Source: an uncultured bacterium
Lineage (GTDB): Bacteria; Verrucomicrobiota; Kiritimatiellia; RFP12; UBA1067
Direction of reading: 5' to 3'
DNA: 55,545 bases
Assembly: GCA_902801025.1 (NCBI GenBank)
Contig: CADCGZ010000009.1
Location: 1 to 55,545, forward strand
Positions 1 to 55,545 of the stretch are shown here, one piece after another (within the stretch, counting starts at the first letter, position 1; the number at the start of each line of letters is the position of its first letter). The notes beneath the pieces are model-generated. The model saw only the letters and a list, made by a program, of their open reading frames with translations. It searched no databases and was not told the DNA's origin. The translations under genes were made by a program, and so were the position numbers.

Positions 1-1508
1 GCCGTGCCGTTGTAGAGGAATTTCTTCGCCTCGATTTCACCAGACGCAACCTGCTCCAACGTCTCCATGTCCGACTTTGCCATGTTCAACTCGCCAACGA
101 GTCGCCTGTATTCTGCTGTAAACGGATTCTCCTTGACGTCTGCCTCAAACGCCTTCTGCAGATCAAACTTCTCCAACGACCGGGCAAAGAACGGACTGAA
201 CTCCAGCGGAAATCCGTTCTCCGCATACCACTTGTCGACAAACGCCTGAAATTCCGTAGAGCTGACGATCTCTGGCTTTTTGTCCATGTCGGCAACACAA
301 CACTGGAAGAACCGGTCAGAAACCTTCTGCGCCAGCTCCTCCGGAATCAAGGTCCAGGCGGGATCTGATTCTTCATCCCCGCACGCAAGAGCCAGCTCCC
401 TTGCACACGCCAATCGGTCGGCCAGCTCCGGATGCGTGCTCCACACGTCCTTTATCTCGACCCTCGATTCGGCCACGCCAAAGTCATAGTCGTTCTTGAG
501 CTGCACGTCATGCGACAGTGTCGGCCAACCTTCCTTGCTCAACGCCTTGACAACTGCATCGTGCGCCTTGAAATAATTGTCCGGTAGCTTGTTCTCGTTC
601 AGATACTTCCTCAGGAATGACCGCAGCCAATCCATGTCACACGCATCAAGCAGCTTGATCTTGCACATGGCAGAAACGAACGCGTCCGAACCGGCGCACC
701 TGCACGCCACTTCGTCCGCGCCAAACTCCATGAGGCGAGACAGCCTACGCTCGCCTATCTGCACAAACGCGAACACGTGTATCGTCATCAGCTTTACCAA
801 CATCGTCATGCCATATGCAAGCATGCCAAACAATCTCCAGAGATACCACCCGGCGTTGCGCCAGCTGTAAAGCGCGTTATCGAAGAAGTCGTCGGTATAA
901 ATCAGGTTGTACAGCACTTTGTTTGTGACCGACACCGCAGACCCGACCTTCATGCTGCTCTGGCCAAAGTGCCCGAATTCGTGCGCGAGGACGGCTTTGA
1001 CTTCTTGGATCGTCGTCGCGTTGAAGATTCCAAGTCCTATCTCGAGGTTTTTCCTCACTGGCAGAAAAATGCTCCAGAATCCGGTGTTGTAGAACACGCA
1101 TGCGTTCACATCGGTCGTGAGATAGACATGGCGCGGCATCCTAAAACCTGTGCGCTCCGACAGTCTGCGGATGAGCCCAAAAAGCTTGGGGCAGTCGCCT
1201 TCCTTCACTTCGACACGCTCTTCGTTCGTGCTCTTGGTGAAAGAGAAAAGCGGCTTTATCAGATATATGCCAAACACTCCGGCCAGCGACAACACGCCGG
1301 CGATGACGACAATGACACCAATTACGCCGCGCCCTTTTGCGTTCGGCAGGACTTCCTCGCCCAGGAACTTGGCCACATAAAACGCAGCGACAAGAATGGC
1401 GATGCCCAGGCAGATCAGCGCCAAGTAATAGACAAGAAACAAGACGACTCGAAACGTCTCGTTTACGACCGCGCCTTTTATACTGCCATGTTCACGCGCC
1501 ATAATCAT
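1..1508 (-). CDS. M48-family membrane metallopeptidase (partial, C-terminus outside window)
   Basis: The frame is open from an ATG at 1508 to the left edge, giving at least 502 residues, and continues outside the window. Two hydrophobic segments near residues 18-45 and 57-80 suggest an N-terminal membrane anchor. The zinc-site motif HEFGH lies at residues 176-180 (bases 969-983) and the third-ligand motif EFGAD begins at residue 261. Together these match M48 peptidases (HtpX/Ste24-like), which cleave membrane or secreted proteins. The long hydrophilic C-terminal part is not recognised. The start lies 21 bases after the deoC stop, so the two genes are probably cotranscribed. No strong Shine-Dalgarno is visible, and a second in-frame ATG at 1502 is equally possible. 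Family assignment is firm; substrate is unknown. Confidence 0.9.
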   Translation of the reverse strand, partial: MIMAREHGSIKGAVVNETFRVVLFLVYYLALICLGIAILVAAFYVAKFLGEEVLPNAKGRGVIGVIVVIAGVLSLAGVFGIYLIKPLFSFTKSTNEERVEVKEGDCPKLFGLIRRLSERTGFRMPRHVYLTTDVNACVFYNTGFWSIFLPVRKNLEIGLGIFNATTIQEVKAVLAHEFGHFGQSSMKVGSAVSVTNKVLYNLIYTDDFFDNALYSWRNAGWYLWRLFGMLAYGMTMLVKLMTIHVFAFVQIGERRLSRLMEFGADEVACRCAGSDAFVSAMCKIKLLDACDMDWLRSFLRKYLNENKLPDNYFKAHDAVVKALSKEGWPTLSHDVQLKNDYDFGVAESRVEIKDVWSTHPELADRLACARELALACGDEESDPAWTLIPEELAQKVSDRFFQCCVADMDKKPEIVSSTEFQAFVDKWYAENGFPLEFSPFFARSLEKFDLQKAFEADVKENPFTAEYRRLVGELNMAKSDMETLEQVASGEIEAKKFLYNGT

Positions 1509-1529
1509 GTGTCGGCGGCCGAAGCGCCG

Positions 1530-2183
1530 TCACTTCACTAGCGCGATGCCGCACGAGCAGCCGAGGCGGTTTGCACCCGCGCGGATCATCGCGAGCGCGG
1601 TCCTGCGGTCGCGTATCCCGCCCGCCGCCTTTACGCCCATCTTCACGCCGACGGTCTTACGCATGAGCTTCACGTCCGCAAGCGTCGCGCCGCCCTTGCC
1701 GAAGCCGGTAGACGTCTTCACGAAATCGAACCCCGACTTCTTCGCGGCGGTCGACGCGACGACGATCTCGTCCTTCGTCAAGTTGCAGCATTCGAGGATG
1801 AGCTTGAGGACTACGCCCTTCTTCGCCGCGCGGCATTCGCGGACGATCTCGGAAAGCTCGCAGAAGCACGCGTATATGTCGCTCTTGAGAAGCCCCTGGT
1901 TGATTACGACGTCAAGCTCGTCCGCGCCGTCATCTATCGCCTGCAGCGATTCCTCCACCTTCGCGAACGTGCTCGTCGCACCAAGGGGAAAGCCGATCAC
2001 TGTGCATACCGCGACCTTCGTTCCCGCGAGCATCTCGCGGCACTTCGGAACCCAGCACGGGTTCACGCACACGGACTTGAAGCCGTGCTCCTTCGCCTCG
2101 CGGCAGAGCCGTGCGATGTCTGACGCCTTCGCGTCGGGCTTCAGGAGCGTATGGTCGATGAACTTTGCAAGATCAGTCTTCAT
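1530..2183 (-). CDS. deoC: Deoxyribose-phosphate aldolase
   Basis: A 217-residue class I aldolase that splits 2-deoxyribose-5-phosphate into glyceraldehyde-3-phosphate and acetaldehyde in cytosolic deoxynucleoside catabolism. Family landmarks are present: IDHTLLKP at residues 9-16, Asp91 in DVVIN, the Schiff-base lysine Lys156 in KTSTGF, and the proton-relay lysine Lys185 in KAAGGIR. Length is normal for DeoC. It lies between the secreted beta-galactosidase gene upstream (48-base gap) and the M48 peptidase downstream. A consensus -10 box ends 6 bases before the ATG and no ribosome-binding site is visible, which suggests a leaderless message. There are no frame problems. Confidence 0.96.
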   Translation of the reverse strand: MKTDLAKFIDHTLLKPDAKASDIARLCREAKEHGFKSVCVNPCWVPKCREMLAGTKVAVCTVIGFPLGATSTFAKVEESLQAIDDGADELDVVINQGLLKSDIYACFCELSEIVRECRAAKKGVVLKLILECCNLTKDEIVVASTAAKKSGFDFVKTSTGFGKGGATLADVKLMRKTVGVKMGVKAAGGIRDRRTALAMIRAGANRLGCSCGIALVK

Positions 2184-2189
2184 GCGAAT

Positions 2190-2198
2190 ATTATATCA
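2190..2198 (-). promoter_or_regulatory. Extended -10 promoter of deoC
   Basis: On the minus strand TGATATAAT reads as an extended -10 element (TGnTATAAT), and the ATG follows after only 6 bases. No convincing -35 is seen at 16-18 bp. Transcription would begin about at the start codon. Confidence 0.5.
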
Positions 2199-2207
2199 TT
2201 TCAGCAA

Positions 2208-2220
2208 GCCGCCAGGCGGC
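2208..2220 (-). terminator. Short GC hairpin after beta-galactosidase gene
   Basis: GCCGC-CAG-GCGGC forms a 5-bp stem with a 3-base loop 12 bases past the stop of the upstream gene. No U-tract follows, so it is at best a weak or Rho-assisted terminator. Confidence 0.3.
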
Positions 2221-2231
2221 AGCCGCAAAAG

Positions 2232-6919
<4,688 letters not shown>

Positions 6920-6928
6920 TGTAGATGC

Positions 6929-6958
6929 ATTGTATCAAATACCCACCATGCGTGGCAA
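6929..6958 (-). promoter_or_regulatory. Promoter of the lysozyme-like gene
   Basis: TTGCCA (6953-6958), an 18-bp spacer, then TACAAT (6929-6934). The ATG at 6919 starts 9 bases after the -10 box, so the message would be leaderless or nearly so. Confidence 0.5.
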
Positions 6959-7008
6959 GGAGACAAAGGCTGTAGTTCGCGAGGCCTGCGCCCGACCTGC
7001 TCGCACGA

Positions 7009-7110
7009 CCCGCAGTTTGCGGGCACCCCGCCGGCATGATTTTGACGCGCGCGCCTTCACGCGCGCCCTTTACGCCGATAGTCAAAATCACACCGGGCCC
7101 GCAAACCTGC
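7009..7110. repeat. Nested inverted-repeat element
   Basis: The outer arm 7012-7024 (GCAGTTTGCGGGC) pairs with 7097-7110 apart from one bulge. The inner arm GATTTTGAC (7038-7046) pairs exactly with GTCAAAATC (7081-7089). Inside lies a further GCGCGCG/CGCGCGC hairpin, and the left arm holds its own CCCGCA/TGCGGG hairpin. The element fills the 275-base gap between the EamA stop and the lysozyme-like gene. It may be a terminator, an RNA structure or a dispersed REP-like repeat. An open frame crosses it on the minus strand, but nothing supports translation. Confidence 0.6.
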
Positions 7111-7194
7111 TCTCGCGCGCCAGTCGGCTCTCCGGCCTCGGACATTCGCTCCACCGCCTCGCCACTCCAGAACCAACCTGGCAAAAGTGCAAGT

Positions 7195-8079
7195 TTATAT
7201 CGCGCAGGCGGCGAGAAGGATTATGAGGAAGCCGACTACCGAAAGCGCGTCGGGGACCTGCGAAAAGAACACGAAACCGAAGAGCGCGGTGAAGACGACA
7301 TTGGTGTAGTCGTAGACGGCTATCGTGCGCGGCTCGGCGTAGCGATAGGCCGCGGTGACGCCGAACTGCCCGAGAGCCGCACCCGCACCCGCGCCGACGA
7401 GTATGAGAACTTGCGCAAACGTCATTGGCCTAAAGTCGACCGCAGTGAAAGGCAACGACGCGAGGCACGAAAACGCGCTGAAGAAAAGGACGATGAAAGC
7501 GCCATTCACCTTCATGCGCCCAAGCTGGTGGACGCACACGTACGCAAGCCCCGCGCCCAAGCCCCCCGTAAGCGCCATCGCCGCGGCAAATGTGCCGCCG
7601 CCGCGGAAACCCGGCTTCATCACGAGCGCCGCGCCCGCGAACGCGAGAAGAAGGTGCCCGAACTGCCGCCACGAAACGCGCTCGCCGAGGAATATCCACG
7701 AAAAGAGAACGGTGAAGAACGGTGCCGTCTTGTTAAGCGTCATGCCCTCGCCAATTGGGATCTTTGAGAGCGCGTAGAAGTTGGCGAATATCCCGACAGT
7801 GCCGAAGACCGCGCGGAGAACAAGAAGAACCCACGCCTTCCCCGACGGTGCCATTGACGTCTGCAACTCGCCGTCCTCCAGCTCCCGCCGCCTGTCGCGG
7901 CAGAACACCGCGAGCGCGATCACGAAAGCGAGGGCATTTCTGAAAAAGCTTTTCTGGAAGCACGTGATCTCCCCGCCGAAGTCGTCGCACAGCCGAACAA
8001 AGAACGCCATCAGCGCAAAGCCGAACGCGCTTGCGACGATACAGGCGATCCCCTTTCCGCGATTGCCGGCGATCACCAT
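7195..8079 (-). CDS. EamA/DMT-family transporter
   Basis: 294 residues starting at ATG 8079. About ten hydrophobic helices form two EamA repeats (roughly residues 10-140 and 155-290), as in drug/metabolite transporters that export amino acids or metabolites across the inner membrane. The start overlaps the end of the uracil-DNA glycosylase gene by 7 bases, indicating translational coupling. A longer open frame reaches 8397, but its extra part is antisense-type composition inside the glycosylase gene, so it is rejected. Substrate is not predictable. Confidence 0.9.
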   Translation of the reverse strand: MVIAGNRGKGIACIVASAFGFALMAFFVRLCDDFGGEITCFQKSFFRNALAFVIALAVFCRDRRRELEDGELQTSMAPSGKAWVLLVLRAVFGTVGIFANFYALSKIPIGEGMTLNKTAPFFTVLFSWIFLGERVSWRQFGHLLLAFAGAALVMKPGFRGGGTFAAAMALTGGLGAGLAYVCVHQLGRMKVNGAFIVLFFSAFSCLASLPFTAVDFRPMTFAQVLILVGAGAGAALGQFGVTAAYRYAEPRTIAVYDYTNVVFTALFGFVFFSQVPDALSVVGFLIILLAACAI

Positions 8080-8711
8080 GTGACTGGTGGAACCCCCACC
8101 GATGCGAGATAGTCGTTGGCGCGGGAAAACGGCTTCGAGCCGAAGAACCCGCGATGCGCGGAAAGAGGCGAGGGATGGGGCGAGGCAATCACGCAGTGGC
8201 GGCTGCGGTCGATGAACGCGCCCTTCCTCTGCGCATATGAACCCCAGAGAATGAAGACAAGATGCTCGCGGCGTTCGGCAAGCGCGCGGACGACTGCGTC
8301 GGTGAACACCTCCCAGCCCTTGTTCTGGTGGCTTCCCGCGCGATGCGCCGCGACTGTCAGCGTCGCATTGAGGAGAAGAACACCCTGATCCGTCCACTTG
8401 AGGAGGTCGGGCATGTGGCCGAGCTCCTTCGCTATGTTGACGAGCGACGGGGGCGGCGTGACTTCTGGCGGGACGTAGAACGCGAGCCCCTGCGCCTGTC
8501 CCGGCTCGTGATATGGGTCCTGCCCGAGAATCACGACCTTGACCTTGTCGAAAGGCGTACGGTTGAACGCGTTGAATATCTTCCCCGGCGGCGGATATAC
8601 GACGCCGTTCCTGTAGGCGGCCTTTACGAAGCCGACGAGCTCGGCGAAGTAGGGCTTCTCGAACTCCTCTGCAAGAATCTTCTTCCAGGACTCCTCAATC
8701 TTGACTTCCAT
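8073..8711 (-). CDS. ung: Uracil-DNA glycosylase (family 1)
   Basis: 212 residues from ATG 8711. It removes uracil from DNA to begin base-excision repair. The active-site motif GQDPYH carries the catalytic aspartate at residue 65, and HPSPLS gives His179; both fit E. coli Ung in spacing. GGAGAG lies a few bases before ATG 8711 and that codon sits one base after the previous gene's stop (TGACATG). The upstream extension to 8747 is therefore unlikely. It is part of a tight run with the genes on both sides. Confidence 0.96.
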   Translation of the reverse strand: MEVKIEESWKKILAEEFEKPYFAELVGFVKAAYRNGVVYPPPGKIFNAFNRTPFDKVKVVILGQDPYHEPGQAQGLAFYVPPEVTPPPSLVNIAKELGHMPDLLKWTDQGVLLLNATLTVAAHRAGSHQNKGWEVFTDAVVRALAERREHLVFILWGSYAQRKGAFIDRSRHCVIASPHPSPLSAHRGFFGSKPFSRANDYLASVGVPPVTW

Positions 8712-8712
8712 G

Positions 8713-9966
8713 TCACTCTCCACTGCGGCGAAACGGCGATTCGCCAAGACGATACTTCTTCTCCTCGCCTACGGGCCTGTAACCGAGGGCGCCCGTCTCG
8801 GGCGAAATAAAGTACTCGACTTTCCTCGTCGCGAGCGGCAGGCCGCTTGATGACATCGAAACGACGAGTTCGCCGATGGCCGAAAACGGCTCTTCCTCAT
8901 ACGAGCCGGGGACCGAACGCGTGAAAGAGGCGATTCTTCCCTTGCTGCTCAGCACGAAATCGTCCCTCCACTCGCGCGGCGCCCATATCGGGCCGATATC
9001 GTAAGGAACGTTCTTCGCCCCCTTCAAGTAGGAAATGCTCTTTAGTTTCCCCTTGACGTAGGTACGCTTCGCGAAAGGCGGATTGTATATCGAGACGACG
9101 CTCGGCGGACCGTAGAGCCCATTGGCCATCTGCGCGAACACCAATACGTCCGCCCTCAACCCGCAAGATGCGGCATCTACCGTAATTTCCGCAAAGCCAC
9201 GGTCCGGCACTTCGGCGAGAGTCATCGGCCACGGCCTTATCTTGACACCTCTCGTAGCCCTCCACACGTACTTCGACGCCTTGTCTGGAAACGGATATGT
9301 CGACGCCGAGAGCCGGAACCTGCGCATCCGCTCCGGCGCACGCAGCACGATGGCCGTGCCAAACGGATTGGAGAACGTCTCTTCCGGCATGATGTCCGGA
9401 TAGTCGACGCACGGCTCGGCCTTGCTCAATGGAACGGGGTCGTCAAGATACTCGACCTTGACGCGCACCGGCAGCGTAATGCCACGCCCGGAGATGCTTC
9501 GCGCCGCGGCCTTAAGCGTCGCCGGATCAAAATCCTGTTCGCGGAAAGCCGCCGGGTGGGCGTTCACGCTAAGGTAGGTGGCGGCATTCGTGATTCCAGG
9601 GCGGCAGGAGCGCACAAGCCACTGGAGCGTGGAGTTCAAAAGCCCAAACTGCTCAAGGTTCCCTCGAAGCGCAGGATCGATGGCCGCAGCGGTTTCTTCA
9701 AGCGTCTTCGCGACGCGGCTCGCGGAATTGGAATCGCCAACTACGGCAAAATTGAACGCGACATTCGCAGGCATAAGCGATGCAACGCGCGGATCCTCTC
9801 CCGCCCATTCGCAGCGCAAGACATTCGACGTGTACGCGACATATGCGCGCTCAACCGCAGACTTGTCGACGGCCGTTCTCCATGCGTCGACCGTCTGCGC
9901 CGGCGATGCAAAAGCCGAAAAAGAAACAGCCGCGAAGAGAAGCGAATTGTATCTAAGCGAACGCAT
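8713..9966 (-). CDS. Secreted protein of unknown function
   Basis: 417 residues with a signal peptide (MRSLRYNSLLFAAVSFSAFASPAQ, two stretches: charged start, then hydrophobic core). No domain is recognised. The C-terminal half is rich in beta-strand-like segments and ends in a charged tail. ATG 9966 has GAGG upstream and follows the NusG-type gene by 10 bases; the frame extends to 10086 but that part overlaps the NusG coding region. It lies between a NusG-like factor and ung in a tight cluster, which does not reveal its role. Confidence 0.8.
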   Translation of the reverse strand: MRSLRYNSLLFAAVSFSAFASPAQTVDAWRTAVDKSAVERAYVAYTSNVLRCEWAGEDPRVASLMPANVAFNFAVVGDSNSASRVAKTLEETAAAIDPALRGNLEQFGLLNSTLQWLVRSCRPGITNAATYLSVNAHPAAFREQDFDPATLKAAARSISGRGITLPVRVKVEYLDDPVPLSKAEPCVDYPDIMPEETFSNPFGTAIVLRAPERMRRFRLSASTYPFPDKASKYVWRATRGVKIRPWPMTLAEVPDRGFAEITVDAASCGLRADVLVFAQMANGLYGPPSVVSIYNPPFAKRTYVKGKLKSISYLKGAKNVPYDIGPIWAPREWRDDFVLSSKGRIASFTRSVPGSYEEEPFSAIGELVVSMSSSGLPLATRKVEYFISPETGALGYRPVGEEKKYRLGESPFRRSGE

Positions 9967-9976
9967 GGCTTCAACC

Positions 9977-10549
9977 TCAGTCTTCAAGTTTCTCAATGTC
10001 GCCGGGCGACACCGAAACGGCCACAGCCGAGCCGAGTATGTCGACGTTGATGCAGAGCGTAGCGCGTCCTTCGTCACGCTGAACATACCCAGTGGTGCCG
10101 CGAAGAGGCCCGTATTTCACAAGGACGCGCTCGCCCTCCTTGAAGGTCTGCTTTAGCGGGCGGATGTCCGGCGCGGAGCGCGCGGCGCGGGCTATCTGGC
10201 GAAGCTGGCGCACCGTCTCGCGGGGGAAAGGATCGAGAATCGTCCGCACCACGAGATTGGAGCGAAGGATGTCTGTGCACTCCGCGGGTGAAAGATGCGC
10301 GAAGACATATCCCGGGAAGAGCGGCAATTCCCGCCGCACCTTGCGCCTTTGGACTCTTGTAACCTTGACGTAGAGGGGAAGGTAGTGAAAGCCCCTGCAA
10401 CGCGAAAGGCGCTGCATCGCCTTCTTTTCCGTCCTCGGCTTCACGTGCAGCACAAGCCAGCGGCGAAGCCCGGCCGGATTGTCGGTCTGGGCTTCGCCGC
10501 AGGTTTCTCCCGCCAATGAACGCGGGGTTATGCTGTCCACGCTATCCAT
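9977..10549 (-). CDS. NusG-family transcription factor (NGN + KOW)
   Basis: 190 residues. After about 28 extra N-terminal residues comes an NGN domain (RRWLVLHVKPRTEKKA, then LPLFPGYVFAHL), followed by a C-terminal KOW-like domain (EGERVLVKYGPLRGTTGYV). NusG proteins bind RNA polymerase and change elongation or antitermination. It is not next to ribosomal protein genes, as housekeeping nusG usually is, so a specialised paralogue (RfaH/UpxY/LoaP-like) is likely. It starts 18 bases after the PEPCK stop, without a clear Shine-Dalgarno. The target operon is unknown; the neighbouring large surface-protein genes are an obvious but unproven candidate. Confidence 0.85.
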   Translation of the reverse strand: MDSVDSITPRSLAGETCGEAQTDNPAGLRRWLVLHVKPRTEKKAMQRLSRCRGFHYLPLYVKVTRVQRRKVRRELPLFPGYVFAHLSPAECTDILRSNLVVRTILDPFPRETVRQLRQIARAARSAPDIRPLKQTFKEGERVLVKYGPLRGTTGYVQRDEGRATLCINVDILGSAVAVSVSPGDIEKLED

Positions 10550-10567
10550 GTGGACGGTGTCGTCGCG

Positions 10568-12422
10568 TCACTTCGCGAGCGCAGCAGAGACGTCGGCGAG
10601 GATCTGGCGGAGGGCCTTTGGAACGCGCTTCGCCGTCGTGGAGCGGACGGTCGTGTCCTTCGAGGCCTTGGCGTCATACTCGTCGTACGAAGCGCCGACA
10701 GTCGCGATCTCCTTCTTCCAGCCCTCCTTGTCGACCTTCAATATCGCCCGCAGGTCCTCGGGAACGACCTTGAACTTGCCGACGTTGTTAGAGAGGTCGA
10801 TATCCTTCTCGAGCGGGAGGTTGCCGATCGGGGTGACGTTGGCCTTGACCTGGCCCTCGATGCGCTGGCAGATCCACTTGAGGACGCGGCTGTTGTCGCC
10901 GAAGCCAGGCCACATGAAGCGGCCGTCGTCGCCCTTGCGGAACCAGTTGACGAAGTAGATCTTAGGAAGCTTCGTCGCGTCGGCGCTCGTGCGCTCCATC
11001 TCCAGCCAGTGCTGGAAGTAGTCGGCGACGTTGTAGCCGAAGAACGGAAGCATCGCCATCGGGTCGCGGCGGACCTGGCCGATCTGGTCGGAGATGACGG
11101 CGGCGGTGACCTCGGAGCCAGCGGCGGAACCCATGAACACGCCGTGCGTCCAGCTCTTCGCCTCGTTCACCAGCGGGATCGTCGAAGGACGACGGCCGCC
11201 GAAGAGGATCGCGTCAATCGGCACGCCCGTGGGCTTGCCCTTCCAGAGCCCGTTGAAGCCGGCCTTGTCGAGAACGGGGCAGTTCTCGGCGGGAGCGGTG
11301 AAGCGCGAGTTCTTGTGCGCCGCGACATAGCCGGACGCCTTGATCTCGGCCTTCGTCATGCCCGGCTTCGGGCCCATGCGGAAAGGATCGTCCGCGCAGA
11401 CGTAGCAGGGGTTGCCCTTCCAGTCAATGCCCTGCTTCGGGGCCTTGACGCCCATGTCCTCCCACCAGATGTCGCCATCGGGGGTGAGAACGACGTTCGT
11501 GAAGATCGTGCCCTTCTTGCAGCTCTTGAGAGCGTTCGGGTTCGAGTCCATCGAGGTGCCCGGCGCGACGCCGAAGAAGCCGTTCTCGGGGTTGATGGCG
11601 TAGAGACGGCCGTCATCGCCCGGCTTGAGCCACGCGATGTCGTCGCCAATCGTCTGGAGCTTCCAGCCCTTGAGCTTCGGGAGCATCATGGCGAGGTTCG
11701 TCTTGCCGCAGGCGGACGGGAAGGCGGCCGTCACGTGGTACTGCTTCCTCTCAGGGGAAGTGAGCGTGAGGATGAGCATGTGCTCGGCCATCCAGCCCTG
11801 GTCCTTCGCGAGCTTCGAAGCGATGCGGAGCGCAAAGCACTTCTTGCCGAGGAGCGCGTTCCCGCCGTAGCCCGAGCCGAACGACCAGATCTGGCGGTCT
11901 TCGGGGAACTGCGTGATGAACTTGTCGTCGATCTTCTTCGCGCAAGGCCACGCGACGTCCTTCTGGCCCTTCTTGAGAGGAGCGCCGACGGAGTGGATGC
12001 AGGGGATGAAGTCACCGTCCTTGCCGAGGTGCTTGAGAACCGCGTCGCCGGTGCGCGTCATGATGTTCATGTTGACGACGACGTAAGGCGAGTCGGTGAT
12101 CTCGATGCCATACTGGGTGATCGGGTTGCCGATCGGGCCCATCGCGTAGGGGATCACGTACATCGTGCGGCCCTTCATGCAGCCCTTGTAGCTCTTGAGC
12201 ATGAGCTTCTTCATGACCTCGGGGTCCATCCAGTGGTTCGTGGGACCCGCGTCGATCTCCTTCTTGGAGCAGATGAACGTGCGGCCCTCGACTCTCGCAG
12301 ATCGCGAGGTGCTCCTTCTTCGTGCCCTTCACGACCACGATCTTGTCGGGCGTGCAGACCTTGTTCCACTTGTCAACCCACGCGAACACCTTGTCGTTCG
12401 CGAACTTCGGCGTCTTGACCAT
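10568..12422 (-). pseudogene. pckG: GTP-dependent phosphoenolpyruvate carboxykinase, disrupted by an internal deletion/frameshift
   Basis: The gene starts at ATG 12422 behind AAGGAG and reads about 42 normal residues (FANDKVFAWVDKW..., [11 protein letters not shown]). The frame then changes: from about 12296 down, the next frame continues with [19 protein letters not shown] and runs to the stop at 10568. About 30 residues normally found between these parts are missing and the join is out of frame. The rest is intact, including the nucleotide-binding loop [13 protein letters not shown] and the GPIGNP, SVGAPL and LLGKKC motifs. An intact enzyme would convert oxaloacetate and GTP to PEP and CO2. 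Either a genuine inactivating deletion or an assembly error; the conserved remainder argues for a recent or artefactual event. A start at the internal ATG 12229 would lack the N-terminal lobe. Confidence 0.85.
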
Positions 12423-12479
12423 CTTTGTTTACTCCTTTAAGAAATGCCCTTTTTGGGCGTTTTGAAAGCATTGATGGAT
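12423..12479 (-). promoter_or_regulatory. 5' leader of PEPCK with small hairpin
   Basis: The leader of about 50 bases contains GCCC-AAAAA-GGGC flanked by A/T-rich bases that extend the stem with one mismatch (bases 12441-12463 region), followed by AAGGAG nine bases before the ATG. Possible message-stability or regulatory stem. Confidence 0.35.
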
Positions 12480-12508
12480 ATTATACCCTATTCCTGGCCG
12501 AAAATCAA
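12480..12508 (-). promoter_or_regulatory. Promoter of the PEPCK operon
   Basis: TTGATT (12503-12508), a 17-bp spacer, then TATAAT (12480-12485). It resembles the class A promoters in having TT followed by CGGC just downstream of the -35. It would drive PEPCK, the NusG-like gene and the genes that follow. Confidence 0.65.
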
Positions 12509-12540
12509 TCGACGTTGGGGTTGGAGACAAAAGAGTCCGT

Positions 12541-12600
12541 TTGGTTCACCCGCAACTCAGCGGAGAGCTGGCTCGGGCAGGAAGAAGCGCTCAAGGCGGC
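12541..12600. repeat. Dispersed 60-bp repeat, copy 1
   Basis: Aligns without gaps to 23280-23339 with 51 of 60 identical bases. On the minus strand it spans the 3' end of the C69 remnant (reading ...RFFLPEPALR then stop) and about 15 bases beyond. The core blocks CGCAACTCAGCGGA and GGGCAGGAAGAAGCG are exact in both copies. Confidence 0.75.
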
Positions 12601-13257
12601 CAGCGGCATCTCCGTCGTCGAAATCGCGCGGGAGCGGATGCACAAGCGGCTTGAACGTGCGGTAGCCCTTCTCGCACGGACGGTTCCCCGAGATCTGTGC
12701 GACGCAGTCCGACGGCGTTTCGCCAAACGCGACCACGAGCGACTCGATCGTCTGCCTGCGGCATGCGCTCGGCGTCTCGTCGAAGTCGGATGCGTGGCGG
12801 AGCCAGCCGCCTGACTCGGGGTGCGCAGACAGCGCAGCCCTCACGTCGTCGGGCGAGACGCGGCGCGCGGCCTTGACGGAAAACGGATACGACTCGTCGG
12901 CCCAGCGTTGTCCGAGACTATCGCGACGCCCTTCTCGTTGACGAACGACACCGCGCTCCCCGCGCCGCACTTCGCGTCGCGTACCTCAGTCCAGAAGAAG
13001 CCGAGGGAGCGAGGCCCGCGCGGAACCTTCGCGCAGTCCGTATGGTCGACGAGCGTCGCGTCCGCCGGCCATTCGCGCGACGGAACATATCCGTGCCGCA
13101 CGCAAAGAGACGGGTCGTCGTCCTCGTTGTGTCCGAGAATGACCCGCCCCGTTGTCGAGGCGTCCTTCCCCACGAGAACCGCCGTGCAGGCCGCCGCGTC
13201 CATGGCGAGGCCAAAAACCGCCACTGCGGACATCACGGACGCAATGCATATCTTCAT
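12557..13257 (-). pseudogene. Secreted C69-type dipeptidase, internally deleted and frameshifted
   Basis: ATG 13257, with GGAG upstream, begins a signal peptide (MKICIASVMSAVAVFGLAM), cleaved just before a putative nucleophile cysteine in the AACTAVLVG context. This is followed by GRVILGHNEDDD, typical of the C69/Ntn-type peptidases. After about 100 residues (NEKGVAIVSDNA) the frame shifts near 12905-12910 and the other frame continues with ADESYPFSVKAARRVSPDDV to a stop at 12557. Both halves look like one family, but the central part (about 200-300 residues) is missing. Intact relatives are secreted peptidases cleaving dipeptides. An 8-C tract precedes the start. C69 assignment of the N-terminal half is fairly sure; that of the C-terminal half is an inference. 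Confidence 0.65.
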
Positions 13258-13279
13258 CTTCGACTCCATTGGCATAACA

Positions 13280-13287
13280 GGGGGGGG
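13280..13287. repeat. Eight-G homopolymer between two genes
   Basis: A run of 8 G directly adjoins the stop codon of the glycine-rich gene and lies about 22 bases before the C69 start. It could slip during replication and change spacing, but it does not lie in a coding frame. Confidence 0.6.
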
Positions 13288-15234
13288 CTACCTAATCACA
13301 ATAACCATGTCTGGCGGCTTGGCGAGATAACGTACGATCAGGACGCCGCAGCCGCCTTTCCCACCAACGCCAATCTTCTGTCCACCGCCGCCGCCTCCCG
13401 AGCCCGTGCCGTCGCGGCCAGGATGGCCCCACGGGCGGCGGTAGACCTGGCTTTGCAGGCTGGTTTCGCCGTCGCCGCCTATGCCGGAGCCGCCTATGCC
13501 GTGGCATCCGCGCACGTTCGCGCTACCCGACCACCCTGCGCCGCCGCCGGCTGCGTAGAACCGCGATTCGCCCGTGATGTCGAAAGCGAGGCCGGCGCCG
13601 CCGTTGCCAAGGCAGGTCGTGGTCGAGCCGGCCGTGGCGGCGGTTCCGGCCGAACCCGCGCCGCCGCCGCCACCCGCGTTGTAGCCGCTCGCGGCGGAAT
13701 CGCCGCCGGCGTGGCCGATCATGACACCGTCGTCCGGCGCGGCCGCCCCGCCCAGCTTCCGGCCCTGATCGCCGCCCTGGCTGCCGCCACCGCTGCCGCC
13801 AACGTGGCCGACATAGCGCGAGGCGCCGCCCGTGAAGCCGCCGCCCGCGCCCCCTCCGGAGGCCACGAGAGAGACGCGCCCGTTTCGCGAGACAAGCGAC
13901 GAGGCGCCACCGTTGTCCCCGTCGGCGATGCCGCCCGCGCCGATAATGACGTCGTAGATGCCACCGACGAGGTGGATGCCGTTGGTGTGGATGAGGCCGC
14001 CCGCACCGCCGCCCGCGCCCGAGCCCGCGCCGCCCGCGCCGCCGCCGCCCACGAGCAACAGTTCGGCATCGAAGCCACGTTTCACCTGTAGCTCGCCGCT
14101 CCCGCGGAACTCGTGGACGATCCAGTTGCGCTTGAGCGTCGGATCGCGCCATGTGGAGACCGTGCCGCCGACCGCCCAGACGCTATCGCGATCCGCCGGC
14201 TCATCGCCGGCGGCCGCGGGGGCGACGAGAAGGATCACGACGCCGTCGGCGCCGTCGGCGCTGTGGAGCGTGGTGCCCGTGGCGTTCCAGCCGCCGCCGC
14301 CACCACCACCGCCGCGGTTCGGGGCGGCGGCCGTCGCCTCGATGACCGAGTTTTCGAACAGCCCCGCGCCACGTCCGCCGCCGCCGAGGCCGCCTGCGCC
14401 GCCGTGCTTGAAGTTGGAGCGCCGCACGCCGCCCCCGCCGCCGTCGCCATAGGAGACCGCCGTGCCCGTGATGTCGGAGACGACGCCCGGGCCGCCGTCG
14501 CCGGCATGCTCGTAGGCGCCGCTCTCGTCCTGGAAGGCGTCGTTGTTTTTCGATGTGTGAACTACCTGCGAATCGCCGCCGGGGCCACCCGCGCCCGCGC
14601 CGCCGCCACCGCCGCCGCATCCGGTTCCGCTGGAGCCGGAGTTCGTCGCCTTGCCACCGGGGAAGCATCCTTCCGCACCGGCCTCGTAGCCGATCAGAGT
14701 CGCAGCCTGCTGATCGCACGCGCCGCCGCCGCCATTGCCCCAGGTCCGAGGTGATTCGACGTCCCAGCGACCGTCGTTGCTGTACCCCCAGCCTCTCGCC
14801 CCCCCGCCGCCAAGCGCGACAACCTCGAAGGCCGAGCATGAGACGGATGACGGGAACCCGTTGTGGCCGCGAGCCTGCTGGGACCCCTGGTTGCTCCGGT
14901 AGCCGCATGGGCCGACGACGACCTGGTATGCATCGTCCGTCTTGAGAAATGTGGGCGTTTCCGGTGTCCAGTCGACAACCTGCCCGCCGGCTCCGCCACC
15001 AAGGCCGCCGCCACCACCGCCGCCCACGACGAGCAGACGTAGGAGCCGCACGTCGACGGGAACGGTGAGCGTGCCGTGCGACGTCATCGTCACGACATGC
15101 GCGCCGTCGATCGTCGGGTGGTCTATTTCCGTGAATGTGCCGGTGTAGGATACAAGACTCTCCGCAAACGCAGGAACCACGAGCGCAAGCGCCGCAAGCG
15201 CGGCGACTGCATACTTGTGATTCGTTATGTTCAT
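13288..15234 (-). CDS. Secreted glycine-rich two-domain protein with C-terminal Arg tail
   Basis: 648 residues. A signal peptide (about 24 residues, ending PAFAE) is followed by two glycine-rich domains, about residues 50-338 and 378-636. Each opens with a strand plus LLVVGGGG-type turn, contains a GGGG/GAGG-rich interior, a V..DITG motif, and closes in GGxGVxIV-type strands. This matches the glycine-rich domain found in phage tail and surface proteins. The end is PPDMVIVIR. Likely exported and surface-exposed; an adhesive or structural role is an inference. It has its own class A promoter about 100 bases upstream and AGGAGT before the ATG. The bases are strongly biased to GGC repeats. Confidence 0.85.
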   Translation of the reverse strand: MNITNHKYAVAALAALALVVPAFAESLVSYTGTFTEIDHPTIDGAHVVTMTSHGTLTVPVDVRLLRLLVVGGGGGGGLGGGAGGQVVDWTPETPTFLKTDDAYQVVVGPCGYRSNQGSQQARGHNGFPSSVSCSAFEVVALGGGGARGWGYSNDGRWDVESPRTWGNGGGGACDQQAATLIGYEAGAEGCFPGGKATNSGSSGTGCGGGGGGAGAGGPGGDSQVVHTSKNNDAFQDESGAYEHAGDGGPGVVSDITGTAVSYGDGGGGGVRRSNFKHGGAGGLGGGGRGAGLFENSVIEATAAAPNRGGGGGGGGWNATGTTLHSADGADGVVILLVAPAAAGDEPADRDSVWAVGGTVSTWRDPTLKRNWIVHEFRGSGELQVKRGFDAELLLVGGGGAGGAGSGAGGGAGGLIHTNGIHLVGGIYDVIIGAGGIADGDNGGASSLVSRNGRVSLVASGGGAGGGFTGGASRYVGHVGGSGGGSQGGDQGRKLGGAAAPDDGVMIGHAGGDSAASGYNAGGGGGAGSAGTAATAGSTTTCLGNGGAGLAFDITGESRFYAAGGGAGWSGSANVRGCHGIGGSGIGGDGETSLQSQVYRRPWGHPGRDGTGSGGGGGGQKIGVGGKGGCGVLIVRYLAKPPDMVIVIR

Positions 15235-15272
15235 TGCGCAGTTACTCCTAAGCCGCTTCTAATGGTCATAAC

Positions 15273-15360
15273 ACAAAAGACAAACGTCACACGCGGCACA
15301 TTTGCCGCGCTCAGCCTCGCTTTTGCCCGTATAATACCAATTTCCGCGCCGAGATGTCAA
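15273..15360 (-). repeat. 88-bp promoter/leader repeat, copy 1 (class A)
   Basis: Ungapped alignment with 20314-20401 gives 79 of 88 identical bases. It holds TTGACA (15355-15360), an 18-bp spacer, TATTAT (15331-15336), and in the leader a perfect hairpin CGCGGCA-N4-TGCCGCG (15292-15309). A further leader segment with AGGAGTAACTG leads to ATG 15234. Confidence 0.9.
15331..15360 (-). promoter_or_regulatory. Class A promoter of the 648-residue gene
   Basis: -35 TTGACA and -10 TATTAT separated by exactly 18 bp; GGCGC sits inside the spacer near its -35 side and GG precedes the -10, as in the other class A promoters at 20372-20401 and 37747-37776. Confidence 0.8.
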
Positions 15361-15409
15361 CGAAATGCGACGACAAAGTCAAGCAGACTCATGATTACCT
15401 GACACGCCG

Positions 15410-18400
15410 TTAACGCACGAACAGGAAGAAGCCCTTGTCGCCGACATCGTAGTCTCCCGAAAGCGAATCGAGCGTCGCGGTCTCGCTGTCGAAGACAAAG
15501 TGCGAGATCTGCTTCGGGCCGAGCGACATCGGAATGGCCCAGTTGCCGTCTTCGTCTGTGAGCTCCACGCCGTCGGCGTACCACGTCATCGTGCCGTCCT
15601 TGATCGCGAAGTCGATCACGCCCAGGAGCTCGACCGGTTCACCGAGCTTGGCGATCGCGCCTTTGAGCCGCACCCACTTCGCGCCGTTCCAGGCATAGTA
15701 GGCGAGTGGCTTGCCCGCGTTGGACTGCCAGACGTCGATGCCGGTCACGGCACCGGTCGCGTCCGGCAGCACGCGCGAGGGGATCGTCGGGAAGGTCATC
15801 GTCGCATGCAGGCGGACCTGCTGGCTCGCGGCCGAGGGGATGCTCGGCTGGAAGACGCCGTTCTCGAAGACCGCCTGCTGCGCCGTGAACCACGTCTTCG
15901 GCGGCTTGGCGTAGAAGCGCCCATGCAGAACCGCCACGTCGGCCATGTTGGCCGAGGCAATCCACTGCGTGGCCGTGAGCGTCCAGTCGTAGCCCTTCCC
16001 CGACTGAAGTTCGGCGAAGGACGCGGTGACGGACGGCACCGCGACCGCCGCTGCACCCGAGGCCGAGCCGACGACGTGCGTGCGGCCGCGGAGCGCAGCC
16101 CCGATGCCTGCGGAGAAGCCGACGGCCGGCGTCGAGTAGTCGCCGAGCGTCGCGGTGATCGTTGCGCCGGAGACGTCCGATTCGACGGCCGAGCCGGCGA
16201 GCCGCAGCTTCATCGGCGAGAGGAGCGTCCCCTGGAACATCGCGGTGTAGGTCGTGTTGCTCTGGACCGGCTCGAGCTCCGGCTCCCACCGCAGGAACAC
16301 GTAGGACGCCTTTTCCGAGGTGCTCTTCGCCCCCGTCGGGACCGCGATCGCGTTCGTGGGCGTGAGATAGTCGTATTTCGCGGAGGTCGTCTCGTTTCCG
16401 TTCACCCACGTGATCGTGAAGCGGTTCGTCGTGTAAACGGCGGTATAGATCGTGTCCGCTGCGGGCATCGTCGAAACCTCGGGCGACCATGCGGAGAACG
16501 AGAAGCCGTAGTGTTCGGGTGCCTCGGGCGCCTCCACGGCCGCGCCGTAGGCGTAGTTTGTCGGCCCAAGGATCGTCGAGCCGTCAACGCCGTCGACGAA
16601 GGTTGCAGCATAGACGTTCGGCGTTTCGACATATTGCGCGGTATATGTCGCATTGCCAAGAACGTCTGCAACGGCAGCTGGATCCCAACCAGAGAAAGTA
16701 TACGTATATTCTGCCGTCGCGGGACGCGACGGATCAGAGGGGACAACGACATTCGCCGCCGCCGTTCCATAGTCGTAATTCCTCGTGTCCACAACAGATT
16801 CATCCCAGTTTATGAATGTAACTGCATACTGTCGCATCGACGGAGTGTAGACGGCGATAAAGTTGACGTCTCCGTTAACGGTCAGATCGGAAAGAACAGT
16901 CGAGCCGTCGATAGACCACCCTGCAAAGGCGTAGTCCTCGGAAACCGTAGATTCCTTCGAAGGCGTCACGGGCGCAACGGCAGCCGTGCCCTTGTCCGGC
17001 CACGTGGTACCGAGGACGGTCGTGCCGTCGTCGTCGAGCCAACGCACCGTCACGGTCAGGGCGGCCTCCTTCTCCTCGAAGACCGCGATGTATGTAACGG
17101 ACTCAGTCACGGACGGAATCAATGAAAGCACGGTCGTGCCGTCAGTGGACCACCCCTGGAACGTGTAGGTGTGCTCCGCCGTCGCGGCGCGCTCTACGGG
17201 CTCGTGCGACGGCGTTTCGCCGTAGTCGAGCGTCTGCGTGTCGGTCTGCGTCGCCGTGCCGTCGAACCACTGCCACTTGATCTCGTAGGAGCGCAGGACG
17301 GACGTGTAGACGGCGCGCAGCGACATCGGCGCGTCCGCCTTCAGGGTCGCAAGGTCGACGACCGTCGTGCCGTCCGTCGACCAGCCGGCGAACGCGTAGT
17401 CGTCTTGCGCCGTGGAGGGCTTCGTCGGCGTCGCGCCCGTCCACGCGGGGGCGGTGCCGAGGAGCGTCCTTTCGACGCCGAGCGCGGTCGTCCCGTCCTC
17501 GTCGTAGAACGTGACGTCCACGTAAAACGGCTCCTGCACGAGCCAGTTGTTCTGTCCACTGGAGGCGTAGTTGAGGTAGCCGAGCGTCGCGATACCGGGA
17601 TAGTCGCTTTCGCTCTCCATCACCGCGGTCTTGGCGGTGAACGACGCGCCGGAGACCGTGTTGTTCGTCCAGGCCGGGTAGGTCGCCGCGTCAACGAAGA
17701 TCTTGTAGCGGTTGCCCGCGCCGTTCTTGCCCGCGTAGATCTGGTCGTTGTTGCTGTCCTTCGGCGGGATATTGCCCGCGAAGTGAAGCTCCGCGCCGGG
17801 CGCCATGTTGTAGAACTCCCTTTGGTAGAGCATCGGGAACGAGGCCGGCAACCTCACGCTCGATACATTACTTGCGCCGTTGAAGAAATGGGAGCCGGAG
17901 ATGCCCGAGGAGAGCGTCGCACCGGAGAAGTCGAACGCGTTCGTGAGCGAGGAGCACCCCTGGAACATGCCGGCACGCAGTTCCGTCAGGTTGGGGATCG
18001 TGGACGGGTAGAAATCGACGAGCGCGGAGCAGCCGTAGAACGCCGCCTGGCCATTGTTGTTGTTGTTGTGAAGGACGGAAAGGCTCGGCGAGAGCCGGAC
18101 AGTCTGAAGCGCCGTGCAACTCGTGAACGCGCGGTTCTGGACGTCCACGACGCCGGGCGCGACGAGACGTTCGATCGCCTTGCAGTTCTGGAAGCAGCCC
18201 CACTCCAGCTTCGTGACGCCGCCTGGCAGGTCAACGAGGCCCTCGACGGGTTCGTTCCCGCGCTGGTAGACCGACTCGAGGCTCGTGCAACCGCTGAACG
18301 TGTTGGCTGCGAGCGTCCCCGAGAGCCCGGAAGAAATCTCGACGGTCTGCAGGGCCGTGCATCCGCTGAACGCGGCACCGGCCGTGACGCTCCTCAACGA

Positions 18401-19156
18401 CGGGAGATGGACCTCCTTCAAAAGCGTGTTGCCGGCGAAGGTGTTGCCGTTGCCCGAGATGGACGTCACGGACGGCGCGAAGACGTGCGTGACCTTCGTC
18501 TGGTAGAAGTTGTAGCTGCTGAGGGACGTGACGCCCGGCGGCAGCTGGACGTGGCCGACGACCTTCGTCGCGTCGTTCGTGTAGAGCGTCGTGAACGACG
18601 TGCAGCCGCGGAACGTGTCGGAACTGAAGGACGTCATGTCCGCCGCGACCTTGAGCTCCACGAGCGACGTGCAGTTTTGAAATGCACCGTAGCTTGCAAT
18701 GTTCTTGAGATTGGGGCAATCGACGTCGACGAGCGACGTGCAACCGCTGAAAGTGCCCTGGTTCACCTTCGTCACGCCGGGCATCGTCGCCGTCTGAAGG
18801 GCCGTGCAGCCGTTGAAGGCGTTGTTGCCGATGGACGTGATCCGCGCCGGCAGGATGAGTGTCTTGATTACCTTGTTGTTCTGGAAGCACTGGTTCCCGA
18901 TGTCGGAGAACGGCACCGTATGGGGCGACGCCTCGGCGGCAAGGTCCTCGTAGACGGTCGAAAGGTCGAGCGTCGCGCCGCCGCTCTCCCATCCGCCGAC
19001 GTAGTAGGTGCTTCCATTCTTGATGAACTTGATCCGCCACGTGCCGTCCGTGGCCCAGATGTTGTTTCCGTCGTTTCCGTCGTAGGTCCACGCGGCGGAC
19101 GCCGGCGCGGCGGCGACGGCGCAGAGGAGCGCGAAGAGGGCGAGAATCCGTTTCAT
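15410..19156 (-). CDS. Secreted BspA-type leucine-rich and InlB-repeat protein
   Basis: 1248 residues from ATG 19156 (AAAGGA upstream); an ATG at 19165 is too close to that site. After a signal peptide (MKRILALFALLCAVAAAPA) come LRR_5/BspA leucine-rich repeats from about residue 85 to 445, with units such as NAFNGCTALQTATMPGVT. About six InlB B-type (Listeria-Bacteroides) repeats follow, about residues 540-976, each ending in YTAxF or similar after an AFxGWS motif. A C-terminal lectin-like sandwich domain (980-1240) resembles that of the partial protein at 50528-55545. The tail is GFFLFVR. These modules bind host or matrix ligands in known surface proteins. The gene begins 16 bases after the stop of the 367-residue gene, so the two form an operon. 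Confidence 0.88.
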   Translation of the reverse strand: MKRILALFALLCAVAAAPASAAWTYDGNDGNNIWATDGTWRIKFIKNGSTYYVGGWESGGATLDLSTVYEDLAAEASPHTVPFSDIGNQCFQNNKVIKTLILPARITSIGNNAFNGCTALQTATMPGVTKVNQGTFSGCTSLVDVDCPNLKNIASYGAFQNCTSLVELKVAADMTSFSSDTFRGCTSFTTLYTNDATKVVGHVQLPPGVTSLSSYNFYQTKVTHVFAPSVTSISGNGNTFAGNTLLKEVHLPSLRSVTAGAAFSGCTALQTVEISSGLSGTLAANTFSGCTSLESVYQRGNEPVEGLVDLPGGVTKLEWGCFQNCKAIERLVAPGVVDVQNRAFTSCTALQTVRLSPSLSVLHNNNNNGQAAFYGCSALVDFYPSTIPNLTELRAGMFQGCSSLTNAFDFSGATLSSGISGSHFFNGASNVSSVRLPASFPMLYQREFYNMAPGAELHFAGNIPPKDSNNDQIYAGKNGAGNRYKIFVDAATYPAWTNNTVSGASFTAKTAVMESESDYPGIATLGYLNYASSGQNNWLVQEPFYVDVTFYDEDGTTALGVERTLLGTAPAWTGATPTKPSTAQDDYAFAGWSTDGTTVVDLATLKADAPMSLRAVYTSVLRSYEIKWQWFDGTATQTDTQTLDYGETPSHEPVERAATAEHTYTFQGWSTDGTTVLSLIPSVTESVTYIAVFEEKEAALTVTVRWLDDDGTTVLGTTWPDKGTAAVAPVTPSKESTVSEDYAFAGWSIDGSTVLSDLTVNGDVNFIAVYTPSMRQYAVTFINWDESVVDTRNYDYGTAAANVVVPSDPSRPATAEYTYTFSGWDPAAVADVLGNATYTAQYVETPNVYAATFVDGVDGSTILGPTNYAYGAAVEAPEAPEHYGFSFSAWSPEVSTMPAADTIYTAVYTTNRFTITWVNGNETTSAKYDYLTPTNAIAVPTGAKSTSEKASYVFLRWEPELEPVQSNTTYTAMFQGTLLSPMKLRLAGSAVESDVSGATITATLGDYSTPAVGFSAGIGAALRGRTHVVGSASGAAAVAVPSVTASFAELQSGKGYDWTLTATQWIASANMADVAVLHGRFYAKPPKTWFTAQQAVFENGVFQPSIPSAASQQVRLHATMTFPTIPSRVLPDATGAVTGIDVWQSNAGKPLAYYAWNGAKWVRLKGAIAKLGEPVELLGVIDFAIKDGTMTWYADGVELTDEDGNWAIPMSLGPKQISHFVFDSETATLDSLSGDYDVGDKGFFLFVR

Positions 19157-19172
19157 GTCGGGCATCCTTTCT

Positions 19173-20276
19173 CTAGTAGGCCAAGAGCGCGGTTGTCGTC
19201 TGGGAATCGGGGTCCCAGAAGCGGAGCTTCACGGACTTGCTCCATTGCTTCAGGTAGATCGAACCGACGCCCCATTCCCCCGTCTCCGCGTCGCGGGTCG
19301 GGAACGTGACCGCATTGCCGTCCTTGGCGGCCTCGTAGGCCGCCTTGAACGCCAACCATTTCTCCGTCGGGCCGTCCTTCGTCGCGTTGAGGGGAACGTA
19401 GACGGTGGCTCCGGAGCCCGACCACCAGTCGAAGGTCGTGTTGCCGACGCTGGCCCCCGAGGACGGATTGAATCCAAGGATGTACGTGTTGAGCGTCGGC
19501 GGGTTGTCGTGGAAGAGAACGGTCTTGAGCGCGCTGGCGCCCTGGAAGTCGGCGTTTCCGAACGTCACGGGTTCGGTGCCGCCGAACTCCACCGTCCGGA
19601 GGGACGAGCAGCTCTGGAAGGCGCAGTCCCCGAGGTTGGTGACGCAGGTGCCGCCGAAGCCGACGAGCGCCGGGCAGTTCCAGCACGCCTGGGCGACGTT
19701 CGGGAACTTCGCCGGCCACTCGACGGGGCCGACGAGGCGAATGCAGGTGTCGAGGATGCGGATGCCAACGGTCCGGAGATTTGTCATGTCGGCCGGCCAG
19801 ACGAACTCCCGGAGGTAACGGGCCTGCCAGAACGCCTGATCGTTGATGTACTCCAGCGTGTCCGGAAGCTGGATCGACCCGAGATAGTTGTTTTCGCGGA
19901 ACGCCCCGGCGGCGAACCCGACGAACGTGAACTCGTTGCCCGCCTCGTCCCGGATCGGGAACCGGAGGTCGTAGTGCGCGCCGCCGAGGGGGCAGCCCTC
20001 GTAGGGCGGCGTCCCGTTCTGGCCGTTGTTCTTGTAGAGCTTCGTCCCATTGTTCTCCGTGCGGCGCACGTCGTAGAGCTTCACCGCGTTGAAGACAACA
20101 GACGGGTCGTCGTTCGTAAGGACAAGGTAGTTGCCAAGGCCGCTGTTGACTTGGCCGTTGGCACCGGCCGGAATGCCGACGGCGAGCCAGTAATATTCCG
20201 CCTTTGTCGGCAGAAGCGCCGCGAGCGCGAATGCTGCGATCGCGGCGAATGCATGCTTGTGTTTCGTTATGTCCAT
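19173..20276 (-). CDS. Secreted LRR_5 (BspA-like) protein
   Basis: 367 residues with a signal peptide that resembles the 648-residue protein at the start (MDITKHKHAFAAIAAFALA versus MNITNHKYAVAALAALALV). LRR_5 units appear between about residues 105 and 275 (for example DTLEYINDQAFW, NCPALVGFGG, GDCAFQSCSSLRTVEFGG). The C-terminal part is a small lectin-like or unassigned region ending TTTALLAY; this protein lacks the Arg tail of its neighbours. AGGAGTAACTG precedes ATG 20276 and a class A promoter lies about 100 bases upstream. It is the first gene of the operon with the 1248-residue protein. Confidence 0.85.
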   Translation of the reverse strand: MDITKHKHAFAAIAAFALAALLPTKAEYYWLAVGIPAGANGQVNSGLGNYLVLTNDDPSVVFNAVKLYDVRRTENNGTKLYKNNGQNGTPPYEGCPLGGAHYDLRFPIRDEAGNEFTFVGFAAGAFRENNYLGSIQLPDTLEYINDQAFWQARYLREFVWPADMTNLRTVGIRILDTCIRLVGPVEWPAKFPNVAQACWNCPALVGFGGTCVTNLGDCAFQSCSSLRTVEFGGTEPVTFGNADFQGASALKTVLFHDNPPTLNTYILGFNPSSGASVGNTTFDWWSGSGATVYVPLNATKDGPTEKWLAFKAAYEAAKDGNAVTFPTRDAETGEWGVGSIYLKQWSKSVKLRFWDPDSQTTTALLAY

Positions 20277-20313
20277 TGCTCAGTTACTCCTGTGCTGCTT
20301 ATAACGCCATACG

Positions 20314-20401
20314 ACAAAAGACGAACGCCTCACGCGGCACATTTGCCGCGCTCAACCTCGCTTTTGCTCGTATAATACCACTTTCCGCGCCAGAATGTCA
20401 A
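20314..20401 (-). repeat. 88-bp promoter/leader repeat, copy 2 (class A)
   Basis: Ungapped copy of 15273-15360 with 79 of 88 identical bases. It contains TTGACA (20396-20401), an 18-bp spacer, TATTAT (20372-20377) and the hairpin CGCGGCA-N4-TGCCGCG (20333-20350). Confidence 0.9.
20372..20401 (-). promoter_or_regulatory. Class A promoter of the LRR operon
   Basis: -35 TTGACA, 18-bp spacer, -10 TATTAT; drives the 367- and 1248-residue genes. The 157 bases to its right (20402-20558) hold no gene or other signal that I can see. Confidence 0.8.
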
Positions 20402-20558
20402 CACGACACACACGAAACTCAGACACGAAACTTAGCACGTGTCGAACCGTCCTTCTCGACCCGCCTCATTATTGACCTAAAAATCGCAGTTTAACACAGA
20501 CAGTAAAGGATCTCGTTCTGTGCATTGCCTTTTTCATATTTTACCTCTGCTAATGTAC

Positions 20559-23177
20559 CTACCTGATTGTGACCGTCAGCGGATTGGAAAGTTGATCATG
20601 CAGAACCTTAAGCACGCCGGGGCCGGAGAAGTAAAGGTCGTCGACATGATCAGCGGCGCTCTCCGACGAACCCCATGTGCCGCGCGCGAAGGTGACCGTC
20701 TTGCCGTCCTCGGTTTCGTAGAACGCCTCGTAGACGGTTCCAGTGACGCCCTCCGCGACATAGACGCCGCCCACGGCGTTTCCGCTGCGCTCGAACGTGA
20801 TCGTATGCTTGCTCTCCGCGCCATACGCGAGCACAGGCGCATCAACGTCGTTGCCGTCGCTGTCCACGCCCTGGTAGCCAGCCGAAGCTATCGAAAGCAC
20901 TGCACCGCCACGAATGCGGAAGTCGCAGTCCGTCGCGCACCCATGCATCGGCCAGCCGCGCTCGGGATGGCCGTAGGTGTAGAGGTAGCCGTTCTTCTTG
21001 TAGGCCGGGTAGCCGAGATAGAGTTCGCCGCCGTTCACGACGAGCGTCCCCCGTATGCCGCGCTGGTCGCCGGCGAGGCCGATTGAGCCGGCGCTGGCCT
21101 TCACGAGATCGTTCGAGGCGACGAGCGGCACCCAGCACATGTTGTAGTCCGTTCCGCCGCCGGCGGAGCCGGAGTAAGCGTAGTAAAGCCCCGAATTCAC
21201 GTGCAGATAGGAGGGATCCCCCTGCAGGACGATCCTCCCGTTCCGCGTCATGTCCGCCGGCTGCCCGAGCCACTTGTTCTGGCGGATGATCGCCATCGCG
21301 CCGCTAGTGATGGTGAGCTTGTGCCCGCCCTTGGACGAATCGAGGTAGAAGTTGCCGCCAGCCGCATAATGGGGCGTCTCCTGCGTGCAGTAGACAAGCG
21401 AGAAGAGCGTCCGGTCCGCGCCATCCAGCCAGAACCCCGTCTTGCTGTAGAAGTAGAAGTTGTCGTTCGCGCCTCGATCGGAGAGGTTTTCCGTCCCACG
21501 GTTGTTCTGCGTCATGACAAGCCGAATGCAGCCGTCATTTTCGCGAACACCGGGGAACGTCTGCTCCTGTCCCCAGTCAGTGTCGGTCAGCGACTGGCTG
21601 TTGTCGTTCGCATGAACGGTCATCCACGGGATGATCGGATACACGGTGTCGCTGTAGTCCGACGGATCGACGCCGGCCGGGCGAACGATATGGTCGCGCC
21701 AGTTCTTGACGTAGAACACGCCTTTCACGTCGTTCGTGCGGTCGTCGCCGCGATTGAAGTTGAGGCCGTTGGCCTGCGCCGTGGACCACCGGTCGTAGCG
21801 CTCCAAATTCTCGATCTCGATCTCGTGCACGACGCGCCCCTGCTGGACGCCATCGGCGTTCTTGTGGCCGTCTCGCCCGTAGGAGACGGGGCCAAAGAAC
21901 CCGACGTGGCCGCGGATTGTCACGCTCGCGGCTTCGTTCGTCGAGTCCCAGAAATCCCAGTCGGGCGTGTAGGCGCCGTTCTGCAGCATCTCGTAGTTGC
22001 AGCCGGAGAGAAGGACGGACGACGAGAGCCAGGCGTTTGCGACGCCGTTGTCCCAGTAGTTCCGGAATGTCGTCTGCGCGTTGAGGTTCGTCGGGCAGCG
22101 CGCGGAGAGGACTTCAATTGGCTGCGAGGGAATCGTGTTGAAACGCGTCCCAAAGCGCGTCACGTTGTTCTGCACGTCGAATGGGCCCCAGCTAGTCAAG
22201 ACACGAAAAGCACCTACGTTCAGATAGGTATCTGGCGACGAACTCTGGAGGTCAAAGTTGGCGTCTCGCACCTCTATCGTCCCGGCACCAAAGATGCCGG
22301 AACCCTGACGCATGCGCGAAAGCGAGACGTTGTCCACGTTCTTGGTGAGCCTGGAACCGCCCAGAAAGCTGAGAGACTGCCCGGCACCGACAAGAATCCG
22401 TCCACGTCCGAATGCGAAGGAAATCGCGCCCACGCGGGCGTAAGCGGCCGCCGCGGCCGTGTCGCCGCACCAATCGACTTCAAGCGCATCGCCTACGAAA
22501 GAGAGGTCGAGGACATTGCCGCCATTGTCCTGGTCGTAATTGCCAAGGCGAAACTGCAAGTCGTCGCCGCCGGACGAAGCGGGGCGAGAGAGGCAAATGC
22601 GCGGAACGGTGCCATCGGTCCGCTCAAAGAAGAGTGGTGTCACAGTCCCAGAAGTATGGTCAAGCGTCCAATGATAGGTCATGCCAATAACGAGCTGACC
22701 GATTGTGACGCCAGAGGAAGGAATCGTCAGGAATTTATAAACCGTCCCTGTATAAAGCACCATTGCGACATCATCGGCGTGGTTCGGATATGTGCGCGCC
22801 GAATTCTGGGTGATATTCGTCCATGGCGCAACTTCCCATTTGTAGTCGCTATTCTCAGTCCAGCCAAAGAGGAATACGTCGCCCTCCCCTCCTGGCGTTT
22901 CGTAGACGCCGAAGGTGTATTCTGTTCCGCCAGAATCCTTGAGAAGCGTGAATCCAGGGTGCTTCATCGTGAGCACGGATCCTTCTAGTGTTGCGATGCC
23001 ATCGCCGAGAACGGCAGCTGCGGTGCCGGCAGAGACAGTCACCGTATCGCCCACGGCATAGCACTTGCTGGCAATGTCAGCAGCAGTTTCAATTGTGACA
23101 TCTGCCGCCGTAACCACAAACGAAGCGGACGCAAAAAGCAGCGAAATGACGAGTTTTCGAATCGAAATCTTTAGCAC
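20559..23177 (-). CDS. Secreted beta-helix protein with PATR-type repeat and Arg tail
   Basis: 872 residues from a GTG at 23177, preceded by AAGGAGCAGACTAAA, which matches the leader of the 46994 gene. A longer open frame to 23333 runs through the promoter and is rejected. A signal peptide (LKISIRKLVISLLFASASF) leads to repeated beta-strand blocks with the VYPIIPW motif and an autotransporter-associated strand repeat (RGTLVVNGGELYLG) near residue 700. The end, DLYFSGPGVLKVLHDQLSNP then TVTIR, parallels the end of the 46994 gene. Likely a surface beta-helix protein; ligand unknown. No enzyme motif is seen. Confidence 0.82.
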   Translation of the reverse strand: MLKISIRKLVISLLFASASFVVTAADVTIETAADIASKCYAVGDTVTVSAGTAAAVLGDGIATLEGSVLTMKHPGFTLLKDSGGTEYTFGVYETPGGEGDVFLFGWTENSDYKWEVAPWTNITQNSARTYPNHADDVAMVLYTGTVYKFLTIPSSGVTIGQLVIGMTYHWTLDHTSGTVTPLFFERTDGTVPRICLSRPASSGGDDLQFRLGNYDQDNGGNVLDLSFVGDALEVDWCGDTAAAAAYARVGAISFAFGRGRILVGAGQSLSFLGGSRLTKNVDNVSLSRMRQGSGIFGAGTIEVRDANFDLQSSSPDTYLNVGAFRVLTSWGPFDVQNNVTRFGTRFNTIPSQPIEVLSARCPTNLNAQTTFRNYWDNGVANAWLSSSVLLSGCNYEMLQNGAYTPDWDFWDSTNEAASVTIRGHVGFFGPVSYGRDGHKNADGVQQGRVVHEIEIENLERYDRWSTAQANGLNFNRGDDRTNDVKGVFYVKNWRDHIVRPAGVDPSDYSDTVYPIIPWMTVHANDNSQSLTDTDWGQEQTFPGVRENDGCIRLVMTQNNRGTENLSDRGANDNFYFYSKTGFWLDGADRTLFSLVYCTQETPHYAAGGNFYLDSSKGGHKLTITSGAMAIIRQNKWLGQPADMTRNGRIVLQGDPSYLHVNSGLYYAYSGSAGGGTDYNMCWVPLVASNDLVKASAGSIGLAGDQRGIRGTLVVNGGELYLGYPAYKKNGYLYTYGHPERGWPMHGCATDCDFRIRGGAVLSIASAGYQGVDSDGNDVDAPVLAYGAESKHTITFERSGNAVGGVYVAEGVTGTVYEAFYETEDGKTVTFARGTWGSSESAADHVDDLYFSGPGVLKVLHDQLSNPLTVTIR

Positions 23178-23225
23178 TTTAGTCTGCTCCTTAATTTCAC
23201 AACACCACTGTTGTTGACATGCTGA

Positions 23226-23254
23226 ATTATAGCACAACACACCTATCGCCGCAA
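23226..23254 (-). promoter_or_regulatory. Class B promoter and leader of the 872-residue gene
   Basis: TATAAT (23226-23231) with TTGCGG (23249-23254) at 17 bp. The same arrangement and surrounding bases (GACTTGCGGC upstream, TTGTGC or TTTTGC just before TATAAT) occur at 47052-47080. The -35 hexamer is weak, which may mean activator dependence. Confidence 0.6.
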
Positions 23255-23279
23255 GTCTAACCGACAGTCGCTCGGCAGT

Positions 23280-23339
23280 TTGGCTAACTCGCAACTCAGC
23301 GGATAGATGGATTGGGCAGGAAGAAGCGATCAATGCGGC
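23280..23339. repeat. Dispersed 60-bp repeat, copy 2
   Basis: 51 of 60 bases match 12541-12600. On the minus strand it codes ...GRIDRFFLPNPSIR then stop, in parallel to the end of the C69 remnant. It sits just downstream of a PDDEXK_9 remnant and upstream of the class B promoter. Confidence 0.75.
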
Positions 23340-23367
23340 CTGGGCAGCACGGCACCACCAGGGACCG

Positions 23368-23590
23368 TCAACCGACGGCTATCTTGCGGTCGGAGAGGTT
23401 GCGCATATCGGCGTCGAACGCCACGCCCGCGAGCATCACCTTCTTGCCGCTGCGGAGGTACTTCTCGTGGTAGCCCTTCTCCTTGATCTGCGCAAGGGCC
23501 TCCTCCGCCGTGCCGTTCAGCTTGAACTCGAAGACGTAGATGCCGCACGGCGTCTCCACGACCGCGTCGACTCTGCCGCGGTTAGTCCAT
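23368..23590 (-). pseudogene. C-terminal fragment of a PDDEXK_9 (DUF1703) AAA-ATPase/nuclease-type gene
   Basis: The frame reads TNRGRVDAVVETPCGIYVFE, FKLNGTAEEALAQIKEKGYH, then ends near SDRKIAVG. This matches the nuclease-like C-terminus (D...ExK core) of the large AAA-ATPase-like proteins common in gut bacteria, which are normally over 500 residues. Only about 70-75 residues remain and no start belongs to it. Its upstream edge is joined to an unrelated signal-peptide start at 23582-23647. A decayed remnant; fragment identity is well supported, function is lost. Confidence 0.8.
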
Positions 23591-23647
23591 GGCTCTCCGC
23601 CTCTTGCGCTCCGCGAACGCGGCGAATGTGTATTTGTGTTTCATCAT
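23582..23647 (-). pseudogene. Orphan signal-peptide start (21 codons) with class A-type RBS
   Basis: AGGAGT (23654-23659), then ATGATG, gives MMKHKYTFAAFAERK and stops after 21 codons. The beginning resembles the signal peptides of the 648- and 367-residue proteins (xHKYxxAAxA). The leader of a secreted gene appears cut just inside its signal sequence and joined to the nuclease remnant. Confidence 0.55.
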
Positions 23648-23747
23648 TGCGTTACTCCTGATTCATATTGAAAGCAAGTGCAGAGGCGGCGAAATGCCGT
23701 CTCGTGAGAGGCTGCAAGATGCGCATGCGGCGCGTTCTATGCTGTGA

Positions 23748-23758
23748 GGGGGGGGGGG
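23748..23758. repeat. Eleven-G homopolymer
   Basis: A tract of 11 G, long enough for slipped-strand variation. It lies about 100 bases upstream of the orphan signal-peptide start on the minus strand. No intact frame crosses it. Confidence 0.7.
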
Positions 23759-23774
23759 TCGAACGGGCGCAACA

Positions 23775-23810
23775 AGCGCCGCACGCGGCGTCCTGCCGCG
23801 TGTTTGCGCT
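23775..23810. other. Strong hairpin in the decayed island
   Basis: CACGCGGC (23782-23789) pairs with GCCGCGTG (23795-23802) around a 5-base loop. AGCGC/GCGCT arms (23775-23779, 23806-23810) extend it through an internal loop. It resembles the hairpin of the class A leaders in sequence (CGCGGC/GCCGCG) and may be a degenerated leader. The rest of 23591-23874 shows no other gene. Confidence 0.55.
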
Positions 23811-23874
23811 AATCTCGTTAATATCTAACATCATTCAACCGGTCGAATAGCGACGACAATGCTCGGCAACCAAG

Positions 23875-24855
23875 TTATCGCAACACCATGGAAAAACCGG
23901 GGGTCGGCTCCTCCACAACCCAGTGCGTGGTGCCGTTAGTTCCAGTCGTCCACTTCCCAATGGGCTTCATACCGACGAGGCCGAGCGCCTTGGCGGCGGC
24001 GTTTGCCGTGGCCCGCTCCGAGCCTTCGAACGGCAGGACGCGCGCGTCCGCCTTCCATTCCGCCGCGTGCTTCCTACCCGCGACAAGGACCCAGGAGGCA
24101 ACGGGGGATGTCACCGGCTGGAGGGCCGTGTTGGCGACCGAGGTGGGCGGTGGGCCGTAGAACCAGATGACGCGCGGTCCCGCGTGGTAGCGCAACGATT
24201 CGGTCCCGAGCGTCGTCAGTGTCTCGGGAAGGCGGATCTCGTTCACCTTTTGGAGGTCCACGAGGGCATAGGTGGGCAGCTCGGTGAAGACGGACTTCGA
24301 AAAGTCGAGCGGGGTTTCAAGGGCCTTGCACATTCGGAAGGCTGCATTGCCCAGCGTTGTCAAGCCGGGGCAGCCTTCGGGCAGAGTGACGGTCTTGAGC
24401 GACGAACAATCGTAGAACACCTGTTGGCCCAAGGACCGGATGCCGGAGCCGACCACGGCGTTCGTGAGAGCCTTGCATCCCGCCACTGTGTTACCATGCA
24501 TGGTTTCGAGCGAGTCGGGAAATACGATAGACGTGAGGCCGGCTATTCGTTCCAGCGCCCCGTTGTTCGAGGCTTTGATGACGACGCCGCAGTCCTCCTC
24601 AACACCCGTCAGATCGAGGTCCCCGGAACCGGCGACGTAGCCCGATCCGTTGGCTCCAGAGTATTTGCCGAGGTTCCAGTTGTCATCCGAATACCGGTAG
24701 ACGCCGATCTTCCAATTGCCGTCGGTGATGACATGCGTGCAGCCGGAGGGAACGCCCTCCGTGGAAATGGTCCACGTGGCGGAGGCGGGGAGTGCAAGAA
24801 GCGCAAAAGCGGCAGAAAAACATATCGAGCGAACTGGAATCATGCAACTGTTCAT
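23875..24855 (-). CDS. Secreted LRR_5 protein with Arg tail
   Basis: 326 residues from ATG 24855, with AAAGG about 8 bases upstream (other in-frame ATGs at 24876 and 24843 lack a good site). A signal peptide ends LALPASA. LRR_5-type units are visible (DSLETMHGNTVAGCKALTNA; YDCSSLKTVTLPEG; LGNAAFRMCKALE), followed by a short C-terminal module with WYxDARVLPFEG-like spacing. The end is GFSMVLR. It is a small relative of the leucine-rich proteins at 15410-20276 and has its own class A-like promoter. Confidence 0.82.
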   Translation of the reverse strand: MNSCMIPVRSICFSAAFALLALPASATWTISTEGVPSGCTHVITDGNWKIGVYRYSDDNWNLGKYSGANGSGYVAGSGDLDLTGVEEDCGVVIKASNNGALERIAGLTSIVFPDSLETMHGNTVAGCKALTNAVVGSGIRSLGQQVFYDCSSLKTVTLPEGCPGLTTLGNAAFRMCKALETPLDFSKSVFTELPTYALVDLQKVNEIRLPETLTTLGTESLRYHAGPRVIWFYGPPPTSVANTALQPVTSPVASWVLVAGRKHAAEWKADARVLPFEGSERATANAAAKALGLVGMKPIGKWTTGTNGTTHWVVEEPTPGFSMVLR

Positions 24856-24888
24856 TACTTGGCCTTTTGTAATCATTTAAGCAACTGA

Positions 24889-24918
24889 ATTATACGCTTT
24901 CATGCGCTGCAAAGTCAA
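24889..24918 (-). promoter_or_regulatory. Promoter of the 326-residue gene (class A-like)
   Basis: TTGACT (24913-24918), 18-bp spacer, TATAAT (24889-24894). Bases after the -35 include AGCGC, close to the class A GGCGC. Confidence 0.75.
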
Positions 24919-25023
24919 CCGCATTCCACCATGCAGCGATAATCGGGGGAAGGACAGTGACGGACCGCAGTCCTCCCGCGCATTATGGGGCTGTTCCGCG
25001 CGGCCAGCAAGTGGAGAGCGGCG

Positions 25024-26178
25024 TCAGTTCTTTGGATTAAACGGCGGCGTTCCCTGCACGGCATCGCAGGCGGCGTTCCACTTCTTCTTCAACGAGAAGA
25101 ACGCCGGGCCACCCCTGTTCTCGGTCTGGATGAAGAACAGACGGCTATGGCCGGTCTTGAGGTTCGCGCGCTGGTCGGTCCGCATCGCGCCCTCGTGTCC
25201 AAGCCAGCCGTCGTAAAGCCAGCTGCCTACACAGTACGGCTCGGCAATGCAGGGCGGCGTCTGCTTGACGGCAAAGACTTTGTCGAAAGTCTCGCGCGAG
25301 ATGATCTTGCGACCCTTCCATGTTCCGTGGTGCGCGAGCATCTGAGAGAAGCGCATCATGTCCGCCGGAGTCGAAAAAAGCCCTCCCGCCGCACACGGAA
25401 AGACCTTCGCCTCCCACGGGAAGACGAGTTGCGGGGTGCACCAGTCCGAACCGAGGCGCAGCGGCCCATCGTCCGTCGTATACGCCCTGACAATGCGCGA
25501 TGCCTGTTCCGCCGTCGGCGAGAAGGTGGTGTCGCCCATTCCAAGCGGATCCAGGACGCGCTCCTTCAGCCATTTTTCGTAAGGCATTCCAACGGCGACC
25601 TCAAGCGCCGCGGCGGATGCGTCGACCCAGGCGTTTCCATAGCAAAACGTCTCGCCCGGCTGCGCCACAAGCGGAACGGCAGCCATCTGACGCGCGATCT
25701 CGCGAAGCGGGACGGCGCGTTTTATGATCGGCGGCGAGAAACGCGAGCCGCTTGTGTGCGTGACGAGGTCGCGGATCGTCAGCGGACGCTTCGGCGGAAC
25801 GAGGGACTTCTTTCCCTCGGCGTCCGTCACGGACACCTTGATGTCGGCGAACTCGGGCAGGAACTTCGCGACTTCGTCGTCGAGAGACATTCTGCCGTCG
25901 TCGATCGCCGCCATGAGCGCCGCGCCGTTGAAGGTCTTTGTCATCGAGAAGACTGCGAAGAGCGTGTTGGTACGCATCGGGACCTTGTTCTCCATGTCCG
26001 CCCAACCTGCGCAATCGAAGCGCACTTCTCCCGACGCGTCGGAGATTCCCGAAACGACGCCTGCGACAAGGCCCTTCTCGACATACTCGTCTAACAGCGC
26101 CTTTACCGACCCTTCATCTGCGGCGACCGCAGCCACCGCGACCGAAAACCCCGCAAGCGCGGCAGCTATGTGTTTCAT
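25024..26178 (-). CDS. Secreted serine hydrolase (class C beta-lactamase/esterase fold)
   Basis: 384 residues from ATG 26178 (AGGA 8 bases upstream; the frame also opens at a TTG at 26184). A signal peptide ends AAVAA. The nucleophile motif SMTK gives Ser78 and Lys81; the second motif Y-G-N has Tyr180 and Asn182; a GHEG stretch near the C-terminus stands where the third motif (KTG/HxG) belongs. The fold fits the beta-lactamase-related family, which includes esterases, D-Ala peptidases and penicillin-recognising enzymes. True substrate unknown. It follows the 3814-residue gene by 82 bases. Confidence 0.88.
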   Translation of the reverse strand: MKHIAAALAGFSVAVAAVAADEGSVKALLDEYVEKGLVAGVVSGISDASGEVRFDCAGWADMENKVPMRTNTLFAVFSMTKTFNGAALMAAIDDGRMSLDDEVAKFLPEFADIKVSVTDAEGKKSLVPPKRPLTIRDLVTHTSGSRFSPPIIKRAVPLREIARQMAAVPLVAQPGETFCYGNAWVDASAAALEVAVGMPYEKWLKERVLDPLGMGDTTFSPTAEQASRIVRAYTTDDGPLRLGSDWCTPQLVFPWEAKVFPCAAGGLFSTPADMMRFSQMLAHHGTWKGRKIISRETFDKVFAVKQTPPCIAEPYCVGSWLYDGWLGHEGAMRTDQRANLKTGHSRLFFIQTENRGGPAFFSLKKKWNAACDAVQGTPPFNPKN

Positions 26179-26260
26179 GTCCAACGTCCTGGAGTTTCAC
26201 GATTTTTCATTTACGCCTACGCCTGTCAGAACTGCGGCGCACCCATCATAAACTTAACGC

Positions 26261-29200
26261 CTATCGGATCGTGATACGTGTACCGCCAACGCCAACAAGA
26301 TTCGCGGTGATGCCGGTCGGGGCGTCGCCGGCGCTCGCCGGCTCGGTCAGGACCGACGGCCAGCCGTAGGTGTAGAAGAGCGTGGCGCCCTGCGGCGGGG
26401 CGACAAGCGTGACGTGGTCCGTGTCGATGCCGCCCTTCCACGCGACGAGCGTCACCGTGCGCGTCCGGGCCGTCCGGAAGATCGGGCTCGCCGGGTCGAT
26501 GGCAATCACGTAGTCGGCCGCAGGCGATCCGTTCATGCCGGCGAACATCGACGCCTCGTTTTCCGATTCGATCACGGGATTCCGCCAGCCGTTCTCCGGG
26601 ACGGAGAAGAGGAAGGAGGTGTCGGCGTTCTGGAGGTTCTGAAGGTTCTGGTCGCCGGCGTCCGAACTGTTGGAGAACACGCCGGTGAGCGCGATCCGCG
26701 GCGCGGAGCCGGAAACGAGGATCGCCTGGTTCGTGGTGCCGGTCCAGCCGTAGTCGGTCAAGATGCGCGCGGCGGCGATCGTGCCGTTGTCGAGGCGGAT
26801 GCCGCCGTCCTTCACCGCCAGGGCGGGGCCGTTGACGCGGAATTCGAGCACGGAGCCGCCCTCGACAACGATCCACACGTTGCTGCCGACGGCCGTGACG
26901 GCGTTGCCGATCGAGGCCGTGGCGCCGTCGGTGAAGCGCAGCGTCGAGTTGTAGCACGATCCGGGACTGTTCGGATCGCCGAAGTTGATGCCGTCCTTCT
27001 CCTTGAGGGAGACGCCCGAGAACGTCCAGTGGCTGTTCTTGAACGCCCCGCCGGAGATGTTGTCGTTGCTCGATCCGAGGCCGGAGACGGCCGGTCCGTC
27101 GCCGACGAACGTCACGTCGATGTCGTTCCTGGCGATGCTCCAGCTGCCGAACCGGTACTTGCCGGGGACGGAGACGGTCGCGACGGTCCCGTTCGGGAAA
27201 TCGACGCCCGCGCCCGAGTAGTCCGGGTATCCGGTGCACTCGTAGTCGACGTTCGGCGTCCAGTTGTCCGGATCGTTCCACGCGCCTTCGGTCACGGACT
27301 TTTTCCACGTGTAGCCCACGTTGTCGGAGGTCGAGAAGGAGGAGGTCGAGCTCCAGCTCTCCCATGTCTCTCCGCCGGGGGAAACATTCACGGCGTGGAA
27401 CCGGAAGTAGATCGTGCGCGGCAGGCCGGTGAACGTTCCGGGATACGCGAACGCCCCAGGGCGGTCGAGGACCATGGTGTCGTAGACCGAGAGCGAGCTC
27501 GCCGAGTCGCCCGTGAGGATCTCAAGCGTCGTGACGCCCGCGCCGAGCGTGTCGAGCGTGCCCCGCAGGACGGCGTAGCGGGTGACGTAGGAGTTGGCGG
27601 AGACGGCGCTGGCGAGGACGGAGCCGGCGCGCGTCGTGAAGGATCGCGCGGGCGTTTCGTCGAAGCCGCCGTCCGTCGTCTCGGCAACGATGCGGTACCA
27701 GTAGGTCGCGCCGGACTCGACGTCGGCCGTTGCGGCGCAGTCGCCGACGGCCGGGTTCGCGACGACGATCTCGGCCGCGTTCGCGAAGTCGGGATTGTCC
27801 GCGAGGAGGACCTTCACGGAGAGCGCGCCCGTGCCGGCGGTGACGACGCGGATCGGGAAGACGGCGGTGTCGCCATCGGCCCGGACGCCGGCGTCGACGA
27901 CGCGCACGGCGGCCGGATCGGCCGGGATCGTGTCGGACCACGCGACGACAGCGCCGCTCGCGTCCGCTTCGTAGAACCGGACGTAGCGCGCGCCCGTCGC
28001 CGGCGCGAACGCGCCGGAGGCGGAGGTCTGGTTCTCGGCGAGCGCACCGAAGGACGCGGCCGCGCCGCCGTCCGCCGTCCACGCGGTCTCGTTCGTGCCG
28101 TGGTAGGCCGCGCCGGAGACGGCGTAGACCGTGCCGACGGCGTTCGTGAGCGAACGCGAGACCGTGGCGGAGAGTTCGCCGCCGCTCCACGAGGCGGCGT
28201 CCACCGTCAGCATGCGGTAGCCGCCGGACGGTTCGCCGAGGAGTTCCATCTCGCGGATGAGGTGCGTGTCCGGGGAGCCGCCCTCGCCCTGCGTGAAGCG
28301 GAAGGCGGTTGCGCCGACGGCCATGTATGGCGAGCCGTCCGCTGGCGTGAGGTAGGCGCGGTTGTTGTTGGAGCCTGAGTCGAATTCGAGCTGCGAGCCG
28401 GGGATGCGGTGCCACTCGCCGGTTTCGTCGCGCCACTCGAGCGAGGCGATCGAGATCGTGCGGCGGGCGGTGTCGGTCGAATACTGGTAGATGCGGAACT
28501 CGGCGAGCGAGAAGACTCCGCCCAGTTCGAACTCGACTGACGTGCCCCGCGCGGGCCCCCAGTATTTCGATTCGGAGACGATGCCGTCCGTCAGGTTGTC
28601 GACCGAGCCGACGGAGACGCGGCTGCCAGTCGTTTCGGTCCCCAGCACCCCGCGCAGCAGGTTGTCCACGGTCTCGGCGGTGGCGCTGGCCCACGAGTCG
28701 CAATACCAGCCGTTCACCTGCGAGACCGCGCCGCCGCCGGTTTCGTCGGGCGCGGTCGTGAAGGAGAAGAGGTCCGAAGCGCCGGTGTCGCCCCCGGCGT
28801 TCACGGCGACGAACTGCGCCCAGTAGACGCGGTCGGGCAGGAGTCCGCCGAGCGTGGCCGCCGTCTCGCCCTCGGCCGCGCCGGACGCGACGAGGACGGC
28901 CGTCGCCTCCGCGACGGCGTTGGAGGCTTCCGCGTAGCGGACGTAGAGGTCCGCCCGGTCGCCCACGGCGGCGGAGCCGGCGTCCACGAGGCTCGCCGCA
29001 AGCGTCGCGGTGGAGGGCGTCGTCTCGCGGGTCGCGACATAGAGGACGGTCGGCGGAATCGAGGAAAGGATCTCGACGTCGGGCAGGTAGACCGTCTCGG
29101 ACCAGCGGACGCCGCCGTTGCCGTCGTCGGAGCGGAAGCGCAGGTAGTTCATGCCGTCGAGGTCCGCCGCGTCGATCACGACGTTCTGCGAAAGCGCGCC

Positions 29201-32200
29201 GGTCTCCGCAAGCGCGGAGGCGGCCGTGGTCCACGCCGAAACGTCCGTCCCGCCGTGCGTCGGGGCGACGAGCGCCGTCACGGTCGCGTCGGCGGGAAGC
29301 GCGTGCGAGAAGGCGACGAGCGCCTTGATGCCGGCGGCCGTGCGCGAGAGGGTCGAGATCGAGAGGTCGGCGGGCTGGCCCGCAGCGGGGACGCCCTCGG
29401 CCTCGGCTTCGCGGAAGTTGCAATAGCCGGTCAACGACACGAACGTGTCGGACGTGAACCGGATCCCGAGGGCGGGCTTGTCCCAGAGGTAGTCGGCGCC
29501 GTCCGCCGGAAGCAGATAGCCGTAATTGCGGCCCCAGGAGACGTTGTAGTGGCCAGGCGTCGGGGAGATCACGGTCCACGTGCCGTCCTCGCCGAGCGCC
29601 TCGACGGACCCCACGTTCACGCCGGAACGCCAGTCGCTCGCGTTGTAGAAGACGCGGAAGGCGGTGAGGTAGACCGGATCGCTCCACGTCCACGTGAAGA
29701 GACGGTCGGGATAGAGTTCGTAGTAGTCGTCGGCGCCGTTGGCGACGCGGGCGGGGTAGGCTTCGGTCGCCGCCGTGCCCGTCGAGGCGACGGTCGCCTC
29801 CATCGGCTTGTTGCGCAGGAGGCTCGTCGCGTGGAAGTCCGCCGCGGCACTCGTCCACTTGCCGAACGTCCAGGCGGACGAGGCTGCCACGGTCGTCGCG
29901 GCGGGATCGGCCGTGCGGAACGAAACGGGGATTTCGAGCGTGCCGCCCGCGAGGCCGTTGTCGAGGACGAGAACGCCCTCGTAATCCGCTCCCGGCGCCA
30001 GGCCATCGGAGGCGAACGCCGCCGCGCCGGCGGCCGTGGCGCTCCCAGCCGGGAAGTCGTTCGTCGTCGCGCCGCCGTCGCGCGAAACGCGGAGCGTGGC
30101 GTCGACGTGGTCGGCACCCTCGCCGAGCGAGTAGATTTCGAGCATGGCGGCCCAGTCGGCTTCGCCGGCCGTCTCCGCCTTGATCGAGGCCTGCGGGGCG
30201 GGATCGGCCGCGGTCGCCGTCCGCATGCGGACGATCACCGCGCCGCTGCCGCCCATGCCGCCGTAGGTGATGCCGGGGCCGGTGTCGACGCCATCGCTGG
30301 ACGCGCAACCGCCACCGCCGCCGCCGCCGAAACCGGGCGTGCCGGCCATCGCCGCGACGGCTTCCGGCGTGCGGCCGTCGACGGAGCGCATGCCGCCGTT
30401 GCCGGCCGTGTCCGCACCGGCCGCACCGGCGCCCTTGTAGGTCGAGTAGCTGCCGCCGGAGCCACCGCCGCCGCCTGCGCCGTAGACGCGGGGCTGGCCG
30501 GAGATGGAGTTCGTGACGCCCGCGCCGCCCGCGCCGCCGAACATGCCGGAGGCGCTGGCACCTGGACCACACGCGCCGCCGCCACCACCACCGCCGCCCT
30601 TCGAAACGCCGGCGCCGCCGGAGAAGCCTGCGGTCCCGGCCGCGCCGTCCTTGGCGTTCGAGCCGCCGCCGCCGCTCGCGCCCGAAAGCGGAAGCGTGGT
30701 GTTGTAGCCGCCAGCGCCGCCGCCAGCCGCGACGATGTCGCCGAAGGACGACGCCTTGCCGCTCGAGCCGATGCTGCGGGAACTGGTCGACGAGTGTGCG
30801 CCGCCCGCGCCGACCTGAATCGCGTAGGTGCCGGGAGCGAGAACGAGATTGGTGGCGATCACCTGGCCGCCGCCTCCTCCACCACCGCCAAACTCATTGC
30901 CGTTGTGTCCGGCACCACCGCCGCCGCCGCCGCCCACGACGAGGATCTCGGCGAGGCCGCCGCGCGTGACGGTGAACGTGCCGGCGTGCGGCGTCGTGTC
31001 CGTGAAGGTCCAGACGGTGTAGGGGCCGTCCTGCACGACCGAATCGGCCGTGTCCGAACGGCCTTCGGCCCAGTCGTCGAGCGTCCGGAACGCGAAATCC
31101 GCGATGGCGGAGGGGTTCGTTCCGTCGTCAAGCATGACGTGCAGCGTGTAGTCCGTGGCGGGTTCGAGGCCCGCGACCGTGACGAAGTTCGTTGCGTAAG
31201 CCGCCGTCGAGGCAAAGGAAGGCGTGGCCGTCGCGCCGGCGACGGCGTCGCCGTTGGCATCGAGGACCTCGACGCCGACCGACGTCGTGCCGCCGCTGCC
31301 GGGGATGACGACGAACGAGAGGTCTGCGCCGTTCTGCGAGAGTGCGAGGACGCGGAAGTCGGACGCCTGCGGCGCCGCGGTGTCGGTCTGGCCGACGAGG
31401 TGCGCCCAGACGGTGATCTGCCCGGTGACCGGATCGGTCGTCTGGAAGAACGAATCCGTGGCAGGGTGCGGCAGATACGCCGGGTCGAGCGTCACTACGT
31501 TTGCGTCGACGCCGCCCGGCCAGCGCACAAGCGGGACGTCGAGCGATTCGCCGGCGACGACCGCAGGGGAATTCGACGGAACGCGGAGGATGATCTTGTA
31601 GTTCGACGTGCTGCTTTGGCCGAACTTATAGGGGTTCGACGGATTCGAGCGTATCGGCGCCTCGAGCCAGCCGCCCTCGGGCACCTCGAAGTCGACGTAT
31701 TGCGGATTGACGCCGCTGTCGGACGACTGTGCGACGAACCTCTTGCCAACCTGAAGGATCGGATTGGCTCCGCGGATGATCAGCGTCGCCTTGTCGCCGA
31801 GGCCGCGGCCGCGCAGACACACGGAACTGTTGTCGCCGTTGTAGTAGGTCTGTAGGAGTTTCGCGTCGTCGATAATCATCTGCGAGGCCTCGCCGTTCAC
31901 GAAGATCTGTCCGAGGACGGTCACCTCCGCACCGCTCGTGACGCAGAAGAGCGTCCGGGACTTTCCGTTCGCGGTCCAGGCGGAGTTGTTGCTGCCGTTG
32001 CCGATCCGGGCACGGACGCCATCCGCGAACGTGATCGACGTGTCCGAGTCGTTCGGATAACAGGCCCAGCTGTTGAAGAAGTCCACGAAGAGGCCCTCGC
32101 CCTCGAAGCGCAACGCCGTGTTCTTCTTCATGTCGAAGCCGTAGTTGCGCGCCGAGGAGACGCTCGCCTCGGGTTGCAGGCGCAGCGTCGCGTCGGTCGC

Positions 32201-35200
32201 ACCGGCCGCGGGACGGAACGTCACGTCCGCGCCGGTCCCGAGCGTGAGCTGCGAGAAGCGGTTGGTGAGCGCGGTGTCGGGAACGGAGACGACGGCCGCC
32301 GCGTTCTCCGGGAAGACCGCGTAAGAGCCGCGGCGCGGGTAGCCCGCGATGTCGTCCCAGACGCCGTCCGGCGTCCACTTCTCAGAGTCGGTCCAGAGCC
32401 CCTCGCCGCCGGCCCACGTGTAGGCCGTTGCGTCGACAACCGTCGTGTTGCGCCCGTAGACGGTGCTGTAGTCGCGGGCCGCGGCGGTCGGCCCCCAACT
32501 CGCGGTTCCGTTCGAGTTGGAGACGGACCAGTTCCACGTCACGTCCCAGTCCCAGTCCAGGAGCACCGGCAGCACGTAGGAGCCGAGCGAGTCGACAATC
32601 ATCTGTTCGCCATCGTGCGGCTGGGTCGAGTTTTTGGCGGGGAAGCCGTAGTAAGTCTGGTTGCGCAGAAACCGGACCGTCGTTTCGCCCGCGCCGAGTT
32701 CGGAGACCGTGCCGCCGGCGAGGATCGTGCGCTGCTGGTTGACGAACGGGTTGCCGTCGTTCCAGAGCGCCTCGGTGTTGGCATCCGCGAACTCGTAGAC
32801 TCGCGACGCGCCGGGCGTGACAAACGCAAGCAGCTCGCTGCGGCCCGTGGCACCGGCGGCGTCTGCAACCTCGACCATAAACCAGTGCTTCACGCCGGGC
32901 ATGAGGCCCGTCACGACGCCGAACGAGAAAGTACCTGCCGCGTCGAGGTTCGTCGTCGCGACGGCCGACAGCGAATCGGCGTCCGGCCCGACGAGGAGTG
33001 TCGCGACGTAGGGCACCGTGCCGCCGAAAACGGTTGCGCCGAACATCGCGCGATCGCCGAGGGCGTAGTCCGACACGAGCGCGTCGAAGACCTGTGGTAG
33101 CGCCGTCGCGGTGAACGTGACCGGCTCGGTCCACGCAAGCAGGTTCTCGGTTTTGAGGACGAGACGCGCGACGAACGCGCTCGTCCCCCACCCCGCCACT
33201 TGCGCAGAGAGATATGAGGCGGCGTTCGCCGCCGGAACCTCGCCGAGATCGCTCACAGTCCAGCCTAGATCTCCTATCGCCGCTAGAGCCGTTAGATTGT
33301 CTATGGCGCATATCGTGCCATAGTCCTCAATGCCATAGACGAGATACGCATGCGTCGCGTTTTCTCCCGAGCCAACAACGGCATCGAGCGACAGCGTGCC
33401 GCCGCTCGCAACGGCATTCGTCAGGCTCAGGGTCCTCGCCGCCGGCCGGGACGGCCGGAGCAGCGAACCGTCGCCCGGATCGACCAGCGGAGTCCATGCC
33501 GATTCCGGCTCGGGGCTCGTGGAACCGTTTTCGTTGAACGCGACGCCGAACGCAGCCCACGAACTGTTGCCGTCGCCGTCTGGGCCGAAGTTCTCAGTCG
33601 TGCGGCCGACGCGGACTTCGATCTCGTGCCAGCCAGCCTCTTCCGTTTCGATCGAACCGAAGGCATCGGTCTTGAAGGATTTGACGACGGTGATGATCGG
33701 CCGTCCATCGATCGCGACGAACGCGCTGTCCGCGTAGCGCGTGCCGAAGACAACAGTCTTGCCGCCGCCGAGGTAGATCCAGCCGCGATAGGCGTAGAAC
33801 GACGGCGTGCCAGGCCAGACATAGGAAATGTCCATGATGGCATCCGTGAAAACAGAACTCCTCACGTTCGCTGCGAGTGTGCCTGAAACGAGGTTGGAGA
33901 CCGTCGCGTCGGCCCAGAGGGAAGTGTTCGTGAAGATGGTCGTAAACGCGGCCGCGGTGGTGCGGCGCGAAATCTGCCAAAAACCGAAGGAGCCGTCGCA
34001 AGCCGGCAGCGCGCTGGCGGCGGGGAGCGTCACGCTCTGCACCGCACCCGTGGACGCGCCACCCGCGTTCGACGCGACGGGCGCGAAATACCAGGTCTTG
34101 CCGCCCGCGAGGCCGGAGACTGTCGCCGTGTAGAGGCCGGGCGACGCGCCGGCGGCGACGGACGCCGAGAGGTCGAGCGTGTCGGGCGCGGTACCGTAGA
34201 GGAGCGAGAGATCTGCCGTCGCCTGCGAGCCGGAATCACGGAGCGCGACAACGGCATCCGCCGACGTCGAGCCCGCTTCGAGCGACTCGAGAACGATTTC
34301 GGGAAGCGCGGAGCCGCTCTCGGAGCCGAGGCGCAGGATGAACGCGCCGCAACCGCCAGCCGCTCCGAGTCGCGCCACGTCGGGGCACTTGTCGTATTGA
34401 CGGCCGCCGCCTCCGCCGGAGCCGGTGCCGTCGAGTCCGGGCGTGGGCGCAACGGCGTTCTGGCAGACTTCGGACGTGAAGCCGCCGCCGTCGCCGCCGA
34501 CGCCGCTGCCGCCGAGGCCCTTGTAGCCACCGTTGTTGTCGTGCCAGCAACCGCCGCCGCCGCCGCCCGCGTACCAGAGCTCCGTGCCCGTGATGTCGCT
34601 CGCGACGCCCGCGCCGCCTGCGCCGCCCTGGCGGCGGTTGGGGCCGCTCGCGGTGTCCGACCAATAGGCGTTCGCGCCGGGACCGCCCGCGCCGCCGCCG
34701 CCCGCCGCAGCGCTGTCGTATTTGCTCTCCGCGACGCCGGAACCAGAGCCGCCGGGATTGCCGAGCTCGGGAGCAACGGCCATGGAGTTGCCGCCGACGG
34801 GTGCGCAGGGGCCGCCGCCGCCGCCGGAGCCGCCGGAGTGGCCGCGCGAATTGACGGTGCCGGCGCTCTTGTCGCCGTAGCCGCCGCCGCCGCCGCCGTG
34901 CGCCGTGTAGAGGACCGTGCCGTCGAGCGAGAGGACGGAGTCCGCGCCGTCGCCGCCCGGGCCCGTCTGCGCGGTGTTGACCGCGCCGCCTTCGCCGACG
35001 GCGACCGTGTATTCGCCGGGATCGAGCGTGACGGCCGGAAGCTCGATGAAGCCGCCCGCGCCGCCGCCGCCGCCGCGGCTCGTGCCGCCCGCGCCGCCGC
35101 CGCCGACCATGAGGAACCGCGCACGGCCGCGCGTCGTGATTGTGAACGTGTTGGTTCCGGGCGTGGAGAACGAATAGACTGAGTCGGTTCCGACCGTGGT

Positions 35201-37705
35201 TTTCGTCGCGCCGGCCGGGATGCCGGCGATCCGCGCCGGCGTCGTGAAGAGCGTCAAGAACGTGCCCGTCGCCGCGCCGAGGATTTCGCCCTCGATCCCG
35301 CCGGAAACAACGCGCACCGCGTAGTCATAGTCCGTGCCGGCCGCGAGGCCGGTGAGCGCGAACGCGAAGCGTTCGCCCGCCCGGAGGTCCGTTCCGATCG
35401 TCGCGTAGGACCCGAGCGCGCCGCCAGCCGGACCGACCGCCATCTCAAGCGAGGCGCCGGAGGCGTTTTCGCCCGCGAGCTGGATCGAGCCGGCCACAAT
35501 TGCACCGCCGACCGAACCGACGACGGAATCGACCGTCGCGCGGGCGGTCGCGTCAGCCGTCGCGCGCCAGCGGACGATGAGCGCGCCGGAGCCGCCGGGT
35601 GCGCCGCGGCGCGCGGATCCGGCCGCGTCGGTGCCGTCCTTGCGTCCGCCGCCGCCGCCGCCACCGAGACCGTCGACGCCGCGTTCGTAATCGTCGACCG
35701 TGCTGTCCGACGTGCGGCAGCCCATGCCGCCGCCGCCGCGTCCGCCGCGTCCGGCAGGATAGGCGTAGCCGCCGACGTTATCAGAATTCTGGCCCGCGCC
35801 GCCGCCGCCGGCGTACCAGACCTCCTCGCCCGTGATCGAGCACGGCATGCCGTCGCCGCCCGCGCCGCCGACGACGTTAGCGTAGTCGGCGCGCGTGCCT
35901 GGGGCTCCCGCGCCGCCGCCGCCGCTGGCGAAGTTCCACCCCGAATGGGCGGAGTCGAGCGCGCCGCCGGGGTTGCCGCGCTCGGCGCCCTCGGCGGTCG
36001 ACGCCGCGGGCGTGGTCGTCTGGATGCTCGCGCCGCCGCCGCTGCCGCCGGCCAGGCCGACGCGCGTGGAGGCGTTGTACCAGCCGCCGCCGCCACCGCC
36101 GCCGTGCACCGTGTAAAGCGCCGAGCCGCCGAGCGAAAGCGTTGTGTCGCCGCCGTTGCCGCCCTGGCGCTGGTCGGCCGGGGCGGGAGCGCCACCCGCG
36201 CCGACCGAAACCTCGTAGGTCCCCGCATCGAGCACGACACTTTCCAGGTGCAGGAATCCACCCGCGCCGCCGCCACCGCCCACATAGGAGCCGCCGCCAC
36301 CACCACCGCCCACGAGCAGCAGCTCGACCGCCGCGCGCTCGGGCATCGTGAACGTCATCGTCTCGGATGACGCGCCGAACACCGCCACGCGGTCCTGGCC
36401 GACGTCGAACTCGCGCGCCGCGCCCGCCGCCGTCGCCGTGACGAGCGACGTATAGGGCAGGCACTCGGTATCCTCGTGGCAGGTTTCGCCAAGGTTGTTT
36501 TCCGCAAGAACACGGACATAGTAGGTCGTCCCGGGCGTGAGACCCGAGACCGTGAAGGGAACTTCCTCGCCGGCCACGACGCCGGTCCGGATCGGAACGG
36601 GCGTGGCGGAATCGAGCGCAGCGACGCTCGTCGCGACCGCGTAGGAAAGGGCGACCGACGAGGCGTTCTCTCCGACGAAAGCGAGGAACGCCCGGCCGGA
36701 AACCGACTCTGGGCCGTCCGTCACGCCGAGGACGTTCAAGCTCGGCTCGGGACCGGCGAGAACCGGATCGAGACGGACGACCAGGACTCCGCTGCCGCCC
36801 GGGCGGCCGGCGAAGTCGTTGTTGTTGCCTCCGCCGCCGCCACCTCCGAGGCCGTCAACGCCACACTCCAGCTCGTAGAGGGTTTTCCCGGTTGTCGAAT
36901 CGATACTCGCCTGTCGAACGGAGACGGCAACGTTGGCCGCTCCGTTCCCTCCTCCGCCGGATCCACCGAACCCATGGTTGTATGTGGCGTTCCCGGAATA
37001 GTCGCCCGCACCGCCGCCGCCCGCGTAAACAATCGCCTCGCCGGTGATGTCGCTTGCCCGGCCGGCGCCGCCGTCGGGATGGTGCGAAGAGCCCTTGCCG
37101 TTGTTTCCGCCGACGGCGGCGGCTCCCGCGCCGCCACCGCCCTGCGGACCGTTGCTCGTGCCCTTTCCTCCGGCATTCCCCTGCCCGGGCGTCCCTGCGC
37201 CGCCCGCGCCGCCTTGCGTTCCGCCGCCGCCGCTGCCGCCGCTCGCGGCGGACTTCTTGCTCCATCCCGCGCCGCCGCCACCGCCGACCGCGGTGTAGAG
37301 CGCCGCGCCGCCGAACGTCAGCACCGTGTCGCCGCCGTTTCCTCCGGCGTAGCCGGACCCGGCGGGCTGTCCGCCCGCGCCGACCGCAACCGTGTAGGTG
37401 CCGGCCTGAAGCGCGACGTCGGAGACCTCGACGAAGCCTCCGGCCCCGCCGCCGCCGCCGCAGTCGGTCCCGCCCGCGCCGCCGCCGCCCACGAGCAGGA
37501 TGCGGGCCGTGAGGCCGCCGGGCACGGTGAACGTGCCGTCTGCGAGAAACTTCACGACCTTCGACTTGTCGGGGAGGGTCGCCGTCGTCACGCTCGCGCC
37601 CGTCGTTTCGACGGCCGCTGGTACATATTCCGCCATTGCATAACGCACAGATGCTGCACAAAGCGTGGCGAGTGCAAGCAGTGTTGATCGAACAATACAT
37701 TTCAT
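26261..37705 (-). CDS. Giant secreted mosaic protein (3814 residues)
   Basis: ATG 37705 with GGAG upstream begins a signal peptide ending RYAMAE. Four glycine-rich domains occur at about residues 55-310, 450-712, 852-1125 and 2242-2495; each opens with a LLVGGGG-type turn and ends in GGxGxxIVR-like strands. Fn3-like linkers separate them. A PA14-like domain lies at about 1238-1415 (YRGWIYLGGGKTVVFGTRYA). Two discoidin-like regions lie near 2610-2770 and 2995-3160. A module of about 345 residues with YTW...W(N/T)D...WTP occurs twice, at about 1760-2105 and 3460-3814. The tail is GGTRITIR. All modules are typical of extracellular ligand binding, so a surface adhesin or fibre is likely. No catalytic motif is seen. 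Class A promoter upstream; extreme GGC/GCC bias in the glycine-rich parts. Confidence 0.85.
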   Translation of the reverse strand: MKCIVRSTLLALATLCAASVRYAMAEYVPAAVETTGASVTTATLPDKSKVVKFLADGTFTVPGGLTARILLVGGGGAGGTDCGGGGGAGGFVEVSDVALQAGTYTVAVGAGGQPAGSGYAGGNGGDTVLTFGGAALYTAVGGGGGAGWSKKSAASGGSGGGGTQGGAGGAGTPGQGNAGGKGTSNGPQGGGGAGAAAVGGNNGKGSSHHPDGGAGRASDITGEAIVYAGGGGAGDYSGNATYNHGFGGSGGGGNGAANVAVSVRQASIDSTTGKTLYELECGVDGLGGGGGGGNNNDFAGRPGGSGVLVVRLDPVLAGPEPSLNVLGVTDGPESVSGRAFLAFVGENASSVALSYAVATSVAALDSATPVPIRTGVVAGEEVPFTVSGLTPGTTYYVRVLAENNLGETCHEDTECLPYTSLVTATAAGAAREFDVGQDRVAVFGASSETMTFTMPERAAVELLLVGGGGGGGSYVGGGGGAGGFLHLESVVLDAGTYEVSVGAGGAPAPADQRQGGNGGDTTLSLGGSALYTVHGGGGGGGWYNASTRVGLAGGSGGGASIQTTTPAASTAEGAERGNPGGALDSAHSGWNFASGGGGAGAPGTRADYANVVGGAGGDGMPCSITGEEVWYAGGGGAGQNSDNVGGYAYPAGRGGRGGGGMGCRTSDSTVDDYERGVDGLGGGGGGGRKDGTDAAGSARRGAPGGSGALIVRWRATADATARATVDSVVGSVGGAIVAGSIQLAGENASGASLEMAVGPAGGALGSYATIGTDLRAGERFAFALTGLAAGTDYDYAVRVVSGGIEGEILGAATGTFLTLFTTPARIAGIPAGATKTTVGTDSVYSFSTPGTNTFTITTRGRARFLMVGGGGAGGTSRGGGGGAGGFIELPAVTLDPGEYTVAVGEGGAVNTAQTGPGGDGADSVLSLDGTVLYTAHGGGGGGYGDKSAGTVNSRGHSGGSGGGGGPCAPVGGNSMAVAPELGNPGGSGSGVAESKYDSAAAGGGGAGGPGANAYWSDTASGPNRRQGGAGGAGVASDITGTELWYAGGGGGGCWHDNNGGYKGLGGSGVGGDGGGFTSEVCQNAVAPTPGLDGTGSGGGGGRQYDKCPDVARLGAAGGCGAFILRLGSESGSALPEIVLESLEAGSTSADAVVALRDSGSQATADLSLLYGTAPDTLDLSASVAAGASPGLYTATVSGLAGGKTWYFAPVASNAGGASTGAVQSVTLPAASALPACDGSFGFWQISRRTTAAAFTTIFTNTSLWADATVSNLVSGTLAANVRSSVFTDAIMDISYVWPGTPSFYAYRGWIYLGGGKTVVFGTRYADSAFVAIDGRPIITVVKSFKTDAFGSIETEEAGWHEIEVRVGRTTENFGPDGDGNSSWAAFGVAFNENGSTSPEPESAWTPLVDPGDGSLLRPSRPAARTLSLTNAVASGGTLSLDAVVGSGENATHAYLVYGIEDYGTICAIDNLTALAAIGDLGWTVSDLGEVPAANAASYLSAQVAGWGTSAFVARLVLKTENLLAWTEPVTFTATALPQVFDALVSDYALGDRAMFGATVFGGTVPYVATLLVGPDADSLSAVATTNLDAAGTFSFGVVTGLMPGVKHWFMVEVADAAGATGRSELLAFVTPGASRVYEFADANTEALWNDGNPFVNQQRTILAGGTVSELGAGETTVRFLRNQTYYGFPAKNSTQPHDGEQMIVDSLGSYVLPVLLDWDWDVTWNWSVSNSNGTASWGPTAAARDYSTVYGRNTTVVDATAYTWAGGEGLWTDSEKWTPDGVWDDIAGYPRRGSYAVFPENAAAVVSVPDTALTNRFSQLTLGTGADVTFRPAAGATDATLRLQPEASVSSARNYGFDMKKNTALRFEGEGLFVDFFNSWACYPNDSDTSITFADGVRARIGNGSNNSAWTANGKSRTLFCVTSGAEVTVLGQIFVNGEASQMIIDDAKLLQTYYNGDNSSVCLRGRGLGDKATLIIRGANPILQVGKRFVAQSSDSGVNPQYVDFEVPEGGWLEAPIRSNPSNPYKFGQSSTSNYKIILRVPSNSPAVVAGESLDVPLVRWPGGVDANVVTLDPAYLPHPATDSFFQTTDPVTGQITVWAHLVGQTDTAAPQASDFRVLALSQNGADLSFVVIPGSGGTTSVGVEVLDANGDAVAGATATPSFASTAAYATNFVTVAGLEPATDYTLHVMLDDGTNPSAIADFAFRTLDDWAEGRSDTADSVVQDGPYTVWTFTDTTPHAGTFTVTRGGLAEILVVGGGGGGGAGHNGNEFGGGGGGGGQVIATNLVLAPGTYAIQVGAGGAHSSTSSRSIGSSGKASSFGDIVAAGGGAGGYNTTLPLSGASGGGGSNAKDGAAGTAGFSGGAGVSKGGGGGGGGACGPGASASGMFGGAGGAGVTNSISGQPRVYGAGGGGGSGGSYSTYKGAGAAGADTAGNGGMRSVDGRTPEAVAAMAGTPGFGGGGGGGCASSDGVDTGPGITYGGMGGSGAVIVRMRTATAADPAPQASIKAETAGEADWAAMLEIYSLGEGADHVDATLRVSRDGGATTNDFPAGSATAAGAAAFASDGLAPGADYEGVLVLDNGLAGGTLEIPVSFRTADPAATTVAASSAWTFGKWTSAAADFHATSLLRNKPMEATVASTGTAATEAYPARVANGADDYYELYPDRLFTWTWSDPVYLTAFRVFYNASDWRSGVNVGSVEALGEDGTWTVISPTPGHYNVSWGRNYGYLLPADGADYLWDKPALGIRFTSDTFVSLTGYCNFREAEAEGVPAAGQPADLSISTLSRTAAGIKALVAFSHALPADATVTALVAPTHGGTDVSAWTTAASALAETGALSQNVVIDAADLDGMNYLRFRSDDGNGGVRWSETVYLPDVEILSSIPPTVLYVATRETTPSTATLAASLVDAGSAAVGDRADLYVRYAEASNAVAEATAVLVASGAAEGETAATLGGLLPDRVYWAQFVAVNAGGDTGASDLFSFTTAPDETGGGAVSQVNGWYCDSWASATAETVDNLLRGVLGTETTGSRVSVGSVDNLTDGIVSESKYWGPARGTSVEFELGGVFSLAEFRIYQYSTDTARRTISIASLEWRDETGEWHRIPGSQLEFDSGSNNNRAYLTPADGSPYMAVGATAFRFTQGEGGSPDTHLIREMELLGEPSGGYRMLTVDAASWSGGELSATVSRSLTNAVGTVYAVSGAAYHGTNETAWTADGGAAASFGALAENQTSASGAFAPATGARYVRFYEADASGAVVAWSDTIPADPAAVRVVDAGVRADGDTAVFPIRVVTAGTGALSVKVLLADNPDFANAAEIVVANPAVGDCAATADVESGATYWYRIVAETTDGGFDETPARSFTTRAGSVLASAVSANSYVTRYAVLRGTLDTLGAGVTTLEILTGDSASSLSVYDTMVLDRPGAFAYPGTFTGLPRTIYFRFHAVNVSPGGETWESWSSTSSFSTSDNVGYTWKKSVTEGAWNDPDNWTPNVDYECTGYPDYSGAGVDFPNGTVATVSVPGKYRFGSWSIARNDIDVTFVGDGPAVSGLGSSNDNISGGAFKNSHWTFSGVSLKEKDGINFGDPNSPGSCYNSTLRFTDGATASIGNAVTAVGSNVWIVVEGGSVLEFRVNGPALAVKDGGIRLDNGTIAAARILTDYGWTGTTNQAILVSGSAPRIALTGVFSNSSDAGDQNLQNLQNADTSFLFSVPENGWRNPVIESENEASMFAGMNGSPAADYVIAIDPASPIFRTARTRTVTLVAWKGGIDTDHVTLVAPPQGATLFYTYGWPSVLTEPASAGDAPTGITANLVGVGGTRITIR

Positions 37706-37746
37706 CGTGTCGCTCTCCATTATTTCAATCAGCTGCAATTGTAAGA

Positions 37747-37776
37747 ATAATACCATTTCCAGTGCGCCAAAGTCAA
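37747..37776 (-). promoter_or_regulatory. Class A promoter of the giant gene
   Basis: TTGACT (37771-37776), 18-bp spacer containing GGCGC, TATTAT (37747-37752). The predicted leader is about 35 bases and lacks the hairpin seen in the two 88-bp cassettes. Confidence 0.8.
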
Positions 37777-37807
37777 TCGACACCGCGACCAACACGTACA
37801 ACCCGGC

Positions 37808-40800
37808 CTATCGAATGGTGAGAGTCAATTTTCCGCGGTTTACTACAATCTTGCCGCTTTTCTCGGGCGAAGAATCCTCGACACTGGAAATGCCAAGTTC
37901 AGAAAGCCGCGCTGCAGAATACTTACCGCTACGAAGATGGTTTGTTGTAGTCCCGGCACCGGCTCCTGACACCCAGTAGAATTCCTTAACAGTAAGTTCG
38001 TGTCCCTCGAGATCAAGCGCCGCCGTGTTGTCGGCAAGCAGCACAGAGCGAACCTTGACGTCGGCATTCACGGCAGCACGGCCGTAGTCGGCGATTTCGT
38101 AGCGCACGTGCTTGTAATCCCTGGGGTCGTCGCCGCCGTAACCGAGCGAGACCATCTCAGTCGTGTTCGTGTTGTCGTGCGGCGTCCTTTTGTCTTTCGT
38201 GCCCTCGATATAGGCGATGTTGAGCGGGTCCATCGCAATGCGGATGATGCCGCACTTGTCGCCGTCGGCCGCAGTCTCAAGGTAGACGGTACCGGCGGAA
38301 GCGTCGTGGAGGATGTTCGTTCCGCCCTTCCACCAGCTGCCGCCGCCCGCCTCGATACGCCCGGTGAAGGCCGTAAAGTCTGCACCTGGCGCGGAGAGGC
38401 GAATCGCAATGCGTCCGCCAGGACCGTCGTAGTCGTCGCGGTTTCCGCCGTTCGCCTGAATCGTCCCGGTGCCAGCGAAGCGCCCGGCCTCAAGACTAAG
38501 GGCACCGCCTGCCCCTCCTGCGACCGGTTTGCTGCTACTGGACCGTTCCTCGGGACCACCGCTCACGGTCGCGGTGCCGTCAAGCGTCAGGGTGCCGTCC
38601 ACGACGAGACGGATGACACCGCCACATTGCTGCCCGGAGATCGAGGACGCAGAGCATCCGGGAATGCGCGGATCGAATACAGAATCATAGGCCTGCGAGA
38701 TCATCCTTCCGTCGGGATCCCGCCCGAGGTAAACCGAGCGGCCTCCGTGGGAATGAGAGCCGAGCAAGGGCGAGGCGAAGCCAGTTTCATTGGTTTCCGA
38801 CTCCTTCACGACGCCGCAGTCCTTCGCGCGCAGATACCCGTTCGTAGCGATGGTCAGGTCGCCGCGGATTTCCGCGGAGCAGATCGGGATGAGGTCTGGG
38901 TTGGTGCCGCGGTTGTTCGTCAGCGGATGGAAGCCAATCGCGGCACCGTTCGTGACAAAGACGCTCGCCTGAAAGACAAAGTTGGTCCACGGGACGAACA
39001 TCCAGTTGCCGGAGATCGTCTGGTCGCCATCGCCGATGTCGAGCATCCCGCCCTCATAGCGGAGACCTCCGATGGCGTCGACGGAGGTCTCGGTGCCGTA
39101 GCAACTCGCTAGACCGCCGGGGAGCGTCAGCCGCGTTCCTGCCGGTACGCGCAGGAAGCCGCGATGGCCGAACTCGATGGCGTCGAACGTCCAGTCGCCC
39201 TCGTCCGTGACGGCGGGGCAGCGCCAGAAGGTGGAATACCTTCCGTCGAGCTCCAGGTCGAGGCTCGGGGCGGCGGCGTTGGCCTGCTGCGCGACCACGA
39301 GCAGGCCGTTCGGCCGAGTTTCGTCGATGAAGACGACGGTACCCGACCCACCGCCTTGGCGCGCGGTCCACGAGTGGTCGGGCGATCCCATCCAGGAGCC
39401 CTCGGCGGAAATAGCGCCGAAGGTCGAGCGGTCGACGGGCTCGCGCGTGACGATTGCGACGCGGCCGCCGGTGCCCTTGTAGTGGCCATCGGTCAAAGTC
39501 GCCCTGCCCTCGAGGTCGGGGAACGAGAGTCCCTCTTCGGTCGCCCCGGACCCGATGGCGGTGATGCGGCCAGTTCCTGACAGCGTGTCGGCGCGGAGAA
39601 AGACGGAGCCGGCGGCGCCCATCGCGCCAGCGCGCTCCGAGTATGTCGTTGGGACGCTGGCGTCCCAGGCGTCGGCGCGGATTATCCCGTCCACCACGGC
39701 GGCGCCGGAGACCACGAGGTAGACGGCTCCGCCGCCCTTGCCGTTCACGTGGTTCGCTCCGGCGTGGAACGGCAGTCCGATGTGGATCGGCTCGCGCGGA
39801 TCACCGTAGCAGGGCGGCGAGTCCGCGTTGAGCCGTCCGCCGTGGGAGCACCCTCTCATGCGGGAGCCGCCGTCCGTGACATAGTAGCCCTTGCCGCGCG
39901 CGTCGATCAGGCCGTCCGCGCCAACGTGCAGCGAGCCGGCCGAGACGCGGAGACGATAGGTCTCGTTGGCCTTGAGGTCGCCGAGCCAGTCCCAGGTGTT
40001 GTCATGGCATTGGTCCATCCTGCGGGACTGGGGGTGCGTGACGGAGCCGGCGTCGATCGTCATCGCGCCCGCCACGATCAGGCACTCGAAATCGCCCTTG
40101 CCGGGGAAGACCGTACAGACCGTCACGGTCCCCGTGTAGCCGCTCGTCTGCGTCCACGCGGCGACCTCGTGCGTCGCGGTATCGTCCCATTCGCAGTCGG
40201 CGTTCGAAAAGCGGCCGTCGAAAAGGACATGCTCGTAGGCGCGCGGTGCGTGTCCGAACGACCAGTTCGAGCCGTCGGAGGCGAGCCCGGCGTCCTCCGC
40301 GATCCACGTGTTGCTGTCGCCGGAGAGCGTGAGGTTCGTGATCGTGAGCGACGCGGAGCCGGCCGAGGCCGAGACGCCGTAGAGCCCCGGCAGGAGCGTC
40401 AGGTCGACCGTCGTCGACTGGTCCAGAGGGTCGATGAGTGGATGAATCGCGACATCGACGGTGTTCATGCCAGCGGGGATCGTAGCGGTATGCGCAAGCA
40501 CTTGATAGGAGCGGCCTTCGACCGCCGTCCCGCCAACCTCAAAATCGACGACGAGGTCGTTCGCCGCATCGCCGCGCGAAATGCGGAAGACGCCCGGGAC
40601 GAGACCATCCTCGTCGCCATCCGCGATCTTCTCGACGGAGAGATCGCCCGTGTAGAAGGCGAGCGGGCCGGACAGAACATTTGTCCCGCTGAGCGCCGTA
40701 TTCGCGACGGTCTGGACGGAATAGGCGAAGGTCGTGTTCGGTGCGAGGCCGGAAAGCGTGGCGGCGTAGGTCTTCGGGAGCGACATGTCCGCAGTCGTCA

Positions 40801-42052
40801 TCGGGAACATGCCACCATCGTCTAAGACACAGGACACCGAGGCCGCGTCGTTGGACGAGACGACGACCGAGATGGTGAACGATCCGTCGGCGTTGCGGAC
40901 GATCGCCGGGTCCGAGACCATCGGCGCGCCGGCGTCGAGGAGTCCAGCCGTTCCGGCCGTCAAGAACGCTGGTTCGCTCTGCGTAGCGTAGTCCGCGGCG
41001 ATCCAGTCGGCGGAGCGGATCGAGGCCGAAAGGCGCATTTCGTCGAGGTCGCCCTTGAAGGCCTGGTCCCACTGGTTGTTGCCGAGGAGCAGTTCCGTGG
41101 CGACCGTCGTGTTGGAGATGTTGGATGAGTCCAGCGACTTCAAGAGTTGGCCGTTAACGTAGAAGTTGAGGCCGTTCCCGTCTGTTTTCCGCTTAAACGT
41201 CGCGGCGAAGTGCCACCATGTTTTCGCGGCGGGGAGGACGCCGCTCTCAAAGTCCATGTGATGGTCTGATCTTCCAGGCGTCGTCAGCGTGACTCTAGTC
41301 GCGCTGTAGATGCGGAGCGAGACGAATCCTGTTTCCCCGAACATGGCGGCACCGTTGCCCAGGCCGCTGTATTGGGTCGGCCTGCACCAACCCTCGATCG
41401 TGAAGCCCTCGGCGAGCGCGGAGTAAGTCGGGCCCTGGCCGCAGGAGATGCCGTCGCTGACGCTCGTTCGCGGAACGTTCACGGCGGCGCCAACCAGTCC
41501 GTCCACAACAGAGAGGTTGTCCGTCCGATGCATTCCGTTGTAGCCGCTAGGCGACGAATCGGCGGGATCAACCGAATTCAAGTGCCAGACGCCCTTGTAG
41601 TCCGCAAAGGGATTGTCGGCGCAGACGGCCTTCCCGCTCGTCTTGGAACCCCAGCACATGACGAACTGCGTGCCGTTCGTCATAATCGGGAGCGCCACCC
41701 AGACGAGCGATGTGCCCCGCGGGTCCCACGTGTCGATTTCGAACGGAAGTCCTGTGCCGTCCATGCCGACGAAGCACAGATCGTCGCCGTCCTGCATCTG
41801 CATCTGCGAGTATGAAAATCCGGACGGCAAATCGTTCGCGATCCTGACGAGGACCGGGAAGTTCGTGAGCGCAGGCCTGGCCGCGTCGTAGCCGACGACC
41901 TCGAACTGCGCACCCCAGACGAACGAAGCCGTCGACGAATGCTGCAGCAATGGCGAAGCCGGCAACGCGAAAGCGAGCAAAGTCAGGCTAAGCAGTGCGC
42001 ATAGAAAACAGGAAATGGTTTTCAGATTATTCTTTCGCATTGTATTGACCAT
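37808..42052 (-). CDS. Secreted DUF2341-LamG-Calx-beta-beta-helix protein with Arg tail
   Basis: 1414 residues from ATG 42052, which sits one base after the previous gene's stop (TGACATG), so translation is coupled. Signal peptide ends ALPASP. Order: DUF2341 (about 40-138, FPVLVRIANDLPSGFSY), LamG/concanavalin-like domain (150-361), Fn3-like (375-455), Calx-beta-like (486-575), then a long beta-helix-like region of strand repeats to the end at NRGKLTLTIR. The DUF2341-LamG pair is closely related to that of the partial gene at the right edge. The ORF could be extended to 42307, but that part overlaps the 1646-residue gene in another frame. Probably surface glycan- or protein-binding. Confidence 0.86.
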   Translation of the reverse strand: MVNTMRKNNLKTISCFLCALLSLTLLAFALPASPLLQHSSTASFVWGAQFEVVGYDAARPALTNFPVLVRIANDLPSGFSYSQMQMQDGDDLCFVGMDGTGLPFEIDTWDPRGTSLVWVALPIMTNGTQFVMCWGSKTSGKAVCADNPFADYKGVWHLNSVDPADSSPSGYNGMHRTDNLSVVDGLVGAAVNVPRTSVSDGISCGQGPTYSALAEGFTIEGWCRPTQYSGLGNGAAMFGETGFVSLRIYSATRVTLTTPGRSDHHMDFESGVLPAAKTWWHFAATFKRKTDGNGLNFYVNGQLLKSLDSSNISNTTVATELLLGNNQWDQAFKGDLDEMRLSASIRSADWIAADYATQSEPAFLTAGTAGLLDAGAPMVSDPAIVRNADGSFTISVVVSSNDAASVSCVLDDGGMFPMTTADMSLPKTYAATLSGLAPNTTFAYSVQTVANTALSGTNVLSGPLAFYTGDLSVEKIADGDEDGLVPGVFRISRGDAANDLVVDFEVGGTAVEGRSYQVLAHTATIPAGMNTVDVAIHPLIDPLDQSTTVDLTLLPGLYGVSASAGSASLTITNLTLSGDSNTWIAEDAGLASDGSNWSFGHAPRAYEHVLFDGRFSNADCEWDDTATHEVAAWTQTSGYTGTVTVCTVFPGKGDFECLIVAGAMTIDAGSVTHPQSRRMDQCHDNTWDWLGDLKANETYRLRVSAGSLHVGADGLIDARGKGYYVTDGGSRMRGCSHGGRLNADSPPCYGDPREPIHIGLPFHAGANHVNGKGGGAVYLVVSGAAVVDGIIRADAWDASVPTTYSERAGAMGAAGSVFLRADTLSGTGRITAIGSGATEEGLSFPDLEGRATLTDGHYKGTGGRVAIVTREPVDRSTFGAISAEGSWMGSPDHSWTARQGGGSGTVVFIDETRPNGLLVVAQQANAAAPSLDLELDGRYSTFWRCPAVTDEGDWTFDAIEFGHRGFLRVPAGTRLTLPGGLASCYGTETSVDAIGGLRYEGGMLDIGDGDQTISGNWMFVPWTNFVFQASVFVTNGAAIGFHPLTNNRGTNPDLIPICSAEIRGDLTIATNGYLRAKDCGVVKESETNETGFASPLLGSHSHGGRSVYLGRDPDGRMISQAYDSVFDPRIPGCSASSISGQQCGGVIRLVVDGTLTLDGTATVSGGPEERSSSSKPVAGGAGGALSLEAGRFAGTGTIQANGGNRDDYDGPGGRIAIRLSAPGADFTAFTGRIEAGGGSWWKGGTNILHDASAGTVYLETAADGDKCGIIRIAMDPLNIAYIEGTKDKRTPHDNTNTTEMVSLGYGGDDPRDYKHVRYEIADYGRAAVNADVKVRSVLLADNTAALDLEGHELTVKEFYWVSGAGAGTTTNHLRSGKYSAARLSELGISSVEDSSPEKSGKIVVNRGKLTLTIR

Positions 42053-42053
42053 G

Positions 42054-45000
42054 TCACCGCAGGCGGAGGACGAGGGGAATGACGGAGTCGTCACGAAGGA
42101 CTTCCATCGTTCCTGTGCCTGAGAAATGGTCTGGGTCGTAGATTGCGCCAACAGCGAGAGCCGTCGCTGCGTCTCCAGTGTAGATGCCACGCAAAATCGG
42201 ATGCCATTCGTCCGTCTCGGGATAGTCGCGCCAATACGCCTTCTTGCATTTTGCCGCAATACCTTCCGGCAATTCGATCTTGCCAAACTGTCCGGCCGCG
42301 CCGTCAAACCACATTGTATTGCGCTTCACGGTGTCAACACGCGCTAACTCAAGCGTTGCCCCCGCGCAAATGCGGATTGGCAAGTCACTTGCAAGCTTAC
42401 AATCATACTCAGCCGTGCCAAGCGTGAGAACGCCGGCGTTCACGACGATTTCTCCCGCGATGTTCGTCTGGCTGCCGCCAAGGACGAGCGCGCCGCTGTA
42501 AGACGAGACGAAGCCACCAGGCGCAGTGACATCAGCCCAGATCTGGTTGGGCTGCGAAGCGTTGGACGCCTTCGCAAAGACATAGCCAGGATGATTCGCG
42601 TCGCCGAGGACAAGCGAGCCGTTGTCCGTTCGGCCGGGCTGTCCGATGGCGGTGTTGTTGTTGTGCATCACGAGGCCGCCCGATGTGATCGTGAGCGTGC
42701 GTCCCGCGCCGAGCCACTTGTTCTTCCCGCTGTTGTTCATGAATAGCGAGTTTACGGTGACGTCGTGCCCGATCTCGATCGTCTTGTCCCAGAGGTAGGC
42801 GTTCGAGAACGGGCTGGCCGCCGCATCGATGGCGGTGTTGTTCCAGATCGGCTGCGTCAGGCGGCCGTCCGCGTCGAACGAGGCGAAGAGCGTGTTGCGC
42901 CACGAGGAGTCGTCGGTGCTCGTCGGCGCCACGATCCACGGGACGATCGGGTAGACGTCCGATTCGAGGCAGTCACCGTCCGAGCCGTGCCCGACGAGGA
43001 AGGCCGCGTGCCGCGGGAGCATCGCCACGGAGTTCGTTGAGTCCTGCGTCGCCGCGACGGACCGACGGGACCAATCGAAGAGAACGAGCGTGCCCTTGTC
43101 CGCGTGCTCGAGGTCGTCCCACTGGACCCAGTTCGTCGGATGGCCGTCCTTGTTGCTCGTGTTTCCGCGAACAGAGACGTAGGAACGTCCCGGACCGACG
43201 ACGAGCTTCTCGTAGAGGCGCAGGCTCTTCGAGCCGGGACCGCCCCACGAAGGCCCGTTCTGCGTGGAATAGGCGATATACGCGCCGCCGCGCAGCGTCA
43301 TCGTCTTGCGCGGGTTCCACGGGACGTCGGGATGGGCGTCCTCAGCTCCGTAGAAGTGCTCCCAACCCGTCCGGAAACGGCCGTAGCCGCTCGAGCTGTC
43401 CTCCGCCGGATTGCCGAGGCGCGGGGGGCTCCAGCCCGCCACCGTGATCGAGACATTCGTCCCGCCGCCGCCGTTCCAAAAGATCGAGGCGGCGCGGTTG
43501 TAGCCGCCGAGGTGGCCATGTCCCGTGTCGAGAAGCATGCCGTGGAAGTCATTTTGCTTGTCGAACGTGATTCCTCCCATGCCCTTCTTCCAGAACGTGC
43601 CCTCGCCCGTGAGCTGTGGCGGGCCGATTGTGCCGCCCATGTTGAGGTCGTAGCCAGGCAAACCGTCGACCGCCCAGTATTTGCCAGCCGGAATGTGGAT
43701 CGTGCAGGCGCTGTAGGTGATCTTCCCCCGGTTGAGACTGGCGCTCGTCGTGCCACTGCACGAATCCGCGATGACGGACGAAACACAGTTGACGAGAATT
43801 TCGTAGCCGCCGAAACGGAGTTTGTTCTCGCGGGAAGTCGTCGTGTTCGGCGTGACTTTCACAAAGGCAGGCTCGCCGTCCGCGCGTTCAAACGTAAGCG
43901 TGTGCGTGCCCGTGCTGCTATGGCGTTCGAGGACGCATTCGGCCTCAACGTCGCGGAACTGGCCGAAGAGTAGTCCGCCCAGCGAGAGATCGGTATCGTG
44001 CCGGACGTATTTCGTTCCCGTTATGTCGTAGAACGGAATCACGGCGATGTCGTTCGGACGCGACGGGAACTCGCCGTCCGTGGCGGAGCCGATCTTCGTC
44101 CAGGTCGCGGCGCGGTTCCAGCGATCGGACTCGGACGCCTTTTCGTCGTAAATGTAGACGTCTCCGCCTTTGATGGCCTCGGGCAGAACAAGAACGGCCA
44201 TCGTGTCCACAACCGAGCTGCCACTGCAGATTTCGACGCCAGCGACGGCAGGCTCAAGTGCGGTAATCTCGAGGCCGTCAAGCGAGAGGAACCGCTCGTT
44301 CAAGACGCGATAGCTCAAGCCCCATGGCAGCTCCGGCAGGACGATAGTGTCACCAGGCTTGACGCGGATTGAAGTGGCGGCGGAACAGTGGTCCGCGTAA
44401 TCAGCCACTACAATGCGCGAGCCGCCAGCCGAGAAGGAAGCCGAGCGGGAGTCCGTATAGACGTTCCCGCCATAGGAGCATGAAACCTGCGCAATCGCAG
44501 TGTGCGAGCCAGTGACAGGACATGTAACCGAAAATGTGCCATGCCCCGTCTGGTCGGTCCATGTGCGAACTACACTGCCATCAACGGAAATCGAAAGCGA
44601 ATATGTACTGCCTGGCTCGACATCAAGAGCAGCGACGGTGATTGTCTCAAGGCCATCACCAGCAGGAATCGCCGATATTTCGGAGAGGCGAACGGGCGTG
44701 GCATCGGTGGCGACCGTGAAAGTCTGGGAGAACCCCTCAAGCCCCCAAGTGTTCACGGCGCGCACACGGTAGGAGTAGCTCAACCCCGCCTCGAGGCCGG
44801 TCGTCGTGAAGACCTGTGCAAAAGGCAATGCATCAACATAGAGGTCGGGGGAGGAAACAACGTCGTCGAATGCTCCGCTCGCAGAGCATTCGAGATAGAG
44901 CGTCGCATCCACAGAACCAGCGCCGAACGAAGAGAGCGTCACCGTGGCGGAGATCGTTTCAAAGCCAGCGCCGGCCGGAGTCGCAGCAACGGTCGGCGGC

Positions 45001-46994
45001 TCGGGATTGAGCGTCGTGAAGGAGAAGAGCGCGGAGACCCCTGCCGCGTCCAAGTTGTTCAAGGCTGTCGCCTGCGCGTAGTAGAGCGTGTTGGTGCGAA
45101 GGGGTCCGTAGGAGACGGCAAAGGATGCCGGGAACTCCGCAACGTCATCGGCGACTGTTGTTTCGAAGAACGGATTGGACATGTCTGCATTTTCGCTCAA
45201 CTGGAAAACAACGTCAGCCGACCCGGCGCCGCTTCCGAGCGAGAGAAGCCGGACGTTGAACGTCGCGTTGGTGTAGCCAATCCCGGACGTGGAAACGGCG
45301 ACCGTGGGCTCGGGGTCGTCATCGCTCGTCATCAGTATCCGGAGAATCACCGTGCCATCGCCGCCGCGACCACCCATGGAGCAGATGGGGTTGTTGTTCT
45401 GTCCGGAGCCGCCGCCACCACCTCCGCCGAGGCCATCAGTGCCGTTTGAGGCCGTGGTCCGGGCGCGCGCCGACGACGACGATACGCCGGTGCCGCCGCC
45501 ACCTGCACCGCCAGCACCGACGTTATTGCCTCCATAGCCACCGCCACCACCGCCGCCGCCGCCGTAGACGACGGCCGTGCCGGTGATAGAACTCTCGACG
45601 CCATCGCCACCCGCGCCAGGGTTATCCTTGGTGCCGTCCGCTCCGGCCGAGCTTGCTCCGCCACCACCGCCAGCGGAGTTGTCGCCGTCAGTTGTCGCCG
45701 CGCCGCCGGCGTAGCCCTCACCATCGATCCCGGCTGCGCGAACGGTGCTCTTGCCGGACGAACCACCGCCCGAAGCACCGGCAAGGCCGTAACTTTCGCC
45801 TGGCTTGTTTGAGCCCGCGTAGTTGAAGTTGCCACCGCCACCGCCGCCGTGCGCGGTGAAGAGAACGCCCCCCCCAGCGGAGAGTATGGTGTCGCCGCCG
45901 CAGGCCGTGGCCGGTGTGACTCCCTCGTGGAGTTTGTTGGCATCGCTGCCGTTCTGGTACCAGGAGGTGTGGATAGCCGGGATGCCGCCCGCGCCGACCG
46001 TAGCTGTGTAGGATTGCGCCAGAAAGGATAAATCGGAAGCGGCGACAACGCCGCCACCGCCACCGCCGCCACCGCGCTGGAGGCCGCCCGCACCACCTCC
46101 GCCTACGAACAGGGCGGAACATCCGTTCCGTTGTTTAACAGGCGTGAACGTGAACGTGCCATGGCGCCGGAAGACGTAGGTGCGGTACGGTGCGTCTTCC
46201 GTGATTTGGTCCGGCGGCCGGGAGAAGGACGCGAAGTCGTCCGCGTAGGGGGATTCGGCGTAGGGCGCGAAGATCGTCGGCGACCCGGACGTGCCGTTGG
46301 GGAACACCTCCGTCGGCGCGGTTTCGTCGTAGAGCCGGATGTCGTCCAGATACATCAGGGCGTCCTCGGCTGAGTTGTCGAACGAAAAGAGCAGGAGGCT
46401 CAAGCCCGCGATGTTCCAGCTGCGCGTCTGGCCGAGCTTCGTCGTGTCGTACCAGATCGTCTGCGTCCCATTCGCGCTGGAGACCGTGAGCTGGTGCCAG
46501 GCGCCGACAATGCCAGAGGTGTTATCATAGCTGCCGGCGCCGATCTGGGAATTGTTCTTGATGAAAAGCGACCCGTCCGCGCTTGCGCTGGGGTCGAACT
46601 TGAAGAAACAGCGCCAGTTGGCGGTATCTGGGCAGTAGAACGGCAGGACGATCGTCCAATTCTTGGCGAGGCCGGGGTTGGGGATGGCGAGCGTGCTCCG
46701 AGCCGGCACGGCGACAACGCCCGTTCGCGCGCCCAGGACGGTCCCGTCGCTGACGAGTGAAATCGTGGAGATCGTGTCGGACAACACGGGCTGCTGGTTG
46801 TTGCCGGAGGTCACGCCCTCCTTGGCGGGCGAGCCGATTACGGCCTCAAGAGGGTTGGTTCGGTCGAACGTGTAGAGCCCAACCAGTTCCGCATACGCGG
46901 GCAACGCGAGCAGAGCAACAGCGAAGCCGAGAAGTGGCACTATGCGTTTCATGGTTCGTGTAGCGCCCGTCACAGGTCGATTAATTATCGTCAT
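42054..46994 (-). CDS. Secreted LamG-glycine-rich-beta-helix protein with PATR repeat
   Basis: 1646 residues from ATG 46994, preceded by AAGGAACAGACTAAA as in the 872-residue gene; a later ATG at 46952 has no such site. The signal peptide follows about 14 leading residues (MKRIVPLLGFAVALLALPAYA). Order: LamG-like (about 35-240), glycine-rich domain (278-555), Fn3-like repeats, an unrecognised strand-rich region with VYPIVPW, and an autotransporter-type strand repeat (AGEIVVNAGVLTLG) near residue 1500. The end (HFSGTGTMEVLRDDSVIPL then VLRLR) is homologous to the end of the 872-residue protein. First gene of an operon with the 1414-residue gene. Confidence 0.86.
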   Translation of the reverse strand: MTIINRPVTGATRTMKRIVPLLGFAVALLALPAYAELVGLYTFDRTNPLEAVIGSPAKEGVTSGNNQQPVLSDTISTISLVSDGTVLGARTGVVAVPARSTLAIPNPGLAKNWTIVLPFYCPDTANWRCFFKFDPSASADGSLFIKNNSQIGAGSYDNTSGIVGAWHQLTVSSANGTQTIWYDTTKLGQTRSWNIAGLSLLLFSFDNSAEDALMYLDDIRLYDETAPTEVFPNGTSGSPTIFAPYAESPYADDFASFSRPPDQITEDAPYRTYVFRRHGTFTFTPVKQRNGCSALFVGGGGAGGLQRGGGGGGGGVVAASDLSFLAQSYTATVGAGGIPAIHTSWYQNGSDANKLHEGVTPATACGGDTILSAGGGVLFTAHGGGGGGNFNYAGSNKPGESYGLAGASGGGSSGKSTVRAAGIDGEGYAGGAATTDGDNSAGGGGGASSAGADGTKDNPGAGGDGVESSITGTAVVYGGGGGGGGGYGGNNVGAGGAGGGGTGVSSSSARARTTASNGTDGLGGGGGGGSGQNNNPICSMGGRGGDGTVILRILMTSDDDPEPTVAVSTSGIGYTNATFNVRLLSLGSGAGSADVVFQLSENADMSNPFFETTVADDVAEFPASFAVSYGPLRTNTLYYAQATALNNLDAAGVSALFSFTTLNPEPPTVAATPAGAGFETISATVTLSSFGAGSVDATLYLECSASGAFDDVVSSPDLYVDALPFAQVFTTTGLEAGLSYSYRVRAVNTWGLEGFSQTFTVATDATPVRLSEISAIPAGDGLETITVAALDVEPGSTYSLSISVDGSVVRTWTDQTGHGTFSVTCPVTGSHTAIAQVSCSYGGNVYTDSRSASFSAGGSRIVVADYADHCSAATSIRVKPGDTIVLPELPWGLSYRVLNERFLSLDGLEITALEPAVAGVEICSGSSVVDTMAVLVLPEAIKGGDVYIYDEKASESDRWNRAATWTKIGSATDGEFPSRPNDIAVIPFYDITGTKYVRHDTDLSLGGLLFGQFRDVEAECVLERHSSTGTHTLTFERADGEPAFVKVTPNTTTSRENKLRFGGYEILVNCVSSVIADSCSGTTSASLNRGKITYSACTIHIPAGKYWAVDGLPGYDLNMGGTIGPPQLTGEGTFWKKGMGGITFDKQNDFHGMLLDTGHGHLGGYNRAASIFWNGGGGTNVSITVAGWSPPRLGNPAEDSSSGYGRFRTGWEHFYGAEDAHPDVPWNPRKTMTLRGGAYIAYSTQNGPSWGGPGSKSLRLYEKLVVGPGRSYVSVRGNTSNKDGHPTNWVQWDDLEHADKGTLVLFDWSRRSVAATQDSTNSVAMLPRHAAFLVGHGSDGDCLESDVYPIVPWIVAPTSTDDSSWRNTLFASFDADGRLTQPIWNNTAIDAAASPFSNAYLWDKTIEIGHDVTVNSLFMNNSGKNKWLGAGRTLTITSGGLVMHNNNTAIGQPGRTDNGSLVLGDANHPGYVFAKASNASQPNQIWADVTAPGGFVSSYSGALVLGGSQTNIAGEIVVNAGVLTLGTAEYDCKLASDLPIRICAGATLELARVDTVKRNTMWFDGAAGQFGKIELPEGIAAKCKKAYWRDYPETDEWHPILRGIYTGDAATALAVGAIYDPDHFSGTGTMEVLRDDSVIPLVLRLR

Positions 46995-47051
46995 TTTAGT
47001 CTGTTCCTTATTTCACCACGAAATATGAAATATCACCGTCGACACAGTGGG

Positions 47052-47080
47052 ATTATAGCAAAACACGTCCATTGCCGCAA
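47052..47080 (-). promoter_or_regulatory. Class B promoter of the 1646/1414 operon
   Basis: TATAAT (47052-47057) and TTGCGG (47075-47080) at 17 bp, with the same flanks as 23226-23254. The leader to ATG 46994 is about 50 bases and carries the shared RBS segment. Confidence 0.6.
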
Positions 47081-47227
47081 GTCACTAGGTTTGTCGGAAA
47101 GTTGGCGTCAACGAGCATCACCCGAAATTTCGCCTGTCAGAAATCTAAATCGGTTTCTCCTACCTTGTCGTAAGCGGGAGATTGGCTCCTGCACAACAAC
47201 GAAAAAGAAAGTATAAAGAGGTGCGTT

Positions 47228-47611
47228 ATGGACAACAGGAACTTCAGGAAACTCATGGTCGCGGGCCTTGCATGCATGGCCCTCTGCGGAACGACTCTCG
47301 CCGCGCCACATGGCGGAAACGGCAACCGTCCGCCGCAGAAACCGGCCGTCCACCAGAATGCCAGGAGACCTGCGCATCACGCCGCGCCGCAGACTGCGCA
47401 CCACAACGCTCCCAGGCCCGCGCACCATGCGCAGCACAGGGCGCCCGCGCATCATGCGCATGTCGTCCACCATCCGGCACCGCCGCCGCCACCGCCGCGT
47501 CTCATGCCTCCTCCGCCGCCGCCGCGGACGGTCGTGGTGCATCACGAGGAAACCGGCCTTGGCGCCCTTCTCGGCGCGCTTGTCGGCGGGCTCATCGGCG
47601 CGGCGCTCTAA
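47228..47611 (+). CDS. Small secreted His/Pro-rich protein with glycine-zipper C-terminus
   Basis: The only recognised plus-strand gene: 127 residues behind GAGGTG, 7 bases before the ATG. Signal peptide to about residue 25 (LCGTTLAAP). Residues 35-85 are rich in HH pairs and alanine/proline, then two poly-proline runs, then GLGALLGALVGGLIGAAL, a glycine-zipper that could insert into a membrane. Histidines suggest metal binding, which is inference. It lies divergent from the 1646-residue operon. Confidence 0.75.
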   Translation: MDNRNFRKLMVAGLACMALCGTTLAAPHGGNGNRPPQKPAVHQNARRPAHHAAPQTAHHNAPRPAHHAQHRAPAHHAHVVHHPAPPPPPPRLMPPPPPPRTVVVHHEETGLGALLGALVGGLIGAAL

Positions 47612-47649
47612 GCCGCGCCGCCTAAAGGCCACTTCCTCGGCCGCGCGGC
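47612..47649. terminator. Possible bidirectional stem between convergent genes
   Basis: GCCGCGC (47612-47618) pairs with GCGCGGC (47643-47649) across a 24-base loop, just after the plus-strand stop and before the stop of the convergent lipoprotein gene. Weak: long loop, no U-tract. Confidence 0.3.
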
Positions 47650-47680
47650 AGCAGCGATAGGGCCACGGGCCAGCGCAGAG

Positions 47681-49108
47681 TCATTCACGGCGCCATGTCC
47701 AGAGCTGCCAGCGAAGGCGATCGGACGTGAACTCGTCCTTGTACTCAGGCCAGAACACCCATGTTCCCGCTGGATGGAAATCGCGAAGTCTTGGGAACTG
47801 GTCGAGATCGGCGAGCGGATCGGACGGCGAGATGGTCACCGACTCCGGGCATTTGGAGGGCGCAGGTCCTCCGTTCAGCGCCTTCAGCGCGGCAACAAGA
47901 AAATCGCCAGGACCAATACGCGTTCCGCCAACGTCTATCGACGCGGGGATGTGGCGAGAGAGATCGATCCTGCCTGCCGACTCTCGCAGATCAATGGTCT
48001 TGAGCGCGACGGAACGGTCGATTGCATACGGCTTTTCGAGGAATCCGTACGTCCTGCCCGGGCGGAACTCCCGAAGCGAATCGTCGCGCAGAAACGCTAC
48101 GGCCGCCTGAAACACGTCTGCGACCGAATAGACCCCGGTGCACCTCAGAGCGCCGAAGCCAGACATGTCGTTCCGCTTGATGGCCGAACGACGCCGCTCG
48201 GCCGCGGCCTTTTCCGAGAGCGTCGTCAGCGCGAAGCGCCCGTCTGCCTTGATCCTCCGCAGCAGTTCGCGGATCCGGGCGTAGTAGAGCTCGGTGTCCG
48301 CTGCGCTGCGGCGGCGCGGGACATTCCACTTGCCGAACTCGCAGAAGTTGCCTTTCATGAAGTTGACGCTATCCCAGAACTCCGCGTTTACCGCCATGCA
48401 CGGATGCAGGAATATGATCTGGCGCGGGCGAGACGCCAGCTCGTTCAGCGCCTTCGTCCAGTTGATGCCCAGCACGTCATCCTTGCCGCCAGCGATGCCG
48501 CCTTCCTGCCCGGGGATAAGCGCCTCGATCCAGAATGTATTCGAGTACGGGAACTGTCGCATGCCCTGAAACCAGTCGCCACCCGCCTCGTCGCGCGCGC
48601 ACACCGTGTCGCAGTAGAACTTTATGCCGAGGTCGGAATAGACGTCCATCGCGACGTAGCTTTTCGAGACCCCTGGAGGAACAGCGAAGAATGGACGGCG
48701 TCCCGTGACGCGGCGGATGAGCTCGATCGCCTCCTTCTCCTGTTTGTAGACACGCGCATAGGCGGCGGCATAGTCAGCACCGTCCGACATCTCCATGATG
48801 TTCGGATGCAGGCTGTGGTACATGGACTGCGTGCCGATCAGGTGCGGACGCATCGCCTCGACGACGTCCTTGCGCCCGTAGCGCTCTATCTCGTGCGCAA
48901 GATATCCGGCGAGCGCAATATGCACGACAAAGCCCTCGTCGTGAAACAAGTTGCAGAGATCGCGGAGCGCGTCATTCGGCCTGTCGGACGTGTAGTCTTC
49001 GGCGTCGAAGAATACCATGACCTCCGTCGTCGCGACGGCAGGCGCGTTCGTCCGCCACATACAGCCGCAAAGCGCAAGCACCGCGGCGGAAATCAACAAC
49101 CTGTTCAT
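47681..49108 (-). CDS. Lipoprotein with polysaccharide-deacetylase-like fold
   Basis: 475 residues. A lipobox (LALCGC) predicts lipidation of Cys16. The region after it resembles NodB/polysaccharide deacetylases in a beta/alpha barrel: FFDAEDYTSDRP (early Asp), a helix, then GTQSMYHSLHPNI and HPCMAVN, plausible metal-site histidines. Such enzymes remove acetyl or related groups from surface polysaccharides. The usual strict motifs are not all visible, so catalytic activity is uncertain. It is followed on the left by the convergent His/Pro-rich gene and preceded by the 440-residue gene (78-base gap). Confidence 0.7.
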   Translation of the reverse strand: MNRLLISAAVLALCGCMWRTNAPAVATTEVMVFFDAEDYTSDRPNDALRDLCNLFHDEGFVVHIALAGYLAHEIERYGRKDVVEAMRPHLIGTQSMYHSLHPNIMEMSDGADYAAAYARVYKQEKEAIELIRRVTGRRPFFAVPPGVSKSYVAMDVYSDLGIKFYCDTVCARDEAGGDWFQGMRQFPYSNTFWIEALIPGQEGGIAGGKDDVLGINWTKALNELASRPRQIIFLHPCMAVNAEFWDSVNFMKGNFCEFGKWNVPRRRSAADTELYYARIRELLRRIKADGRFALTTLSEKAAAERRRSAIKRNDMSGFGALRCTGVYSVADVFQAAVAFLRDDSLREFRPGRTYGFLEKPYAIDRSVALKTIDLRESAGRIDLSRHIPASIDVGGTRIGPGDFLVAALKALNGGPAPSKCPESVTISPSDPLADLDQFPRLRDFHPAGTWVFWPEYKDEFTSDRLRWQLWTWRRE

Positions 49109-49186
49109 ATGCCACGTGTTATTCAGATTTCGTCAAAGACGGCATAGGGATGCATCACCATGTCTTCCGCACAACCAAGCGCGCCG

Positions 49187-50509
49187 CTAATCAATGATTA
49201 CGCGCGTGCGGACCGCGGCGGACTTGCCGGCGCCCGCCACCGTGCCGTAGGGGTGGAGTTCGCAGATAAGCATGACATTGCCGGCATCCATCTTGACGCC
49301 TATCGAGTCGTTGAACCGGATCCGGAGAGTGGAAAGCGTCACTCCGCGGAACTCAACCGTTTTCCGCTGATAGTTCTGGGCATTGGCGGAACTGTCGGCA
49401 ATGATTGCCTCTTCTCCGACGAGAACTTCCGAACCATCTGGCTCAAGGCTGTAGAACTGAACTATATGGTTGTGGTTATGGACGGAAAACTCAACGGAAG
49501 TAAGATCGACCGCCGTGGCAAATGCATAGTCAACGTACTCTCCGGACAGTCCGTTTGCATACCACATAGGGCAATTGTTGCCCCAGGTGAAATGCCATTG
49601 CCCGTCATACAGCTTCTCGGCATTCACGCCGTAGGAAGGATTGCCAGTCGAGGAAACCGAAACGTCTGTGAACTGGACGATGCCGGGGGTGACGACCCCT
49701 CCGAGGGCGATGAGATCGCGTGGCTCGGGAAAGGCAATCTCGTGCCCGCAACGTTTGCAAACGTTGGTTCCGCTTCCATAAGCAAGACTCGTTCCTCGTT
49801 TGACCAAAACCGTTTCGTACTTGTGTCCGAGAGGCAGAATTGTCGCCGAATCGCGGTAAAACCACTCTCCACAATCTAGGCATTGCTGTTGCTCGAGCCC
49901 ACGTCCGGTGCAATTCGCCGTCGCCGGGATGGCCTCCCATTCGGTTTTGTGCCGATGCAAGCAACCGAGTCCAGTGGGGTCGACTCCCCAGACTTCGACT
50001 TCGCCAAGGGATGTCACCCACTCTTCTGTCGTGTCAAAAACGTATTTAACGGCAGTTGCAACGACATTGACCCCATTAGTCCTTATCCCGGCGAAAGTGA
50101 CGTCGGTGGCTCCATCGATTTTCGTCCAATTGCGGGGGTCCTTAGCATTGGAAAGAATGGTCGCCGGTTCCGCCTCGGTCGTGTAGTAGAGAGAATAACG
50201 CGTGTTTCCCTTGTGCCCGACGATGAAATCGGTGACGAAATAAGCCGCCCCTGTCGTCGTATCCGTCGTTGGGATGACGAGTTCGGCCCCGGCAGCATTT
50301 TGATAGGCGTAATCCGTGAAGTTACCATCGAACACTTTGTCAGAATAGTGCCCGCCGTTGAACCCCGCTTTCCCTCGCGTGCCCTTCCCGTCGCGGAAGA
50401 AAATGGAACGATCCAGAGAGGAAAGTTTGACGGATGTTGGATCGGCCGACACCGAACCAACAGCCAGAGCAATCGCCACTAAGGGAATGAGTGTAATGCG
50501 GTTTTTCAT
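49187..50509 (-). CDS. Secreted discoidin-like protein with zinc-ribbon-type CxxC/H insert
   Basis: 440 residues with a signal peptide (MKNRITLIPLVAIALAVGSV). Two discoidin/galactose-binding-like regions (about 45-180 and 290-425) flank a segment with C-x-H...C...CLDCG...GHKYE...CKRCG. The repeated C..CG and GHKYE pattern is like the cysteine-histidine repeats known from other gut-bacterial surface proteins. Probable role: exported binding protein; metal binding is inferred. The end VRTRVIID is not the Arg tail. It begins 18 bases after the large gene on the right and is likely cotranscribed. Confidence 0.72.
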   Translation of the reverse strand: MKNRITLIPLVAIALAVGSVSADPTSVKLSSLDRSIFFRDGKGTRGKAGFNGGHYSDKVFDGNFTDYAYQNAAGAELVIPTTDTTTGAAYFVTDFIVGHKGNTRYSLYYTTEAEPATILSNAKDPRNWTKIDGATDVTFAGIRTNGVNVVATAVKYVFDTTEEWVTSLGEVEVWGVDPTGLGCLHRHKTEWEAIPATANCTGRGLEQQQCLDCGEWFYRDSATILPLGHKYETVLVKRGTSLAYGSGTNVCKRCGHEIAFPEPRDLIALGGVVTPGIVQFTDVSVSSTGNPSYGVNAEKLYDGQWHFTWGNNCPMWYANGLSGEYVDYAFATAVDLTSVEFSVHNHNHIVQFYSLEPDGSEVLVGEEAIIADSSANAQNYQRKTVEFRGVTLSTLRIRFNDSIGVKMDAGNVMLICELHPYGTVAGAGKSAAVRTRVIID

Positions 50510-50527
50510 ATTAAGGCACCAAGATTG

Positions 50528-53500
50528 TCATTCGTTTTCAAGAAGCGCGGAGAGCGGTGTGCCGGGTTCGATCGCCCCAGAGACGCGAAAGAGCATAAAG
50601 AACTGCGTGGGTTTGTCATCGGTGTCGACAGGCAAGTCTACCGCGCTTTCGTTTGCCTGTTTGCACGAGACGCAGAGCCAGTCGCCGCGGTCGCCGCTCA
50701 GGGACGTACAGCCAAACGCTGCATACCAGCCGCCAGCCTCGGCGTCCTTTAGCCCGATGACGAAATTCTTGATGTCCGTTCCTACGTTGGAGAACGTAAG
50801 GCCCGTGCCGTCCGTGCGGATGACGACATCGTCTGTCACCACGGTCTGCGTAGCGTTGGTCTCGATGTAGTAGACTCCCTTGAAGTCATCGATCGCGCCG
50901 CTGCCGATGTAGGTGACGCGGGAGACTTGCCGCGCAGTCCCCGCAATAGGCAGCGCATTTGTGCCGCCGCTCGCGAGCTTCGCGAGCGGGTCGCCCGCAC
51001 TGTATGTCACGGTCTTTGCGTCGAAATCGAGGTCCGCCGCCCAATCAATCCAGCCATCGGCCGGGACGCGGAAGGTCTCAAACGGCACCCAGCCCGAAGC
51101 CGCATAGCCGTAGAGCGTCTGAACCGTCCCCTCCTTGCCGAGCGCGAGCGCGGCGAGCGGCGCAGAATCAAGCGCGGCGGGCACGCCGAACTCAGGCGCA
51201 AACTTAGTGCGGCCCTCGATGCGAACCTTCTTGCCCTCGACAGAGGCGCTCTTCGCCGTGTAGCGGACGAATCCGTCCTCCTCGGTCGCCAGGTCGATGC
51301 GCTTGTTGCCGCCGTCGGAGCTCCACTTGGAAATGTTGTTCGAGCCGGACTTCGACCACGTGCCGCCGTCAAGCGGGTCGCGACCGGATGCGGACGCGAA
51401 CGGCCATGCCGAATAGTTCGACTGGTCGAGCTGGATGTCGATCCAGCCGATCGTCTTACGGCCGAGGACACGACCTTCTGCGACCGTTTCGTATGTTCCA
51501 CCCTGATCGACGACGAAGCGATAGCGCGTCACGAGGCCGACGGGAATCGGGAATGAAGCCGAGTAGGCCGTGCCGACTGCAACTGCGTCCCATGTCTTCA
51601 CAAGCGTGCTGCCCGCGTACAGACTAAGCGTTCCGGTGGTGTCGGCACGCGTTAGTTTGACGCTTACCGTCGCGTTGGTGCCGCCGGAATCCGTGACCGC
51701 CGTCGGAGCTTGCAGGACAAATGGCCAGATCGCCGTCTTGAACGTGAAATCCATCGTCGCGGTCTTGCCCTTGGAGTTGGTGGCGACAAGCGAAACGGTG
51801 TATTCCGTATCGGGCTCAAGCCCCGTGACGCGGACAGTTTGCGTGCCGTGGGTATCGTATGTCGGGAGCATGCCGGAGGCGACGTCCGCCGCACCGCCGG
51901 AGATCGACCAGGAGACCGTCGCCGACGAGGCCTGGTGACCGAGGTCGAGGAGCGTCACCGAGATCGTCGCCGCCTTTGCCTCAATGCCCTCCGCGAACGC
52001 ATAGCGGAAGACGGGAGTGTCTATATGCTCCGGCTCGACGCCAGTAAAGCAGGCCATCTGGAACGGCTCAAGCGAAAGCGTCTTCTTGCCGCCGGAGAGC
52101 GGAAGCGGCTGGCCCGAGACCGTATACCAAATCTGATCCGCGTCGGTATGGAAGTCGACCGTGCCCGACCACTCGCGGACGTCGCAGTTGATTACGGCCC
52201 AGTAGGTGCCCTTGTCCGTGACATAGCGGCGAACAGTGAATGTAGCCGGCCAACTGCCGCCGACAAGGACTTCGCCCTTCATCGCAGGTAGCGAGAGATA
52301 GTTGAGGTTGAACTCGCGGACGTACGTCGAGTCGTTGCGGACAAGGTTCGCCGTGAAGAGGTAGGCGAGCATCGTCGGGTCGTCATACGCCATCGCGTAG
52401 AGCTCGGAGAGCATTACGGCGCGTCCGGCGTGGTCCCAGTCGCACGTGTAGTAGCCGCAGATCTCCTGGTTGGACGCGTTCCGGAAGTCGTTCTCGTTGA
52501 GCGAGTAGTGGCGGACGAAGGGCAGGTCGCCGCTCTTGTTGCGGTAGCGCGCCGAGGCGGTCTTGTCCGCGACGGTCCACACGGTGTTGAACGGGTAGCA
52601 GAGCGCGACATTGTTCAGGTTCGTGTAGTTGTGCGGGTCGTCCGCGGGCGCGGAGTGGTGCACTTCGTAGTTGCCCCACGTCGGGCAGTCGGCGTTGAGC
52701 GCGTTTGGCCAATACTGGCCCGCGGCGGCTCCGATGCTCGTGCTCCAGTTCTTGCCGGTGTATTCGTTGAAGTTCTTGCCCAGGTACTTCTGGTCGTCGT
52801 CATTGCCGAGCAGCGCCGGCCTTGGGTTGCCCCAGTTGGCCCAGAACTCGCCCGGCTCCTCGATCGTGTTGGTATAGTAGACCTTCGCGCCGGCACCAAG
52901 TCCGCTCTTGATGTATGATTGAAGCGCGCTGAAGACATTCCGCCGCTTTCTGTACCACCACTCACGGTAGGCGTTGTAGAGATCGGTGCCGCGATAGTTG
53001 CCGTTGTTGTAGATTTGCGCGCGCGTGACGCTGCGCCCCGTCTCCTGATTGAAGCGTCCGATCGCTGCATCGCTAAAGCCCATCGGCATGGCGCCGCGGT
53101 TGCGGATCCACATGCCGAGGAAGTTCGCCTTGCCGAGATACGGCTTGATCGTGACATCGTAAAGGTTCTCGAGGTCCCATACCGCCTCGTTGCTCGTCAT
53201 GTCCATCATGCAGTTGTAGACATAACTCTGGTTGGAGAAGAGATACTTCCAGCTCTCGTCCTTGGCGGAGCTGAGCGTCCAGGGTTTGTTCGCCGCCACA
53301 TATCCCCACCCTGCGGAACCACGCGAGCCGTGGTACTCGTAGTACGGAAGGATCGACACATCCTCCGCGGCGAGATTGTCGACGATTTCGTCCCAGTAGT
53401 TCGCCGCCTGTCCCCAACGAGTGGAGCTACGGAAATTCTGCATATAACCAAACTCGAGAAGGTCCTTGGAGCATGTGTTCATGCCGAGCAGTCGGATCAT

Positions 53501-55545
53501 CTTGGCGCGACCCTTGTAGAAGTCCTGCGGATGCGCGAAGCCGGCGAAGTCGTCTCCATCGCCCATTTCCTCGCGTGAGGTGACGATGCGGCGAGGCAGG
53601 CCCTCTGCCGGATACGGGATCGACGGACGCGCCACGTCGTAGCTGTCGATCTTGTAGAGGCGGATCGCCGAGACCGCGAGTCCGACCGAGTCGGGCGCCT
53701 CGCCCGCCTTGATGATGCCGAAGTTGAGGTCGAAGCCGTCGGTGTCCATCGGGATGCGGTTGTCGCTGCCGTTGTACTGCTTCGACTTCTCGAACGGCAC
53801 CATGACCTGGACGAGCTGCTTCGTCTCCTGGGAGTACGGTACCGGCCACGACTCGATCGACTGCGTGACGTAGGGAGGCGACCACGAATCGCCCGCCGTC
53901 CAGCCAGTGTGGTAGCCGTGGCGCGTCGCGTTGCCGAAGTTGAAGACCGTGACGGAGCGCGGTGCTTCGTCCGGGTAGTCGACGACGAGCACGTATGGCT
54001 CGTTCGGGACGATGCCCTTGCCCTTGCCGACGCGCCACGAGACGTAACAGCACGTGTCGCTCTTGTGGTGCATCACGCGCGTAGGTACGTCGAGGATGTC
54101 CTCCACCGTCGACCAGTTGGCGGGATATTCGCGGAACATGTGGTCCGGATCCTCCGCGAGCGAGAGCGAGCAGTCGATTTCGTCCACGAGCGTGAGCGCG
54201 CCGTAGTCTTCAAGGCCATCTACGATCTTGTCGTCTTGCGCGCGCGGCGCCTTCTTTGTCTTGAACGAAACAGCGGCAGTCGTGGCGGACTTGCCCTTCT
54301 CGTTCACGGCGACGGCGCGCGCGTAGTATGTCGTGAAGGGTTCGAGGCCCGCGACGGAAACGCCGCGCGTGTCGGCGCCATCAACAGAGTAGGACGGCAA
54401 TGCCGTGAAAGAACCAAACGCAAAGTCAGTCGAAACCTGAACCGTGACAGTCGCAGAGGTGGCGTCGACGCCGAGCTTTTCCACAGTCACCGTGACGACG
54501 GCGTTTGAAATCTGGACGGATCCGATGGAGATGCCGACAGCCGGTTCGGGCATATCGCGCCAGACCTCCACCGCGCCGACGGTCAGAAAGTCAACATCGT
54601 TCATGGAGTCGTATTCCGCCTTCGCCCAGTCCGCCGATGGAGTTGCGTCGAGCAAACGGCACTCGTCGACGCTGCCGACGAGAGGAGCCAGGTTGCTGGC
54701 GCCTGGATAGTCGCCGATACCGAGGGACAAGTCATTGTCCGTAGCGGCAGTGCCGCCCGTCTTCTGCGCCTTTTGGACGCCGTTTTCGTAAATCGTCGAG
54801 GTCTTGTTGTCGTAGACGACGAAGAAGTGTTTCCAGCCATTGCCGAACAAAGTAGTGTATTTGGCGTCGGCGGTGCTGGAAGCGCCGCGCGTGCTAAATT
54901 CACCGTTCTTCTTCCAAACGACCTCCCAACCGTTGGCTTCAGTATAGTACGTCTTGCGGGCGAAGAGCCGGGCGTCTTTCGCAGACTGACCGCTACCCAC
55001 GTTGAACCAGCCGGAAACGGCGAACGTGTTTCCGACGTTCTGCGAATTGTAGGATGGCACGGCCAGGTAGGAGCGGACCGATGTGCTGTTTGAGCACTGG
55101 CGGCCAGTTCCGACAGGGCCAGACACGGCAACGGAGAGAGTGGCCGAGCCATCCCCAGACGGCACGGCGTTGAGAGAATGCCCCGACGAATCTACTACCG
55201 TGCCGCTCGCCTCCGACATGTGCCAGACGCCGACGTAATCCGCAAAAGGACTGTCAGCGCAAAGAGTTTTGCCGCTCGTCGCCGAACCCCAGCACATCAC
55301 AAACTCCATGCCGTTCGTCATCGTCGGGAGCCGCACCCAAATTAGCGACGTGCCGTTTGTGTTCCACGTGTCGATCTCGAACGGGAGGCCGTTGCCGCTC
55401 ATGTCGACGAAAGCGATATCCGCGCCATTGGTCTTCGAATGTAGGCCATCGTAGGAAAAACCGGACGGCGAGTTATCGGCGATCCGCACGAGCACTGGGA
55501 ACCCGGACAGGGCCGGCTTTCCGGCGGCATAGCCGGACACGGTGA
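50528..55545 (-). CDS. Large secreted DUF2341-LamG protein with glycosidase-like TIM-barrel region (partial, N-terminus outside window)
   Basis: The frame runs off the right edge; about 1671 residues are inside and the real start, with signal peptide, lies outside, because the first residues already fall in the DUF2341 domain. Order from the edge: DUF2341, LamG (YVGVWHMSEASG; DLSLGIGDYPG), Fn3-like, a beta-sandwich region (53640-54160), then about 520 residues with TIM-barrel character (52020-53600: RLLGMNTCSKDLLEFG, ILPYYEYHG, TNTIEEPGEFW), Fn3-like repeats, and a C-terminal lectin-like sandwich related to that of the 1248-residue protein. It may be an unassigned glycoside hydrolase. It ends PLSALLENE, without the Arg tail. 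Confidence 0.72.
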   Translation of the reverse strand, partial: TVSGYAAGKPALSGFPVLVRIADNSPSGFSYDGLHSKTNGADIAFVDMSGNGLPFEIDTWNTNGTSLIWVRLPTMTNGMEFVMCWGSATSGKTLCADSPFADYVGVWHMSEASGTVVDSSGHSLNAVPSGDGSATLSVAVSGPVGTGRQCSNSTSVRSYLAVPSYNSQNVGNTFAVSGWFNVGSGQSAKDARLFARKTYYTEANGWEVVWKKNGEFSTRGASSTADAKYTTLFGNGWKHFFVVYDNKTSTIYENGVQKAQKTGGTAATDNDLSLGIGDYPGASNLAPLVGSVDECRLLDATPSADWAKAEYDSMNDVDFLTVGAVEVWRDMPEPAVGISIGSVQISNAVVTVTVEKLGVDATSATVTVQVSTDFAFGSFTALPSYSVDGADTRGVSVAGLEPFTTYYARAVAVNEKGKSATTAAVSFKTKKAPRAQDDKIVDGLEDYGALTLVDEIDCSLSLAEDPDHMFREYPANWSTVEDILDVPTRVMHHKSDTCCYVSWRVGKGKGIVPNEPYVLVVDYPDEAPRSVTVFNFGNATRHGYHTGWTAGDSWSPPYVTQSIESWPVPYSQETKQLVQVMVPFEKSKQYNGSDNRIPMDTDGFDLNFGIIKAGEAPDSVGLAVSAIRLYKIDSYDVARPSIPYPAEGLPRRIVTSREEMGDGDDFAGFAHPQDFYKGRAKMIRLLGMNTCSKDLLEFGYMQNFRSSTRWGQAANYWDEIVDNLAAEDVSILPYYEYHGSRGSAGWGYVAANKPWTLSSAKDESWKYLFSNQSYVYNCMMDMTSNEAVWDLENLYDVTIKPYLGKANFLGMWIRNRGAMPMGFSDAAIGRFNQETGRSVTRAQIYNNGNYRGTDLYNAYREWWYRKRRNVFSALQSYIKSGLGAGAKVYYTNTIEEPGEFWANWGNPRPALLGNDDDQKYLGKNFNEYTGKNWSTSIGAAAGQYWPNALNADCPTWGNYEVHHSAPADDPHNYTNLNNVALCYPFNTVWTVADKTASARYRNKSGDLPFVRHYSLNENDFRNASNQEICGYYTCDWDHAGRAVMLSELYAMAYDDPTMLAYLFTANLVRNDSTYVREFNLNYLSLPAMKGEVLVGGSWPATFTVRRYVTDKGTYWAVINCDVREWSGTVDFHTDADQIWYTVSGQPLPLSGGKKTLSLEPFQMACFTGVEPEHIDTPVFRYAFAEGIEAKAATISVTLLDLGHQASSATVSWSISGGAADVASGMLPTYDTHGTQTVRVTGLEPDTEYTVSLVATNSKGKTATMDFTFKTAIWPFVLQAPTAVTDSGGTNATVSVKLTRADTTGTLSLYAGSTLVKTWDAVAVGTAYSASFPIPVGLVTRYRFVVDQGGTYETVAEGRVLGRKTIGWIDIQLDQSNYSAWPFASASGRDPLDGGTWSKSGSNNISKWSSDGGNKRIDLATEEDGFVRYTAKSASVEGKKVRIEGRTKFAPEFGVPAALDSAPLAALALGKEGTVQTLYGYAASGWVPFETFRVPADGWIDWAADLDFDAKTVTYSAGDPLAKLASGGTNALPIAGTARQVSRVTYIGSGAIDDFKGVYYIETNATQTVVTDDVVIRTDGTGLTFSNVGTDIKNFVIGLKDAEAGGWYAAFGCTSLSGDRGDWLCVSCKQANESAVDLPVDTDDKPTQFFMLFRVSGAIEPGTPLSALLENE

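Follow-up and report, generated by a model that had tools for sequence, protein, structure and literature searches.

A seven-residue C-terminal tail as a probable minimal sorting signal on secreted proteins of Kiritimatiellae

A basic question raised by this locus is why secreted proteins built from quite different modules end in the same way; namely, whether the short hydrophobic strand at their C-termini is a sorting signal, a structural part of the domain before it or a product of chance. The window, by which we mean the whole 55,545-nucleotide stretch that was analysed, corresponds to contig C9 in an assembly of 3.5 Mb (MAG data). A preliminary description had noted seven secreted proteins in which alternating hydrophobic residues are followed by a final Arg (h-x-h-R), and had proposed a sorting, anchoring or secretion tag. 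We estimate a probability of roughly 0.7 that this tail serves as a minimal C-terminal signal for protein sorting, of the form [G/P]-Phi-x-Phi-x-Phi-[R/K/Y/Q]-COOH.

Tail genes in the window

The genes concerned all lie on the reverse strand:

13288..15234, minus strand: Gly_rich_2 protein, 648 aa, signal peptide; tail DMVIVIR at 13288-13311 (including the stop codon)
15410..19156, minus strand: LRR_5 / InlB-repeat protein, 1248 aa, signal peptide; tail GFFLFVR at 15410-15433
19173..20276, minus strand: LRR_5 protein, 367 aa, signal peptide; C-terminus TTALLAY, a possible Tyr-ended tail variant
20559..23177, minus strand: beta-solenoid-like protein; conserved end domain, then tail PLTVTIR at 20559-20582
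23875..24843, minus strand: LRR_5 protein, 322 aa, signal peptide; tail GFSMVLR at 23875-23898
26261..37705, minus strand: giant Gly_rich_2 / FN3 protein, about 3814 aa, signal peptide; tail GTRITIR at 26261-26284
37808..42040, minus strand: LamG-type protein, about 1410 aa, signal peptide; tail KLTLTIR at 37808-37831
42054..46952, minus strand: Gly_rich_2 and beta-helix protein, 1632 aa, signal peptide; end domain, then tail PLVLRLR at 42054-42077

All seven tails translate as first described. At the DNA level all seven differ, and four codons (AGG, CGT, CGA and CGG) encode the final Arg, which rules out a DNA repeat. The gene at 20559..23177 likely begins with a GTG at 23177, with AAGGAG upstream. 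Three proteins of the region had been listed as tail-free. Two of these, ending in RVIID and LLENE, do lack it; the third, the TTALLAY protein at 19173, may be a weak variant, because its end resembles the Tyr-ended tails GVMFLIY and GLFFMAY and its homologues end in HFTITVR and HFTIKVR.

Two other genes in the window appear to be damaged. The PEPCK (GTP) gene at 10568-12422 is apparently split across two frames: its long open reading frame does not cover the initial ~80 positions of the N-terminal profile, the preceding part lies in another frame, and the gene seems to be either a pseudogene or an assembly error. Two short open reading frames at 12557-13269 correspond to one intact protein of 384-393 aa in two rumen relatives (G077, L079:11840-12994; G058, L083:4839), and are a broken gene or an assembly error.

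Definition and statistics of the motif

Alignment of 24 carriers from the own-genome sample (stretches of ~0.85 Mb in all) extends the h-x-h-R pattern to seven residues. Position −7 is Gly in 18 carriers and Pro in 3, and −6 is mostly Leu or Phe; positions −2 and −4 are hydrophobic in 24/24 and the last residue is Arg in 18, Lys in 3 and Tyr in 3, values that are partly preset at −1, −2 and −4, as carriers were picked by h-x-h-[RKY], and not preset at −6 and −7. The original h-x-h-R is thus only part of the motif, which also has Gly or Pro at −7, and its final Arg is common without being obligatory, as Lys, Tyr, Gln and sometimes His or Leu also occur. Nothing upstream of −7 is conserved in the tail proteins, and the tail itself is matched by no NCBIfam or Pfam model. 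Examples from this genome outside the window are GFSVVIR, GLSIVLR, GLRILIR, GLAVIVR, GFAVFVR, GLVLILR, GMSIRLR, GFTIRLK and GVMFLIY.

The tail is a selected C-terminal signature tied to signal-peptide proteins. In the own-genome sample, h-x-h-R ends 17/153 signal-peptide proteins versus 2/308 others (P = 3 × 10−7); with the window removed, the counts are 10/139 versus 2/301 (P = 2.8 × 10−4), and for the seven-residue form 14/139 versus 1/301 (P = 6.7 × 10−7). The preliminary description had proposed comparing proteins with and without signal peptides, and the frequencies are far from equal: across samples of the genome family the 7-mer ends 45/247 signal-peptide proteins and 4/400 proteins without a signal peptide, counts that rest on sampled genome stretches, some of them chosen for holding homologues. 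Genes were predicted with a simple codon-based caller, and a simple script was used in place of SignalP to assign signal peptides. The tail is borne by only a minority of the signal-peptide proteins, and among lipoproteins in the first own-genome sample h-x-h-R was found in 0/11.

The sharpened 7-mer was derived partly from the same data in which it was counted, so a shift control, loci picked by domain and named genomes provide more independent checks. When the pattern was moved along the proteins, the exact C-terminus gave 45 matches and none of the next 24 positions gave more than one. The 7-mer is also rare internally in the same proteins, with 0.085 ends expected versus 19 observed.

Conservation and spread

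The same-genus relatives are the rumen MAG RUG12612 (G077), RUG12088 (G058), RUG673 (G075) and Tb.RUG.298 (G008), the last labelled Kiritimatiellae. Among orthologues and close homologues the pattern is kept and the residues change; a lack of conservation among orthologues, which the preliminary description had named as a refuting outcome, is not what is seen. The 13288 protein has a homologue ending in GMVIVIR in RUG12612, and PLTVTIR of the 20559 protein corresponds to PLIIIVR in its orthologues in RUG12612 and RUG12088 (74-78% overall identity). Other homologous sets are GLMFMIY, GIMFLIY and GVMFLIY, and PIVIRLK and PLILRVR.

Both gut and environmental Kiritimatiellota bear the tail. Tails occur in other genera of the family (GAVIYLR, GLWLLIK and GTLFLLR in G155; GTLITIR, GTVLTVR and GTILILR in G285; GTKFLIR in G238) and in named Kiritimatiellae or unclassified MAGs (GH19, M55B167, STCSWMC_123, S32M and nzgw607). 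In nzgw607 (G174), from the same family, the last residue is Gln or His, as in GTLLRLQ and GTLIRVQ. A class-wide count of the DNA pattern, which is noisy and blind to K/Q/Y endings, gave more Arg-ended matches than a reversed control in several same-family genomes.

We considered and rejected the idea that some species are tail-poor and lack the system. One candidate (G012) has a few tails (GSVYYLR, GTVYYIR and GFLVIVK), and nzgw607 has no excess of the Arg pattern but uses its Gln and His endings. Lineage-specific dialects of the tail gave no permutation signal (863/2000), though the nzgw607 tails look uniform. In G155, an adjacent protein pair (L192:9638-16613) shares 83% identity over ~600 aa and differs in its linkers and tails (GGVVIMAK and GLWLLIK).

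Exchange with PEP-CTERM after one conserved domain

Several tail proteins share a conserved end domain (GTYGATGSGA..IDD.HFSGTGVL.V). An alignment of this domain, run against public genomes, yielded 80 loci across the PVC group, each of which was read on to the stop codon. The DNA search pattern lay upstream of the tail, and the confirming alignment included tail columns; because the loci were picked by the end domain, they give a nearly unbiased view of the tail. Besides proteins in which further modules follow, there are mainly three outcomes. In Puniceicoccaceae, Chthoniobacterales, Opitutia, planctomycetes and Kiritimatiellaeota B1221, a PEP-CTERM signal follows. In Akkermansiaceae, Haloferula and Luteolibacter, the domain is followed by another of ~130 residues with an end like KLFARLKV. 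In Kiritimatiellae it is followed by a short linker and the tail; 24 tails were recognized by eye, 23 of which have Gly or Pro at −7. The same end domain thus precedes either the tail or PEP-CTERM, and the tail occupies the place of a recognized sorting signal. As read from the predicted proteins at these loci, the tail is shown to be exchangeable with PEP-CTERM in evolution.

The KLFARLKV-type domain, seen in Verrucomicrobiales at L112, L118, L122, L123, L142, L170 and other loci, may itself be an undescribed C-terminal sorting domain.

A replacement of the exosortase system by the tail was considered and rejected, as exosortase is nearly universal in the class: PF09721 is present in 58/60 genomes, including the window's own, and does not discriminate. 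PEP-CTERM coexists with the tail, which is therefore not simply a replacement for it. Small PEP-CTERM proteins share a contig with tail proteins in RUG12612 (L080:274-1500), so both signals are used in one genome.

Cargo, structure and alternative explanations

Tail carriers are large (median length 1251 aa versus 474 aa), mostly non-catalytic and of adhesin type, with matches to DUF2341, LamG, Gly_rich_2, LRR_5 and InlB-like repeats. Secreted proteins without the tail are mainly glycosidases, which suggests that the tail marks a subset of exported proteins.

The tail is beta-strand-like and most of its carriers are beta-rich, which would suit a structural strand that caps or dimerizes the last beta domain and has no sorting role. 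We regard this as unlikely, as the tail follows unrelated modules (LRR, LamG, Gly-rich and beta-helix) through variable linkers, and homologues with the same end domain carry PEP-CTERM instead of a tail. AlphaFold modelling of the 42054 protein, done for its C-terminal 300 residues with 68 homologues, also speaks against it: the model is a confident beta-helix (most ten-residue blocks at 91-98), and its last block has a mean pLDDT of 75 and is without secondary structure. The tail is thus predicted to lie outside the modelled fold, with the mixed alignment at this end limiting what the model can say. A Foldseek search with the beta-helix returned no PDB match with E <1, and a single-sequence AlphaFold model of the 322-aa LRR protein (pLDDT 35) was unusable.

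A second alternative, which we also consider improbable, is that the tail acts after export, as a donor-strand-like assembly or attachment element that builds the proteins into a surface layer or ties them to a partner there. The cargo does resemble matrix proteins and adhesins, and a single hydrophobic strand would suit strand exchange, but the usher model PF00577 matched 0/10 tail-family genomes while the E. coli control was positive, and no acceptor groove came to light. In addition, a C25-family peptidase of another genus (L240:5851-10008 in G155) has a signal peptide and the tail GTLFLLR, which suits a general label better than a part of a matrix. This peptidase resembles PorU weakly, far below cut-off. 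A C25 peptidase as the sortase was rejected for the window's genus; in the other genus it carries the tail itself.

That the proteins are type IX substrates with an extremely short C-terminal domain (CTD) is very improbable, as the preliminary description had anticipated. The combination of a Sec signal with a C-terminal strand ending in K/R, together with the weak PorU resemblance, would fit such a route; against it, the Pfam and NCBIfam scans revealed no T9SS C-terminal domain, with no match to PF18962 or TIGR04183 in 26 carriers and PF18962 in 0/22 genomes, one control genome matching below cut-off. The SprA/Sov model TIGR04189 matched 0/58 genomes, a result to be read beside control genomes that were also without a match, and type IX CTDs are described as restricted to Bacteroidota (PMC10202324).

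A chance or compositional artefact of reading many protein ends would be suggested by h-x-h-R alone, which is short and was noticed post hoc, but can be put aside: the shift control already contradicts this explanation, as do the test outside the window, the controls without signal peptides, the orthologues and the signal-peptide proteins of other sampled PVC genomes (1/91 with the 7-mer).

Comparison with known sorting signals

In chaperone-usher pilins and in the outer-membrane beta-signal read by BAM, a short C-terminal strand with alternating hydrophobic residues is recognized by strand addition; BAM signals lie at the ends of barrels and usually have an aromatic last residue. The tail is likewise a short C-terminal strand with alternating hydrophobics, but its proteins have no barrel domain and the usher was not found in the 10 genomes. 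The C-terminal 12-strand barrel of type Va autotransporters (PF03797) was found in no tail carrier and in no genome over cut-off, with a positive E. coli control.

LPXTG, PEP-CTERM and GlyGly-CTERM signals consist of a motif, a transmembrane helix and a basic cluster (PMC3237569). Like PEP-CTERM, the tail is C-terminal, occurs on many unrelated proteins per genome, accompanies an N-terminal signal peptide and can follow the same domain, but it consists of only seven residues, and the tail ends listed contain no hydrophobic helix and thus depart from the PEP-CTERM/LPXTG-type layout. In type IX secretion, the type A CTD has an Ig-like fold and carries conserved motifs (PMC10202324). It resembles the tail in joining a Sec signal to a C-terminal signal with strand-like last residues, often K/R, and differs in that the tail has no conserved residues upstream of −7 and matches no CTD model. 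The tail would work like these signals and is a member of neither class.

Choice-of-anchor domains and PATR repeats (NF041518, TIGR02601/PF12951) lie next to alternative C-terminal sorting signals or form part of autotransporter passengers. A choice_anch_Q domain or PATR repeats are present in some of the tail proteins, including one elsewhere in the window's genome with an NCBI choice-of-anchor Q domain (E = 8.6 × 10−13), but these models cover the upstream module and none matches the tail. Across the class, the ends of choice_anch_Q loci were mostly uninformative about the tail.

A possible route to the cell surface

The sorting-signal reading is supported by near-confinement of the tail to signal-peptide proteins, its exact C-terminal position and its conservation among orthologues, and also by its presence on unrelated modules, its absence from secreted glycosidases and its place where homologues have PEP-CTERM. 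The tag originally proposed is therefore well supported, be it for sorting, anchoring or secretion. Because the tail sits exactly where relatives have a known sorting signal, it probably serves as a hitherto undescribed label that addresses proteins for export or for attachment to the surface; the literature on Kiritimatiellota sorting signals contained no description of the tail in this phylum that we could find.

We envisage five steps. The proteins would enter the periplasm via the Sec pathway, as their script-predicted signal peptides suggest, and the body would fold as beta-helix, LamG, LRR, Gly-rich or Ig-like modules, in line with domain matches and one model. A flexible linker would then present the free seven-residue C-terminus, consistent with the variable linkers and the same model. 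The residue pattern suggests that a putative periplasmic or outer-membrane receptor could add the tail as a beta-strand, using the hydrophobic side chains that alternate along it and the polar or basic residue at its end. Finally, the protein would be exported to, or held on, the cell surface, as the cargo and the PEP-CTERM position suggest. Whether this amounts to an undescribed Kiritimatiellota outer-membrane export or surface-anchoring pathway, in which cargo is read by its last seven residues as a single beta-strand beside PEP-CTERM/exosortase in the same cell, we judge to be evenly balanced.

Among the outer-membrane export machines tested, only secretins occur in all ten tail-family genomes searched (10/10), which makes a type II-like secretin route our leading guess for the putative reader; we hold it weakly, since secretins are common and prove nothing alone. 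The window's genome has nine secretin matches on seven contigs (C1, C2, C13, C33, C40, C55 and C77) and each of nine relatives has 4-10, an unusual number of genes. Genes beside the tail genes included no convincingly recurrent neighbour.

The well-known C-terminal sorting signals depend either on a folded domain or on a transmembrane helix together with an enzyme. If true, a signal made of one strand of seven residues would be among the smallest such address labels, and would allow surface proteins to be predicted from sequence in a large gut phylum that is mostly uncultured. The tail also provides a sharp pattern for hunting its putative machine. A different recurring end, FF.RVKV[KQE], was seen on large secreted proteins (L022:11483, L049:3178 and L006:13073) and is possibly a separate C-terminal signature.
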